The notes under the pieces: generated by a model
What the model was told of the DNA's origin: nothing
Databases searched by the model: none
The model's input: the letters and a program-made list of their open reading frames with translations, nothing else
In this document: in pieces, positions 1-64,000 of the stretch
Layout: the number at the start of each line of letters is the position of its first letter
Numbering within the stretch: the first letter of the stretch is position 1
Program-made: the position numbers and the translations under genes
Source: Heterotrichella gracilis
Lineage: Eukaryota > Sar > Xanthophyceae > Tribonematales > Xanthonemataceae
NCBI GenBank assembly: GCA_032358255.1
Contig: JAULBX010011323.1
Coordinates: 41,774-105,773 of the forward strand
Length of the DNA: 64,000 nucleotides
Direction: 5' to 3'

Positions 1-351
1 GGGAGAGGGCGCGTGTGTCCACCTGCAGGGCCTCGTCCGAGGGTGCTGTGTACATCCCGTCCGGCCAGAAACTCTGCGGGTTTAGGGTTTAGGGCCCGAT
101 GGCACCGCCCCCTAAACCCTGAGTGGTGTCCTGACACCCCATCGGGCAGAAACCCTGAGTGGGGGATGGAAGGTGGAGGGGGAGTGAGGGATAGATGAAG
201 TGGGGAGGGGAGGATTGGGGAACATATTATAAGGGGCTTGTTAAAGGTGACGTGCAGGAACACCCACTGGGTTTGGTAGAGAAGGGGGTTTAAGTCAACT
301 TGCAGGGCCTCGCCCACGCGTGAGGGAAAGTACACAGTAAGTTGCCACCTA
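1..351. other. No gene seen; telomere-type words in non-coding DNA
   Basis: No supportable coding exon. The stretch carries short runs of TTTAGGG and CCCTAAA in both orientations (about 79-117) and two related copies of an 'AGAAACYCTG' phrase near 67 and 147. The short open frames here have no domain and no splice context. Confidence 0.5.
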
Positions 352-2510
352 CTAAATAACTACTGCATTTTCAATGTTTAGGTAAGTACACCATGCCAAG
401 TTCCTCATCCGAAACGTGGCATGAAAAGCCTTGGTAGTGCAACTTGCAGCCTGTTTTTTTCCGTGTATGCTGTCCTGATATGCCAGAAAGTGTGCTGCAG
501 CCCCTGGTGTGTCAAGAGAATGCATCTGCTGTGGAGATAGCCACACCATACCTGTATGCAATGTCCTATTATGCCCAGAAACTGTGTTTAGGGTTTAGGG
601 TTTAGGGTGCCCCCCCTGGTGTGCCAAGAGAATGCATCTGCTGTGGAAATGGCCACACCATATGCAACCTGGTGGGGTGCATCACCGCACCACCGCTCGC
701 CTCATGTGGCATGACTACCTCCCAGCAAATGCATTCCTTCACATACCCAGGGGTCACACGGTACAGGCATACTTGGAATATGGCATAAAAGGCACCACCA
801 TGCCGCAAGTTGCACCACTTGACGGTGGTAGCAAACTTAGGATGCGGCATAAAATACCCTAAACCCTAAGCAAGGTGCAAGTTGCACCACTTGACGGTGG
901 TAGCATACATTAAAGTACGACATAAAATACCCTATATCCTTAATCCTAAACCAAGCTGCAATTTGCACCACTTTGGGCTTTAACGCGTCACATCACAACA
1001 CCACTGACAAGGAGTAAGACTGGATTAGTGTAGTCTCCTCCCCAACGTAGTAATCATACCCGACCCAGCAATCCAAGCCCTGTATGCATGTATCACTTGC
1101 GTTTCTGCTCAGAAAAGCGTGTTTGCCCAGCCAAGGGTCCAGCTACTGCTCACTCATAGGGTTAGGTGAGAAAAACCCTTGCCTAGTTCCTTGTCACTAC
1201 TATGGTCGTAGTGGTGCAATGTGCAGCCTGATTTTGGCCTGTTCTGCAAAATCCTAGGGTGCCAGGGAGCTACATGCACCAAGTGCGCCTGCCCATTGTA
1301 GACTCGTGACTGCGTCAGTAGTGTCAGTCAATCCCAATAGCCCCCTGGGAGATTACATACATGTGGTATGGTGATCACAGATTGTTCACCACTACATCAC
1401 TGCCAACAAAATACCCACTGATTGTGGCTCCCATACAATCTCCTCGCGTGCCAGCGGGCCGCTGGTCTCACGTGCGCCTGCCCTTTGTGGACTCGTGACC
1501 GCATCAGTAGCGTCAATCATGGCACAGATGACATAATGGCTGTATGCCATGTGGTACTCAATGTCAGGGCGACGGTATCCCAGAGACAGGCCTCTCCTTG
1601 TGTCTGGATGCAGTCGCACCAACGATGTGTGTCACGTGGCATACCAGCCATCTTGCAAGCTGCCCCTGGGGTGATTGACGCTACTGACGCACTCACAGGT
1701 CCACACTGAGCAGGCGCACTTGGTACCAGTGGCCCTCTGGGTGAATGCATACGGGGTATATTGATCACAACTCCATCGCTAACCGCTCACTTGGGATGGC
1801 CTAAACCCTACATCCCAAACCCCAAACCCTAAGCCCTAAACCGCTCACTTGGGATGCATCTACTACATCAGCACGCGTTCTGCTGATTACTCAGGGGACT
1901 GCACACAATTCCTGGCACACTAAACAAAAAAAACATAGAAGGCAAAACCAAGCCACGAGCAGCACTACCCTAAAACCTGAACCTCAAAACCCTAAACCCT
2001 AAACCACCAGTGTGTGCTGGCCCTGGTTAACAACAAGAATGCACCTGATCTGGAGATAACCCTGGGATGGTGATCACAGTACGATGGCTTACCACGTTTA
2101 TAATGACCACTACCACATTAGATGCATTTTTCGCCTAACCAGGGGCTGCACACAATTAATGGCACAATGAACAAAAAAGGCACTCAAATCTTAAGACAAA
2201 ACCAAGCCGCAAACAGCACTACCCTACAACCTAAACCTTCTAACCCTAAACCCTAAACCACCAGTGTGTGCAGGCCCTGGTTACCCACAAAAATGCATCT
2301 GATGTGGACATAACCATCCCACACGTGGTACAATGAACACAGTACCACTGGTTACCACATTTGGGATAGTTATTACCCACGTCAGATGCATTCTGCTGAG
2401 TAATCCAGGGGCTTCACACAATTTCCGGTACACTAAATGAAAAAGGATAATAGGGAAAAGTGTTGCCGCAAAACCAAGCAGCAAGCAGCACTATCCTAGA
2501 TACTAAACAT
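352..2510. repeat. Island of foldback (palindromic) and tandem repeats
   Basis: Several related units share the core AATGCATCTG.TGTGG next to CCCTGGT. Units at about 511-553 and 620-664 are direct copies 109 bp apart; the second pairs with an inverted partner near 725-765, giving a foldback of about 150 bp. A second family (about 1281-1330 and 1471-1520, direct) has an inverted copy at about 1660-1720. A third set occurs three times in tandem with a period near 245 bp (about 1855-2100, 2100-2345, 2345-2510). Each of these carries opposed arms (GTGTGTGCTGGCCCTGGTTA against its near reverse complement) and is followed by CCCTAAA words. Also a direct repeat at about 797-850 and 868-930. No transposase is visible; a non-autonomous MITE-like or foldback family is the most economical reading. 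Confidence 0.65.
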
Positions 2511-2570
2511 TATGACCCTCCACTGGGGGTTCCTGCCCATTTATTGACTCCCTACCCTAGGGTTCCAGTC

Positions 2571-2655
2571 CTCACCTGATCCAGCATCCTTATCTGGAAC
2601 ACCACCTCATCGTTGAGCGTGATGTAGGTCAGGCCCCTCTCACCCACATAAGCCA
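2571..2655 (-). pseudogene. Decayed copy of GH2 exon 3 with donor
   Basis: Near-copy of the third GH2 exon (2786-2872) lying just downstream of it in gene orientation. It keeps the CTGGATCAG|GTGAGG donor but has substitutions and lacks a clean acceptor. It is one case of the exon-edge duplication seen throughout the window. Confidence 0.75.
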
Positions 2656-2785
2656 GCCCTTCAAACCCTACCCTAGGGTTCCTACCATTCTTCAAACCCT
2701 ACCCTTTGGTTCCTGACCGCGCCCAGTCATGACGGCAATCCCGCCACTTGAATGTTAAACCCTACCCTAGGGTTCCTGGCCTCAC

Positions 2786-4709
2786 CTGATCCAGCATCCC
2801 CATCTGGAACACCACCTCGTCGTTGAGCGTGATGTAGGTCAGACCCGTCTCACCCACGTGCGCCAGACCAACCTGCAACATGGCAACAGACAGTTGTCAG
2901 CCAGTGCATTTGCTGGGAACTACCCAACAAACGAGCGCAATTTTCACATTCAGAGGATAATTTTTCAGTCAACAGAATGGCTGGTTACTGGGTCCACGCC
3001 TTCAAGCACATGAGCAGAGGATGCCAGTGAGTAGTTGTGATTAGCTGTATAGAAGCATGAGCAGTGATCAACAGTGATCAACAGTGATTAGCAGTATAGC
3101 AGCATGAACAGTTATCAACAGTGATCAGCAATACAGCCACGGGAGCAGTGAGTAGCAAAACAGTCAATGAGCAGTTGCATTTGCACGCCATGCCCCAGCA
3201 AGTCTGACTTGGCAGGCCTCATACATTGTAACAAAAGGCTTTCTTCTCAGTAAAGCCACAGGACCCTCTGCACCACCACAGACCATTACCCTCCCCGAAC
3301 CCTAGCAGGGGCCCTCTTTACTCCCAGCAGCTCCCATCATCCTACCTTGCGCATGCCAAAGTACGATGTCACCCTATCCACATCCCGCCGCCTGCGACCC
3401 GGCGAACCAGCAATCATCGAGGGCGCCATCCCCTCCATCTCAACCTCCAAATCATACAGGAAGGGATCACTGGGGCTCCACAGCTTGGCATTTGGCAGGG
3501 ACAGGCTGATTTCCTCCCCTGCTGCTCCGCTTGCATTTGCCACCTGCTCGGTCCCCTCCAAAACCCTGACGAAAACCCTCAGGCCGCGGTCCCTGCTGGT
3601 GGCGTCCCCTCCTGCCGTCACTGTCACGAGCACCTGGGACAAAGGGTGCATCACTTTCAGGAGTTTTAGGATTCTTGAAGGTTTTTAGGCACGAGGGTCG
3701 TTGGTAGTATTGTGTGTCCAGTGGAAGAAACGACTTACGGTTGCAAATGACTCAATTGTCCTTACACACTGCAAATCACGGGTCCAACTGTCTTCAATTT
3801 CCGACATTTCAAAGCCAAAAAATGCCCACCCACCTGGGAGCCATCCACATCCGGAACCACCTCCAGGTGCGCGATATGCTGACGCGGCACCGGCTCCATC
3901 CACACGCTCTGCCAGATTCCCGAGGTGGGGGTGTACAAAATCACGCTATCCAGCTTCACTCGCTGCTTGCCAAGGGGGAAAAACCCCGCCTCGGTGGGAT
4001 CCCACACCGCCACGATGAGCTCGTGGGTGGACCCCGAGGCAGCAAAACCCTCCCCTAGGGCTTCCGTCACGTCGAAGCTAAACCTGTCGTAACCCCCCTG
4101 GTGGGTACCCAGGAGCTGTTGGTTGATCCACACCCTGGCTTGCCAGTCCACTGCACCAAAGTGGAGCACAACCCGCTGCCCCGACCAGGGTTTGGGGATG
4201 GTGATGTTTCGGCGGTACCACATGCGGTCCACATGCCTGTGGATGCCGGACAATGGCGACTCGATGGGGAAGGGCACCAGGACTTGGGTGGCCAGAGGGA
4301 GGTTGAAGGGGGGCAGCTCGGTGCACTTGGGGCTTCCAAATGCGCACTGGGACTCGGACCACTCCCAGGGACCGTTGAGGTTGAGCCAATCCCCACGCAC
4401 AAGCTGGGGACGGGGGTACTCCGGCCAGGGGATGGCGTCGGGGGTGATGGCGGCTGCCCAGCGGGTGTGGTTTCGGGTGGGGAGGCGCATGGGTGGTGGG
4501 GTGGCGGGGGGTGAACGGAGGGACCAAGGGGTGGAGGGGGATGGGAGGAAGAAGAGGAGGATGAGGGAGCCGCACAGGGTGATGGTGGCGAGGATGGCGA
4601 TCATGGCGGGGAAGCGGGTGGGGTGGTGGGTGGTGGGTGGGCCCCGGGTGGGTGAGAGGAGGGGCTGGTCCAGCGGGTGGGGGGAAGGGGGGATGCTGAC
4701 GCTGGCCAT
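2786..4709 (-). CDS. Glycoside hydrolase family 2 (beta-galactosidase/glucuronidase-like), membrane-anchored, catalytic part not in window
   Basis: Three exons joined in phase 0: 4709-3834, 3633-3346, 2872-2786. The protein opens with a Pro-rich cytosolic stretch and a single hydrophobic anchor (about residues 36-57, MIAILATITLCGSLILLFF), so it is probably a type II membrane or lumenal enzyme. A GH2 sugar-binding jelly-roll follows (LNLNGPWEW, VPFPIES, MWYRR, VVLHFGAVDWQARVWIN, HQGGYDRFSFDVT). Exon 2 is the Ig-like GH2 domain (KLWSPSDPFLYDLEV, SYFGMRK), and exon 3 matches the strand before the barrel (ITLNDEVVFQMGMLDQ). The TIM barrel with its catalytic glutamates should come next, but nothing recognisable lies in the remaining 2.7 kb to the left edge. 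The gene is therefore either truncated or continues past an unusually long intron. Substrate specificity cannot be told. Family assignment is firm; integrity is not. Confidence 0.85.
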
Positions 4710-6047
4710 AGTTGGGGACCTGAAGTGGGGGAGTGGTTGGTTTTGGTCGGTCCAGAAGGAGGTTGATAGGTGAATAGCCGTTGGTTAAGGATATGGCAGT
4801 TTCCAACTGCCAACTGGTTGAAGTGATGTGTTCAAAACCTTGGCAATGGGCACACCGGTCTTCCCGCCAATGGCACACATCAAGTTTACCGCTGTAGCTG
4901 GTTGTCATGCACAACAGCACCTGTGATGACAGGTTCTACACGTCATATGGTTTAATTACTGGTTAGTGGGCGCGATGCAAGCATCATCGTTGGGCCGTTT
5001 CCGACACGGCATGCAAGATGGGATGTTTCGTAGCTCCCCTTTCTTTAAACCCAAGTGGGAGAACAGGCAGTCATGTACCAGCTGACGGAGATGCACTAGT
5101 ATAAAAACTCGATCTTCGTTTGCTGCGTTGCATCGTGAAAATGGGTGTGTCGGAAAACAAGGTGAACAGATGACCCACCATGTGGACATGGCCCCAGCCT
5201 TCAATCTACACCAGATTTCTAAACTAGCTCACCCAGATACGCGTGCTGCAGCGCTCCTACCTTCACAGAGACGCCCAGAGCTTTGCCCTCACAAACTTCG
5301 TTCCGGCAGTTGAAGTCGTCTTATGCATGCATGTCCATCTCCGCCAGAAACACCCGAGGACAGTCAAATGCACGAAGGCAGTAATCCAGTAGTCTCTAGA
5401 CTGGTTTAAGACCCACTTTCAGGAGGTGGGTATGTTGCAGTGGGCGCATCGCGAGGACACATCACCCTGTCGAATTCGGAGCATTTTGCGTTGAAAAATA
5501 AAGGAGAAAACTCGGAAAATAAATCCTGGGTAGTTTTTCCTTGGCCCAATGATGGCAATATTCACCTTGTTGCTCTACAAAAGGCAGAAGCGTTCACCGG
5601 TCAGACAGCCCAACACGTATCTATCACCAACAGGGCCTTGTTTGAGAGTTCATTGTTCCTGGCCCGAGCATTGAGCCCTAATTCCCACGCACCACCCACC
5701 GCAGCCACACTCTTTAGTACTGGGGCCATTGCACTCCATTCCAAACCCCACTTGTCTTTTGTTCCCCTGAGGGCACAGCTCTCTTACGACTAACTGAAGC
5801 AACATCCCTTATTCCCTTTCCCACGAAGCTTTGGGCACACTCCATTTGTGTAGAGGGAGACCCCCCTTGCACACACAGCACCCACGCCTAGCTCCTCCTA
5901 CCCTTGAAGGGGTCTCCGAGTTAAAAACTGTGTCGTAACCCCATAAGAGGGAAGTATTTTTGGAGAAGCAGCTGCCTGTGTGCCGTACTTGGCCGTTGCT
6001 CGCGAGGCTGGTCCAGTTTCATCAGAGGGCCATCAGTCGGATACAGG
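4710..6047. other. Intergenic region between divergent GH2 (-) and TyrRS (+) genes
   Basis: Should contain both 5' regions. An open frame at 5440-5793 (+) runs 117 codons to a TAA but has no ATG, no recognisable domain and no clear splice partner. It could be an exon of an unmodelled gene or chance. No RNA gene or terminator recognised. Confidence 0.4.
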
Positions 6048-10141
<4,094 letters not shown>

Positions 10142-10254
10142 GGGGTGGTGTGTGGTGGTGGTGGCGGTGGTGCTATGGGGGCATGGCAGCCACCCTGTCG
10201 CAATTTTCCTGATGTCACAGTGTGGTGGTGGTGGCGTGGGGATTATGGTTGGAG

Positions 10255-10495
10255 GTGATCGCATTGGTGGGCGTCTGGGGCTGCTGGCCATTGGCAAAAA
10301 GAATAACCTGCTGCTGCGGGTGGAGTGAGGGGTGGTGTGTGGTGATGATGTGCGGAGACTGCGTTTTTACTTGTGCTGGTGGCACCTGGTGGGGTGGGGT
10401 GGGGTGTGGAGGGGGGGGAGGGAGGATTTTATCGATGGCCGCCTGGTGCTGTTGGCCACTGGCAAGAAGACTCTGCTGTAGGCCACTTGGCAAGC
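10255..10495 (+). pseudogene. Two downstream copies of the TyrRS terminal exon
   Basis: About 10261-10330 repeats the exon 8 end including its stop and 3' flank (LLAIGKKNNLLLRVE, then TGA and GGGGTGGTGTGTGG). About 10430-10495 repeats LIDGRLVLLATGKK and ends in an early TAG. With the true exon this makes three tandem ends to the gene. Confidence 0.85.
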
Positions 10496-11387
10496 TGCTG
10501 GTGCGGGTGGGGCGATCAGTTGGGTTGTGGTGGTGGCGACGGTGGGATCACCATTATGCTATTCTTTTCCTGATGACCACCAGTGGTGCTGGTTGCGGCG
10601 TGCGTGTGTTGGTGGCGGTGTGGAGGTTTGTCCAGCCTGCCGCGTTGGCGCTGGCGGAAGTGGTGAGAGGGCATGGCAAGGGTACTAGGGTAATTATAGG
10701 GTACTAGGGTAATTATACTATTATCTTTATTCCCTTGGCGTGGGTGGGGTGAATCAACCCCTGGGGTGAATGGGGGTTGGGGTGAATGGGGGTTGGGGTG
10801 GTCGGGGTGGGGAGGGTCCCCCTCTGAGGAGTTGTAGGATTTGGACCGCAGAGGCCTCTGATTGTGGCTCGGGCAAGGACTACACCGGTGTGTGCTTCAC
10901 ATGGAGGGTCGAAGCCATTTTGTGTAGGGAGTAGGTTTTAGGGTTTAAAGTGCGTAGTCCGCTGTCAGCATTTCTGGATGCCTCACCCAATTCAAGTGTG
11001 GCGATGCTGTGAAATCATCCCTTTTGACTGCGGTTTTGTGTGCCGCGGCTGTAAATAACCCCCCTTTGCATATATGCATGCCTTGTACAAACCCTTCAAC
11101 GAAACCCTATTTGTATGACAGAAAGCTTCCGAAGGACCTTCACAATTTATTTCTTGAAGGCTATGCCCACCTGCCATATCAGCCATTATGTAAAGAGCCA
11201 CTTGATCCAGCTGGAAGGTTTGCTTGTCAAGTGACCTCTGCTTGTATCTGGTGTGTCAGCGTTTAATGCGGTGAAAAACGCTGCAACTCCGTAAGCAAAG
11301 TTGCACAGCCCCACTTCAAGTGGACCACTTGCCAGTGTGCAGAATACTGTTCTGGTGTCTTCTGTCAGCAGTTTACCGTCAAACACA
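10496..11387. other. Intergenic, G-rich then mixed composition; no gene recognised
   Basis: Left half is GGT/GGGTGG-rich and contains short direct repeats (TAGGGTAATTATA twice near 10685-10715; GGTGAATGGGGGTTGG near 10765-10800). Several short frames are open but show no domain or splice support. Confidence 0.4.
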
Positions 11388-12625
11388 ATGCAGTGCAGCG
11401 CAAGCTTGCGCCCTGGGCGCTGCATGGGCCCAAACCCCAACCCCAACCCAACAAACAGCCAGCGCAGAAAGGCAATACGCCGACAGCGCCCACGACCCCT
11501 AGCCGCAACGGTGGGTGGTTTCTCTTGCCTCCTTTGTTTCTGCTACGCTGACGAGGTTGTTGTTCTGCTGGTACTTAGTTTTCATATTGTGTGCAGGCTG
11601 TCCAGGGCAAACCTGACCCCTACGACACCCTTTCTGAGCTGACTGTCCCACGACACAACCAGGCACTGACGGTTTTTGCTGCCTTTCGGGCCCATCCCGT
11701 TCATGCTTGACTCGCCCCTCTTGGAAGCGGTACGCTCTACCCAGCCTCCTAGGGTTACCAAGTCACCATATGCATGCATGCATGCACAGTTACCAGGTTA
11801 CAAGTTACCACACTCAGTTACTTGGTGACCTTGTTGCCAGACCTTTTGGCAAGGTGGTGACTCGGTTGGGAGCCGGTGTTTTGATTACTGGTACCCAATT
11901 ACTGTCCGTTCATGGCTCTGCCCTGCCTCCAGCCTTGTCAGTCCACCATGCAACATAGTTTCCACTTCTTCTGGTAAACGCCTGTCTTTGCTTGCGCAGC
12001 TGGCAGTTTCTTTCGTAGGATCAGCTTCTTTGTCGCTCCTATCCCTCGTGCCAACCGTGATAAGCTGCAGGAGAGTGATGGATCAGCTATCCACTGCAGT
12101 GGCTGAAAGCAAGCAACGAAAGGTCATCGTGGTGAGTGGTGCACCCTTTATCTTGTGTTCTATGTATACAAGTGCCACGGCCTCCCACCACGCCTGGCTA
12201 ATACTCTTCGCAGGGCTTCCTGTTGGGCAATGCTGTTCAGTGTAGTTGGCACACTGAATGGTTGTCTGTCAACCTGGGTGCACAGTGCACATTGTTTGGG
12301 TTCTGATTGGTGGCAACATCGTAACTGTGAGACGTGCGGGTGCTAGCTGCAGATTCAATTCTGTGTGGAGGGGGTGGTGACCACCCGCACCGTCACAGGG
12401 TTTGCTGACCTGGCGGCTGCTGCTGCCGCCGGCGACAACCTGGCACTGGAGGAGCGCATCAGGGAGTGCGTGCCAGAGTCTCTCGAGGGCCTGCGGGTCA
12501 CTGGGGTTGACTTTGAGATCCCGGGTGACCGCCGCGTGAACGTGCAGGAGGTGCCGCAGCGGATCCTGAGGGGTGTCCTGGAGATGGCCGATGCGTTCTG
12601 TGTCAACCTCACATACTATAAATAA
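11388..12625 (+). CDS. Unrecognised protein, about 200 aa, transit-like N-terminus and one hydrophobic segment
   Basis: Model: 11388-11510, 11597-11671, 12000-12131, 12353-12625, all phase 0. Exon 1 encodes a Met-starting, Arg-rich, acid-free leader (MQCSASLRPGRCMGPN..., ending near RPRPLAAT) before GTGGGT. Exon 2 has a weak donor (ACG|GTTTTT), so its end is the least certain point. Exon 3 carries a hydrophobic stretch (LAVSFVGSASLSLLSLVPTVI) that may be a membrane helix, and ends at GTG|GTGAGT. The last exon is a clean 91-codon frame with the gene-like codon use of neighbours (FADLAAAAAAGDNLALEERI, VDFEIPGDRRVNVQEV) and stops at TAA. I do not recognise the family. An organellar protein is an inference from the leader only; an additional exon in the 11.7-12.0 kb intron is possible. 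Confidence 0.5.
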
Positions 12626-14102
12626 ATTGATGCATAGGGCACCTTGTAGGATACCCTGTATTCCATGGTTCAGGGCAGCTCAAGGGGGTGGGGCTGGTGC
12701 AGGTGGGCGTATTTGTGAACGAAAAGCGAGTCAAAACCACAGTCATTGTTTGTCTTGTTTGTGACCTCGGCCAGAGGTCCCGGGACAAACGTTGATGGTG
12801 GTCCTGGCTCTCTTTTCGTTGACGAACATGTCCACTTGCACCAGCACATAGAGGCTTAGGGTGCTGCCAAGCTGGGCTGGAGTTTAGGGTTTAGGGTTTG
12901 AAACCTTCAGGGTCTAAAACCCTAACCTTTAGGATATGAAAACTCTAGAGCAGACCCTTCCTGCTCTGGTGCCCGAGAACGCGGCAGGCCTGGAGGTGAT
13001 ATGCGTGGTTTTTTAGCTGCAACGCGGACAAAAGACGAGGATGGATCAGATCCCACAGACATACTTGAGGCCTGTGCTCGAGCTTCGAAGCTCGAGCACA
13101 GCCCTGAAGTACCTCTGTGGGATCTGATCCACCCTCGTCCGTTGTCCACATTCCAAAATTCTACGTGATATGATGTTGCAGAATTTGAAGACAACAAAAA
13201 GGCTCAACCATACCTTCAGTTTTGGTTGGTTGTGGTCAGGTTACAAGTGCCACGGCCATCCGACAGCGCCTGGCAAACATAACAACATAGCAAATTGGCT
13301 TGTACGTGGGTCCATTACAGCCCAGGCGTGGAGATCTTGCAACCAGACTGGATGTTATTTAGGTGCAGTTGAACAAGAGCAGTTGAACAAGAGCGCAGTG
13401 CATAGTTTGCCTACTGACTTGTTGGGCAAGCACTTGATTTGTAACCTTGCTGAAAGCACTTTGTACCAGTGGTCGCTCAAGTTCATGGGCTGAAGCTTTC
13501 TAGGGCTTTCATGTAGGCCACACGATGAGCGCACCTGTAACAACTCGTGCCGTCAATGCCTGCAAAGCGTAGTACGTGGAATGTTAATCAGTGAGTTCAA
13601 GCTGGCGATAGTTACGAGTGCGAAGCACGCCGCAGCAATACCTTCAAGGGACCCTCAAGGGACAATTCAATTGACAGTCTTTTAAGCCGATGGGCAAAAA
13701 AAGAGGTTTAGGGTTCTGTTTAGGGTCTTTATGAATTTATGGAGCCAATGCTGAGTGCACCAGCACCACACGTGATACGAAACCGTAGACCCAGCCTTAA
13801 CGTAGTAACACAACAACCAGTCAACAAGTTATCGCAACGTGTTGCTGCCGCAACTGCCTGTGTCGAACCGCCAAGGGTCGCTCCCGCATGCCGCCTGTAA
13901 CTATATGCATGCATGCATCAGTCCAACGCACATTCCTGGCAACACTGTGGGATGTAGCTGATATAGCTGTGTCCTATGCTTAAAAATTACGAAGTGGATA
14001 AATTCTTATTCCGAACTGGCACATACAGGTGGACCCATCCTCTTATACCCACACCGTGTATGGGTCCACCCACTCTGACCCACGAGTAGACCCATCGTAC
14101 CC
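12626..14102. other. Intergenic; contains a large palindrome
   Basis: No exon recognised. Holds TTTAGGG words near 12880-12900, a near-perfect inverted repeat at 13027-13146 (own entry), a short direct repeat AGTTGAACAAGAGC (near 13366-13391), and an ATGCATGCATGCAT run near 13903. Contains the 5' region of the AFG1-like gene. Confidence 0.5.
13027..13146. repeat. Near-perfect inverted repeat, about 60-bp arms, no loop
   Basis: Left arm 13027-13086 and right arm 13087-13146 pair around AGCTTCGAAGCT. Matched blocks include GGATCAGATCCCACAGA with TCTGTGGGATCTGATCC, and GCCTGTGCTCGAGCTT with its complement. A few mismatches and small gaps remain (CATACTTGAG against TGAAGTACC). As RNA it would be a long hairpin; as DNA, a cruciform or palindromic junction. 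Confidence 0.85.
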
Positions 14103-17100
14103 ATGGTCCTCCGCACCGTCCTCAGGAGCGTTACCCGCCACCACAATAAGTTGCAGCAGGGCTTCAGATGTGTGGATGGAGCGCCTGGGTGGGTTTTTCT
14201 CCGCCAGGTCTCTTCAACTCCAGGGTGCTTCCAACGAGTGGCCAAGGAGGAGGCAGCACTGCCCACGGCAACCCAGCCACCAGGTAAGGCCATGGCAGCG
14301 TATTTGCGGTTTAAATTGTATCTTTAAAGATTGCAGTAGCTTCCCACATAGCTGCTCGCTCAGCCAAGTGGTCAACAGCTGGCAAAAACCCCCATTCCTG
14401 ATTCAAGATGTGAAGAGTGCAAGCCACGGGAAAACCCAAGACGCTAGAAATCAGCAGCAAAGACTCGTGTATACACTTCCAGCAGACATTGTTGTCGTTG
14501 CAACTCAGCGAGAAGCAGCCACAAGCATTTCTGACCGTATCGGGTCAAAAGCTGCCCCCTGAACCCCCCATCCCCTCCCCCATCCACAGGCCAATTACTG
14601 CTGCGGTACCACGATCTAGTGGCGAGAGGCTTGTTGAAGCCTGATGAGCAGCAATTACATGTGGCAAGCCATCTAAGTGACCTGTGTGACACTTTGGTGG
14701 GGTACCAGGCGCAAGTGGACCTCTACTATGCGCAGCTGGACCGCTACAAAGTGAGTGCGGCCTAGACCCTGAAACATAAACCCTAGACCAAAGCCATAAA
14801 ACCTAATGCAGTGAACTATGTGACACCCTGGTGGAGTGCCAGGCGCAGTGGACCTTTACTATGCGCAGCTGGACCGCTACAAAGTGAGTCTTCCTTAGAT
14901 CCAAAACCCTATTACAAACCCTACACCCTAGGCCCTAGACTTTAAACCTGAGACCAGTACTATGCGCGGCTGGACCGCTACAAAGTGAGTCTTCCCTACA
15001 TCCAAAACCCTAACCCAAACCCTACACCCTACACCCTAGACTCTAAACCCTAAGTGGCGTGATCTGTGTGACACCCTGTTGGGGTACCAGGCGCAAGTGG
15101 ACCTGTACTATGCGCAAGTGGACCGCTACAAAGTGAGCGTGACTTGGACCCTAGACCCTAGACCCTAGACCTGTACCCTAACTTCAGTGCACTGAGTGAC
15201 ATTTCTGGTGGAGTAACAGGCGCAAGTGGACCTTTACTATGCGCAGCTCGACCGCTACATGTGAGTGTGGCCTGGACTGTAGACCCTAAAACCCCCAAAT
15301 GCAACAAACCCGCTGCAAATTCAAAAAACAGCCCCAATATGCACAGGCTGAGCGCCAGGTGCTTCGAGAGAACCTCGTCCAGCAAGCCGAGGCCCAAAAG
15401 CAAAACCAAAACAGCGTCTCCAACCAGTCCAAGGGCATCCTGTCCTGGGTGTCGGCCAAGCTGGGGACAGGATCCATCCCGGGGGCTCCCTCGCAGGAAT
15501 CCCGGGAGCATGGCATAGTGCTGACGGTGGCCAAGAGGGAGCAGAAATTGGATGAGGTGATGGGGCTCGGTCCCCAGCCGCCGCAGGCGCCCAAAGGTGG
15601 GGATTTTACGGGAATTGGTGGGGATTTGTGTGCAATGCATGCCAATGACAGCATGACTAAAGCACTGTTTGTATATTGGCTATTCCCATATCGCGTAAGG
15701 GTTTAGGGTTTTGGGCATGTAAGTGAGGGAATCCTGGGAGCATGGCATAGTGCTGACTGTGGCCAAGAGGGAGCAGAAATTGGATGAGGTGATGGGGCCC
15801 GGTCCCCAGCCGCCGCAGGCGCCCAAAGGTGGGGATTTTCGGAAAAGGGCAGGGATTTGCTCACTCCTCTTGCAGGGCATGCCATGATGGCAAGGGTTCC
15901 TCTATTTATAGCAGGCCTGTACCTCCAAAACTATGATGAACAATACCGAGTACTTAAAAAAAAAACAAAAAAACTGAGAACATTTAATAGTTTTTTGTTA
16001 ATAAAAGAGTATTTGAAGAAATAAAAGAGTATTTAAATAAAATCCTTGATTTTTGCCACATGCAGGCCTGTACCTCCATGGCAGCGTAGGCACAGGCAAG
16101 TCCTTGCTCATGGACCTGTTCTTCGGACTGGTGGATGAGCAGGGGCGCACTGCCAACAGGCGCAGGATGCACTTCAACGCAGCCATGCTCGAGGTGGGTG
16201 CGGGACTTAGGGTTTTCGGCTTAGGGTTTAGGGTTGCGATGCATTTGAGGAGGGTTTAGTGATGAGGGTGTCACCACACAGTGCAGGCACCAAGCACGTT
16301 TACAAGTAAAACGGTAAGAAAAGGGTAAACCCTAGGGCTCTCATACACACCTCGCTCCATGCCCCCTTTCCAGGTCAACAGCCGGCTTCACCACCTGGAG
16401 ATGAGTCGGCAGACCAGCCAGGCCAGACGCATGGACCTGCACCTGCACCAAATCAAGCAACAGATGGCAGGGGAGGAGGGGGTGCAATCAACAAAGACGG
16501 TGGGTGGTGGTGGTGCTGCTGCTGATGCTGGTGTGGCGGTGGTGTGAGGGGGGTATGCACCGCACCGATCAAGCTGCAACTTGTCGGAAGCATTGGAAAG
16601 GGTGCCTCACCATCTCCAAACCCTTGACCCTCGCCTATGCCTACAACACCCCTGCTGGCAATGGGCTAGCAAATCAATGTTGGAAGAGGCATAATATCAC
16701 CTTCAAACCCTCAGTGTTCCTCCCCTGAGTCAGATCTCGTAATACTCTACCCAACCCTTCATTCTGTGCAGGATCCAATGCAGAAAGGACAAAGGCAGAA
16801 GGAGGCCACCATCGCCCGCATCGCCATTCGGCGAACGATCAGGGACCGATTATCCCGATCGCCCTTCGAAAACTCCCTGGCCCTGGCCCGATCCAAACAC
16901 ATAAAACCTTGCCAACCATGGTCCAAACCCTGTTAAACCCTAATGCAAACCCTACATTTGCTGCAGGATCCAATGCGGCAAAGGCAGAAGGAGGCCACCA
17001 TCGCCCGCATCGCCATCCGACGAACGATCAGGGACCGATTATCCCGATCGCCCTCCGAAAACTCCCTGGCCCTGGCCCGATCCAATGCTATCATAGTGCA

Positions 17101-19661
17101 GCGGGCGGCCCAAAGCCTGATCAGGGGCAAGGAGGATGACATCGAATCTGGGTGGGAGGGGAGGGGACGGGTGGCAGCGCTGCTGTGCTTCGATGAGATG
17201 CAGGTCACTGACCCCTTCACTGCCGTGGCGCTCAAAGGTGGGTAGTTAGGGTTTTAGAGTTTTGGGGTTTAGGGTTTGGGTTCTAGGGTTTTGGGTTAGC
17301 TTATGGTTACGCATGGGTAGGTGGTGAGTCTCACGAGATTCAGTAGGTGTTGACACCCCTACATAACCCCCGTCCATAACCCCCTACAGGCATCTTCTGG
17401 TGGAGGGGTGCGGGGTGGTTGCCACCTCCAACCTAGCGCCCCAAGGCTTGAACAGCAATGGGGTCCACAGTATCCTGTTCACATTATATTGTGCAGCTGC
17501 CATACCTCCTTGCCCCACTCATTCCCCCCCCCCTCACCATCTCCACCCCCCCACAGGCATCTTTGAGGGTCTCATGGCGGATGGGTGCGTGGTGGTTGCC
17601 ACCTCCAACCGAGCGCCCCAGGACTTGAACAGTTTCGGGCTGCATGAAGACCTGTTCACACATTTTGTGGATCAGTTGACCACCCACTGTGAGGTGGTGG
17701 AGCTGGGGGGCGCCAGGGACTACCGCAGGAGCCAGGGCTGGGAGCCGGTGAGTGGTGGGGGTAGAGATGTGATTCTTACAAAGAAAAAAGGCTGTAATGA
17801 ATGGCTGAAAGTCATCACAAGCCTGCTGCACAACATGAGGCGTTTCAAGATGCTCCAATGGGCTACCTAATCATGAGCTGGGTGTTTGATCACTGCTTTT
17901 ACCAGCAGATGGTCCTCCCCTTTTTTTTGCACATTGGTTTTCGACCATGCAACTAATTTCACGTCTGCCACATTTGTTTTACATCTGCGATGCGATTTGC
18001 TGCAGGTCGCCACCACCAGCACCTCCCTCCCCTCAGCCTCCACCTACTTTTACCCCCTGGGCCCCCACTCCCAAGCAGCACTGGACGCCGCCTGGCGCAG
18101 CCTCACCACCCACCACCCACCCAGCCCCACCCCCCTCCAGCTGCCGGTCATGTTTGGGCGCACACTGGAGGTGGGGGTGCATGCAGAGGGTTGCAAAACA
18201 TGGATCAACAAGTCATTGAATAACAGAAAACGATGAAAAGTTGCCCCACCCCATTTGATGAGTGGCACGGTCTGTAAATTTTCCTGGCTTTTCCTGTCCC
18301 TTTCCTGTCTCTCCCCCCGGCCCCCTCCTCTATTCTGATGCGTAATTGTCAGTTTGTTCCATGCCTGATTGAGGCATCTTGCCTGTGTTCCTTCAGGTAC
18401 GACAGCATGCAGGGGGGTGCGCAAAATTCGAGTTCGATGAGCTGTGCGGCCTGCCCCTGGGATCCGCCGACTACATTGCTGTGGCGCAAGCTTTCCACAC
18501 GGTGGCCATCACCGACGTCCCCTCCTTTTCGATGAAGGTGCGGTAAATTTATTTCTAGTTTCCTGTAATTTATGGTGCCCAGTAATTCCACACTAACCCC
18601 AAACCCTTAAACCCTTCACATGAAACAGGATGTGGGTCTTGCCAACATGGCATCTTACCCCTCCTCAGCATGGTTAATTTACCCCTTCCATTTCACCCAT
18701 GCAATCAGAATCGGGGACGAGCCCGGTGATTCATCACTCTGATTGACGAGCTCTACAACATGCAAACCCTCCTGTTGTGCACCGCTGGAGTCTACTTCTG
18801 GCCCCACACTAATCAACTTTGCCACCCACTCCACCCGTCGACACCCCTGAAAATCGCCTGTGTTACCAGCCCCCATCCAATCTGACCCCTCGATTGCCCA
18901 TGTGACCAGAATCGGGATCGGGCCCGGCGCTTCATCACACTGGTTGATGAGCTGTACAACGCGCGCACCCGCTTGATGTGCACCGCTGCCTGGGCCCCCG
19001 ATCAGCTGTTTGCGGGGATGGAGGGCGGGGAGCCCATTTTGGACTGGGAGGGGCTGCAGTTTGAGACGGCTGTGGAAGGTGGGTTTAGGGTTTAGGGCTT
19101 AAAACTTAGGGCGGGGAACCCATTATGGTTTAAGAGGGGCTGCAGTCTGAGGTGCCGGTGGGATGTCACCTGTTGGAAGGGTGTATGTGTGTGTTGGGGG
19201 CAGGGATTGCCCTTGGTTTGGTGGTGTGTGTATGTGTGTGTGGAGGGGGTGAGCAACCGTCTGACCCTGGTGAATGCAGCCCCTACAGATGGAGGATTGA
19301 GAAATTTAATCGATTTATGATCATGTGCGCTCTGTCCATGCTGTGGTGCAAGGAGATATCGCCACCTGGCGTTGCCCTCACACTCAAACCCTAGTCCCCC
19401 TACCTCTTGAACTCCACGAGCATACTATGTAACCTAAACAAATGAGAACCAACCCCCCTCCCGCGGAGTCCAGGTGGCATGCTGCGGCGCGAGGTGATGT
19501 CGCCAGGTGGCGTGGCCCCAGTGGCCGCAAGCCCGCAGGCGCGGCTGGCGGCGGCGGCTGCACTGGGGGGTATGGAGGAGCAGTTTGCGTTCAAGCGGGC
19601 GGTGTCGCGGCTGCATGAGATGCAGTCCGAGCTGTATGCGCGGTCACGAGCCAGGGGGTGA
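14103..19661 (+). CDS. AFG1L: AFG1-like AAA-type ATPase (plant/algal subfamily), 11 exons
   Basis: Probable mitochondrial (possibly plastid) inner-membrane ATPase; yeast Afg1 and human LACE1/AFG1L act in turnover of organelle-encoded subunits. Exons: 14103-14283, 14590-14750, 15347-15596, 16066-16193, 16374-16499, 16967-17237, 17557-17747, 18006-18170, 18397-18537, 18910-19078, 19474-19661. All are GT-AG and in frame, giving 656 aa. N-terminus [16 protein letters not shown] is a typical presequence. Walker A GSVGTGKS about 203-210; Walker B LLCFDE about 354-359, followed by MQVTD; sensor-1 region [10 protein letters not shown]; the plant-subfamily C-terminal block is clear ([41 protein letters not shown]). 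Between the Walker motifs sits a basic, Ser-rich insert (exons 5-6) longer than in bacterial AFG1. Introns contain copies of the edges of exons 2, 3, 4, 6, 7 and 10. Confidence 0.93.
14820..15266 (+). pseudogene. Four-copy array of AFG1-like exon 2 3' edge with donors
   Basis: After true exon 2 (ends 14750) the exon end plus donor recurs at about 14820-14888, 14957-14990, 15059-15136 and 15195-15266. Each has the Y-A-(Q/R)-L/V-D-R-Y-K coding and a GTGAG donor, and each is followed by CCCTA-type words. Spacing between ends is about 133, 102, 147 and 127 bp. The last copy has ACATGTGAGT in place of ACAAAGTGAGT. Confidence 0.92.
15722..15935 (+). pseudogene. Copies of AFG1-like exon 3 end and exon 4 start
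   Basis: About 15724-15841 repeats the last about 115 bp of exon 3 with its GGTGGGGAT donor side almost unchanged. About 15911-15930 repeats the first bases of exon 4 (AGCAGGCCTGTACCTCC) 150 bp upstream of the true acceptor. The two edge types lie on the expected sides of the intron. Confidence 0.85.
16774..16893 (+). pseudogene. 5'-edge copy of AFG1-like exon 6, acceptor intact
   Basis: Repeats about 120 bp of the exon 6 start after a CTGTGCAG acceptor, in the correct reading phase, with a few codon differences ([10 protein letters not shown]). No donor follows, so inclusion would need read-through or a cryptic site. Confidence 0.88.
17391..17495 (+). pseudogene. 5'-edge copy of AFG1-like exon 7
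   Basis: After CTACAG, the sequence repeats exon 7 (GGTTGCCACCTCCAAC, GCGCCCCAAG, TTGAACAG) with a small deletion near the start, 165 bp upstream of the true acceptor. Confidence 0.85.
18709..18805 (+). pseudogene. 5'-edge copy of AFG1-like exon 10
   Basis: Repeats AATCGGG.ACG.GCCCGG...TTCATCAC and the GACGAGCTCTACAAC segment about 200 bp upstream of the true exon, with frame-breaking changes. Confidence 0.8.
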
Positions 19662-20948
19662 GGAACTATGCTGCCTCATCGGGATTCCCTTGCAACGCCT
19701 CTGGCCATGATGCTGATCAACCCCGTGCCCTTGACCAACAGCATGGGGGGGCTCAGGAGTTGCAGGGATGAGGCAGCAAGGCAATGTCTCAGGGATGGTA
19801 TACAGGGATTTGTGTATAGCTTCTCCAGTGTGGGCGTTTTCTTCTTCTATTTACCATGGGCAAGGCGCACAGCCTGGTGTGCTGTGCGGTCCACGGCATG
19901 ACAATGCAATATCTATATGCACGGTATATAAAACCGTCCGGATTGCTTATAATAAATATAAAGCTCCACAGGTTATTGCTCCTACGTATAAATTCAAGTA
20001 TTGCACTGTCACTAGCTTTTATGACAATATTCACGCATACTGATTTTTGCGCAGATCTGTGTTTTATGTGCGCTGTTTTAACATCGCTGTTTCAAGGTCT
20101 CAGTATTCAAGAAACTATTGTGAACCCTGTCAACCCTTTGGAATGGGACATTGTCAAGTAATTACAGCCAATCATTGATTCATGACAATTGACTTGACTT
20201 GGGCATGTGGCAGTTCGATTGCAAATGACAACAGTCTGGGCATCATAACACTTTACTTGGCATACATTGTTTCAGTATCCATGGCTTTCTATCAATGCTT
20301 CATCAGGTGGCATATTCAATAATCAAATGATTAATGTTGTAAGCAAAAGTGCATTGTGTGCAGCTAAAGTGCTGCTGCACGCTGTTGGCACCCATCAAGC
20401 TAGCGACGACCTTTAAAAGTACGACATGTACGTATGGACATCAGCCTGGGTATTCATGACAGGATGCAATTCCCCTTCTACCACAAACGCAACAGAAACG
20501 CGATTGCCCCTTGCAAACTCCAGTAGAGAGCTACATGGTCGTTGCAAACATGACTGGTATACAACCACTGTTGTCCTGGTGGCAGAGCTCCCACTTCATG
20601 CATGCAACACCCCCCTCCCCCTCCCCTCCCCTTCCACCCTCCCTCCTCCCAGCCAGCCATAACAGGCGCCCTTAGGCTAAACAAGTGAGCTTGTCCGGTT
20701 TCCACCAGGTAGCGGGAACCTCCATGGGTCTCCTCTTCCGCTTCACTAGCCTCCCGCCACTGTGCGCCACTGCATTATTTCGCCACATGATGGTCCTTGT
20801 GAAAATTGGTACCATCTTCAACTTGCTGCACCACCCAGGGTCCCGCCAACAGGCCTCCCCAGGCGATTCAAACACAGCTGGCAGTGTACTATTCAGTTCT
20901 GCGATTGCCTGCTCGCTCCGCATGACATGCCAGGCCATGCTGGAAAGC
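19662..20948. other. Intergenic between convergent AFG1-like (+) and RPA1 (-)
   Basis: Partly AT-richer than the genes (about 19900-20350). No exon, RNA gene or repeat family recognised. Expected to hold two 3' UTRs. Confidence 0.5.
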
Positions 20949-21313
20949 CTAGAACCCACCTCCCCCATACCCACCCCTGTTGTAGCCGCCGCCGCCCCCA
21001 TACTTGTTGCCACCCCCACCCCCATAACCCCCTCCACCACCACCGCCGCCGCCATACCCGCCACCCCCATTGTAGCCGCCACCACCGCCACCACCTGCAT
21101 TGTAGCCACCACCGCCGCCACCAGCATTGTACCCGCCGCCACCACCCCCTGCGTTGTAACCGCCGCCGCCACCTGCATTGTAGCCCCCGCCAGCATTGTA
21201 CCCACCGCCGCCCCCTCCACCAGCGTAGCCCCCAGCTGGCGCCCCATTGTAGCCTCCAGTACTGCTTGGCGCGCCCCCGCCCCCGCCACCATACTTGTTG
21301 TAGCCCCCACCTC
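20949..21313 (-). repeat. Coding GGGYNAGG minisatellite: RPA1 tail
   Basis: Last RPA1 exon. Glycine runs are broken regularly by YN, YNAG, YNKY and single Tyr/Arg residues; it ends GGYGGGGF and a TAG. Low-complexity, no fold expected; resembles Gly/Tyr/Asn condensate-prone regions of RNA-binding proteins. Spliced in frame (GCA G|GA) to the DBD-C exon, which argues that it is translated. Confidence 0.8.
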
Positions 21314-24300
21314 CTGCACGGGCATACACACACTCTTTTTAAAACATGGGATTGTCTACAGAGAACCCCCCATGCCAGCGCCAACGACGTCATGCCCTTC
21401 TTCCCGCGCCTCATGTACCACTTCAGACCTTCCCATATTACCTACATGGAAAAAAACATTCCAAAGCAACACTTCAATGCACATACTTCAATAAAGCAGA
21501 TCCTCAGCTAAGGCACTGCTGCGTGTTCCCCTCACCTGCCCCGCCCGTCTGCACCAGCGGCCCCATGACCTCCTCCCCCCGCTGCAGCTTGCCAATGTGG
21601 TCCAGCAGCAGCTTGCTCTCGCGCCCATAGTCCACCTGGTCCACGCGCATGATGGACACCTTGATCTTGGTCTCGTCGTTGTACACCTCCTCGTGCACCT
21701 TCAGCTTGAAGTTGAGGTGCTGGAAGTTGGCGGCCTGCACAACATTGAATAGAATAAACATCATTGGACTATATTTGGGTATGTAATCCGTGACTTTACA
21801 AAAACAAGTCGAGACAGTCATGAGGGTGCCAACCCAGGCCCATCAGACTGTTGTAAATTTACAGTGACATCAAACACCGGATCCACGCCCCTGCTGCATG
21901 GTAAACCCCAAACCCCTAACCCAAAACCCTACAACCTTACCGCAAACGCCGGATCCACGCCCCCAGGCGTATCCTCCAGCTGCTAAAGATGATAATCCTT
22001 AAACCTGAACTCCAAATCCTTACCGCAAACACCGGGTCCACGCCCCCCGGCGTATCCTCCAGCTGCTTCAAATCGTTGGCCGACATCTGCATGATTGCGT
22101 CGCCCATGTCTCCAAATGCAGTGAGCCACTGCTGCGCGGTGTGGTCGTAGGCCTGCAGGCTCAGGATGTAGCGGTACTCAGGGGTGCAGGAGGCCTGGCA
22201 CCGCTCGCACCACCTGCGGGGGGGTTGAAGGAATTCAGAAACGGAGACCCTAAACGTAAACCCTAAACAGGATGTGGCGGTACTCGATGGTGCAGGAGGC
22301 CTGGCACCACCAGGGGGAACTGGAGGATGTTAGAAAAGCAGATAAAAGGGTTTTTTTGCGTCTCAGTGCCCTCAGCTGTTGAGGTGAAATATACCCTGCA
22401 ATGGCCTGTGCACACCCCAAATGAACCTAAGAACCCCAAAGAAGGACCCTCAACGGCGTTCTCGTGGGCTTCAGGGCTCCTATGCACCCACTCCCCTGCA
22501 CGCACCACGAGCCGTTCCCCTGATCCACCAGATTCTTCTGGCACTTCTGAACCCTAACGCAACCCTAAGCAAACTCTAACTACACCCTATGTGCCCATCG
22601 CCCCCTGCACGCACCACGAGCCATTCCCCTGGTCCACCAGCTTCTTCTGGCACTTCTTGCCATTGAAGCTCTGCGTGCATGCGGGGTAGTACACGTTGCC
22701 CTCGTTGCGGATGAAGGAGATGAAGCCGTTCACCTGGGGGAGGCAAGATATATTTTGCAAAGTATGTGTGTACCATCAAACAGCCCATTGTACCACCATA
22801 TGACTTTGGATCTCAATGTCACCATTGCGCATGAAGGAGATGAAGCCGTCCACCAGGGGGAGCCACGGGAGGATGTGGATGGATGACGGCTGGTAATGCC
22901 CTCCTATTTGGTTGTATTTACGTCTGTATATCTCTCGCTTTCAAACATTGTCCCACCATATGTCTCTGGCGCATCGTAGATTGGAGCATGCCATGCAACA
23001 GGAGCTCCTCCCATGCAGAGTGTGAGGTACACTTATATACATGGCCATAGTACAGTACCATGCAACAGCAATCCTGCCATTCCCAAACGGCTTGTCCACC
23101 GACCTGGATATATGCCGGCGCCCCATTGCAACCCAAGTGCTCGTCCTTGATGGCCGAGAAGGTGCATCGCCGGTCCTGTCGGGACCCGCCGCTGCCACGC
23201 GCGTCGCTCAGCGGGTTGGCGGCAGTGCTGGAGCCGCCATTGTCGTACCTGGGGTCATGGGTGGGGGCAGGTGAGGGATGATGGCAGGAGCCATGTGGCG
23301 TGTCAGCAAATTTTAAAGGGGAATTCTCGAAGGGCGGGTTAGGGGCTGCGTAGTGCGCATGCATGCAGCTGACTGGCTGCAACCATGCATGCCAGGGGGA
23401 ATAGATGGGGGGAATAACCATAGCATCGAATGCATGGAAGCATGAGCATGTTACGTCACTAGCATTGGTGCGGCTGTCTAGGTAATTTAGGTTTTCAGGC
23501 ACCGCCACCTGCCCCATGCATGCCAACTCACCACTGCCGCAGGCTGCGCGTCTCGGGAACATCCGGGTCCATCTCGATGAGGGTGGAGCCGACTGTGGAG
23601 AGCGTCTTGCCGTTGAAGTCGCCCACCCGCACCGCCTTGAAGGCCAGCACTGGGTGGCCCCCGTCCCTGAAGGTGGCCTCCAGCTTCTCCCCGTGGCTCA
23701 CACAGAAGTTGCCCCACAGGGACACCTGGGGCAGCGGGCGGTCAAGTCTTTACTTGTGTACTCATCCCATCTCATCCCAACTTTCAAAGCACCTCATTTT
23801 GGATACTTCTCCATCTGGCATTGAAAGGTCTCGCTATTGATTAATTTACTTGCCATGTCATTAACGTACGAAGGAAATGGCCATGCAGGGATGCCAGGCG
23901 CCTGCGCAACCATGCAAAGATGCAGGGGCACCACCAACGATTGCCACTCGCCATGCACTCCCTGCCTTTTCCCAACCGCACCCAGCTAACCCCCCTCCAT
24001 GTAACTTAGAGGTGCGCAGCCATACCGCTACTGAGCGGTTGGATGCTTCTCAGATGATCAGCACAGGGCTCTACTGATGATCACCCAAGGCTCAGGATGC
24101 AATGCATGCAACAACAATTCCCACACGCCATGCACCCCTCTCTTCCTAACCCCCGCTGCCAGCTGCCCATCCCATGATATGAAAGACTTCCAGCATACCT
24201 CTATTGAGCGGTTGGATGCATCCCGGATGACCAGCGCCTGCTTCTGCGTCTCCTGCCCGTCCTTCCTGGTGATTGTCACCCAGGGCTCCACGCTCTCCAG

Positions 24301-27051
24301 CACACCAATCACATCGATCATGGAGGTGACGGGCACCGCTTCAAGCTCGTCGATGCGCTTGAACTGCACACAAACAAGCGCAGGTTGAGTGGGTCGCTTG
24401 CATACTGCGCGCAGCGTGCCGCACTCCATGCCATGTGCCTGTTGCATGCAGAGTGCAGCACATGCACCCTTCACCACCTACCGATATTGCTGGGTGTCGA
24501 CATCTGTAACCATGCAGGCATGCCATTTCCCACATGGGTGGGCAGGCATGCCATTTCCCACATGGGTGATACTAGACTGAAATACAATCGCCTTCATGCA
24601 ATGCTCCTGGCGCCATCTCGCCATCTACGCATGCTAACAGTACATCCCTCCACTACCCTGGTATCAGGTAATGTCACATGCCACGATCAGATATTGGAAA
24701 TCGATCCACCGATCAAATCCCACTTCCCGCAACTTACATAGTACTGCACTTTTGGGATGTTGCGCGTGGCCTCATCCTCGTCGCAAATCTCCACCTGGGA
24801 GTTGTTCTCCAGATGGATCTCGTGGTCGTTGCGCGTCTGGTTGAAGTTCTGCACACACACAGGCAAACCCGTGAGGTCAATAGCGGCATAACGATGGTGG
24901 AGGCTGGCAAGGAGGAATGTATCGTTTTTGAAGACCCCAACCTCCACCCTTCGGCAAACTCTATGAAGGCATGCACGGATTGCGGCCACCCGCAGCATTG
25001 AAGCGCAGCCACACGTCAACATAGGCAAGGCCATGGCTGCATGCTGCATGCTTGGAGACCGCCACCATGCCTGATGATGTGGAATTTGTTGGTGATGTGC
25101 TGTGCTATGTTACTGTGAGGCTACAAGAGAATTGCCCCCCAGCAACAAAGCACAGTACAGCCACCAACAAATTCCACATGCACCAGGCATTGTGGCAATC
25201 TCCAAGCATGCACATGGTGCACACACCCAACCCTTTAAGCTTGATGCTGGCCTTGGTGGATGCAAGGATGCAGGGCCAGGTGGTGGGTCCAGCATCAATG
25301 CACAGCACACCAACACAGCCCATGTACCAGGCACAACAGAACCCTCCTGTCATGCAACACAGGTCCTGATTCGGCTTATTTGCTGGAGCCGTGTACCTAA
25401 GACTCACCCCTTTCTTGGGCTTGAGGCTGGCCTTGGTCACCATGAGCACCTGGCCCATCTCAACCATGTCGTAGTACTTGTCCGCCTGGTCGTTGAACGC
25501 CACGCAGCGGATCTCCCCGCCATCCGCATCCAGCAGGTCAAAGCTGAAGAACTTGCCCTCGCCGCGCGCGTTGGACCAGCGCCGGATGTCGGACTTCTGC
25601 GTCACGCGCGCCTTGATGGTCCACTTGTTCTGGTAGGCGTTGAGGCCCGCGATGGGGGTGATGCGCGCGGGCGCCTGGTCCCGGACAAAGGCTGCGTTGG
25701 GGCCCGAGCGGTAGTTGGGGGCTTGCTGGCCGTAGGTGGAGTTGTTGTAGCCACCTCCCCCACCACCGCCACCGCCGCCGCCGCCGCCAGCATAGCTGTT
25801 GCCATTGGCAGCGTATGGGTTGGGGTTGAAGCCTGCAAAAGGCAGTGCATGGCGTCAAGGCATGCAGCGGCAAGGGGAGAGGTTTGAACTCTGCATGACC
25901 TGCAGTGCACGGCGCCAAGGCATGCAGCGGCATGATGAGAGGTTTCAGCTCTGCGTGACCTGCAGCTCATGGCATAAAGGCATGCAACGGCATGGGGAGA
26001 GGTTTCAGCTCTGCATGACCGGGTTTAGGGGTTAGGGTTTAGGATGTGCACGCACCTCCCGACTGCTGCTGTGGTGCTTGCCCATACCCGCCTCCACGGC
26101 CCTGCCCTGCAGCAGGGCCTGCATTGCTCTGGTAGGGGTTTGGGTTGACGTTCTGCGGGCCTGCATTACTGTTGTATGGGTTGTTCACAGCTGGGGCACC
26201 ATATGCGACAGGCTTGACACCAGCCGGCCCTGGAACACCATACACGTTGCCGGCAGGGGCCTGGTAGGGGTTGGCAGGCGGCTGGGGGTTGAAGCCACCG
26301 AAGTTCTGCTGCTGTGGGGGCTGGCCATATCCTCCAGGCTGTTGCTGTGGGGCTGGTACCGGGGCCTGGTTGGCGAGCAAGGCCTCCACGGCGGACTCCA
26401 TCTTCTTGGAGAAGAACTCGACGGGGGTGCCAACCACCGGCAAGTGCTCGCCCACTGGGGTGACGTGTAGGGCGATGATGATTTTGCTGCACAACACAGG
26501 GCAGTTCCATTGAGCACATTTGCACCCCACAGGGACTGGCAGGCACTGGCAGGAAGCTGAAAGCACAGTAGCTGGTCAGGGCATGACAGCACACTCTGGA
26601 GCAGAATCATAAGAATCATCCATATGTACAGGGCAGTAACCAGGGACATACTCACTTTGAGTCCTTCACTTTGTTGGTCAGGTATTCTTCCAAGCATATG
26701 AGGGTGCCCGGTTGGATGTCTTTCGAGTGGACCAGGGTGTTGAGCTGTGTAGCAAGCATGGCCGAAGCAGTGAACTCGCCGTCGTTGAGAATGCAGCGAT
26801 ACCGCTCCGGGCCCTGATTATTGGTGCTTTCAATCCGCTTGCAGGCTGCAGGAAGAAACGCCAATCGAGTTCAAAATACGAGCAGCACACAGCAACAGCA
26901 AGGGGAGGGTGCAACTGGGTTCCACTGTCGTCCAACAACAAGATGTGAAACACTTACTTAGGACCTGCAAGACGGGCTTCAAGTCGGTGCGGTCAGCCAT
27001 TATGATTGCCATAGCCCCTCTGGTAATGTCTGCGGCCGTAGCCCTAGCCAT
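20949..27051 (-). CDS. RPA1: Replication protein A large subunit (RPA70), 12 exons, Gly-rich C-terminal tail
   Basis: Single-strand DNA-binding subunit for replication and repair in the nucleus. Exons: 27051-26958, 26845-26656, 26486-26056, 25832-25408, 24848-24738, 24363-24199, 23725-23532, 23248-23104, 22733-22615, 22213-22024, 21734-21536, 21313-20949. All junctions close in frame: 875 aa. Order: N-terminal OB fold (LKPVLQVL, RYRCILNDGEFTASAMLATQLN) to about residue 120; Pro/Gln/Asn/Gly-rich linker to about 280; DBD-A (RITPIAGLNAYQNKWTIKAR, GKFFSFDLLDADGGEIRCVA); DBD-B (VTSMIDVIGVLESVE, LWGNFCVSHGE); DBD-C with a zinc ribbon (YYPACTQ, KKCQKKL, WCERC) and YNDETKIKVSIMRVDQVDY. The usual RPA70 ends here; this one continues with a 121-residue tail of GGGGYNAGG-type repeats coded by its own exon (755-875). 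Confidence 0.94.
21868..21990 (-). pseudogene. Two 3'-edge copies of RPA1 exon 10
   Basis: About 21940-21985 and 21868-21895 repeat the exon 10 end (coding TPGGVDPVFA) with CCTTACCGCAAACGCCGGATCCACGCCCC-like sequence in the first. Both lie downstream in gene orientation. Confidence 0.82.
22480..22865 (-). pseudogene. Copies of both edges of RPA1 exon 9
   Basis: About 22825-22862 repeats the exon 9 5' edge (upstream in gene orientation; CGCATGAAGGAGATGAAGCC). About 22480-22535 repeats its 3' edge with donor (downstream; GCACGCACCACGAGCC). The true exon is 22733-22615 between them. Confidence 0.82.
24025..24110 (-). pseudogene. Decayed 3'-edge copies of RPA1 exon 6
   Basis: CTACTGAGCGGTTGGATGC and a following GATGATCAGC / GATGATCACCCAAGGCTC resemble the exon 6 end (24199-24300) and lie downstream in gene orientation. 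Heavily diverged. Confidence 0.6.
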
Positions 27052-27933
27052 CTTGACGAGCTAACAGCCGTGCCGAGTGGGTAATCAGGTCTTAACTGAG
27101 CAACGATGGCACCACTCCAAGCTGCGGAGACGAAAGAGTTAGGCACATACGCTGTTGAAACAAACCCACTATGCCTATAGATATCGCCCAGCAACCAAAA
27201 CCGGCCGCACAAGACAAAAATGGTAGACAATAAAGCGTGCCTCGTTTCAAATCAAATCCAAGCAGTCCTGCTTCTGCATTTCACACCAAGCCACCCACCT
27301 GGCTCTCGGCAAGTTCAGATATATATCAGATTATGCACCAGAAAGAAACACGCGAGCGTATGGGTATGGCATTGCTGAAAAACAACCCGTTGACACCACT
27401 ATGCATGCCTTCATAGAGGTCGCTGCTGAGGCCATAGCATGCATAGCAGGAGGATTGAGGAGTATAATACCAATTTGGCAGGAAATCCATCTTCTTTTCA
27501 ACAGTTATATCGTACAACCCCTTGCATTAATTTAAAGGCAATATAATTTTGCTTGGCGCCATTTTGCAGTGGGCGTTCGTTTGGCTGCTAGCAAAACAGG
27601 GGCCGCTTGGAGGTGAACGACCACTTTCAGCGCTTGCAAGGTTTTCAAGTGACGCACATCCACATCCCTGCACAGCCCTACTCCCTCTTGGCTGTCATAT
27701 TTCTTCATAGCCAGTGCACAAGCCGCCTCGTTCAGTTGCCGACGAAACCCACCCCTGTCTAACCACTGTTTCGAAAGTACCCAACACTGGCAAAGACAAG
27801 TAAATGTTTCTGGTTTTCATTCCGAGAAGCGCACCGTACAGCAACAACGCACACCCTCGCCAGCACGGCATGGCGCCATTTAACCACCAGTGACACATAG
27901 CCAACCCTGCCAAACGCGTGGCGGTCAGCAGCG
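27052..27933. promoter_or_regulatory. Shared 5' region of divergent RPA1 (-) and NOG1-like GTPase (+)
   Basis: 882 bp between two predicted start codons on opposite strands, so both promoters must lie here. No TATA box placed with confidence. No coding exon or RNA gene recognised. Confidence 0.45.
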
Positions 27934-30900
27934 ATGCAGTGCAGCTTGAGCAGGATGCTGGTAAAGCAAGGTACCCGCGTGCTCCTCACCACCAGGCTGG
28001 ATGCAAGGAACGTACGGGGCGGCGCGCACCAGCGGGCGTTCGCTGTGGTGCCCAAGGTGTGTTGAGGCAACTCGCTAGAGACAACCCCCTTTCTAGCCCT
28101 AGGCGCAGTCGTCAATTTCGTGTGGCTATCAACAAGAGAAGCACTTTATTTTCTTGTCACGAGGTGGGTTGGCGGTTCACATAAACCTAGCTCAATCTAA
28201 TTATCTCAGTGGCACTCTATATGCATGCATATGCCTAGTATTCCTTCATAGCCACCGATTTCCGGCTGGAAACGGGTGTGTCACAACATACCGGCATTTA
28301 GTGGTTTCTCTACTGAAGCAAAAAGATTATTATAAAGAAAGAAGGTCTTAACAAGGCGCCTCCCACCTACCCCTGTGCATTAATACCCTTCAAACACACC
28401 CTGCTGCGACGCCAATGTAATACTCCAACCGACAGTGCACTATTTCCAATGCCCACACCCTACCCACAGGCTCCTCTGGTAGCCCCCGCCGCAGCCGCAG
28501 CCACAGCCACCCCCCCCGCCACCGCGTCCCCACCATCCCACCAGGAGGGCGACACCCACCAGTCCCAGGGACCACCAGCCGGTACCGAATCCCCACAACC
28601 CAGTGGGGCATACAGCGCTGATGACCAGCTCATCATGCGGCAGCAGCAGTACCTGGACGCACAGAAAGGTGGGGAGCTTTAAGTAGGGTTTTGCTAGGGT
28701 TTTTGCACTGGCTGTGTCAACCCTGATGTGGGGGTTCCGCGCGTGGCGAAACGGCGTGAGACAATTGTGGTTAAAAGCACTCACCTCAGCCCAGTGGGGC
28801 ATACAGCGCTGATGACCAGCTGCTCATGCGGCAGCAGCAGTACCTGGACGCACAGAAAGGTGGGGAGGGTCAACTAGGGTTTTGCTAGGGTTTTGCTAGG
28901 GTATGGGCAGCAGCAGTACCTGGACGCACAGAAAGGTGGGGCTGGGCTGAGGAGGGTTTTGCTAGGGTATGGGCAGCAGCAGTACCTGGACGCACAGAAA
29001 GGTGGGGAGGGTTCTGCTAGGGTTTTGCTAGGGTTTTGCTAGGATATGGGCAGCAGCAGAACCTAAAGGGGGGGAGGGTTTACTAGGGTTTTGCTAGGGT
29101 TTTGCTAGGGTATGGGCAGCACTGAAAGGTGGGGAGGGTTCTGCTAGGGTTTTTGCTAGGGTTTCTTGTTATCTTGCCCTTCTTATTGGCGGGTGCACCC
29201 ATCCACAGGCAGGCACATTGCAAGATCAATGCGCGGTGTGGAGATACATTGCCATGTGTAGCGCCCTTGCACCAGCTTTGTCACGCTTTACCTCCACCTG
29301 CACCCCACACTAGGGTGCGACCAGGTGTCCACTAAACTCCCCCACACATACTTTTACCGCACCCTGCTCTCCCTGCTCTAGGCACTGGGGTCCACAATGG
29401 CCCTCCATCTCCCCAGCACAATCATACTCAACCCTCATTCCCAATTGTTCCCGCTCCCTTGCCACAGCGCTCGAGGCCCGCCAGGTGGCGTCCACCGAGC
29501 CCCACAGGGACCCACGGACCACTGGCGCATTCCAGCGGGTACCCATGGTGGCCCCCGCAAATGAGCACATCTCATCGGCCATGCGGCGTGCGGAGCGGGT
29601 TTCTGCAAGCGGGAAGATCCGCAACGAAGCGCAGCGGGCGAGGAACCGGTGGGTGTGGTGGGGGATGGGGGGTGGGGTTGGTGGAGGTTGGGCGGCGCAT
29701 CATAGAGGATGGTGCGTGCGTTTGTAATGGGGGGGTTCCTGCGCTGGGTCACTGCCTGTATGTTGGAGGCATCCCCCAAGGTTTGCATGCATGAATCATG
29801 CGCCAATGCTCCTCAGATCATGCAAATTCAGTCTCGCAAATTCAAAGAGGTACGCATAGTAATAATCAACTCTCTTACATAAATCAAATTACAAAAACAA
29901 ATGGTACAAAGTAATAACCGTGTTTCAAATTCATCGTTCTTGTGCTGGCCCTCACTTGCATAAAATAGTAACTTCCATTTTATAAAGCAAGATGAGTCCT
30001 ACAAAGAAAACCAATAATATATTCATCACTGTGTGCAGGGCCGCACGCCAATTCGAGGTCCTCACGCGCGAAATGTCGGTCCCCCTGCGGCGGTACATCG
30101 AGGGGTTCCCCCCCGTGTCGCGATTACACCCCTTTGAGATTGCGCTGCTCACGCTCACCATGGGCCCGGGAACCTACGAGAGGGTTTTGACGAGGGTGGA
30201 TACCCTACGCAGGTCGATGGTGGAGGTACGTGGAAGGAGGGGGGTAGCAGAGTGCTATTGTGGGTGAATATGGATTATAGTGCAGTCATGATGTGACAGG
30301 AGCAGTAGCCCCTCAAGCATTCATATCATTGCTACTGTTCACTGTGGTAGTAGTGTTATCAAGGAGTAGCTGCATGTTGCTAGGGTGTCTGCATCCCCTA
30401 GGGTTTCTGCCTCCCCGACAGGGTTATTGCTGCCCCACCCTGCATCCCTCCACCCACCCATCTTCCCTACCCCCACCCACCTACCCCCTCTAGGTTGGCA
30501 AGTCCTACGCCGCGCGCAGTAGTAAGGCTGCTACCAAAAAGGAGGCAATTGCACTCACCAATGAGGGCTTTCTGCACGATTTTAGGTTTTTTTCCCTCCC
30601 CAATTATGTTCCCTATTTGCCCCACCTGTCCCACCTTGACCTCTCACCCTCCCATCCCCACCCCTACCTCACCAGGTCGGAAAGTCCTACGCCGCGCGCT
30701 CCTCCAAGGCCGCAACCAAGAAGGAGGCAATCGCACTCACCGAGGAGGGTTTTGCGCGGTTCGAGGCGGTGTATGCCAAGGGGAGCGGTGCAGTGGATGA
30801 GCTGAAGGAGATGGCCAAGAGGCTGAGGCGGCTGCCGGTGGTGGACTTGGCGCTGCCTACCCTGGCCCTGGTTGGGGCGCCCAATGTGGGCAAGAGCTCT

Positions 30901-33062
30901 CTGGTGCAGGTGGGTGTGGCGGTGTTGGGTGTGGAGGTGGTCGTGGAGGTGGAAGTGGTGCAGGTGGGTGTGGTGGTGGTGGTGGTGGTGGTGGTGGTGG
31001 TGGTGGACATGTGGAATAGGGGTAGTTGGGTGTGGTGGTGGTGGTGGTGGACATGTGGAATAGGGGTAGTTGGCGGATAGATAAACGCATAAACCATGTG
31101 GTGAAGCCATCCCCTGACAGAGTCTGCTGCACAAATACCTCAAGTCGTGGCTTGCATTGATTGTCGTTCTGATGCAAATCTTGTTGGTGGTTTCCAGATC
31201 CTGAGCTCGGGGACCCCTGAGGTGTGCGACTACCCTTTTACCACCCGCAGCATCAAGATGGGCCACTTCTATGTGTCGGGCAGGAGGCACCAGGTGGGTG
31301 GTGGAGAGCGGGGTGGGGTGGGGCTGAGGGCCTTACATGCACCGCGGTTGGAATGCAAGTACCTTGTGGTAGAAAGTATGTGATGCTTTGAGACGTACAG
31401 CGCAGTGCCTGCTGTGCGTCTGGCTCCATGTGTTGGCATGTGATGTGCTGCATGCGAACCAGCTGATGTGAATAGAACGAATGCATGTGGCCGTGTGATG
31501 TGGCATCGCCATGCATGTGAGCCAGGGGCATGTCATAGAACTCAAGGAGCTAAAAGCATATACTATTTTGCCACGCTTGCTCCCCCGCGAGATTGTCCAT
31601 TCTCTCAAGCACATACCCCCGGCCTGCTTGCCCAAGAGCGCAACAGCAGGGGCTGTGGCGGTGCGGGCGGAGGTGCCCATTAAACCTTGAACCCCATAAC
31701 CCAGAATCTTTGGGACCCATTGCGCCATTATCGCTAACCCGTAAACCCTACTGCAATTCTCTGAACCCCGTTGCGCAGGTGACTGACACCCCCGGCCTGC
31801 TTGCACGTACCGATGAGCAGCGCAACAGCATGGAGCTGCTAACGGTGGCAGTGCTGGCTGAGCTGCCCACAGCCCTCTTGTTTGTGACTGACCTCACTGA
31901 GGGGTGCGGGACCAACCTGGGCGACCAGTGGCGCATACGGTGCGTGGGTTGTTCAGTTGGAGCTGCACTTACTATCGTGCAGTTTCCTTTGTCGATTAAG
32001 TATGATATATTGGTCAAAAGTGGTAAGGTCTGGTTGACAGACCCAGGCATTAGGGTTTGTGACAGGCCTCAGTCAGAGGTGGGGGACCCACCTGGGCGAC
32101 CAGTGGCGCATACGGTGCGTCCAGATTGACTGAAAATTTCAATGAAGCGTACCATGCTTACCCTGAAAGCAAACTCTGCACCCACGTAAATGCCATTAAA
32201 TCCTTCTATTTAAATTTTGAGATCAAATGTGCCATGTTGATCCCACCAAACCCTGTCTTGGTGCAGGGAGGAGCACCACAGGCACTCCTCAACAAAACCC
32301 TACCAAAACCCTATAAACCCCCGAAAACTCTTACCTGATGCAGGGAGGAGTTGGGCAAGCGGGGCTTTAGCAAACCATTAATAAATTCCTTCTCCATTTT
32401 CCACCTACTCTGTACCATTGTTGCAGCCTTAGCTCGGGGCGGTGCCCCAATCTTGCAAAATCTTGTGAACCCCTGGTACAACCCTCCTAAAACCCTAGCA
32501 GCTCATGCCCACAACCCTATCCTGGTGCAGGGAGGAGCTGCGCAAACGCTTCCCCACCAAGCCCTGGATCGATGTCTTCTCCAAAGCCGATCTGCTGGAG
32601 GAGGAATTCGATGAAGCTGATACTAGGAGGGCGACCTCTGCAGCAGCTTCAGCGGCGGTGCCAAGGGGAGAACTCCCTAGTTTGGATGCGGGTGAAACGG
32701 GGACGTCATACGGGACCGCCGCGGGGGTGCCAGCGGGCCCCGATTTGGATGATAAAATTTTGAGATTTGGGACTCCTTTGGGTCACGAGGGGGTTGGTCA
32801 GGGGGGGGATCACCCCACCACCAGCCATGGGGGTGCGGAGGAGGGGGACGGGGAGGGGGGGGTGTTGAGCGCGGTGGAGTTTGCGCAGCGCCTGCCGGGG
32901 GCTGTGCGGGTGTCTTCTGTGACTCAGGAGGGTCTAGGGGGCCTCAAGGTTGCGGTGCTGGAGATGCTGATGGAGCACCGGTTGGGGGAAGAAGCTGTGG
33001 GACAGGGGCAAGGGGAGGAGGCGGAAGTGGAGCGCGGACTAGGGGAGGAAGAGGCAGAGTAA
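27934..33062 (+). CDS. NOG1-like P-loop GTPase, plastid PDE318 type, 8 exons
   Basis: Obg/NOG1-family GTPase; the Arabidopsis PDE318-type homologue is needed for chloroplast development, presumably ribosome assembly. Exons: 27934-28056, 28470-28668, 29468-29648, 30039-30225, 30676-30909, 31198-31293, 31779-31939, 32531-33062. All GT-AG and in frame, 570 aa. Leader MQCSLSRMLVKQGTRVLLTT is Arg-rich and acid-free, then an Ala/Pro-rich stretch: transit peptide. NOG1 N-terminal helical domain in exons 3-5 (MSVPLRRYIEGFPPVSRLHP, MPVVDL-like LPVVDLALPTLALV). G1 GAPNVGKSS about 297-305; G2 YPFTTRS; G3 DTPGL about 343-347; G4 SKAD about 411-414 in place of NKxD, as in plant homologues. The exon 8 C-terminus is a long Gly/Glu-rich extension interrupting the GTPase domain before SSVTQEGLGGLKVAVLEML. 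Confidence 0.92.
28787..29129 (+). pseudogene. Five-copy, progressively shortening array of NOG1-like exon 2 3' edge
   Basis: After the true exon end at 28668, GGCAGCAGCAGTACCTGGAC... plus donor recurs at about 28787-28860, 28905-28935, 28971-29001, 29047-29068 and 29113-29129. Copy lengths fall from about 74 to 31, 31, 22 and 17 bp from left to right. Spacers are TTTTGCTAGGGTTTTGCTAG repeats. The first three copies keep an intact AAAG|GTGGGG donor. Confidence 0.92.
30490..30590 (+). pseudogene. 5'-edge copy of NOG1-like exon 5
   Basis: After TCTAG, GTTGGCAAGTCCTACGCCGC and about 75 further bases repeat the start of exon 5 (VGKSYAARSSKAATKKEAIALT), about 180 bp upstream. Acceptor and reading frame are both intact. 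Confidence 0.88.
30905..31070 (+). repeat. (GGT)n microsatellite in NOG1-like intron 5
   Basis: Dense GGT/GTG triplets with two copies of a GGACATGTGGAATAGGGGTA spacer. Immediately after the G1-motif exon donor. Antisense frames are His-rich and spurious. Confidence 0.9.
31605..32375 (+). pseudogene. Edge copies of NOG1-like exons 7 and 8
   Basis: About 31608-31650 repeats the exon 7 start (CCCCCGGCCTGCTTGC, GAGCGCAACAGCA), upstream of it. About 32062-32107 repeats the exon 7 end (ACCTGGGCGACCAGTGGCG), downstream. About 32264-32280 and 32340-32365 repeat the exon 8 start (GCAGGGAGGAGC / GCAGGGAGGAGTTGGGCAAGC), upstream of it. Confidence 0.82.
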
Positions 33063-34232
33063 TAGAGCAGTGATCGTGCGGCGTTTTCCCATCCTGGGTA
33101 ACCTCACGACTGGATCCTGGATGGGTGCATGATGGCTGTGCTGGAGATGCTGATGTAGCATCGGTTGGGGGAAGAAGGGGTGTGGAGCAATTGCCTCTCC
33201 CCCGCCTCCTCCCCATGCCTCTGCTCCACACCCCTCCTTGCAAGGGGAGGTGGGGGTTGAGACTGTATACTTTTGCGTCTGTATCTGATACAAACAGACA
33301 GAAGGGTAGGCTGCGATTGGAAAGACGGACAAAGACAGCAGCAGAGCAGGACAGCACAGAACCAGGGGGTACCCGGGGGTGCCCTTTCCTTTTCTTTTAT
33401 TTCCTTAGAGTGGGGCTGCCACCTGGCTGCGACTTGGGAAGGACAGAAAGGTATGGCGCGTGCCACTGTTGGTGGATGCATCCCTTCTGCCACACGCTTG
33501 TAACATTGAATGGTAAGGGCAGAGCTACACCCTCAACCATATGGTACACATGGTGCATGTATGCGGGTGGGTTGCTGGTGGTGGCATATGCCATGCATGC
33601 ACCCAATGGGCATGCCTTGCAATGTCTCTGAACCGCTCAGTGTGAAGTTGCAGAAATCTATTAAGAACGGTCAAAAACAGCAACAAGTGTGATAAGTAGC
33701 CGTTGCCTGCACAACCACTGCCCGGAGTACCACTGTATCCAATGCTTGCATTTGCATGCATGTGAAAGTCACATTTCGTCCGATGCCGTTGTATGAGTCA
33801 GAATCCTTTGGTGTATCGACGTGTGCTCGTGCCGCACTTCAATGTTTCTTTCAGTTTCCTTGTGCCTTGGACTCCAGTTGGAGCGAGTCACGTTGCCAGC
33901 AGGGGCCAAGTTGTCGTCGACAAATTGTACCAAAACCGTGACGTCTCCTGATACGTATCTCCTTTTATCAGCGAGACCGTCCAACACGCCGAGCGGTTAT
34001 ATCTTTGCAGATAGCTTCTGACCACTTTTACCAAGAAGGGGAAACATAAGACGACACCCCTACTGCTGCCTCTCTGCAAGTTCAGCCAGCCAGCCCAGGC
34101 CTTGGCATGCAAGCATGCGACTTCCATTACTTCCATCCATGATGTACCGAAAAGTGCGCTTTGGTGAGCTTAACGTGCTCTGTTTCTTGCACCAACTAAC
34201 CGCACCTTTTGCCGCATTGTTTCCTGTTGCAG
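33063..34232. other. Intergenic; copy of the GTPase C-terminus and a possible secretory leader
   Basis: About 33112-33178 repeats the last exon (GTGCTGGAGATGCTGATG...CGGTTGGGGGAAGAAG) with an in-frame stop. A 58-codon frame from ATG 33842 to TGA 34021 begins MFLSVSLCLGLQ, which could be a signal peptide of the downstream Cys-rich gene, but I could not find a convincing donor. The rest shows no feature. Confidence 0.4.
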
Positions 34233-34382
34233 GCTCACGGTAACCGCACAGCTTGAGAGGTACCTACACGTTGCAGCCAAACGCCCAACAAGCTACACCT
34301 TGCCTCACTTTGCCCAACAAAGAACGGGCACCCGCACCTGCAATGGCCCCTTGGGGCAGGCGAAGCCCTACCATGGTAACAG
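34233..34382 (+). CDS. Possible 5' exon of the Cys-rich gene
   Basis: Bounded by TGTTGCAG and AG|GTGAGA, open in a frame (LTVTAQLERYLHVAAKR, THEN CNGPLGQAKPYHGN) that leaves phase 2. This matches the incoming phase of the exon at 35530. Length 150 nt. No homology to support it; unmodelled exons may lie between. Confidence 0.35.
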
Positions 34383-35529
34383 GTGAGATGACCTTACACC
34401 CGTTAAGCATATGAAGGAGCACGCACTGCATGAAGCAGCTAGTACTAGTACTAGGCGCGCCCGGGTGGACCTGAAGCTTCCTTAAGGTTCCATTTCATAA
34501 CGGTTGCGTGCCATTAGTGGTACATAGCTTTGAAGCCAAGGGTCAAGCAGCTGTGTCTGATTGCGGTGCATGAGGTGCAGGTCATCGCGGAGGCACTGCT
34601 TCCTTGTCTGCAATAAACGGGCTCACCATTGTCTTGCAAGAGTGCTGGAGAAACTCACCCTCCTGCTACATAACCCTTACACACCCCTGGCTCCCAAAAC
34701 ACGATACAAGACACCTCACTGATCAGCGCCGTTTCTTCAGGCTTCCTGCTAATCCTCATGATGTGCCAAGCTCAGCTAGGCGCTGGCCAGATCCTTAGTC
34801 AGGTGCTGGACGGTGATCATGATACAGGGCGGCGGGTGCTTGCTGCCTCTACTACCACATGCAAGGCTGGAGGAGTTGGCTGTGCACAGTGTTTGGAAAG
34901 AGATATCGATGACAACGTCGCCTGCGGAAAGTAGGGCTCTGCAGTGAATCCTTGTACTGCATGCCAGGATAATGTCCTGCATGTATTTTCAGGGTTTTGG
35001 GTTCAGGGTGATGTGCAGTGTTCTCCAAATGCTGATGCAATACTTGCATTTTCCATGAAGGTAGTTAAGTCTATGTAGTGACGGAATTGGTGCTGACTTC
35101 ATTGCTGAAGCTGGTTTGATATGTATTATATGTATTGTATGTTCAAGGAGCACTAGGGACTGGCCCAGGTGGCAACTGTCTGTGGAATATATGGCTCATG
35201 CTGCCTATGCTGCCAGCCCTGCATGCAGTATCAAGATGATCCCCACCCCGGTAGACATTTGGGTGTTGCTAGTGTGAGGTTTGTTTGAACTGTGTCGACA
35301 ACTTTTGTTCGTGCATGTACGTGGCGGGGTCGAGTTGGGGACCGTGGATCCCAGAAAAATAGCCCAAATCGAGGACAGGCTTCTGGTATTGAATCTTCCT
35401 TGTATATTATATTAGGGACAGAAAACTTAGCAAATCAGATAGCTACATCCAGTAACAACTTACGAGATCCCATTATCTGCGCCTTAAAGCTTGGTGCTGT
35501 AATTATGGCCCCATCCTCCACGCGCACAG
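34383..35529. other. Non-coding as far as I can see (presumed intron or 5' region)
   Basis: No frame with matching splice sites found between the tentative exon and the first clear Cys-rich exon. A short stretch near 35018-35060 sits between TGTGCAG and AAG|GTAGTT but is too short to judge. Confidence 0.3.
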
Positions 35530-38500
35530 GTGCCAGGCCGGGTACGTTCTGTTCGGTTCCACCACATCCTATACCAATGACTTGGACTCCCAGTTGAGGT
35601 GGTCCAAGTGCTTCAGCTGCAGCAAGGACCTGCGCTGCCCCAGTGGAGCATGCTTGCAAGGTGCCCACCCTAAACCCTAAATTCTGTCCTAAACGTTAAA
35701 CCCTGAACCCTATGCTTCAGCTGCAGCAAGGACCTGCGCTGCCTTAGTGGAGCATGCCTGCAAGGTGCACACCCAAACTCTGAGTCCTGTCCTAAATGCT
35801 AAACCCTAAAACCCTATGCTTCAGCTGCAGCAAGGACCGCGCTGGCCCAGTGGAGCATGCCTGCAAGGGTGCACACCCAAACCGTAGATCCTGTCTTTGC
35901 TGTTCACAAGCACTGATCAGCGTGTAGCGCCACCCAACTGCAAAACCCTAAACCCGAAACCGTTGACCAGCGCCTAGTGGCTAAGGCTCACTGAGGTATG
36001 TGTCCCTCCCGGGCAGGTGGCTGCAGCTGGGGACAACGCATGCAGCAGCTGGTCCCCATGAGCTTTCCTGACGACATTCAAAACGTCAGTGCGCACAGGT
36101 TGCGCTTACCAGGCGCATGTGTGAAACATCATGCCAGGCTGTTGATCCCCTCGTGCATCCATTGCATTACCTCATCATTTCCCCCTCCATGGCAGGTTTC
36201 GGCTGCAGCCGATGCGCACCCGGGGACATACGCATGCAGCAGCTGGTCCCCGTGGATTTTGGCAACTACCGCCCAAATCCCTTGGAGGACGCAAGGGTGC
36301 AGGTGTGCGTGAATCCCAAATCCCTGGGGTGCGCAACAGCGGCTGACTTCCTGGGCTGTGCCACATGCCCTACAGGTGCGCATTGAAGAATGCAGCCAAT
36401 GCTGTGTAATCAATAAATGGTGTTTTCAAGACTCGCGGTTTTTACTACAGTCACTGCCCTGCACTGCCCTGCCAGTGAGCACGCATAGATTGTTAGATAT
36501 TGATTTACTTATTTGTATTGTTTTAGCACAGAAAAAATAGCATCCGCAATTGTGCACACATCTGCTGGCAACATTTCTATTAGCCGCTCCATGAACTGGG
36601 CGCGCTAGCCCAGACAGCCCCAAGATATCTGCCCCATACTTTTTTTTAATCTAACATCTCCACACCTTGCTAATCCCTAATCAAGTGCAACAGCTTTTGC
36701 CCGGCTGAAGTCTTGTGTGAACATTGTTGTTCCATACAGGTATGGGTATTCCCACAAATCTGCGTCTCTATGCACTGCGAGGTTAAGTTGCCTGGAAGGG
36801 TTGTTGCCAGTGCTTTCCAGCAATAGTGATGCCACATGTGTGTGCGCCTGTGCATGTAGCACTGGTCAAGTATCTGCAACCCAGCCTGGTATGCTGAGGA
36901 GCGCCCGCAGGTTGGTGGAGGTGACAGTCCTTGAAGCCTGCTGCAATCTAGGCTAAGCATTGCCTGGGTATGCCTCATCCCAGTCCAAGAGCCAAGGATT
37001 CTCAGTCACTGTGTTCGGTGCGGTAGCACTAGTTTGCACAAACAAGCATTTAGTCTCCACGGAGGGGCCTTCCTGTCCCATGGTTTAGGGTTTAGGGTTG
37101 GTTCTAGGGTATAGTGCATATTAATGAAAACAGACTGGTACCTTGTCAATGGCCCCCCACATTCCGTATTTTCTCCCTTGTGCAGGCACATCCAGGGTCC
37201 TTGAGGCCAATTACTACAACGCAGACAACCTTCAACTTACCAATGTATACTACTACGGCACTTACGCCAATGACAACTTGCCCACGGGGGCGTTTGCCGG
37301 TTACTCAACAGGTATTGGGATGATTGGGCTGTGTAGATGATTAATACGATCTTACATTTATTCGTTCTTTTTAGGGGGGGGGGGGGGCGATGAGAGTTGC
37401 CTAGGGTAGTGTTGCACAAATCCCGTGCCAATACATGCGTTGTCAGGGTGGCACTGGGCTTTGCTAGCAGCTTCCAGATGTGTGTCATTCAAGTATTTAA
37501 ACATACTTGTGGCACGCTGCTAAAATCAATTTCCAATACAAGTGCTGCGTGGGCTAGGTGCACTGCAGGATTGCTCTGGGTAACGGCTTGTCTATACGGA
37601 CTTCCAAGCTACAGACGTATTGCAGAAACCTGCTAGACATATCCACCCTGCTATATGCAGGAATGTTTTGCCATCATAATCCTGCATACATATAGGGTGG
37701 TGCATTAGGTGCATTTAAGGCCTGCCTAAGCAAATGTGCAGCATTGTACCGAGTTAGTTTCTTCTTCATATTTTGACGGATTGGAGGTATGTGAACATGA
37801 TGCCCAAGTAGCCATTGGGCAATGTGATGAAAATATTTAAAACATACTTAAAACCACAATAAACATACCCTAAACCTTAAACACTGCTAGTACAAAGCTG
37901 CTTGCTGGTCTGGCTTTGTTGCCTGTATGCATATTATACAGACCCTAAACCCCACAACTTGTTTAGTATGTTTAGCAATGCATGATACTTGTCATGCATG
38001 ACGATAACTCGACCCTTGCGTAGGGTTCTCCTGCCTGCCCTGCTCCAAACTAGGCTGCAGCGCTGCTGCCTGCAAGGACACAATTGGCTGCACCTCCTGC
38101 CCCGCTGGCAAGTACCTAGGGTTCAGCCCAGACCCTAAGGTGCCCATCTCCACACGCACCTGTATTGCCACACCTCGCCCGACCAAGGCAAACTGCAAGT
38201 AAGTTCCACCGTATTGCAAATGAAGACAGTTAGCCTGTTATTAAGGAAATAAGAACTACATTGTTTTACAATTTCTGTCATATTTCCCCCTCCATTTTTT
38301 GGTATCGTTCCTCTCCAGTTCCTGGTATGTAATGTGCAGGCGGTTTGCCCCCAGTGGAGCTTGCGCTCTGTGCAACCAGGGCTATATCATGTACCAGCCT
38401 AAGCCCACCTCAGACCAATCGCTGACAGGGGCAGCCTATAGCCTGCCACTCAACCTGGCCAATACACAATGCAGGAGCTGCGCGGGATATGGCAGGTGGG

Positions 38501-41500
38501 TGGCGCGCTGATTTAGCGTCTAGGGTTAGGGTGTAGGGCCGATACACAATGCAGGAGCTGCGCGGGATATGGCAGGTAAGCACCGCTCTGGTTTAGGGTT
38601 TAGGGTATAGGATGTAGGGCAACACAAGGCCAACGCGCAGTGCAGGAGCTCCGTAGGACATGGCAGGTGGATGGCGCTTTGGCTTAGGATTTGGGATTTA
38701 GGTTTTGGGGCCAGAACGCAGTGCAGGAACTGCGCAGGATACCGCAGGTTTGTGGCAATCACATTCAAAGGTACAGAGGCTGCATCCACATGCGCCGTGC
38801 CATCTCCCAGGGCAATTTGGAACACTTTAATGACAGGAACATGGGGCTCAGCACACCTTTGATGAAAAGAAAAGAAAAGAAACAGAAACAGGCGCCAAAG
38901 GCGCAAATCACACCAATTGCTTAGCTTCTTGAAGATGGTGCGGTCATTGCAGCTGATATCATCAAGGGTGTGCGCATGCACTGCATGCACACTGTCACCG
39001 GGCCACGGGCAGTGCTGAATGAAGGTAGTGAAAACAACCTTTAAATTTAGAAAATGGCAATGGTGTTTTGGGTTTTTATAATTATTAGTAGAATACAAAG
39101 CTGATTGCTAATCTGGCTGTATTGCTGAAATGCATGTGACATGTAACTAAGTAACTAACTGACTAGATACAGTTGGATTATACCTTATTTGCAGTGCAAT
39201 ATTAAATTCTGCAGTGCTGAAATGCTGCAGATCACCTTTCCGGCACACGGCAATTGCCTGCTTAGTTGACCTGTTTATGCACCCTCGTGTAGTGCAAGAT
39301 GGCTACCCCTTAAACCCCTCGTGTAGGGTAATGTGTGTGTAATGATCATACCCTTGTGTGTGGTTGCCACAGGTGTGCCAAGTGTGACCCTACCAAGGGT
39401 TGCACCTCCTGCCCCAAGAACTCCCTACTGCTGCGCGACCTCAACAGTACCCTAGGGTTCAAGGTGTGCCGCAGCTGCCAGGAGGTGCTGGGATGCAAGG
39501 AGTGCAATGGGAAAACAGGATGCACCAGCGCCTGTCCAGGTGAGAAAAGCTATTTATTCCAGGGTTACATGGTGGGGATGCTTAATTAGGTTCTAGGGTT
39601 CAACATCTAGGGTTTACTGTTTTAGGGTAAAGACCTGATGTGTATCTAATATTATAACTCCTTTTGCAGCCAACTCCTTCCTAGCCACCGCATCTAAGGA
39701 TGGCCAGTACTACTACCCCTCGTTGGCTGGCCTGAAGGCATGCGCGCCCTTTGCCAACAGCCTGTGCGCAGCTGCCAAGCCGGAAATCGGCTGCACCAAA
39801 TGCAAGGCAGGGGGGTTGTTGGTTCGTTATGAACCCCCGGGCGCTGCTATGGGTCCTAAGGTGTATTACTACGTCAATGACTACCGTGAAGACTATCAAA
39901 GCATGTGTGTGAGCTGCGGGAGAGAATCCCAGGGCAAAACGTGCAGCTCTCAGGGCTGCCTCACTTGCCACTGGGGATGGTATATGCAAGGGTCTACTGG
40001 TGGCGAGTTTGGGCCATACTGCAGGAGGTGCAGTGAAGCGGTGGGTGGTGCTGGGGCAACAAAATACAAGAAAGGCATAAATGTCAAAGTTTAGTTTTGT
40101 CGCGCACGCATAAAAAGTATAATAAGTTTTTTTGTAAGTGGTGATGTGCATTTTTGCCCTTAACTACCCTCACTCAGTCTCGTCCTCAATTGCTGCCCTC
40201 ATACTGAAAATTGTGTACTCTACTTTTATTTATCTCTTCACATGTGCATTTTGGCACTGGCTGCTCCCTAATCTATAAACCCTAACCCTGAAGCCTAAAA
40301 CCTGACCACGTGTGCAGTTTGGACCTGGCTGCTCCGCCTGCAATGCCGAAACTGGCTGCACAGCCAAACCCAAGGGGTACTATAAGGAGGAAGATGTTGA
40401 CGGATTGCTCCACCTTCAGTCTTGTCCCTCCACTGTGCCAAGTGTGAGTACAGCAAGGGGTGCACAGCTTGCAAGCCAGGCTACATTTTCCAAGGCGGGT
40501 TCAGCGACTACGACCTCGCTTATGGCGATAACACTACCGTGGCTGATCGCTGCATCCCCGTGTCCAGCCTCAATTGCGCCAAGTCAGATGCTAAGGGGTG
40601 CACGGCATGCAAGAAGGGCTACTTTGCAATGGAGGTGCGTTGCAGTCCAAGCCTGTGGGACCGCGCATCACTGATAGACCGAGAACCCTGACAGGCCATG
40701 CCCCCACGCTGCTAGACCCTAAATCCTAAACAAGAACAGAACAACAGAACCTCATCCACGCTGCTAGGCCAGACATTCAGAACCGATGAATCGATCTTAA
40801 GTTGTGGTTTCCATCTTGGCATTGTTGCATGGCAACCTGTTGAAAGTGGTGGACGGCAGGTCCATGCCATGGGACCTAGTGGGCCACGCTGGACTGATTC
40901 CCATTTAGTAAGATTCAATGGGGTGAACCCAGCTTCAGGCCAGCTTCAAAATGGTGTGTACCCTCCTGGCGTTCTTTCACTAGCAGCATGTCACCCAAAG
41001 CGCCTCATTGTGGATGGGAGAGTTCTTTTCAAGCCTTGCGACCCTGCAACCTGATGCATGCACACTCTCAACATATTTTCAATTTGTACAACAATAAAAA
41101 CCCACCCACAGATAAAACCATAGCTGGACTTTCTTCTCTCCCCTCTTTGTATACTTTATAGTGTGGTGGCTTCTGTTACTGATGCACCTGTTCAACAACT
41201 GGCTGGGTGGTGGTTATATTATCGTTTTAATTAAAATTGCTGCGTAAGTGATGTTGAAAGAGTGTAGTAAGGCTGAATGTGCCTGTGCAGCATCCTCGCT
41301 CCCAGAGCAGCATCAACGTGTGCAGGCACTGCCCATCAGGGTCTTTACCCTAACCCCTACGCCTGAACCCTAACCGCATGTGCAGGAGCCTCACTCCCAG
41401 GGCAGCATCAACGTGTGCGTACAGTGCCCTACAGGCTGTAAGGGTGCTTGTTGGAAGGGCAAGGGATGCCACAAGTGCAAGGTGCGCCGCACAGTGTAAG

Positions 41501-43429
41501 ACAGGCCATGGCATTTCTGCGTACAGCCTTTCAAATTTAGGGTAGGTTTAGGGTAGATTTTTTAGATTTTGCAAGGTGCGCAGTGTGTTGGCAGACAGGC
41601 CAATGGTCCACATTGCGGCCTTTTCAATTGCTTGGGATTGCAGGCATCTTAGCTGGCACATATGACCATCGGTTGGCTGGCTGCTTGCCTTCTGTGCGCA
41701 CCAGTGCTGTCAATGTTGGGTGAAAAAGGTGACGTGAAAGTCCATGAAGTGACGCAATTGGTTGGTCACCTCCAGTAGCATCTCAGTGGTGAGGCGCCGG
41801 CGCACTGAACAAAAATAAAATTGAAACATATATACTACCCAGAATTAAAATTGACTAGCCACCCATTCAGCTAACCTGGTGGTGAGGCTTATCCAGGTAC
41901 TAAAAGTTATGAGCTAAGAAGCACAAATCGTATTGAAGTTTACAATGCGGATAAGTACATTTGTTCATTTGGAAAGTGGAATTTGATAATGGCATTTGAG
42001 TTCAGGTGGTTCAGTGGTGGAAATAGAGGTGGAAATAGAGGTTCATGTTTTTTTGAAACAGTATCTTTTGACAAGATATATGACCACTAATTAAGCGATG
42101 TCAACAGGAGTGTCTATAAACTCTCAGCCTGGGTGACCGTGCAGGTTGGCTACTACCAGGATATACACCAGCCTTCGCCATGGCAGGTAGATCGCGAAAC
42201 CACCTACTCAACATGCGTCGCATGCAAAACCTTGCTGGGTACCGAGCTTGGACCATTTCCCACGGGTAACCCAAAGACAGATGGCTGCGCGACCTGCACC
42301 CAAGATGGCTGCACTTCCTGCAAGCCGGGGTACTACGGGTGAGTGTTGTGGTGTCTGCTGTGTCTGTGTATAATGCACAGATACTTAAATTGGGATGATG
42401 CGTGTTGCATAGCTTGATAGCAAGTTGCATTGCATTGTACCTCACAGTATTTTCCATACATTATTGTGACAATGACCATCATTGCTATGCATAGAGTGTA
42501 TGATACATGTTCAACGCATTTTACACATGTGCAACTGTAGGTGGGACAAGTTTTGCCTGCCCTGCAACTCCTCCCCTGATGCGCCAGCCACCACCAAGGC
42601 AGACTGCGCCGCACGAGGCTGTGTGGCTGGCATGGGCTGCAGCAAGTGCCCTGTGGGATTCGTGCACATCCCCAGTACCCCCAGCAATTACCTTGGCATA
42701 TATAACATCCCCACCTGTGCCAAGTGCAATGTGCTGGGCATGGGGTGCACCAGCTGCGATGCGAAGGTGCGCATGACTGACCATTTGTGGCCAGTAGCTT
42801 GATGCATGCAGCACTGGACATATGTATACAACATATTCGCACACTAGACACATTAGACACATGCATTGCACTGCAAATTGTCTGAATCCACCAAGCATGG
42901 GTTGAATGACACCATGTACTTGATACATGTGCCATGGTAGGGGAGCTAGTGAACCCAGTCTGGAGGGCAACACCTTTCTCTGGGCTAACTCCTCGCCAGT
43001 TCAATTCGAGTCTCTGTAAGCACCCTGATTTCCACATTTATTTATTCATATTTTTTGTCTCGTCAGGGATGCAAGACCTGTCCCATGGGGTACTACAAGA
43101 CCAACACAACCCTCAAGGGTGTTGCGGCGCCGGGCACACCCACCACCTGCGCCCCCTGCCCCACCGGCTGCGCAAAATGCGTGGATGGCAAGGGATGCAC
43201 CAGCTGCGCATCCAACTTCTTTGCGACAATGGTATCCAATGAAGTCATGCAGTGCTCCAGCTGCCCTCTGTTTCTAGATTGCCAGGGCAGTTGCCACCCC
43301 ACCAAGGGCTGCACCGCGTGCCCTCCGGGCAAGAAGCTAGCAAAAGCAGTTCCTGGGTATCCCCAGAATCCAAATATCCCAGCCACCCTCTTCCCGGGAC
43401 AGGCACTGATGATGTGCGTGGCAGCTTAG
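35530..43429 (+). CDS. Large cysteine-rich repeat protein (growth-factor-receptor/furin-like CxxC repeats), 5' end uncertain
   Basis: Twelve exons: 35530-35660, 36196-36375, 37186-37311, 38024-38198, 38340-38495, 39373-39539, 39670-40040, 40318-40634, 41386-41481, 42145-42338, 42541-42766, 43067-43429. About 834 aa coded here. Junction phases agree throughout except inside exon 40318-40634, where the frame shifts by one base near 40415-40422. The protein is built from repeats of C-x2-C...G-C-x2-C-x2-G (CAKCDPTKGCTSCPK, CAKCEYSKGCTACKPGY, CAKCVDGKGCTSC), with intervening Tyr/Asn-rich loops (NYYNADN, YVNDYREDY). No membrane helix in the final exon (ends MMCVAA). Probably secreted or cell-surface, disulfide-rich; role unknown. 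First exon and signal peptide not established; candidates are the ATG at 33842 and the exon at 34233. Introns hold copies of several exon edges. Confidence 0.75.
35712..35868 (+). pseudogene. Two 3'-edge copies of the first clear Cys-rich exon
   Basis: About 35714-35764 and 35816-35867 repeat CTTCAGCTGCAGCAAGGACC...GTGGAGCATGC.TGCAAG with donor-like GGTGCAC. Separated by CCCTAAA-type words. Confidence 0.88.
36010..36085 (+). pseudogene. 5'-edge copy of Cys-rich exon 36196-36375
   Basis: After GGGCAG, GTGGCTGCAGCTGGGGACA and GCATGCAGCAGCTGGTCCCC repeat the exon start about 185 bp upstream, with a deletion of the CGATGCGCACC segment. Confidence 0.75.
37374..37387 (+). repeat. Poly-G run of 14
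   Basis: Homopolymer in an intron of the Cys-rich gene; length is likely imprecise in any assembly. Confidence 0.9.
38539..38750 (+). pseudogene. Three-copy array of Cys-rich exon 38340-38495 3' edge
   Basis: The exon end (CAATGCAGGAGCTGCGCGGG...GGCAG plus GT) recurs at about 38539-38575, 38628-38666 and 38710-38747. Each is preceded by TTTAGGGT-type words. Divergence rises with distance from the true exon. Confidence 0.9.
41289..41342 (+). pseudogene. 5'-edge copy of Cys-rich exon 41386-41481
   Basis: GCATCCTCGCTCCCAGAGCAGCATCAACGTGTGC-like sequence lies about 95 bp upstream of the true exon start; the reading frame is kept for about 15 codons. Confidence 0.8.
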
Positions 43430-46221
43430 GCAGGCAAAGCGATTACCACTGTTCCCAGGGGACAAGCTAGTGGGGTCACAATTACAACATGGATTGGTTA
43501 TTGTGGGAGCGCGCGCTGGAGGTGTCATTGAGGCGCTTGTTTCATCACTGCTGGTTTGGGAGACCAATTTCTCAAAAATGCACTTCATTTCCCCTCTCCT
43601 CTGAGTCCCAGTGGAGGGGTCTCAAAAGGGGGCGGTGCTGTAGTCCACAACAGCAATGCCTAGCGGGTGTGTCTGGGACTTGGCTGAACCAAAGCCTGTT
43701 GTAATGGACTGATAGCAATTCGTGCACTCTGGAGCTCATGTGGTGCCTTTCTAGCCCTTGATCTGGCACATGCAGAAAACAAGAAAGAAAAAGGAGAAGA
43801 AAACGCCCCACCCTGTGGCACACCAATGTACGTGTACGAGCGCCTCCTGGAAGACGTTGGGCCCCACTGCTGATCCAAGGGGACTAGCGTCCGACAAGCT
43901 AGGCTAAAAAGATGCATTTATTACTCTTTGGTTGGAAAGAAGCAGGTCACATACGAGACGTAAGCTACAACCAGAAATTGTGAACCCTATACCCTAAGCC
44001 CTAAAAACCCTAAAGCAGGTGGCCACAGCTCCGCATCACCCTGTTAGGCTGCAGGTAGTCGTGTATATGATGCATCACCGTGGTCCAAGGTTGCACCCCT
44101 AGGGCCTGTGCATGTGCAAGTACCCGGTGTATGTGCAAGTACGAGGAGGAGGAGGTTCCAGCTGCACTGCAACCTAGTGGGTTCAACGTTGCTTTCTAGC
44201 GTTCGAGCGTGCTGCTACACCAATACAAAGCCGACATGCAAGCAGCCTTTGTAGATAATTATAGCTTTTCAACAAAGTGTCGAGGTGTCCCATCATTGCA
44301 CACCAGTATTGAATGCATTGGTACCAACCTGTTCCGTATGGTCGAGCACCCGATGCACGATGCAGCACCTGCTCAAGTTCAGGCTAATGAGGAATATGAC
44401 CCAATGCTGAAAGACCTTTGTTACACCTTTTCCGCCTGGTCCCCTGCGTCGCCGCCGTGGCACGCACTGTCGTGGGTGCCACTATGGCAATGCTGTTGCT
44501 GGTCGCCTGTTGTGCATCAGTGAACAATATTTGCCAAAAGGTGGCTGCCAGGTGCCCTGCCGCAAACGAAAGCGTTACAAACGTGAGTATCGATCATTGC
44601 ATGGATTGTTAAGTCGTTGGGAAGGTGAAGAAGGGCGATAAGGTGTTGATAAGGACTGAGTGCAGTTTTGCACATGCATGCATGCATCCACCCATGTGAG
44701 TTGCGTTGGACACAACGAACTCAACAGAAATTCTTGCGAGTTTGGTAAAAAGCATTCTTGCTAACACCAGCATTGGTTTGTCCTTACTAGTTGAACACCA
44801 GTGCAAGATGGGACTTTCCCGCCACTTCACCCATCGGGCCCAGCTGACGATGCAACCTTTGCTGCAGCAGAACTGGCGACTTGTCTCCACACAGCTTAAG
44901 TTCACCTGAGGGCTTGTGACTGGAAGGGACCTGGATGGATGGGTTGCCTCCAACTGCCAGTAAGAAGTCCAGCCTTATTCAGCACACAACAATCAGCAAA
45001 CTTGTACACCCATCGAGGCGCAGTCAATCTTGAGGGTCAGTCAGCAAGTCCAACCAACCCGTTGGTGCCAGAGATACAAGCATAACACAACCCTTTAATT
45101 CCACGAGAACATTGCGCCGCATAGTATTTACAAGCCTCCTGTATGCACCCTGCAGAATCCCCCAGTGAACGTTGATGTTGCAAGTTGTGACAAGATGTGA
45201 ATGCCTTGATTTTCGATCCACTTGACCGGCCAGTTGTTGGCGATTGGTTGAGTGCTCCAGCCTACACTAGACTCTACTGAGTAAACACTGTGCCCTGTGC
45301 AATTTGCATGCTTCATCTTGTAAGAAAATAAGAACGGGAAGTTCAACACAAATGTACATTTCAAATTGTGTACATATACCACACCTGGTGGTCCACTGCA
45401 CACACCGGTTGCTGTCACGCATGCATGCACCACGTTACTGTCAGTGTGGTAACAAGTGTAATCAACAGGGAACATGTGCTGCGCTGCTGCCGCTGGGTGA
45501 CCCAACATGGTAACCGTTACGCGCCTCCATCACCCTTGCGGCAGGCTCTGAATCAGATGAGTATGAGCATACCCTCAAGAATCATCTGATGTGCTGTGTC
45601 AACCAACTTGAACATGTCATGGCCAAGAGCACCACTTGTAAGGACCACATTGCCTCCTGCAACTTGTGCTATTCACTGGGTACTGAATGGCACTGCATTG
45701 CCGGTCAGATGGTCCCAACAACTACCCATGCCAGCGTGCACCGCCGCACAAACCTGGTAACTGGAACCTGGCACAAGGGCTGCCGATAAATACCATATTT
45801 ATGACCAAAAAGAGACAGTTAACTACAGGTGTTAAAATAAGCGCAATGTAATCCCAGTTGCTGCATTATGCTATCACACCATCAGTTCACAGTCATCATT
45901 GCACACAGCTGGAATAAGAATTGAATTGACATGTCAGAAATTTGCCAATATCAGGTTTTGCCACCCAGCTACTTGGGCAGTACGTACGGTAAGCGGCAAC
46001 TGGTTGTAACGCGCTGTTCCAGGAGTTATGCACCCTCCCACCATCCCTCCAGCGTCTTCAACGTCTGCACGACCCAGTGCCAGCTGCGCACTAGCCCCTG
46101 GGTGCCGTAGCCGCCCTATTGACCAACCAGTATGACCGCTTCCCCGCGCGGCGCAACCCCTCCCTAGCGGCTGCCACTGTGAATGGGGTTGCGCATTCAA
46201 GCTACGCCCGGGAGGCTATTT
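43430..46221. other. Region between Cys-rich (+) and ARM (-) genes; two weak exon candidates
   Basis: 44484-44582 (+) begins ATG and reads MAMLLLVACCASVNNICQ..., signal-peptide-like, with a strong donor (AAC|GTGAGT). An open frame 45541-45789 (+) ends CHKGCR-like (GTWHKGCR then TAA) and is Cys-containing (CKDHIASCNLC). They could belong to a small secreted Cys-rich gene, but I could not connect them in phase. About 46015-46115 holds a decayed copy of the last ARM exon. CATGCATGCATGCAT run near 44685. Nothing else recognised. Confidence 0.35.
46015..46115 (-). pseudogene. Downstream copy of ARM-gene terminal exon
   Basis: On the minus strand it repeats the stretch coding SWHWLTQTLKTLEGG (TGCGCAGCTGGCACTGG, then GACGCTGGAGG), with frame disruptions, about 110-200 bp past the true stop. 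Confidence 0.75.
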
Positions 46222-49200
46222 TCAGGCGCCCTCCCCACCCCCCTCCAGCGTCTTGAGGGTCTGCGTGAGCCAGTGCCAGCTGCGCACAAAGTCCTGGAAG
46301 GTGATGAGCGACGTGGGGCGCAGGTCGGAGGGGCCAGCTGACCGGAACCCAGACAGAATTACAGCCCTGCAGAAGGGAATAGAAATTACTATTAATATAC
46401 TGGTGAATTGATAACCAGTTTCGTAGCCTGTCATTGAGCAGCGAGTTGGCCAAGGAAGAGGAATTAGCAAGGGGTTAACAAAATGTGGGAGGGTAGAACC
46501 ACCAGGGCTGAACCACCAAACCCTAAACCCTAGCAGGAAGTGTTTCTTGGGTTTGTGTGTGCAGAGGGTCGGAAGGCAGATGCTAAGGACCTCCCTCCCA
46601 ACAACCTCGCCACACACACCACCTGCATTGGCACAAGCTGAGGACCTGCCCCCCCCCACCCCCACACATGGACACACACATCACCACACATGCATTGTCC
46701 AACCCCTCACACGCACCATCCCTCCTCCCCCACCCCCTGCCCCCGCAGCGCCTGCTTCAGCTCCAGCAGCACCACCTCCCCACCACCCACCACCCCCATA
46801 CATTGCCACACACATGCACCCACCACCACCACCACAACCATTGCCACACAAATGCACCCCCCCACCCCCAACACAGACCCCGCCACACGCACCATCCCTT
46901 CTCCCCCACCCCCTGCCCCCCCAGCGCCTGCTTCAGCTCCAGCAGACACCACCTCCCCCCCTCCCCCACCCACCCACCCACACCACACACATGCACCTCT
47001 CTTAAACCCCGCCACACGCACCATCCCTCCTCTCCGACTCCTTGTCCCCCAAGCGCCTGCTTCAGCTCTAGTAGCACCACTTCGCCACCACCGGGCTTCA
47101 ATCCCTCCCAGAATTGAAAGGCGGACCGGATGGTGCGGATCTTGCGGATCTGCGGGGGTGGCAGGGCGTGTGAGCGGGTAAGGGGCAGCAGGGGAGAGAA
47201 ATTAAGAGGTAATCAGGGGGACTTGCATGTTTTGAACAAAATGATATATATGGTTGTTTTATATCATGAGTCACAACCACCTCACGGGGGTATATAATGG
47301 AAAGTCAAAGGCTCGTGACCAAGAGAAGGGAGAAAATATTGTCTTCCGCATTGGGACCCTTTAAGGGTCCCAATATTCTGGCATTTGTCCCACATGGATG
47401 CTGTTGAGCGCCAGCAGCTCCTAAACCCTACCCCAGGGTTTTCTGCCATGTCTAGGGTTTAGGGTTCTGCATCATGCGGGTCTAGGGTTTTCCCACCTGT
47501 ATGCTGTTGAGCGCCAGGTCTGCCTTGAGCTCCTCCTCGCTCATCTCCAACAACTCTCCAAACCCTACCCCAGGGTTTCTGCCCTTCCTAGATCCCAGGT
47601 TATGCCTTGCATCAGGGCAGGATTTCAGGTTTAGGGTGTTAGGGTTTAGGGCTCACCTGTATGCTGTTGAGCGCCAGGTCAGCCTTGAGCTCCTCCTCGC
47701 TCATCTCCAGCAGCTCCCCCCCAGTCACCCCGTGCGCCACCAGCAGCTCGCCCCCCTTGAAGCCAACATCATGTAGTAACACACTGACCTCCTCGGGGGA
47801 GTACCTAAAAAGTGAGAGCACGAATTTGCATTGAAACCCATGCAATTTGAACATGCTCTGGTGGAGTTCATCAGATTGCCCCCCTTGCAGCCCATGACAT
47901 GCAGCAGGGCACTCACCTCCTAATAAAAATACCAGTCCCCGTCTACCGCCACCACCCAGCTGACCTGCTGCTTGTGCTGGTACAGATGCCAATGATGGCG
48001 CTTATCATGTAGAAAACAATACTTTATTGTCAATTATAAAAATGTCCGCGGCGCACAGATGGATGCTTCTTACTACCCCCGATCCACCCTGCAAATCCCA
48101 ACGCACCGTGTGAGCGGCTTCCCCCCTATGCTCGGCTCCCCTCCTTGCCCCTCCACCCCCGCGTCGCCCTCTATCGCCACCACCAAGCTGACCTGCTGCT
48201 TGCCAAGCACGTGCTCAGCATACCGGAATGTCTCCATCATGATGTTGCGCTGCTCGTCACCCACATCCAGCCGTGCTAGAGCTACCTGCATAGCGGGAAA
48301 GGGCGAATTAACTAGACATCACATCATGTCTTTTTAGCATTTGAACATTTGAGCTTTGGTTAAAGACATCCTTGCTTATGACTGTCCTCTCTTTGTGTCC
48401 AATAAGAGAGGACACGAAAACGGAATGTCTCCATCATGATGTTGCGCTGCGCGTCACCCACATCCAGCCGTGCGAGGGCCACCTGCAAGGGCGGAAAATG
48501 CAGCAATGATTGAATACTAACTTGTATGTATTCAGCCTTCATTTAATATTTATGATTAAGCAATATAGTAATAAGATTTCATTAAAATGGCTGGCTTGTT
48601 CCGGAATGTCTCCATTGCTATGTTGCTCTGCGCGTCCCCCACCCCCACCCCCACCACCTTAACCACCACCGCCATCACCACCACCACCCACCCACCCACC
48701 TGTGCGGAGCTGATCACCGAGTTACCAGGCTTGTCCATGAGCAGCTTGACCAGGGAAGGGATGCCCCCCCCCTTCAATCCCACTGCCGTCCCCACTGCCG
48801 TCCCCACCACCAGCACCTCCGCCGCCGCTGTCACCACCGATCCCCCCCATCCACCATCCCCACCACCCCACCCACCTGTGCGGAGCTGATCACCGAGTCG
48901 CTAGGCTTGTCCATGAGCAGCTTCACAAGAGGGGGGATGCCCCCCGCTAGCTTGATCGCCAGCTGGTTGTGGTTGTCATCCGCCATGTTGGCAAGCGCCC
49001 GCACTGATAGCTCGAGCGCGCGCGTCCCCCCACCGGCGTCCAAGAGCGCCACCAGACGTTGCACCGCGCCGGCCTGTGGATGGGTGGGAAGGGGCTGAAA
49101 TCTACTGTACAGACACTTTATTTGTTCAGTTTTTCAGGGTTTTCATTTTAATTTTGTTTGGGTTGTCATTGTCATCCGCCATGTTGGCAAGCGCCCGCAC

Positions 49201-52200
49201 TGATAGCTCCAGCGCGCGCGTCCCCCCACCGGCTTCCAAAAGAGCCACCAGGCGCTGCACCGCGCCGGCCTGTGATGGGAGGATGTGTGAGTGGCCTTGC
49301 ATATGTAAACCTGCATAGGTTTATTAATCAGCCAGGGGGATTAAGAAGAAAAACACATCAGCCTGAAAAGAATTGAGTGGGGGATTGAAAAAGTAAAACA
49401 GGCTGATGTGTTTTTCTTTTTCATCCCCCACCGCTACTGTGCTACTGGCTTGGCCTGGCATCGGTAACAGTGATGTTGTCAGAGTACTACGCTTCCGGGA
49501 ATTCCCTGGTGCATTGTTTCGGGAAGTCAAACCGAGGAGATTTACTGTACCTCTCTGAGCGCGTGCCAGTACTGTGCCAGTGACGAGATGTTGCGCAGCA
49601 CACCAGCGCCTGCAGGGATTAATCATTGTTAAGGGTTTAGGTTTTGATGCGTTACCTCTCTGAGCGCATGCCAGTACTGCGCCAGTGACGAGATGTTGAG
49701 CAGCACAGCAGCCGCTCGCTCCACTATGCTCTTGGCAGGGGAGGCCAGCAGGCGAACTAGGGAGGGGATGGTGGAGGGGATGGCTGCGGGAAGGGTGGGG
49801 AAGGGTGTCATGTGGGTCCGGATGGGTGGGTGGGGGGTGGTGGGGGGTTGGGGTGGGGATGAAGGGGAGTGTGTCCACATGTTGACAGAGATCCTGGCCA
49901 CCAAGTGGTGGCACCGATACCAAGGAAGCACAGCGCCTGCAGCGCTAGAAAGTAGAGCTGCCAATTGCACTGCCCTGCCCTGTATGCACCCTATTCTTGG
50001 ACTTCCACATGAGGATGCAGTGCAAGCGATTCACGAATGCAACCCCACCCCACCCCAGCCCACCCCCTCACCTGCCACCGCGTCCCTGTTCTTGGGGTTG
50101 CCGCTGGTGAGTATGCGGATGGAGTCCACCACCCGCTCAGTCACCTCCTCCTCCTCCACCTCCCCCCCCAGCAGCCCCACCAGCACGGGGATGCCCCACG
50201 CCTCCCGCACAGCCTCCTTGTTGGCGTCGTTGTTGATGCACACAGCCTGGGGGGGTTGGGTGCGGACTTGGGTGGGGGTGGGTGTGGCCAAGAGGGTTGA
50301 AGGGGTCCACCCAGTGTGGGGTGTGGGTTGGTAGAAGGGGGGTGAGAATGAATTGAGCCAAGGTGGGTTGGGTGTGGGTTGGTGGGGGTTCCACAGAGGG
50401 AGGGGTGGGGGTGGAGCACATGGCTTGGGGTTGTGGGTTGCAATCAAGGTGGATGGGAAGAAACGGGAATGAGGTCAAAATGAAGTGAGACACGCAGCAT
50501 GGCATGGGCGGCAAAGTGCTGTGCAGATCCCAACGTGCCGGAGTCAACACGCAAGCGACACCATCAGCACAACCCCAGGGGGACTATAATTACGAATACT
50601 ATACTTGCATCATGATCCCCTGACAAATCCACACCCCGCCCACCTTGATGGCATTTGCTGCTGCCGCCGTGGTTGCGTCGTATGGCTTGGCCCCCAGCAG
50701 CTTCACCAGCACGGGGATGCCAAGGTACTCCCTGGGGATTGGGAAAAAGCAGCGGGGATTGAGTGCACATACGAATGGGGATGTGTGGGAGTGTGTGGGG
50801 ATGCGCACGCTCCCACATGGAAATTAAATATAAGAATGGTGATGAGCAATTTCCGCAGCTGTTACGTACCATAGGCAACACATGCGGATGGGGATGGGGA
50901 TAGGGATGCGCCATACCCAGGTTTGCATGGACGCGTCCTGGTCAGCCACGCGTTTGGGCACTGCAACCCTCCCACCACCCACCACCACCACACCCACACA
51001 CCACACCTGAACGCGTCCTGGTTGACCTCGTGGTTGAGCGTCAACACCGTGATCACCTGAGCTGCTAGCACCAGGATGTCGCGCTCCTGCTGGGATACCT
51101 GCAACAGGTGGGCGGGTGGTGTTCGGCATTGTAGTGGGCATATAAGGGGGGACATGCATCAACACATGGATCAGCACATGCATCACTGCGTAGATGCGGT
51201 GCTCCTGCTGAGGGATGTGGGTCATGTGGAGGTGGGAAATATTTCGCATAACGGAATGGAACATAAGCATGTAGAGAATTTTGATGGGAACCAGGTCTGG
51301 TGCAAGCCGTCGAAGCGCACCAAACGGGGTGAAACGAGTGCGCGTGTAACCCCCTTGCTTGCTTGACCGCCAATTTGACCACTTACCAGTCCCCAATCGG
51401 CAACCCCAGCTATACCCCACCCCCCCACTCACAAGGCACCACTGTCCTTGCAGCCTTCCATTCACCTTCAAACCCCACACCCTTATGACCCAGACCCACC
51501 CACCTGTAACATCTTGACTAGCCGCTCCATGCCCCCTGTTTCCCTCAGCGGGTCCTTCATGAACTCCATTTGGGCCACGTTGGCAACAACCTCCAGGGCC
51601 TCTCGCGCTATGGACTGTGCAAGAGAGGGGAACGAGGTCAAAAGAAAGGGACAGTGGTTGATCATCCTTGTTTAAATGAGCAAATTGGCCGAGGTGCCTC
51701 ACATGGACAGCTAAACAACACTAATATGTACAACGTGGACGCATAAACCCTACATAAACCCTACAGAAGCTGAAACCCACCTGGTCTCCATCCTCCAGCA
51801 GCTTGACCAAGGGAGGCAGGCCTTGTACGTTGAAAATGGCCAGGCGGTTGTTGTCGTTAGACGCCAGGTACAGCAGCGCAGCTAGAATGGCATGCACCAG
51901 GCGCGGGTTGTGGCGCGCACCCCCCACCAGCAGGCCCACCATGTTGGTGATGCCACCCGCCTCGCTGCGGAGGTGTGAATGTGAATAAGAATAAGAAAAT
52001 CAGCGAATTCTCTTTGCCATGGGTTGTGGCGAGTGCAGTACTGTGCAGCCAATTCCCATACGGGCATCGCCATGCAGTGGCAGATTAATTACATGCGGTT
52101 GCATATGCACAAGACCCATCAGCGCCTGTGCAGTACTGGCGGCCCTCCCACCCAGTCATGGCATCACCGGTGGGTTACTCGTATGACAAAAGCCATTGCA

Positions 52201-52958
52201 CATGGCGCATCAATCCGCAGTTTATGCATGGTGATCGCGTACCGTATGTCCTCCCGCCACTCCTCATCCTGTGACAGTACCGCCAGCGCCTCTGCAGCCT
52301 CTACAGTGCTGGCCTTGCTGGCCTGGTCCAGTAACCCTACGATAGGGTGCAGCGCCCCGGCGCGCACAAAGCCCTCCCGGAACTCTGGCTTGGCTTGGCA
52401 AAGCTCCCTGGAGGGGGGGTGGGGGGGTCGCAATGGGTGGTGCTGAGACTGTGGCGGGGTGGGTGCAGTGTCTATGCAGTGAGGTGGCCACTTGCGGTGA
52501 TGCTGAATGATCCCCCTGGGGCGTGGGGCGCGTGTACTTGAAAGAGCGCAGGGCGGTGCACCATTACACTGCACTTGAAGGGCGCAGTGCTGCGTCCGAA
52601 GCCGTTCACCAGGCAGATGGCTTCTGCTGGAGCTAGTGGAAGGTGGCGCAACTGACCAGCTGCTGAGGTGTGCGGCCCGTGAGGGATGGGTACCATGGCC
52701 ACGCCATGAAGTGCGTAATTACAACTCTGCTGAACGCAATTCTTGGGATGGCTGAATTGCCACTGTTGTGATGCTGTGGAGGTGCATCTTGGTGCGGATG
52801 TGAGCACAGCGTGAGGCAATTGTTGCTGGACTTCCAACTGGCAGGACATGCCATTGTGTGCAGGCTTACCTGATGTGGCGAACCGCCTGGGCTTGCTTCT
52901 CCTCCTCGCCATCGTTCAGCTGCTCGATGAGCTTTTGCACAAGCTTGTGGTCTAGCAT
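46222..52958 (-). CDS. Armadillo-repeat protein with C-terminal SAM-like domain
   Basis: Exons: 52958-52870, 52407-52243, 51964-51781, 51614-51504, 51098-51007, 50731-50644, 50246-50072, 49783-49656, 49073-48876, 48285-48224 (or to 48193), 47804-47657, 47149 to about 47060, 46366-46222. Start MLDHKLVQKLIEQL. About nine tandem ARM units (AGALHPIVGLLDQ, VQGLPPLVKLLEDGDQ, GIPVLVKLLGAK, GIPVLVGLLGGE, AGAVQRLVALLDAGG, GGIPPLVKLLMDKP). Exon 47804-47657 reads like a SAM domain (YSPEEVSVLLHDVGFKGGELL, GGELLEMSEEELKADL) continued by QIRKIRTIRSAFQFW. If exon 10 uses donor CCG|GTATGC the phase fits the SAM exon. The junction from 47149-47060 to the last exon could not be closed in phase. Likely a scaffold or protein-interaction protein; function unknown. 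Most exons have edge copies nearby. Confidence 0.8.
46710..46960 (-). pseudogene. Two 3'-edge copies of the penultimate ARM-gene exon, in CCA-rich DNA
   Basis: Minus-strand copies coding VLLELKQAL...GGQG recur at about 46919-46960 and 46741-46790, downstream of the true exon (about 47050-47095). Surroundings are CCACCA/CACACA-rich (about 46640-47000). Confidence 0.82.
47392..47562 (-). pseudogene. Two 3'-edge copies of the SAM exon
   Basis: About 47498-47560 and 47393-47420 repeat the exon end with donor (CACCTGTATGCTGTTGAGCG on the plus strand in the first). The copies shorten with distance from the true exon. Confidence 0.88.
47860..47985 (-). pseudogene. Copies flanking the SAM exon 5' side
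   Basis: Minus strand: about 47985-47935 repeats the KQQ|GTCAGC.TGGTGGTGGCG stretch that follows exon 10, and about 47930-47860 repeats the SAM start (EVSALLHVMGCKGG) after a TATTAG acceptor. They lie on opposite sides of the same intron. Confidence 0.75.
48419..48642 (-). pseudogene. Two 5'-edge copies of ARM-gene exon 10
   Basis: About 48484-48419 repeats the exon (VALARLDVGDAQRNIMMETF) after TTGCAG, then breaks before the donor. About 48642-48600 repeats DAQSNIAMETFRN. Both lie upstream of 48285 in gene orientation. Confidence 0.88.
48690..49278 (-). pseudogene. Both halves of ARM-gene exon 9 copied outward
   Basis: True exon is 49073-48876. About 49275-49150 (upstream) repeats its first half with acceptor almost exactly (AGAVQRLVALLEAGGGTRA). 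About 48790-48690 (downstream) repeats its second half with donor (LVKLLMDKPGNSVISSAQ). Confidence 0.9.
49549..49607 (-). pseudogene. 3'-edge copy of ARM-gene exon 8
   Basis: Plus strand GTACCTCTCTGAGCGCGTGC and the following about 40 bp repeat the exon 8 end with donor. Lies downstream of the true exon in gene orientation. Confidence 0.82.
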
Positions 52959-54752
52959 CGTGCCTCACCACACTACATCAGGGGGCAACACAGGTGGTGT
53001 GGAGCAGGTGCAAACGACACAAGCCAGCGATGGGTGCTTCTCTGGTGCAACCAACCGGGATCAGCGGTTCAAGGTAAGTTGTCCCCATATATTGGTGGTA
53101 TTCGATTCAGGTGCCATGCTGTTTGAAGCCTTGGGCCCCACTTTGACCCGGGGATCAAAGTGTGAGCTAGGCTAGTGACCAGACATGCATGCGGTGGAGC
53201 TATATGCAGGAGACAAGCGATGGTGTATTTCCTTTTGTTACCTTGGCAGGCCAGAAAAGGTGGGGCTTTGACCCAGAGGTGACCCACAGAGGTTTGCCTG
53301 CTAGCCCAACCGATTACTGTGCCACTTTTGCCTGGTAAGTCGACACCACCAAAATTTGATAGATGGGTCGGCTCTATTAGTCAAAACCGGTATACATACG
53401 GTGTGTCTGTTCAATATGGATACCAAGAAGTTCCTTGCTGGTATACTTTGCAGTGTACACGCTTTCACAGCTCCAGGCCACCCCCTGATGATCTCACTGG
53501 TCCCAGTTTAAATCCCAGTGGACCAAAGAGGCCTGGTGCATGCAATACGAACTGCTAGACGCTCACGAGCAGGATTGCACCCAGTTGTCGTGTTATAGCC
53601 TGCGCTTAACTGCGTTGCTGGGAAAATCCAGGTAAAATCCAATTAATCAACCACCCGACCAGAACTTCCCCGCTAAAATTAATAGTCTTCTCAAGTCACC
53701 CTGAAATGCCCAAAGTTTGAAACCTGTCGCCCAGTCCAGGCATCAGCTGGCACCAGGCTTGGCCCAAAGGTTGTGCATCAACTTGGTGGGCAAAGGGCAA
53801 AGCACTCAAGCCAAAGACAAGGCACGAGACAAGGCAGGAGAGGTTGCAAGTGAATGCCATAGTGCCCAACTTTGAACGCACTGTCCCCACCTGCTGCTGA
53901 AGGCTAGGCTGGAAACTGCCCACAGATCTGTTTCAAAGCACTAGGTAAACCGCTGTGAGATGCACAAGCAGCCAGCCATCTTTCAACTGCCACAGACAGC
54001 TCTCCACAGCTGCCCATGTGTGCTGGGCGTTCAGCAGGGCTTGTCATGTGGTATACTGGCCAGAGCAACCTTGCTGTACTGCAAGCCTATAAACTTGTCA
54101 GGCGTGAAAGGAAGCATATTTGGCAGTCAGGTGGGGACGTTTGTGAGGCAGGAGTTCCTGGCAAGGTCCGGCAGCTGCCCTGGACATCCCCTTTGGCAAG
54201 TTGCCTTTCTCCTCACACATGCTTGCTCCACCCTTGCCCACTGAAGATGCAACAACTTCACTTTCAAAAACCCACTTCAAGAAGCCTCAGGATAGAGCTG
54301 TTGTTGCTAACAAGACGTCTGATGTAAACATGCACCAACAGGGGAGCAGTTGGTTGCACATGGGGTGTCTCACAGTTTGGGGGTGTCTATGTTACACAGT
54401 TCGGGTCCAAGAGAATCAGTGCAAAGCAGTGAAGTGCTGAAACAATAGCAAAAGTACTTGTGTGTACAGGAAACAAAGCGGCAGTGTAGCAGAAACAAGG
54501 AGAAAGTGTAGTTGTCGTCGCCCAGAAAAAGCTCTCTTGCTGGTTAGCATGGTTTCTACTCAGCTGGTTCGGGAGGCGTGTACCTGGACAAAACAAAAGA
54601 ACCCACGTTAGCAAGAGACCGCGTTGCAACTGGCACGACAACTCTCAGAGATGAGTTTGACAATCACAGCTCAGCACACAGATGGATGTCACCAAAAACA
54701 TCCGGTCAGGTGGTCCAGGTGCGTTCAAGCAGTTGGTCGATGCAAGGGGTCC
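52959..54752. other. Intergenic between ARM and HMG genes; nothing recognised
   Basis: No coding exon with domain or consistent splicing, no RNA gene, no repeat family. Contains the 5' region of the ARM gene and the 3' UTR of the HMG gene. Confidence 0.45.
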
Positions 54753-55183
54753 TTACGTTTCCATGGCCTTGGCGTATCTCTTCTTGTCCTTCTCTGCCAT
54801 CTCTTGGTATTGCTGTGGAACAGGGAAGCAAAACGTCAGGGCCATGATACCCGCCATCACACTCTGGCCGAGACATCCAGTCTGGGGGGTGCAGCCAAGT
54901 GGGTTGTGCGCACAGGCCGAGACACTTTCCAGGAAATCAAGCACGCCAAAAACAAACCTACCACTTTGTCTTCCTCCGTCAGCTCCTTCCATCGGGCCCC
55001 GAGCTCCTTGCCGATCTCCGCGACTTTGTACTCGGGGTGGTCCTTTTTGACCGCGTCGCGTGTGCAGTTGCAGAAGAAGATGTAGGCCCCCGAGGGCTTC
55101 TTGGGCCTGTTGGGATCTTTGGCGACCTTGGCTTTCTTCGTGGGGGACTTGCCCTCTGCGGGCTCCTTCTTCTCCTTCGGCAT
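54753..55183 (-). CDS. Small HMG-box protein (NHP6/HMGB-like), 93 aa
   Basis: Two exons, 55183-54962 and 54812-54753, joined in phase 0 (GTG|GTAGGT donor; CACAG acceptor). A Lys-rich tail (MPKEKKEPAEGKSPTKKAK) precedes a single HMG box of about residues 23-90: DPNRPKKPSGAYIFFCN, VAEIGKELGARWKELTEEDK, then QYQEMAEKDKKRYAKAME. Size and single-box layout match yeast NHP6 and small plant HMGB proteins. It should bind and bend nuclear DNA without sequence specificity. Whether it partners FACT, as NHP6 does, is inference. The box has two Cys (FFCNCTRD) instead of the more usual FMFFSND-type sequence. Confidence 0.93.
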
Positions 55184-56413
55184 GGTGTGACTGCCTGGCC
55201 TGCGAAACGGGGACACACGAGACCTATTCACTCCACGGCATCTTCGCGTGTGGACAACCCTCGAATCCTCCCAAACAGCGTGTGGATGCAGCCGAGACCG
55301 TTGCCCTACCCCCTAGGAGCCCTACCTGTCGCGTGGGGTTGTGGTGGACGCGGGTAAAAGCACCTGGGTACTGGGGCGCCACTCCGCCTTGCTGTGTGCA
55401 AGTCACTCACTGCGCGCTACTGAAGCCTTTCTCCCACTCTGCAGAGCTTTTCAGTGCAGGCAACTGCCAACGCACCCTTTTTCAGTGGGCACACAAAACG
55501 CCTGCGCCCCAACTGCCGAGGACGACCTCCCCGCAGCACCACACGGGGACCCAGCTGCTCCCCCTGATCAAATCACGTGCTGCAAAAGCGTCCCATGTGA
55601 CCTTTGAAAGGGCGCCAAACTGGGTTCCACGGCCAAAATACTTTTCGTTCTTGACGGTTGCTGCTAAAATGGACGGATGCAACGTTGCACAAAACACGTA
55701 GGTAGGCACCAGCGCGTGTCTGCAGGGCGCAGCAGAGTGGGGTTGTCCAGACCCTGCATGCATGCATATGCGGACTTCCTCGGTGGTTGAACGACATGAT
55801 CTGCGACTCGACACAAGGTTGGCACCAGTAGACCAACTAAAGGCAGTGAAGCTTCAAAGATCATTATTTTGATCACGCTTTTAAGTTACAAGCCTTGCAA
55901 TTTACCCCTCCACTGCTTGCGTGCATGGAGAGGCCCACTTCGAAGTTTAGCTTCAGTGCTAGTTGTTGATATATAGGCGAGATGCGATTCACCATCTAAA
56001 CGCCAACACCAACATTGCAATCTCCCCAACATTCACAACCATACTGCCCAAACACCCCTGCTAATGATCTACCCAAGCCCACGAGCTAACCCACTAACAG
56101 TCTCTGTCTACACAGGATCATATGCAAACGGAAAGCAAAGCGCTTGCTATCAAATAACAAACTATGAAACCCCATCTTTACCCCCCCACCCCACCCCTGT
56201 CATTCTCCCCCTTGCTGAGGCGCCTCCGCCAGGCTGTACATCGAGCGGAAGATGCGCGCCAGGTCAGGCACAGGCACAGGCTGCGGGGGGTCAAGGCGGC
56301 CGCAGGCATTGCATCATGACTCTCACCCTTACACCGCCTGCGCCACGCCTGCGCGAATCCACGGCCACACACCCGTGATTGGCTCTTCTGCCCCTCCGCC
56401 CGCCTCCCACCCC
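55184..56413. other. Intergenic; holds a copy of the ASCH-gene terminal exon
   Basis: About 56205-56312 (minus sense) repeats the last ASCH-gene exon, including the in-frame TGA, with a two-codon insertion (PVPVPDLARIFRSMYSLAEAP). The upstream part (55184-56200) shows no exon, RNA gene or repeat apart from a short CATGCATGCATATG run near 55757. Confidence 0.6.
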
Positions 56414-58320
56414 TCATTCTCCCCCTTGCCCAGGCGCCTCCGCCAGGCTGTACACCGACCGGAAGATGCGCGCCAGGTCAGGCACAGGCTGTGGGGGGTC
56501 AAGGCGGCAGCAGGCGCCCACCTGCCACCCATACACCCCCCGCGTCACGCCTGCAAGGACCAAGGCCACACCAGGGTGTCAGGGTTTTGGGTTTAGGGTA
56601 ACTAGGGGGAAAGGCCACACACCCAGATAGCGATGGGTCACAGGCCAGTGGTGGCCTTCCCAACAAGCGCTTGTCGCAGCTGCGTTAAGACTACATGGCA
56701 AAACCAATCCCCTCTAGTCACACAAGGCGCGCATCTGGTGCACACCCCACACACCAGCCCAGGTGCGCACCCACATCGGCACACAGCAGGTGCACACATT
56801 CCCCAAGCACTACCCACCTGGTTCCCACGCATACGTTGCCACACCATCAGACCCACATATCCCCTGATCTGTATCCCATACTCACTTTGTTGCCATGCGT
56901 AGGGTGAGTCGGGAGGCACCTGGTGCGCATGTGTGTCAGCCAGGAATGCTTCTTGGGTGGTGTAGTGGCGCACGCCTGAGAATTCAGCCCACCCCACCTG
57001 CACAGGGCAAGCAGCGTCACCTCCTGCACCCTAAACCCTATCAACACTGTCAACCAGGAACTTGCAACCTGGACAGGGCAAGCACCGCTATGACCCAATG
57101 GCACGAGTGCATCGCCAGGGGCTGCTTTGTTATCCCATCGTCCCTACACCCTACACCCTTGGTCCTAAACCCTAAACCCTGCATATGGCAAGCAGTTCCC
57201 TGGTGATGCAACCCCGAAGGTGGTGGCTGGTGCTCAAGATGCGCCATCCGAGGCAGTGGAGAATGTGGATGATATTGCACAGGTGAGGCTGCTGAGAGGT
57301 AGCAAATGCATGAACCCGACAGTGTCCCGAGGCAGCCTATGCCCGGCAAAGCAGGCCACGCCATGCCATGTGACTGGTTGGTGGCTGTTGAGCAGTAGCA
57401 GCATGGGGCTGGCACCTGGAAGCAACTTGTCAAGCACAGGAGTGCATTGTGCCTGCCCAATTTGCTGGTGCATCTCCACACATAGCTTAACAAGCAAGCA
57501 TCATCACACCAGCAACATGCAGGGATGGACTCACGATCTGTGCCAGGGGAGACCCTGCCGGCGCCACATCCCCCAGGCTCGCCACCCCCTCGGCGCCGGT
57601 GGTGGCCAGCAGCCACACGCGCCTCCCTGCACAGTGGCCACGTCATTAGTACATCAGCATGCCCAATGCCCATCTCGTTGCCATGCAACAGTGATATATT
57701 CCCATGCTATGCAACTCGCCAACATGCAACATGGCAGTGGCTATGCGTTTCATTATTTGATTAAACAACCCCCCCCCCCCCCCCCCCCCCTTCCGCACGC
57801 TGGCAGTAAAGAGCACCATATATGACAAGGTTAAAGTGCAGTTGTAAGACTTGCCTTGCAGTGCGGCTGGCAGTGGGTAGGTCCTGAGCTCGATCGTCTT
57901 TGCGCCTGACAGTATCTTCTCACACCACGGAGCCTGCAGCACGGTGGTGTTTAGGGTCTGGGTTAGGGTACCTTTGCTGATAATTTTACACCAACGGCGC
58001 CTGCGTATCTCACCCAACTGCGCCGCTAGGTTGAGCTAGGGACGACAAGTTTAAACTCCAGTGTGGGTAGTGTGTGGGTTAGACATCTACTTAGGGTCAC
58101 CGCATGGTTGCCGGGGTCGTTTTTTGGGTTTGGCTAGCATACCCTCCGTCCTGGGATTCCAAATTCTGATACAGATATAGCCTTGTGACACTACCCCGGC
58201 TGTAACATAGATGAACCACATACTTCAGTGTGATATATGCATGCGTATGCCTACCTTGCACTCCAGACCCACGTGGGCAGCTCGTTGGGTCGCTCCCTCC
58301 ACCTCTGGCGTTATTGCCAT
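56414..58320 (-). CDS. ASCH-domain protein with a GC-AG intron
   Basis: Exons: 58320-58255, 57933-57855, 57626-57535, 56997-56886, at least one unplaced exon, and 56521-56414. ASCH is a small PUA-like fold that binds RNA or acts in nucleotide or transcription-coactivator contexts. It reads HVGLECK|APWCEKILSGAKTIELRTYPLP, then GRRVWLLATTGAEGV, then VGWAEFSGVRHYTT...HQVPPDSPYAWQQ, the classic ASCH order. Exon 2 ends CAAG|GCAAGT: only the GC donor keeps phase 1 and the continuous ALQGRRVWLL. Exon 4 leaves phase 1 while the last exon enters at phase 0, so one exon between 56522 and 56885 is missing from my model. The final exon (DPPQPVPDLARIFRSVYSLA) ends in TGA and has a second copy downstream. 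Start ATG at 58320 precedes MAITPEVEG. Cellular site not evident. Confidence 0.8.
57769..57790 (+). repeat. Poly-C run of 22
   Basis: Homopolymer in an intron of the ASCH gene (poly-G on its sense strand). The exact length is unreliable. Confidence 0.9.
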
Positions 58321-59066
58321 TATAAGGTCAGTTTTAACCGAGTATCGCAGTGGTAGGTGGAGAGTAGGTGATGAGTGCAACTGGCCTTTGTAACGGCATG
58401 TGGGCTTGCCACCGAGATGCCACACGCTCTCGTTTGGGACGAGGCTCCAAGCTTTCAAATCCAAAGCGATTTAAATAGCCCGCTGCACTGCCTAGCAACC
58501 CAGCAGAGGTATGCAGACTATCAGCTTGCAGATTCAAACATGCATGCATGCATGTGTCGAAGCTGCAGTTCTGAATCGAGATCGAAAGCCACGGAAAGCC
58601 AGTCCGCTGGAGAGCTCAGCAAAAGGCCGCATCAAACCGAGACACTCAGGTTTGGGTATGAAGTCTTGTGGTACAACCCTTAAAAGCAAACAACATTTCT
58701 TTTCCTTTCGCCCAAGTGGCACTCCACTCACAGCGCACCTAAACCTAGAGTGCTTGTTACACCCGCTGGCCTATTGAAAGCCTACGATATATCAAGGTGT
58801 TGCCTGTTTATGCTGCTCATATGCCTAGGGTTTCGTGACAGATAGAGATCGAAACGCACGTCCCCAACCTACCACACATCTTACGAGCCATTACGTCCAC
58901 ACGACCGCCCTAGATATCCGGAGCGATTCGTTTCGCACAAGCTTTCGGGAGAGGTTCCTGACCGATACCAGGGACCCATTATCAGCCCACTGCCGAACTT
59001 GCTCCCGACAAGAGTTTATCGGTCGTGAGGTGTACCGTGCATATCGCATCGCAACGCAGAAATCCC
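58321..59066. promoter_or_regulatory. Shared 5' region of divergent ASCH (-) and HCF173-like (+) genes
   Basis: 746 bp between opposed start codons, so both promoters should lie here. Contains a CATGCATGCATGCATG run near 58541, the same RY-type palindromic word found in other intergenic gaps. No TATA box assigned with confidence. Confidence 0.45.
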
Positions 59067-62000
59067 ATGGAGCGCTGCATGCAGCAAAGCTTGTCCAGGC
59101 AGCTACATACAGCACCGAGCCAGGCGTTTAGGCTAAAGCGAACAGCTCTTCACGGTATGTGTTATCCACCGCATACCAGTCGAAAAAGGATAGGCGTCGC
59201 CTCCTAGATGGGTCCTGACCCAGCCTATATGCATGCATATCATGCAAGTGATAAAACACTTCCGATAACCACAAGACACCTTTGGTTTTTCAACCACTGT
59301 ATGCAGCTTGGGATACACAATGGTACCAGTTCTGGGTGTTTTGTGCTTGTCTTATTCTACGAATACTGTTTGGAGTGTGTAACTAGGCACCCCATGTTGC
59401 AACCGGCGCTGCAAAGCAGTGCAGTAGCCGTTCCTGTGGCATTTGCATTGTATTGAAGCCGCCATCAATGTCATAAAAAGCACTCTAACACCCACCACTG
59501 CCTCACAGCTGTCGTTGTCTTACCCTGGACTGCTCCCCACACCCTAAGCCCTTGAACACTCAATCCCAAAGGGCCCGCCGCTGCATTTCTCACTTAACTT
59601 GTTCGCATGCAGCTTCACGCAGAGTAGCAGGCAGCCGAGTCGTCACAGTGCGGGCGGAAGGCAGCGACAACGGTAAGGGCAAACCCTAAACCCAAACCCT
59701 AAACCCAAACCCTGAGGCCTAAAGCAGTTGACAACGGTGTGACCACACCCTTTAATAAACGCCTGCATCCATACACACAACGCCCCACATGATTGTTTGT
59801 ATCCCCACCCACAACAACTTGTACAGTTATTAACCACCCTGATAGTACATACATTGTATGCGCTTTCCAACTGGCATGATTAAACACGGTGCTTTGGCAA
59901 GCAGGCGAGGAGCGCGGTTCTTGGAATGTCAGTCTATTATAACCACCCTGTCAGTACATACCCTGATGAGACATGCATTGTAACTTGCACGCAGGTGGGG
60001 AGCGCGGATCCTGGGATTTCAGCCGTTTCTTGAAGACCGTGCTGTTTTTCAACCGGCCCCCCACCCCTGGCAAGGTCATCAGCACCATTATGGCGCAGCC
60101 CATGAAGGTCCTGGGCTCGATTACCGGTCAAGGGGCAAAGGTGGGTGGAGCGGGGGTTCTACCCCTTAGACCTATAACCCTAAACGCTGCACAGCGTAAG
60201 GTCAAACAGCGCATGCAAGCGGGCCCATATGGGTGCATGAACATCTTGAGGCCGATCGGTCAAGGGGCAAAGGTGCGTTTGGGGTCTCACTTTTTGAATC
60301 CTTTTGTCCAAACCCTACATATCACCATTATGGCACAGCCCATGAAGGTCCTGGGGTCGATGACTGGTCAAGGGGCAAAGGTGGGGCTGTGGTGGAGGGG
60401 GGTTCTCTCACATGGTTCACATGGATCACTCACATGGGCACACACCACGCATGTGCATGGAATCAGGGGTATAGTAAATATACTAACAGTATCGCATAAT
60501 TAGTATACCCCTGATGGAATGCAAACATGGGAAGGGGAGTCACATGTACCGTTGTAGTTGTAGGGTTGCATGCACTGTGTGCGCTTGGACGCATACATGC
60601 AAACTGGCACGGGCAGGGCCACATGACAAGCACATGCCCAGGAAAATGGCACCCAGGATGGACATGGATTGCTAGAATGTGCTGGCAGGCGCAGTGGCAC
60701 AAGGGGTGCACATGCACTTGGCCTTCCCATACTTGCGCATGCACATGGGGAGCTCGCAAAACCCTTATCACCGCCACTGTAGGACCCGTAACCCCGGCAA
60801 GATCCGTAACACAACTCTTCCACCCATCCCTCACCCTCCAAAATCCCCCACCGCAGGACCCCACCGCCGCAATAGTGACCATACTCCCCGCCTCCGGCGC
60901 CCCCGCCACCCCTGATGGGGACATTGTGATGGTGGCGGGTGCCAGTGGGGGGGTGGGGAAGAGGGTGGTAGAGCAGCTGCTGGGGAGGGGGAGGGTGGTG
61001 CGCGCGCTGGTCAGGGATGTGGGCAAGGCCAAGGAGCTGCTGGTAAGGGTTTGGGGAGGGTTTGATTAGGTTTTTCAATACGGTTTTCTGCTTGGTTTTA
61101 TTAGGGTGCTGCGCGCGCTGGTCAGGGATGTGGCCAAGGCCAAGGAATCTGCTGGTAAGGGTTTAGGGTACGGTTGCTTACAGGGTGTTATAAAAGTTGT
61201 GTGCACACTGATCAGGGATGTGGCCGATGCAAAAGAGCTGCTGGTAAGGGCGCGGGGTAGGATTTTGGGTAGGGTTCGGCAAGGGTTGTACCATTGCCTG
61301 GGTGTGGGATGTGGCCAAGGAGCTGCTGGTAAGAATACGATAGGGTTATGGGCAGGTGCAGTGTGGACAATGTACCGCAGGGTTTAAATAGGTCATCTAC
61401 TTTCCTATTGCAGGGTTCCGCCCCCCGGGGCAGGCTGGAGCTTTGCACCGCTGACATCACCCGGCCTCAAAGCTGTACCCTAAAAGGGTGTTCCACTGCC
61501 ACACATTGTTTACCCTCCCGCCATGCAGGGTATATCTCAGCCAATCGTCCCCTCTGGTCAGCCCGTTGCAGGGTTCTACACTAACAACAGACGGAGTTAG
61601 TAATATGTAATTTCCTTTTTATGAGCAGGGTTCCGCCGCCATTGCTCCAGGGGGCCGATTGGAGCTTTGCCCCGCTGACATCACCCAACCCCAGACACTC
61701 CTCCCCGAGTACTTTGAGGGGGTAAGGGCGCTGGTCAACTGCACAGCGGTCAAGGTGGCACCCAAGGAGGGGGACACTGTGGACCGGGAGAAGTACTATC
61801 AGGTAGGATCGGTGTATTCTGTGGGGGGGAATGGTGTAGAGTTTGTCGTGGTTTCTCAAGTTTAGTGGGAAAGATCAAGGCTTGGTGTACGACACTTTGA
61901 GGGGAGTTGGCCAACCCCCCTCGTGAGTACAATCCACGATATTGGCCCATAAAATGCCCTGTACCAGGGGTGTTATTACTATTATCCAGGACATTCTTTT

Positions 62001-63805
62001 CCTGCCTGTATGCACCACTTACGGAATCTGCAATTTTGTGTGCAGGGCATAAAGTTCTACGACCCTGAAATCGTGGGCGACACCCCTGAAACCGTGGAAT
62101 TCCTTGGGGTGCGCAACCTGGTGAATGCAGTGAAGGAGCAGCTGGGGTTTGAGAATGGGAAGACGATATTCGACCCAACAAACAAGGTAGGGTTTAGGGT
62201 TTAGGGCTTCGGTTTGAGAAGGGGAAGACAATATTGGACCCAACAAACAAGGTAGGAGTAGGGCTTTGTAAGCAATGTCTTCCGTTGCTCTGCACGCCTC
62301 CGCTGCTGGGATGCTGCCCTGTCTCAGCGTGCACTCAATGTCCCACTGGGGCGCGACGGGTACATCATTATTCTTATATTATCTTTATTGTCTTCCATAA
62401 GGGGCCTCTTGGTTGGGCAAGGGTGTACGTTTGCCATGGACAGTGCTGGGCTCACTGGCTGTACTGCCGGCATGCATGCGACTGGCAAAGTAGCGATTGA
62501 GTTCGGTGGTTTGGGGCGCTGTGTATCCATTTGCCAGGGGATCTGTGCACGTGATACAGGGGTATCCTGAGGATGCTCATGTTTTGCTTGTTCAGGAAGC
62601 GGCAACTTCCTGGGGATCCCTGGATGACGTGGTGATGGGCGGGATCAGCGAGAGCGGGTTCAAGGTCAGAACTCATGTGCACCTCCAATCCGCTATAGCC
62701 TAGTTCTGAACCCTACAATGCAAGCCCCTGTGCATTGGTACCATAAGCAAAGGCGTGGGCAGGTAAGAACAAAGGTTTGGCATGCATCTTCTGCCTCGGC
62801 TTAATTTCATTGCCCTCAGATTTTCACTTGTACCTTGAGGCCTTCGTTTTAGGGTTTCCCTAAATGCGCTCGTTTGTTCCATTTGCTGCCGCATCTTAAA
62901 CCCTTACCAACTGATATAGCATTTTCAAGTTTACCTTGGACACCTTGGAAACGGGGTTACATGTACACGCTTGACCCCTTCAACCCCTTGCAGGTTGTGC
63001 CCCGAGGGGGCGAAAACGGCGGCCCGGCCGGCGTGTTTTTTGGAAACGTCACCACCGCCAACAACGGGGGCTTTGCGTCCATCCGCTGCCGCAACTTTGA
63101 GCCCGCGCTCGACCTGAGACCCTACGAGGGTCTGGAGCTGCGCGTGAAGGGCAACGGGCTGCGCTTCAAGTGCATCTTGCGCACAGACACAAACTGGGAT
63201 GGCATAGGGTTTTGCAGGTGCGGGGGAAAGCCCTAGGTGGGGTTATTGTCGTGGGTGGAGATCAGCGAGAGGTTCTTGGGTGCGAGGGAAGACCCTTGGT
63301 AGGGTAAAGGGGGTTAGCTGCATGTTAGGTGTAAGGGCTGTGCTTCAAGTGCATCGTGCGCACCGTCACCACCTGGGGTGGGATAGGGTTTTGCAGTTGC
63401 GGGGCGAAACCCTTGGGTAGGGTACGTTGGGGCAGGTTGGGGGGGGACAGAATTGTGGGGTTCTGCAGTGTAGGATCATGTGGAAACCCTTAGTAGGTGG
63501 TGAGACTTGGACTTTTGCAGAGGATATTCACCACACCCCGTCTCTGTTCCACAGGAGCTTTGACACTGTGGATGGCGAGTGGCAGACCCTGCGCCTGCCC
63601 TTCAAGGATTTCATCCCCGTGTTCCGAGCACGCACCCTGAAGGACGGGACCCAGCTGACTGCTTCCAGCATCATCAGCATCCAACTCATGATCTCAAAGT
63701 TTGAGTATGATGGGCAGCTGAACCCCCATTTCCGGGCGGGCAAGTTTGAGCTACCCATGGGCGGGATCAAGGCCTACATGGCGGAGCCGCTGGTGGGGGT
63801 GGATG
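59067..63805 (+). CDS. HCF173: HCF173-like plastid protein: atypical SDR plus CIA30 domain (3' end cut by assembly junction)
   Basis: In Arabidopsis HCF173 promotes psbA translation and so photosystem II repair. Exons: 59067-59154, 59613-59672, 59995-60140, 60857-61042, 61629-61802, 62046-62186, 62596-62664, 62994-63217, 63555 to about 63805. All GT-AG and in phase. Leader MERCMQQSLSRQLHTAPSQA...TVRAEGSDN is a good chloroplast transit peptide. Rossmann motif VMVAGASGGVGKRVVEQLL about 122-140, split so that a CIA30 piece (WDFSRFLKTVLFFNR) precedes it, as in HCF173. The main CIA30 part follows: WGSLDDVVMGGISES, GFASIRCRNFEPALDL, LRFKCILRTDTNWDG, WQTLRLPFKDFIPVFRAR. The last exon runs into a G-tract at about 63806 with no stop; beyond it the sequence is bacterial-looking, so the natural C-terminus is missing. 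Confidence 0.9.
59905..60380 (+). pseudogene. Edge copies around HCF173-like exon 3
   Basis: True exon 59995-60140. About 59903-59935 repeats its 5' edge (GCAGGCGAGGAGCGCGG) upstream. About 60235-60272 and 60327-60380 repeat its 3' edge with donors downstream (GGTCAAGGGGCAAAG followed by GTGCGT and GTGGGG). Confidence 0.88.
61106..61330 (+). pseudogene. Three-copy shortening array of HCF173-like exon 4 3' edge
   Basis: The exon end (GCGCGCGCTGGTCAGGGATG...AAGGAGCTGCTG plus GTAAG) recurs at about 61106-61154, 61200-61243 and 61307-61328. All three keep a GTAAG donor; lengths fall with distance. Confidence 0.92.
61413..61582 (+). pseudogene. 5'-edge copies of HCF173-like exon 5
   Basis: About 61410-61470 (TTGCAGGGTTCCGCC..., coding GRLELCTADITRPQ) and a short fragment at about 61566-61577 (TTGCAGGGTTC) lie upstream of the true acceptor at 61628. 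Confidence 0.88.
62200..62254 (+). pseudogene. 3'-edge copy of HCF173-like exon 6
   Basis: GGTTTGAGAAGGGGAAGACA...CCAACAAACAAG plus GTAGGA, directly after TTTAGGGTTTAGGG, 15 bp past the true donor region. Confidence 0.9.
63328..63420 (+). pseudogene. 3'-edge copy of HCF173-like exon 8
   Basis: CTTCAAGTGCATCGTGCGCAC...GGGATAGGGTTTTGCAG repeats the exon 8 end. The donor is altered to CAGTTGCGG, so it is probably inactive. A weaker trace (GTGCGAGGGAAGACCC) lies near 63280. Confidence 0.85.
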
Positions 63806-63844
63806 GGGGGGGGGGGGGGGGCGGAGGGGGGGGGGGCGGGGGGG
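63806..63844 (+). repeat. G-rich tract at a probable assembly junction
   Basis: About 40 bp of almost pure G broken by GCGGAGG and GGCGGG. Left of it is the HCF173-like exon, right of it bacterial-looking sequence. Confidence 0.85.
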
Positions 63845-64000
63845 GTGAACTACCTGCACCAGGGGGAGGGAACGCTGCGCATGGTCGAACTCTACGGCGC
63901 CGCCATGGTGGCCGAAGAGATGTAGCAGCTGGCGCGCGCGCTGGTGGAGAATCGCGTCGCCGAGCGCGACACCGGCTACGCCGCGCTGATGCGCGGCATC
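63845..64000 (+). pseudogene. Bacterial-looking fragment, PilL/ChpA/FimL-type N-terminal Hpt-like region
   Basis: GC-rich with strong G/C third positions, unlike the neighbouring introns. One frame reads through to the window end (NYLHQGEGTLRMVELYGAAM, AEEM, stop, QLARALVENRV), interrupted by a single TAG at 63923-63925 where these proteins usually have Glu. It resembles the N-terminal domain of proteobacterial twitching-motility chemosensory kinases. Identification is from memory of the family pattern. Contamination or a chimeric contig end is the simplest explanation; a true transfer is less likely. Confidence 0.5.

Follow-up and report, generated by a model that had tools for sequence, protein, structure and literature searches.

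Direct copies of exon edges in the introns of a 64-kb window and a candidate route of intron growth

Intron lengthening is a poorly understood process. Patch-mediated and nickase duplications were reportedly described in plants by Vaughn and Bennetzen in 2014 and by Schiml in 2016. Core-Reinhardtinia algae have conspicuously long introns, whose advantage is stated as unknown and whose driving mechanism is left open in the available text (PMC8226300). In potato, an RdRp gene is described as carrying a tandem duplication across an intron-exon edge; the copies differ at ten sites and are supported by WGS and RNA-seq reads (PMC4974935, available part). In mouse cells, fill-in of 3' overhangs by CST/Pol-alpha before end joining is described as generating small tandem duplications (PMC8355091, available part). 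In mammals, telomeric repeats are inserted at breaks, and in some cases the site is duplicated, as given for 6 of 130 rodent and 4 of 25 primate loci in the accessible text (PMC2246262). For human, 824 repair-mediated proximal duplications within 5 kb are listed in the sections available (PMC2671141). The initial annotation of the DNA analyzed here described degenerate copies of exon boundaries in nearly every multi-exon gene and knew of no standard name for the phenomenon at this density. The latter statement is half right, because the potato report already describes tandem duplication over an exon edge, as far as its available part goes (PMC4974935).

The window, i.e., the whole 64-kb stretch of DNA analyzed, was compared with itself by BLASTN (dust on, E ≤ 0.01), and copies less than 1.5 kb apart were regarded as local. 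Among 87 high-scoring segment pairs (HSPs), 76 were direct and local, and seven were inverted, three of them local. Dinucleotide shuffles of the window gave no local direct HSP in five of five trials. Gene models were obtained by a codon-score/splice search, the edges were then corrected by eye, and nine genes with 66 exons and 57 introns resulted. The TyrRS and RPA1 models matched PDB chains with E values of 8e-93 and 3e-72, respectively, and eight of ten first-pass proteins had Pfam matches. The 76 HSPs were sorted against these models. In 28, the alignment extended beyond an exon's 3' end and the copy was downstream; in 11, it extended beyond the 5' end and the copy was upstream. Five exon-internal HSPs were 3'-half copies lying downstream and five were 5'-half copies lying upstream; three covered a whole micro-exon, one was exon-exon (related ARM repeats), and 23 were intronic or intergenic only. 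No HSP violated the side rule, by which copies of an exon's 3' part lie downstream and those of its 5' part upstream. Two of the 28 downstream HSPs belong to the last exon of TyrRS, whose end is a stop codon with no donor.

HSPs were merged into independent events; pairs were dropped if they aligned over < 38 bp, had a spacer of < 15 bp, were > 420 bp apart, or overlapped a better pair by > 30%. The resulting 45 events (identities of 72 to 95%) comprised 36 that involved exons, five intron-only events in or near modelled genes, and four outside modelled genes. Exon DNA was thus copied to introns or flanks in eight of the nine genes, on both strands (GUS-like, 1 event; TyrRS, 4; AFG1, 7; RPA1, 4; NOG1, 5; Cys-rich, 3; ARM/SAM, 8; HCF173-like, 4); only the HMG gene had none. 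With the count restricted to modelled genes, to copies at most 450 bp from each other, and to scores of at least 28, and with matches of simple or telomere-rich sequence removed and two exon-exon pairs set aside, there were 53 direct pairs, 38 at exon edges and 15 intron-only, versus one inverted.

All 35 classifiable events, the micro-exon being excluded, obeyed the side rule: 21 3'-part copies lay downstream and 14 5'-part copies upstream. For two of them, at the NOG1 and HCF173-like first exons, either copy could be the exon; leaving these out gives 33/33. Self-comparison of the window thus confirms the observation made in the initial annotation. The same annotation had the copies include the donor or acceptor, which is common rather than universal, since eight of 35 alignments lay wholly inside the exon, short of the edge, and three of the 21 downstream events were on a last exon (TyrRS 10063, NOG1 32952, and ARM 46030).

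On the minus strand, the GUS-like gene has an intronic copy (2550-2659; source 2760-2869) of the 3' part and donor of exon 2786-2872, downstream, at 90% identity. In RPA1 (minus), exon 22615-22733 has a 95% copy of its 3' part and donor downstream (22493-22548; source 22602-22657) and a 90% copy of its 5' part with a decayed acceptor upstream (22825-22865; source 22705-22745). ARM/SAM (minus) has downstream copies of 3' parts and donors from exons 47657-47804 (47483-47559; source 47640-47719; 89%), 48876-49073 (48669-48769; source 48844-48945; 86%), and 49656-49783 (49548-49607; source 49653-49712; 93%), the last with a spacer unlike the flanks. Upstream copies of 5' parts and acceptors come from its exons 48107-48285 (48421-48487; source 48224-48290; 94%) and 48876-49073 (49161-49282; source 48965-49087; 92%). 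An older copy of exon 48107-48285 lies at 48601-48650.

The copies described next are on the plus strand. In TyrRS, the 5' part of exon 7598-7926 is copied upstream at 89% (7375-7447; source 7597-7669), the acceptor being outside the alignment. Downstream lie an 84% copy of the 3' part and donor of exon 8247-8447 (8456-8554; source 8355-8451), which is absent from the 45 events because its spacer is 4 bp, a copy of the 3' part and decayed donor of exon 8936-9148 (9289-9365; source 9083-9159), and a copy of the last exon's 3' part, stop, and 3' flank (10251-10355; source 10063-10167). Exon 8936-9148 has an additional truncated copy at 9201-9240. AFG1 contains an array of copies of the 3' part and donor of exon 14590-14750 with CCCTAAA-like DNA in between (14810-15288; source 14676-14767) and a 93% downstream copy of the 3' part and donor of exon 15310-15596 (15728-15859; source 15496-15628). 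The 5' parts and acceptors of its exons 16967-17237 (16753-16896; source 16948-17085; 90%), 17557-17747 (17380-17455; 80%), and 18910-19078 (18696-18787; 79%) are copied upstream. NOG1 has an array of about four to five copies of the first exon's 3' part and donor with TAGGGTTTTGC repeats (28781-29164; source 28590-28703), an upstream copy of the 5' part and acceptor of exon 30676-30909 (30471-30571; source 30656-30753; 79%), and a downstream copy of the 3' part and donor of exon 31779-31939 (32055-32120; source 31880-31945; 89%). In the Cys-rich gene, an uncertain, predicted 21-bp micro-exon is repeated in tandem with both edges at an 80-bp period (38537-38749; source 38457-38504), and the 5' part and acceptor of exon 41401-41481 are copied upstream at 82% (41281-41340; source 41376-41435). 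HCF173-like has downstream copies of 3' parts from its first exon with the donor (60323-60406; source 60083-60160; 86%), from exon 62046-62186 with the donor (62211-62256; source 62146-62191; 93%), and from exon 62994-63217 with a decayed donor (63316-63423; source 63136-63243; 81%). The two copies of the 62046-62186 edge are separated by a 19-bp spacer (62192-62210) consisting mostly of TTTAGGG repeat.

The side rule has a simple origin, because any local duplication across an exon edge that turns L-A-R into L-A-f-A-R (A being the segment that is duplicated, L and R the DNA on either side, and f the spacer) yields it. The 35/35 agreement is unlike a free pasting of exon pieces into nearby introns, which leaves the side unforced. 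The median lengths of A and f were 73 and 99 bp, and the copies had an exon share of 0.80 with a median intron part of 13 bp.

The spacers bear on whether whole units were duplicated. Outside the copied edge, homology ended sharply in the young pairs (≥ 86% identity): anchored extension into the spacer exceeded chance (p < 0.05) in one of 26 pairs on the right and three of 26 on the left, some of these pairs being interdependent, and none of the 26 reached half the score expected of a decayed tandem. In an unanchored search, most young pairs tested (15/25) had unrelated DNA without detectable flank homology between the two copies of the segment, and ten of 25 had residual homology, so that some events are plain tandem units or reflect arrays that grew later. 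The simple tandem duplication first proposed holds for recurrent, direct (76 versus three inverted local HSPs), boundary-spanning copies and for a few arrays homologous over the whole period, and is not supported as to adjacency in most of the young pairs.

That ~195-bp units spanning exon edges were simply duplicated in tandem, and that intron DNA then underwent fast indel decay while selection on one copy kept the exon parts recognizable, is a possible but doubtful explanation. It accounts for the side rule, for copy-plus-spacer length as the preferred quantity, for the residual homology in 10/25 pairs, and for the TRF arrays at 14857-15288, 28876-29164, 35609-35895, and 38457-38620. Simulation at a large-indel rate of 0.4 gave a median aligned length of 84, an exon share of 0.76, and an intron part of 6 bp, near the observed 73, 0.80, and 13. 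However, 71-87% of simulated units retained spacer homology, by a measure similar but not identical to that giving 10/25 in the real pairs, and the simulated exon-edge share was 0.48-0.68 versus 35/40 observed (P 1.8e-7 to 2e-4); both expectations depend on the chosen indel rates. Across all simulations the share was 0.35-0.68, and the excess was weaker by HSP count including secondary copies (38 versus 15).

TTTAGGG-type repeat made up 10.5% of intronic spacer DNA versus 2.6% of other intron DNA (~4-fold). Telomere 7-mers covered 452 bp of the 45 spacers versus 176 ± 50 in random same-length pieces of modelled introns, and none of 1000 draws was as high. They occurred in 24 spacers (12.7 expected) and were absent from 21. 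In the window as a whole, the repeat, with unit TTTAGGG, totalled 588 versus 48 in 40 shuffles. On the plus strand, left spacer halves held 30 G-rich and 43 C-rich 7-mers and right halves 55 and 38; the polarity of two-ended telomerase action (G-rich left, C-rich right) was not seen in the 45 spacers and was, if anything, reversed.

An introner-like mobile element family with long target duplications is extremely improbable. The inserted length of ~195 bp is fairly uniform, as such a family would have it. Among the spacer matches listed (45 all-against-all, E ≤ 0.05), however, no related sequence across many introns was found; the listed matches were telomere-like, rich in CCA, or no more than short stretches of 12-17 bp, and the longest of the others listed had 29 bp at 83% and was 31% telomere-like. 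The implied target duplications of 40-140 bp are also far above the transposon norm, usual target duplications being far shorter.

Copy-to-copy distance peaked at ~195 bp, with 22 of 45 events in the 40-bp window 171-210 (p = 0.00025 with spacers permuted; p = 0.011 under a lognormal null). With 30-60 bp windows, the p values were 0.00025-0.0065 and 0.010-0.045, respectively. The overall spread of copy-plus-spacer length was not significantly narrower than that obtained by permuting the spacers (SD 65 versus 70, p = 0.13). Median intron length rose from 294 to 460 and 582 bp with zero, one, and at least two copies (n = 30, 18, and 9), which supports the earlier suggestion of intron growth by duplication. 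After subtraction of the copy periods, the copy-bearing introns had a median of 250 versus 294 bp (p = 0.09).

The copies decay nearly neutrally. Differences from the source were 8.8, 6.3, and 18.9% at codon positions 1, 2, and 3 and 16.5% in intron columns; four of 35 copies had a stop and four of 35 a frameshift, and codon changes were 106 synonymous versus 103 non-synonymous. The third-position ratio pos3/x was 2.51 (95% CI 1.94-3.36) versus 1.72 for a simple neutral copy, a figure that is an assumed ceiling; it is as though a diverged allele had supplied some of the copies or constraint on them had persisted for a time. An assembly artefact, in which alternative haplotypes or strains of one intron were joined end to end, would fit this excess. 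It is quite improbable, as near-neutral decay argues against a haplotype mixture, and so do the stops, frameshifts, and near parity of codon changes, the absence of any N in 64,000 bases despite 45 events, the multi-copy arrays, the telomere-like spacers, and the identity spread of 72 to 95%.

GT or AG is kept in 28 of the 32 copies spanning a splice dinucleotide. The proposed multiplication of splice sites therefore stands for potential sites in the sequence, but their retention is no more than neutral: decay of ~7% per site, our own estimate, predicts about the same 28/32. Retention for function, for instance to provide backup or decoy splice sites or exon segments for alternative use, would agree with the kept dinucleotides, and the third-position excess could likewise reflect some constraint on the copies; given the neutral expectation, the stops and frameshifts, and the near parity of changes, it is very improbable. 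Capture of nearby DNA in synthesis-dependent repair is unlikely; the template may in that case have been a diverged homologue with unalignable introns, so that only exon edges remain recognizable. Such capture would account for the unrelated spacers, the scarce intron-only events, and the third-position excess, and in human, repair-mediated duplications of nearby DNA, some of them with splice sites, are described (PMC2671141, available part). However, it leaves side and orientation unforced, yet 35/35 and 76 versus three were observed, and with intron columns differing by 16.5%, the homologue's adjoining intron DNA should still align.

We give about even chances to a route of intron growth in which break repair repeatedly duplicates exon edges and adds filler. 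A break or stalled synthesis at an exon-intron edge would be repaired so that L-A-R becomes L-A-f-A-R. The segment A, mostly exon with a little intron, would be duplicated in direct orientation, with new DNA f, often telomere-repeat-like, placed between the copies. The copy still attached to the remaining exon would keep its function, and the other would be stranded in the intron and then decay near-neutrally, the intron having gained A + f, typically ~195 bp. Fill-in of staggered breaks plus filler insertion in end joining would be plausible chemistry, with telomere-type repeats added at some breaks; we infer the staggered breaks, any role of telomerase or CST, and any nucleosome link. The exon-edge excess and the ~195-bp step are left unexplained by this model, and the duplications in the available part of PMC8355091 are < 100 bp versus the ~195-bp step here.

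If telomere-repeat filler and local duplication are linked, intron growth would be connected with the repair of breaks. Since each pair has a frozen exon as one of its members, the copies date and orient single growth events, and intron growth becomes countable in any genome. A stronger version is rather unlikely: that introns in the host lineage, taken here for one of green algae, grow mainly by one kind of edge-aimed repair event, each adding ~195 bp (about one nucleosome repeat) and duplicating the edge around often-telomeric filler, with breaks being acted on by proteins of telomere-linked fill-in or end protection. If true, the history of intron growth would be fossilized at exon edges, and events of this kind would have produced the long introns seen in many green algae.

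The break-repair reading can be set beside the described systems. The intron-creation model by exon duplication shares with the present case the direct, local copying of exon DNA inside genes. In that model, the AGGT of the copies must become the donor and acceptor of the new intron; in the present genes, none of the measurable copies adjoins the next exon, and all 30 of them (of 35; five terminal-exon copies are not measurable) lie at least 43 bp from it, the nearest at 43 bp and the others at 130-646 bp. The CST/Pol-alpha and plant patch or nickase duplications, as far as described in the material available, are likewise direct, local, and tens of bp long. Unlike here, those in the accessible text of PMC8355091 are smaller, were scored only if the copy was immediately adjacent, and come with no exon-edge link reported there. 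Interstitial telomeric repeats also place telomere repeats at repair sites with occasional site duplication, but in mammals, with duplication as a minority outcome and no exon-edge link reported in the available part (PMC2246262). The human proximal duplications are short and local and include splice sites, as here, but their mean spacing is 1.2 kb, an opposite-orientation exon copy is reported, and exon edges are few, with four partial exon/intron donors in Table 2, within the part available (PMC2671141). In the potato RdRp gene, the duplicated segment crosses an acceptor edge, as here; the available account concerns a single gene, in which the duplication created an additional intron and inserted a piece of exon (PMC4974935), whereas the present copies lie within introns, in eight of nine genes, with extra DNA between them. 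Single cases are thus already in print, and the density, the telomere-rich filler, and the exon-edge excess, judged from the sequence of one window, look new.

The duplication of exon edges is real, dense, and orderly within the window. A BLAST comparison of the window with itself yielded 76 direct and three inverted local high-scoring segment pairs (HSPs), and no local direct HSPs were obtained in five of five shuffled controls. The 76 direct HSPs were classified against exons. Twenty-eight were 3' parts extending beyond the exon end (into the donor or, in two cases, the stop codon), and all of these copies lay downstream. Eleven were 5' parts with the acceptor, all upstream, and the sides of 10 HSPs inside one exon half followed the same rule. 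The remaining 27 comprised intron or intergenic pairs (23), whole micro-exons (3), and one exon-exon pair; no HSP broke the rule. Merging gave 45 independent events. Those on the downstream side numbered 17 beyond a 3' end and four within a 3' half, and those on the upstream side 10 beyond a 5' end and four within a 5' half; hence, all 35 classifiable events were on the predicted side. The side rule proposed in the initial annotation was therefore borne out in the window. The annotation's claim of occurrence on both strands and in at least seven genes also held, with copies in eight of the nine modelled genes, of which the minus strand carries three. When a segment across an exon edge is duplicated locally and in direct orientation, the spare copy lies downstream of a 3' edge or upstream of a 5' edge, because the exon keeps the first copy at a 3' edge but the second copy at a 5' edge. 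What the side rule demonstrates is local duplication in direct orientation, with no transport involved, and no further cause is required.

The window contained 64,000 bases with no N and a G+C content of 54% (base counts). It held many GT-AG introns, and Pfam identified RPA1, NOG1, an HMG-box gene, and a NAD-binding/CIA30 gene, labelled HCF173-like after the initial annotation. This gene set indicates a photosynthetic eukaryote. Gene models were built by a simple codon and splice search, and exon edges were inspected by eye. Nine multi-exon genes were predicted, comprising 66 exons and 57 introns. The micro-exon of the Cys-rich gene is uncertain, as are some of the outer exons. A Pfam match was found for eight of the ten first-pass proteins, and TyrRS and RPA1 matched PDB chains with E values of 8e-93 and 3e-72, respectively. 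The protein of a two-exon coding-like model at 12078-12625 had no match in a Pfam search. Neither an Rfam match at gathering scores nor a tRNA was found in the window. Searches of genome contigs and viral contigs with RPA1 and NOG1 found no relatives; the TyrRS search of viral contigs returned three loci (36-43%). Direct repeats beyond the modelled genes were seen at 501-662 and 1252-2519, among them a pair of 380 bp (74%). The copies at 501 and 613 are 94% identical, three TTTAGGG units precede the second, and the left flank is duplicated as well. A segment encoding DLARIFRS(V/M)YSLAEA occurs in two copies at 56190-56571.

The initial annotation had explained the copies by repeated tandem duplication of boundary-spanning segments. 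In plain tandem duplication, the DNA between copies is itself duplicated. Spacers, the DNA between copies, were analyzed for 26 pairs that were 86% or more identical. Anchored extension of homology outward from the copy edge outscored random placements (p<0.05) on the right in 1/26 pairs and on the left in 3/26, and in none of the 26 did it score even half as high as would a copy with roughly double the observed decay. An unanchored local search detected residual spacer homology in 10 of 25 pairs, three of the 10 being secondary array pairs, whereas in simulations of 195-bp tandem units subject to both small and large indels it survived in 71-87%, assuming uniform placement and indel rates chosen by the analyst. 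These results indicate that the common form is copy, unrelated spacer, copy, with true tandem units intermixed, so that the tandem explanation stands for part of the pairs only. Creation of new introns by AGGT duplication was ruled out, because wherever the distance to the next exon could be measured (30 cases) no copy abutted it; 43 bp lay between them once and 130-646 bp otherwise.

Telomere-type 7-mers covered 10.5% of intronic spacer bases, 2.6% of the intron bases belonging to neither spacers nor copies, and 0.8% of exon bases. None of 1000 random placements of spacers in introns matched the observed amount, and such repeats were present in 24 of 45 spacers. The clearest case is 62146-62256, where two 46-bp copies (93% identity) flank a 19-bp spacer consisting mostly of TTTAGGG. 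The TTTAGGG rotation class was the commonest 7-mer class in the window (588 hits vs 48 expected from shuffles) and was spread over introns and intergenic DNA, also away from copies. Two-unit words of TTTAGGG occurred 64 times and TTTTAGGG once. For green algae, TTTAGGG has been described as the ancestral telomere repeat (PMC8226300). On this basis the window probably comes from a green alga. The strand of the repeats in spacers did not display the polarity expected from telomerase extending both ends. Unequal exchange between telomere tracts was rejected for the primary 3' events, as they are flanked on the left by exon, in which such 7-mers reach only the 0.8% noted; such exchange may still enlarge arrays. 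An origin from transposons or introners was also rejected, as spacers shared no sequence beyond simple and telomere-like repeats among the matches listed. Between two copies of ARM exon edges, the AT-rich spacer at 48291-48420 contains an inverted repeat, TGTCCTCTCTT / AAGAGAGGACA, spotted by eye. Low-complexity repeats with many CCGCCACCA units lie downstream of the RPA1 C-terminal exon (20957-21325).

Copy-to-copy distances peaked at 171-210 bp (22/45), exceeding a reassigned-spacer null (p=0.00025) and a lognormal null (p=0.011); the narrowing of the overall spread was not significant (p=0.13). Introns with copies were longer than those without (medians 480, n=26, vs 289, n=31; p=5.6e-5), and medians for 0, 1, and at least 2 copies were 294, 460, and 582. 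With the copy period subtracted, the median was 250 vs 294 in copy-free introns (p=0.09). The linear slope was 0.49 (95% CI 0.09-0.85), and pure addition predicts 1; hence, added length is partly lost again or base length is variable. Longer introns may simply give copies more room.

Differences between copies and exons amounted to 8.8% at codon position 1, 6.3% at position 2, and 18.9% at position 3; intron columns showed 16.5%, a pattern close to d:d:2d:2d. Stops and frameshifts each occurred in 4 of 35 copies, and codon changes were 106 synonymous and 103 non-synonymous, consistent with unconstrained copies. The same counts argue against joined haplotypes, by which the copies would be an artefact. 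Functional decoy splice sites were rejected on this decay and because splice dinucleotides were retained about as often as neutral decay is estimated to allow. The third-position ratio was 2.51 (CI 1.94-3.36), with at most about 1.72 expected on the analyst's assumption; a diverged template or a spell of constraint could account for the excess.

Exon edges were touched by 35 of 40 events, vs 35% predicted by random placement along genes. The 40 include five intron-only events, one of which, at 35609-35895, consists of about three tandem 104-bp units, Cys-rich coding-like, with CCCTAAA-like DNA between them, and may be an exon of the Cys-rich gene that the models miss. Simulated edge shares were 0.35-0.68 depending on assumptions, heavy decay giving at most 0.68, and HSPs including secondary copies numbered 38 at edges vs 15 intron-only. 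Exon DNA or exon edges therefore seem favoured. An argument for exon targeting from the 0.80 exon share of the aligned piece was dropped, because a decay model yields 0.64-0.87.

A literature search of open-licence titles and abstract openings found no account of the pattern at such density, a result that speaks only weakly for its absence. The closest known phenomena are a tandem duplication in potato that crosses an exon edge (PMC4974935) and the repair of breaks by duplication (PMC8355091) or by insertion of telomere repeats (PMC2246262).
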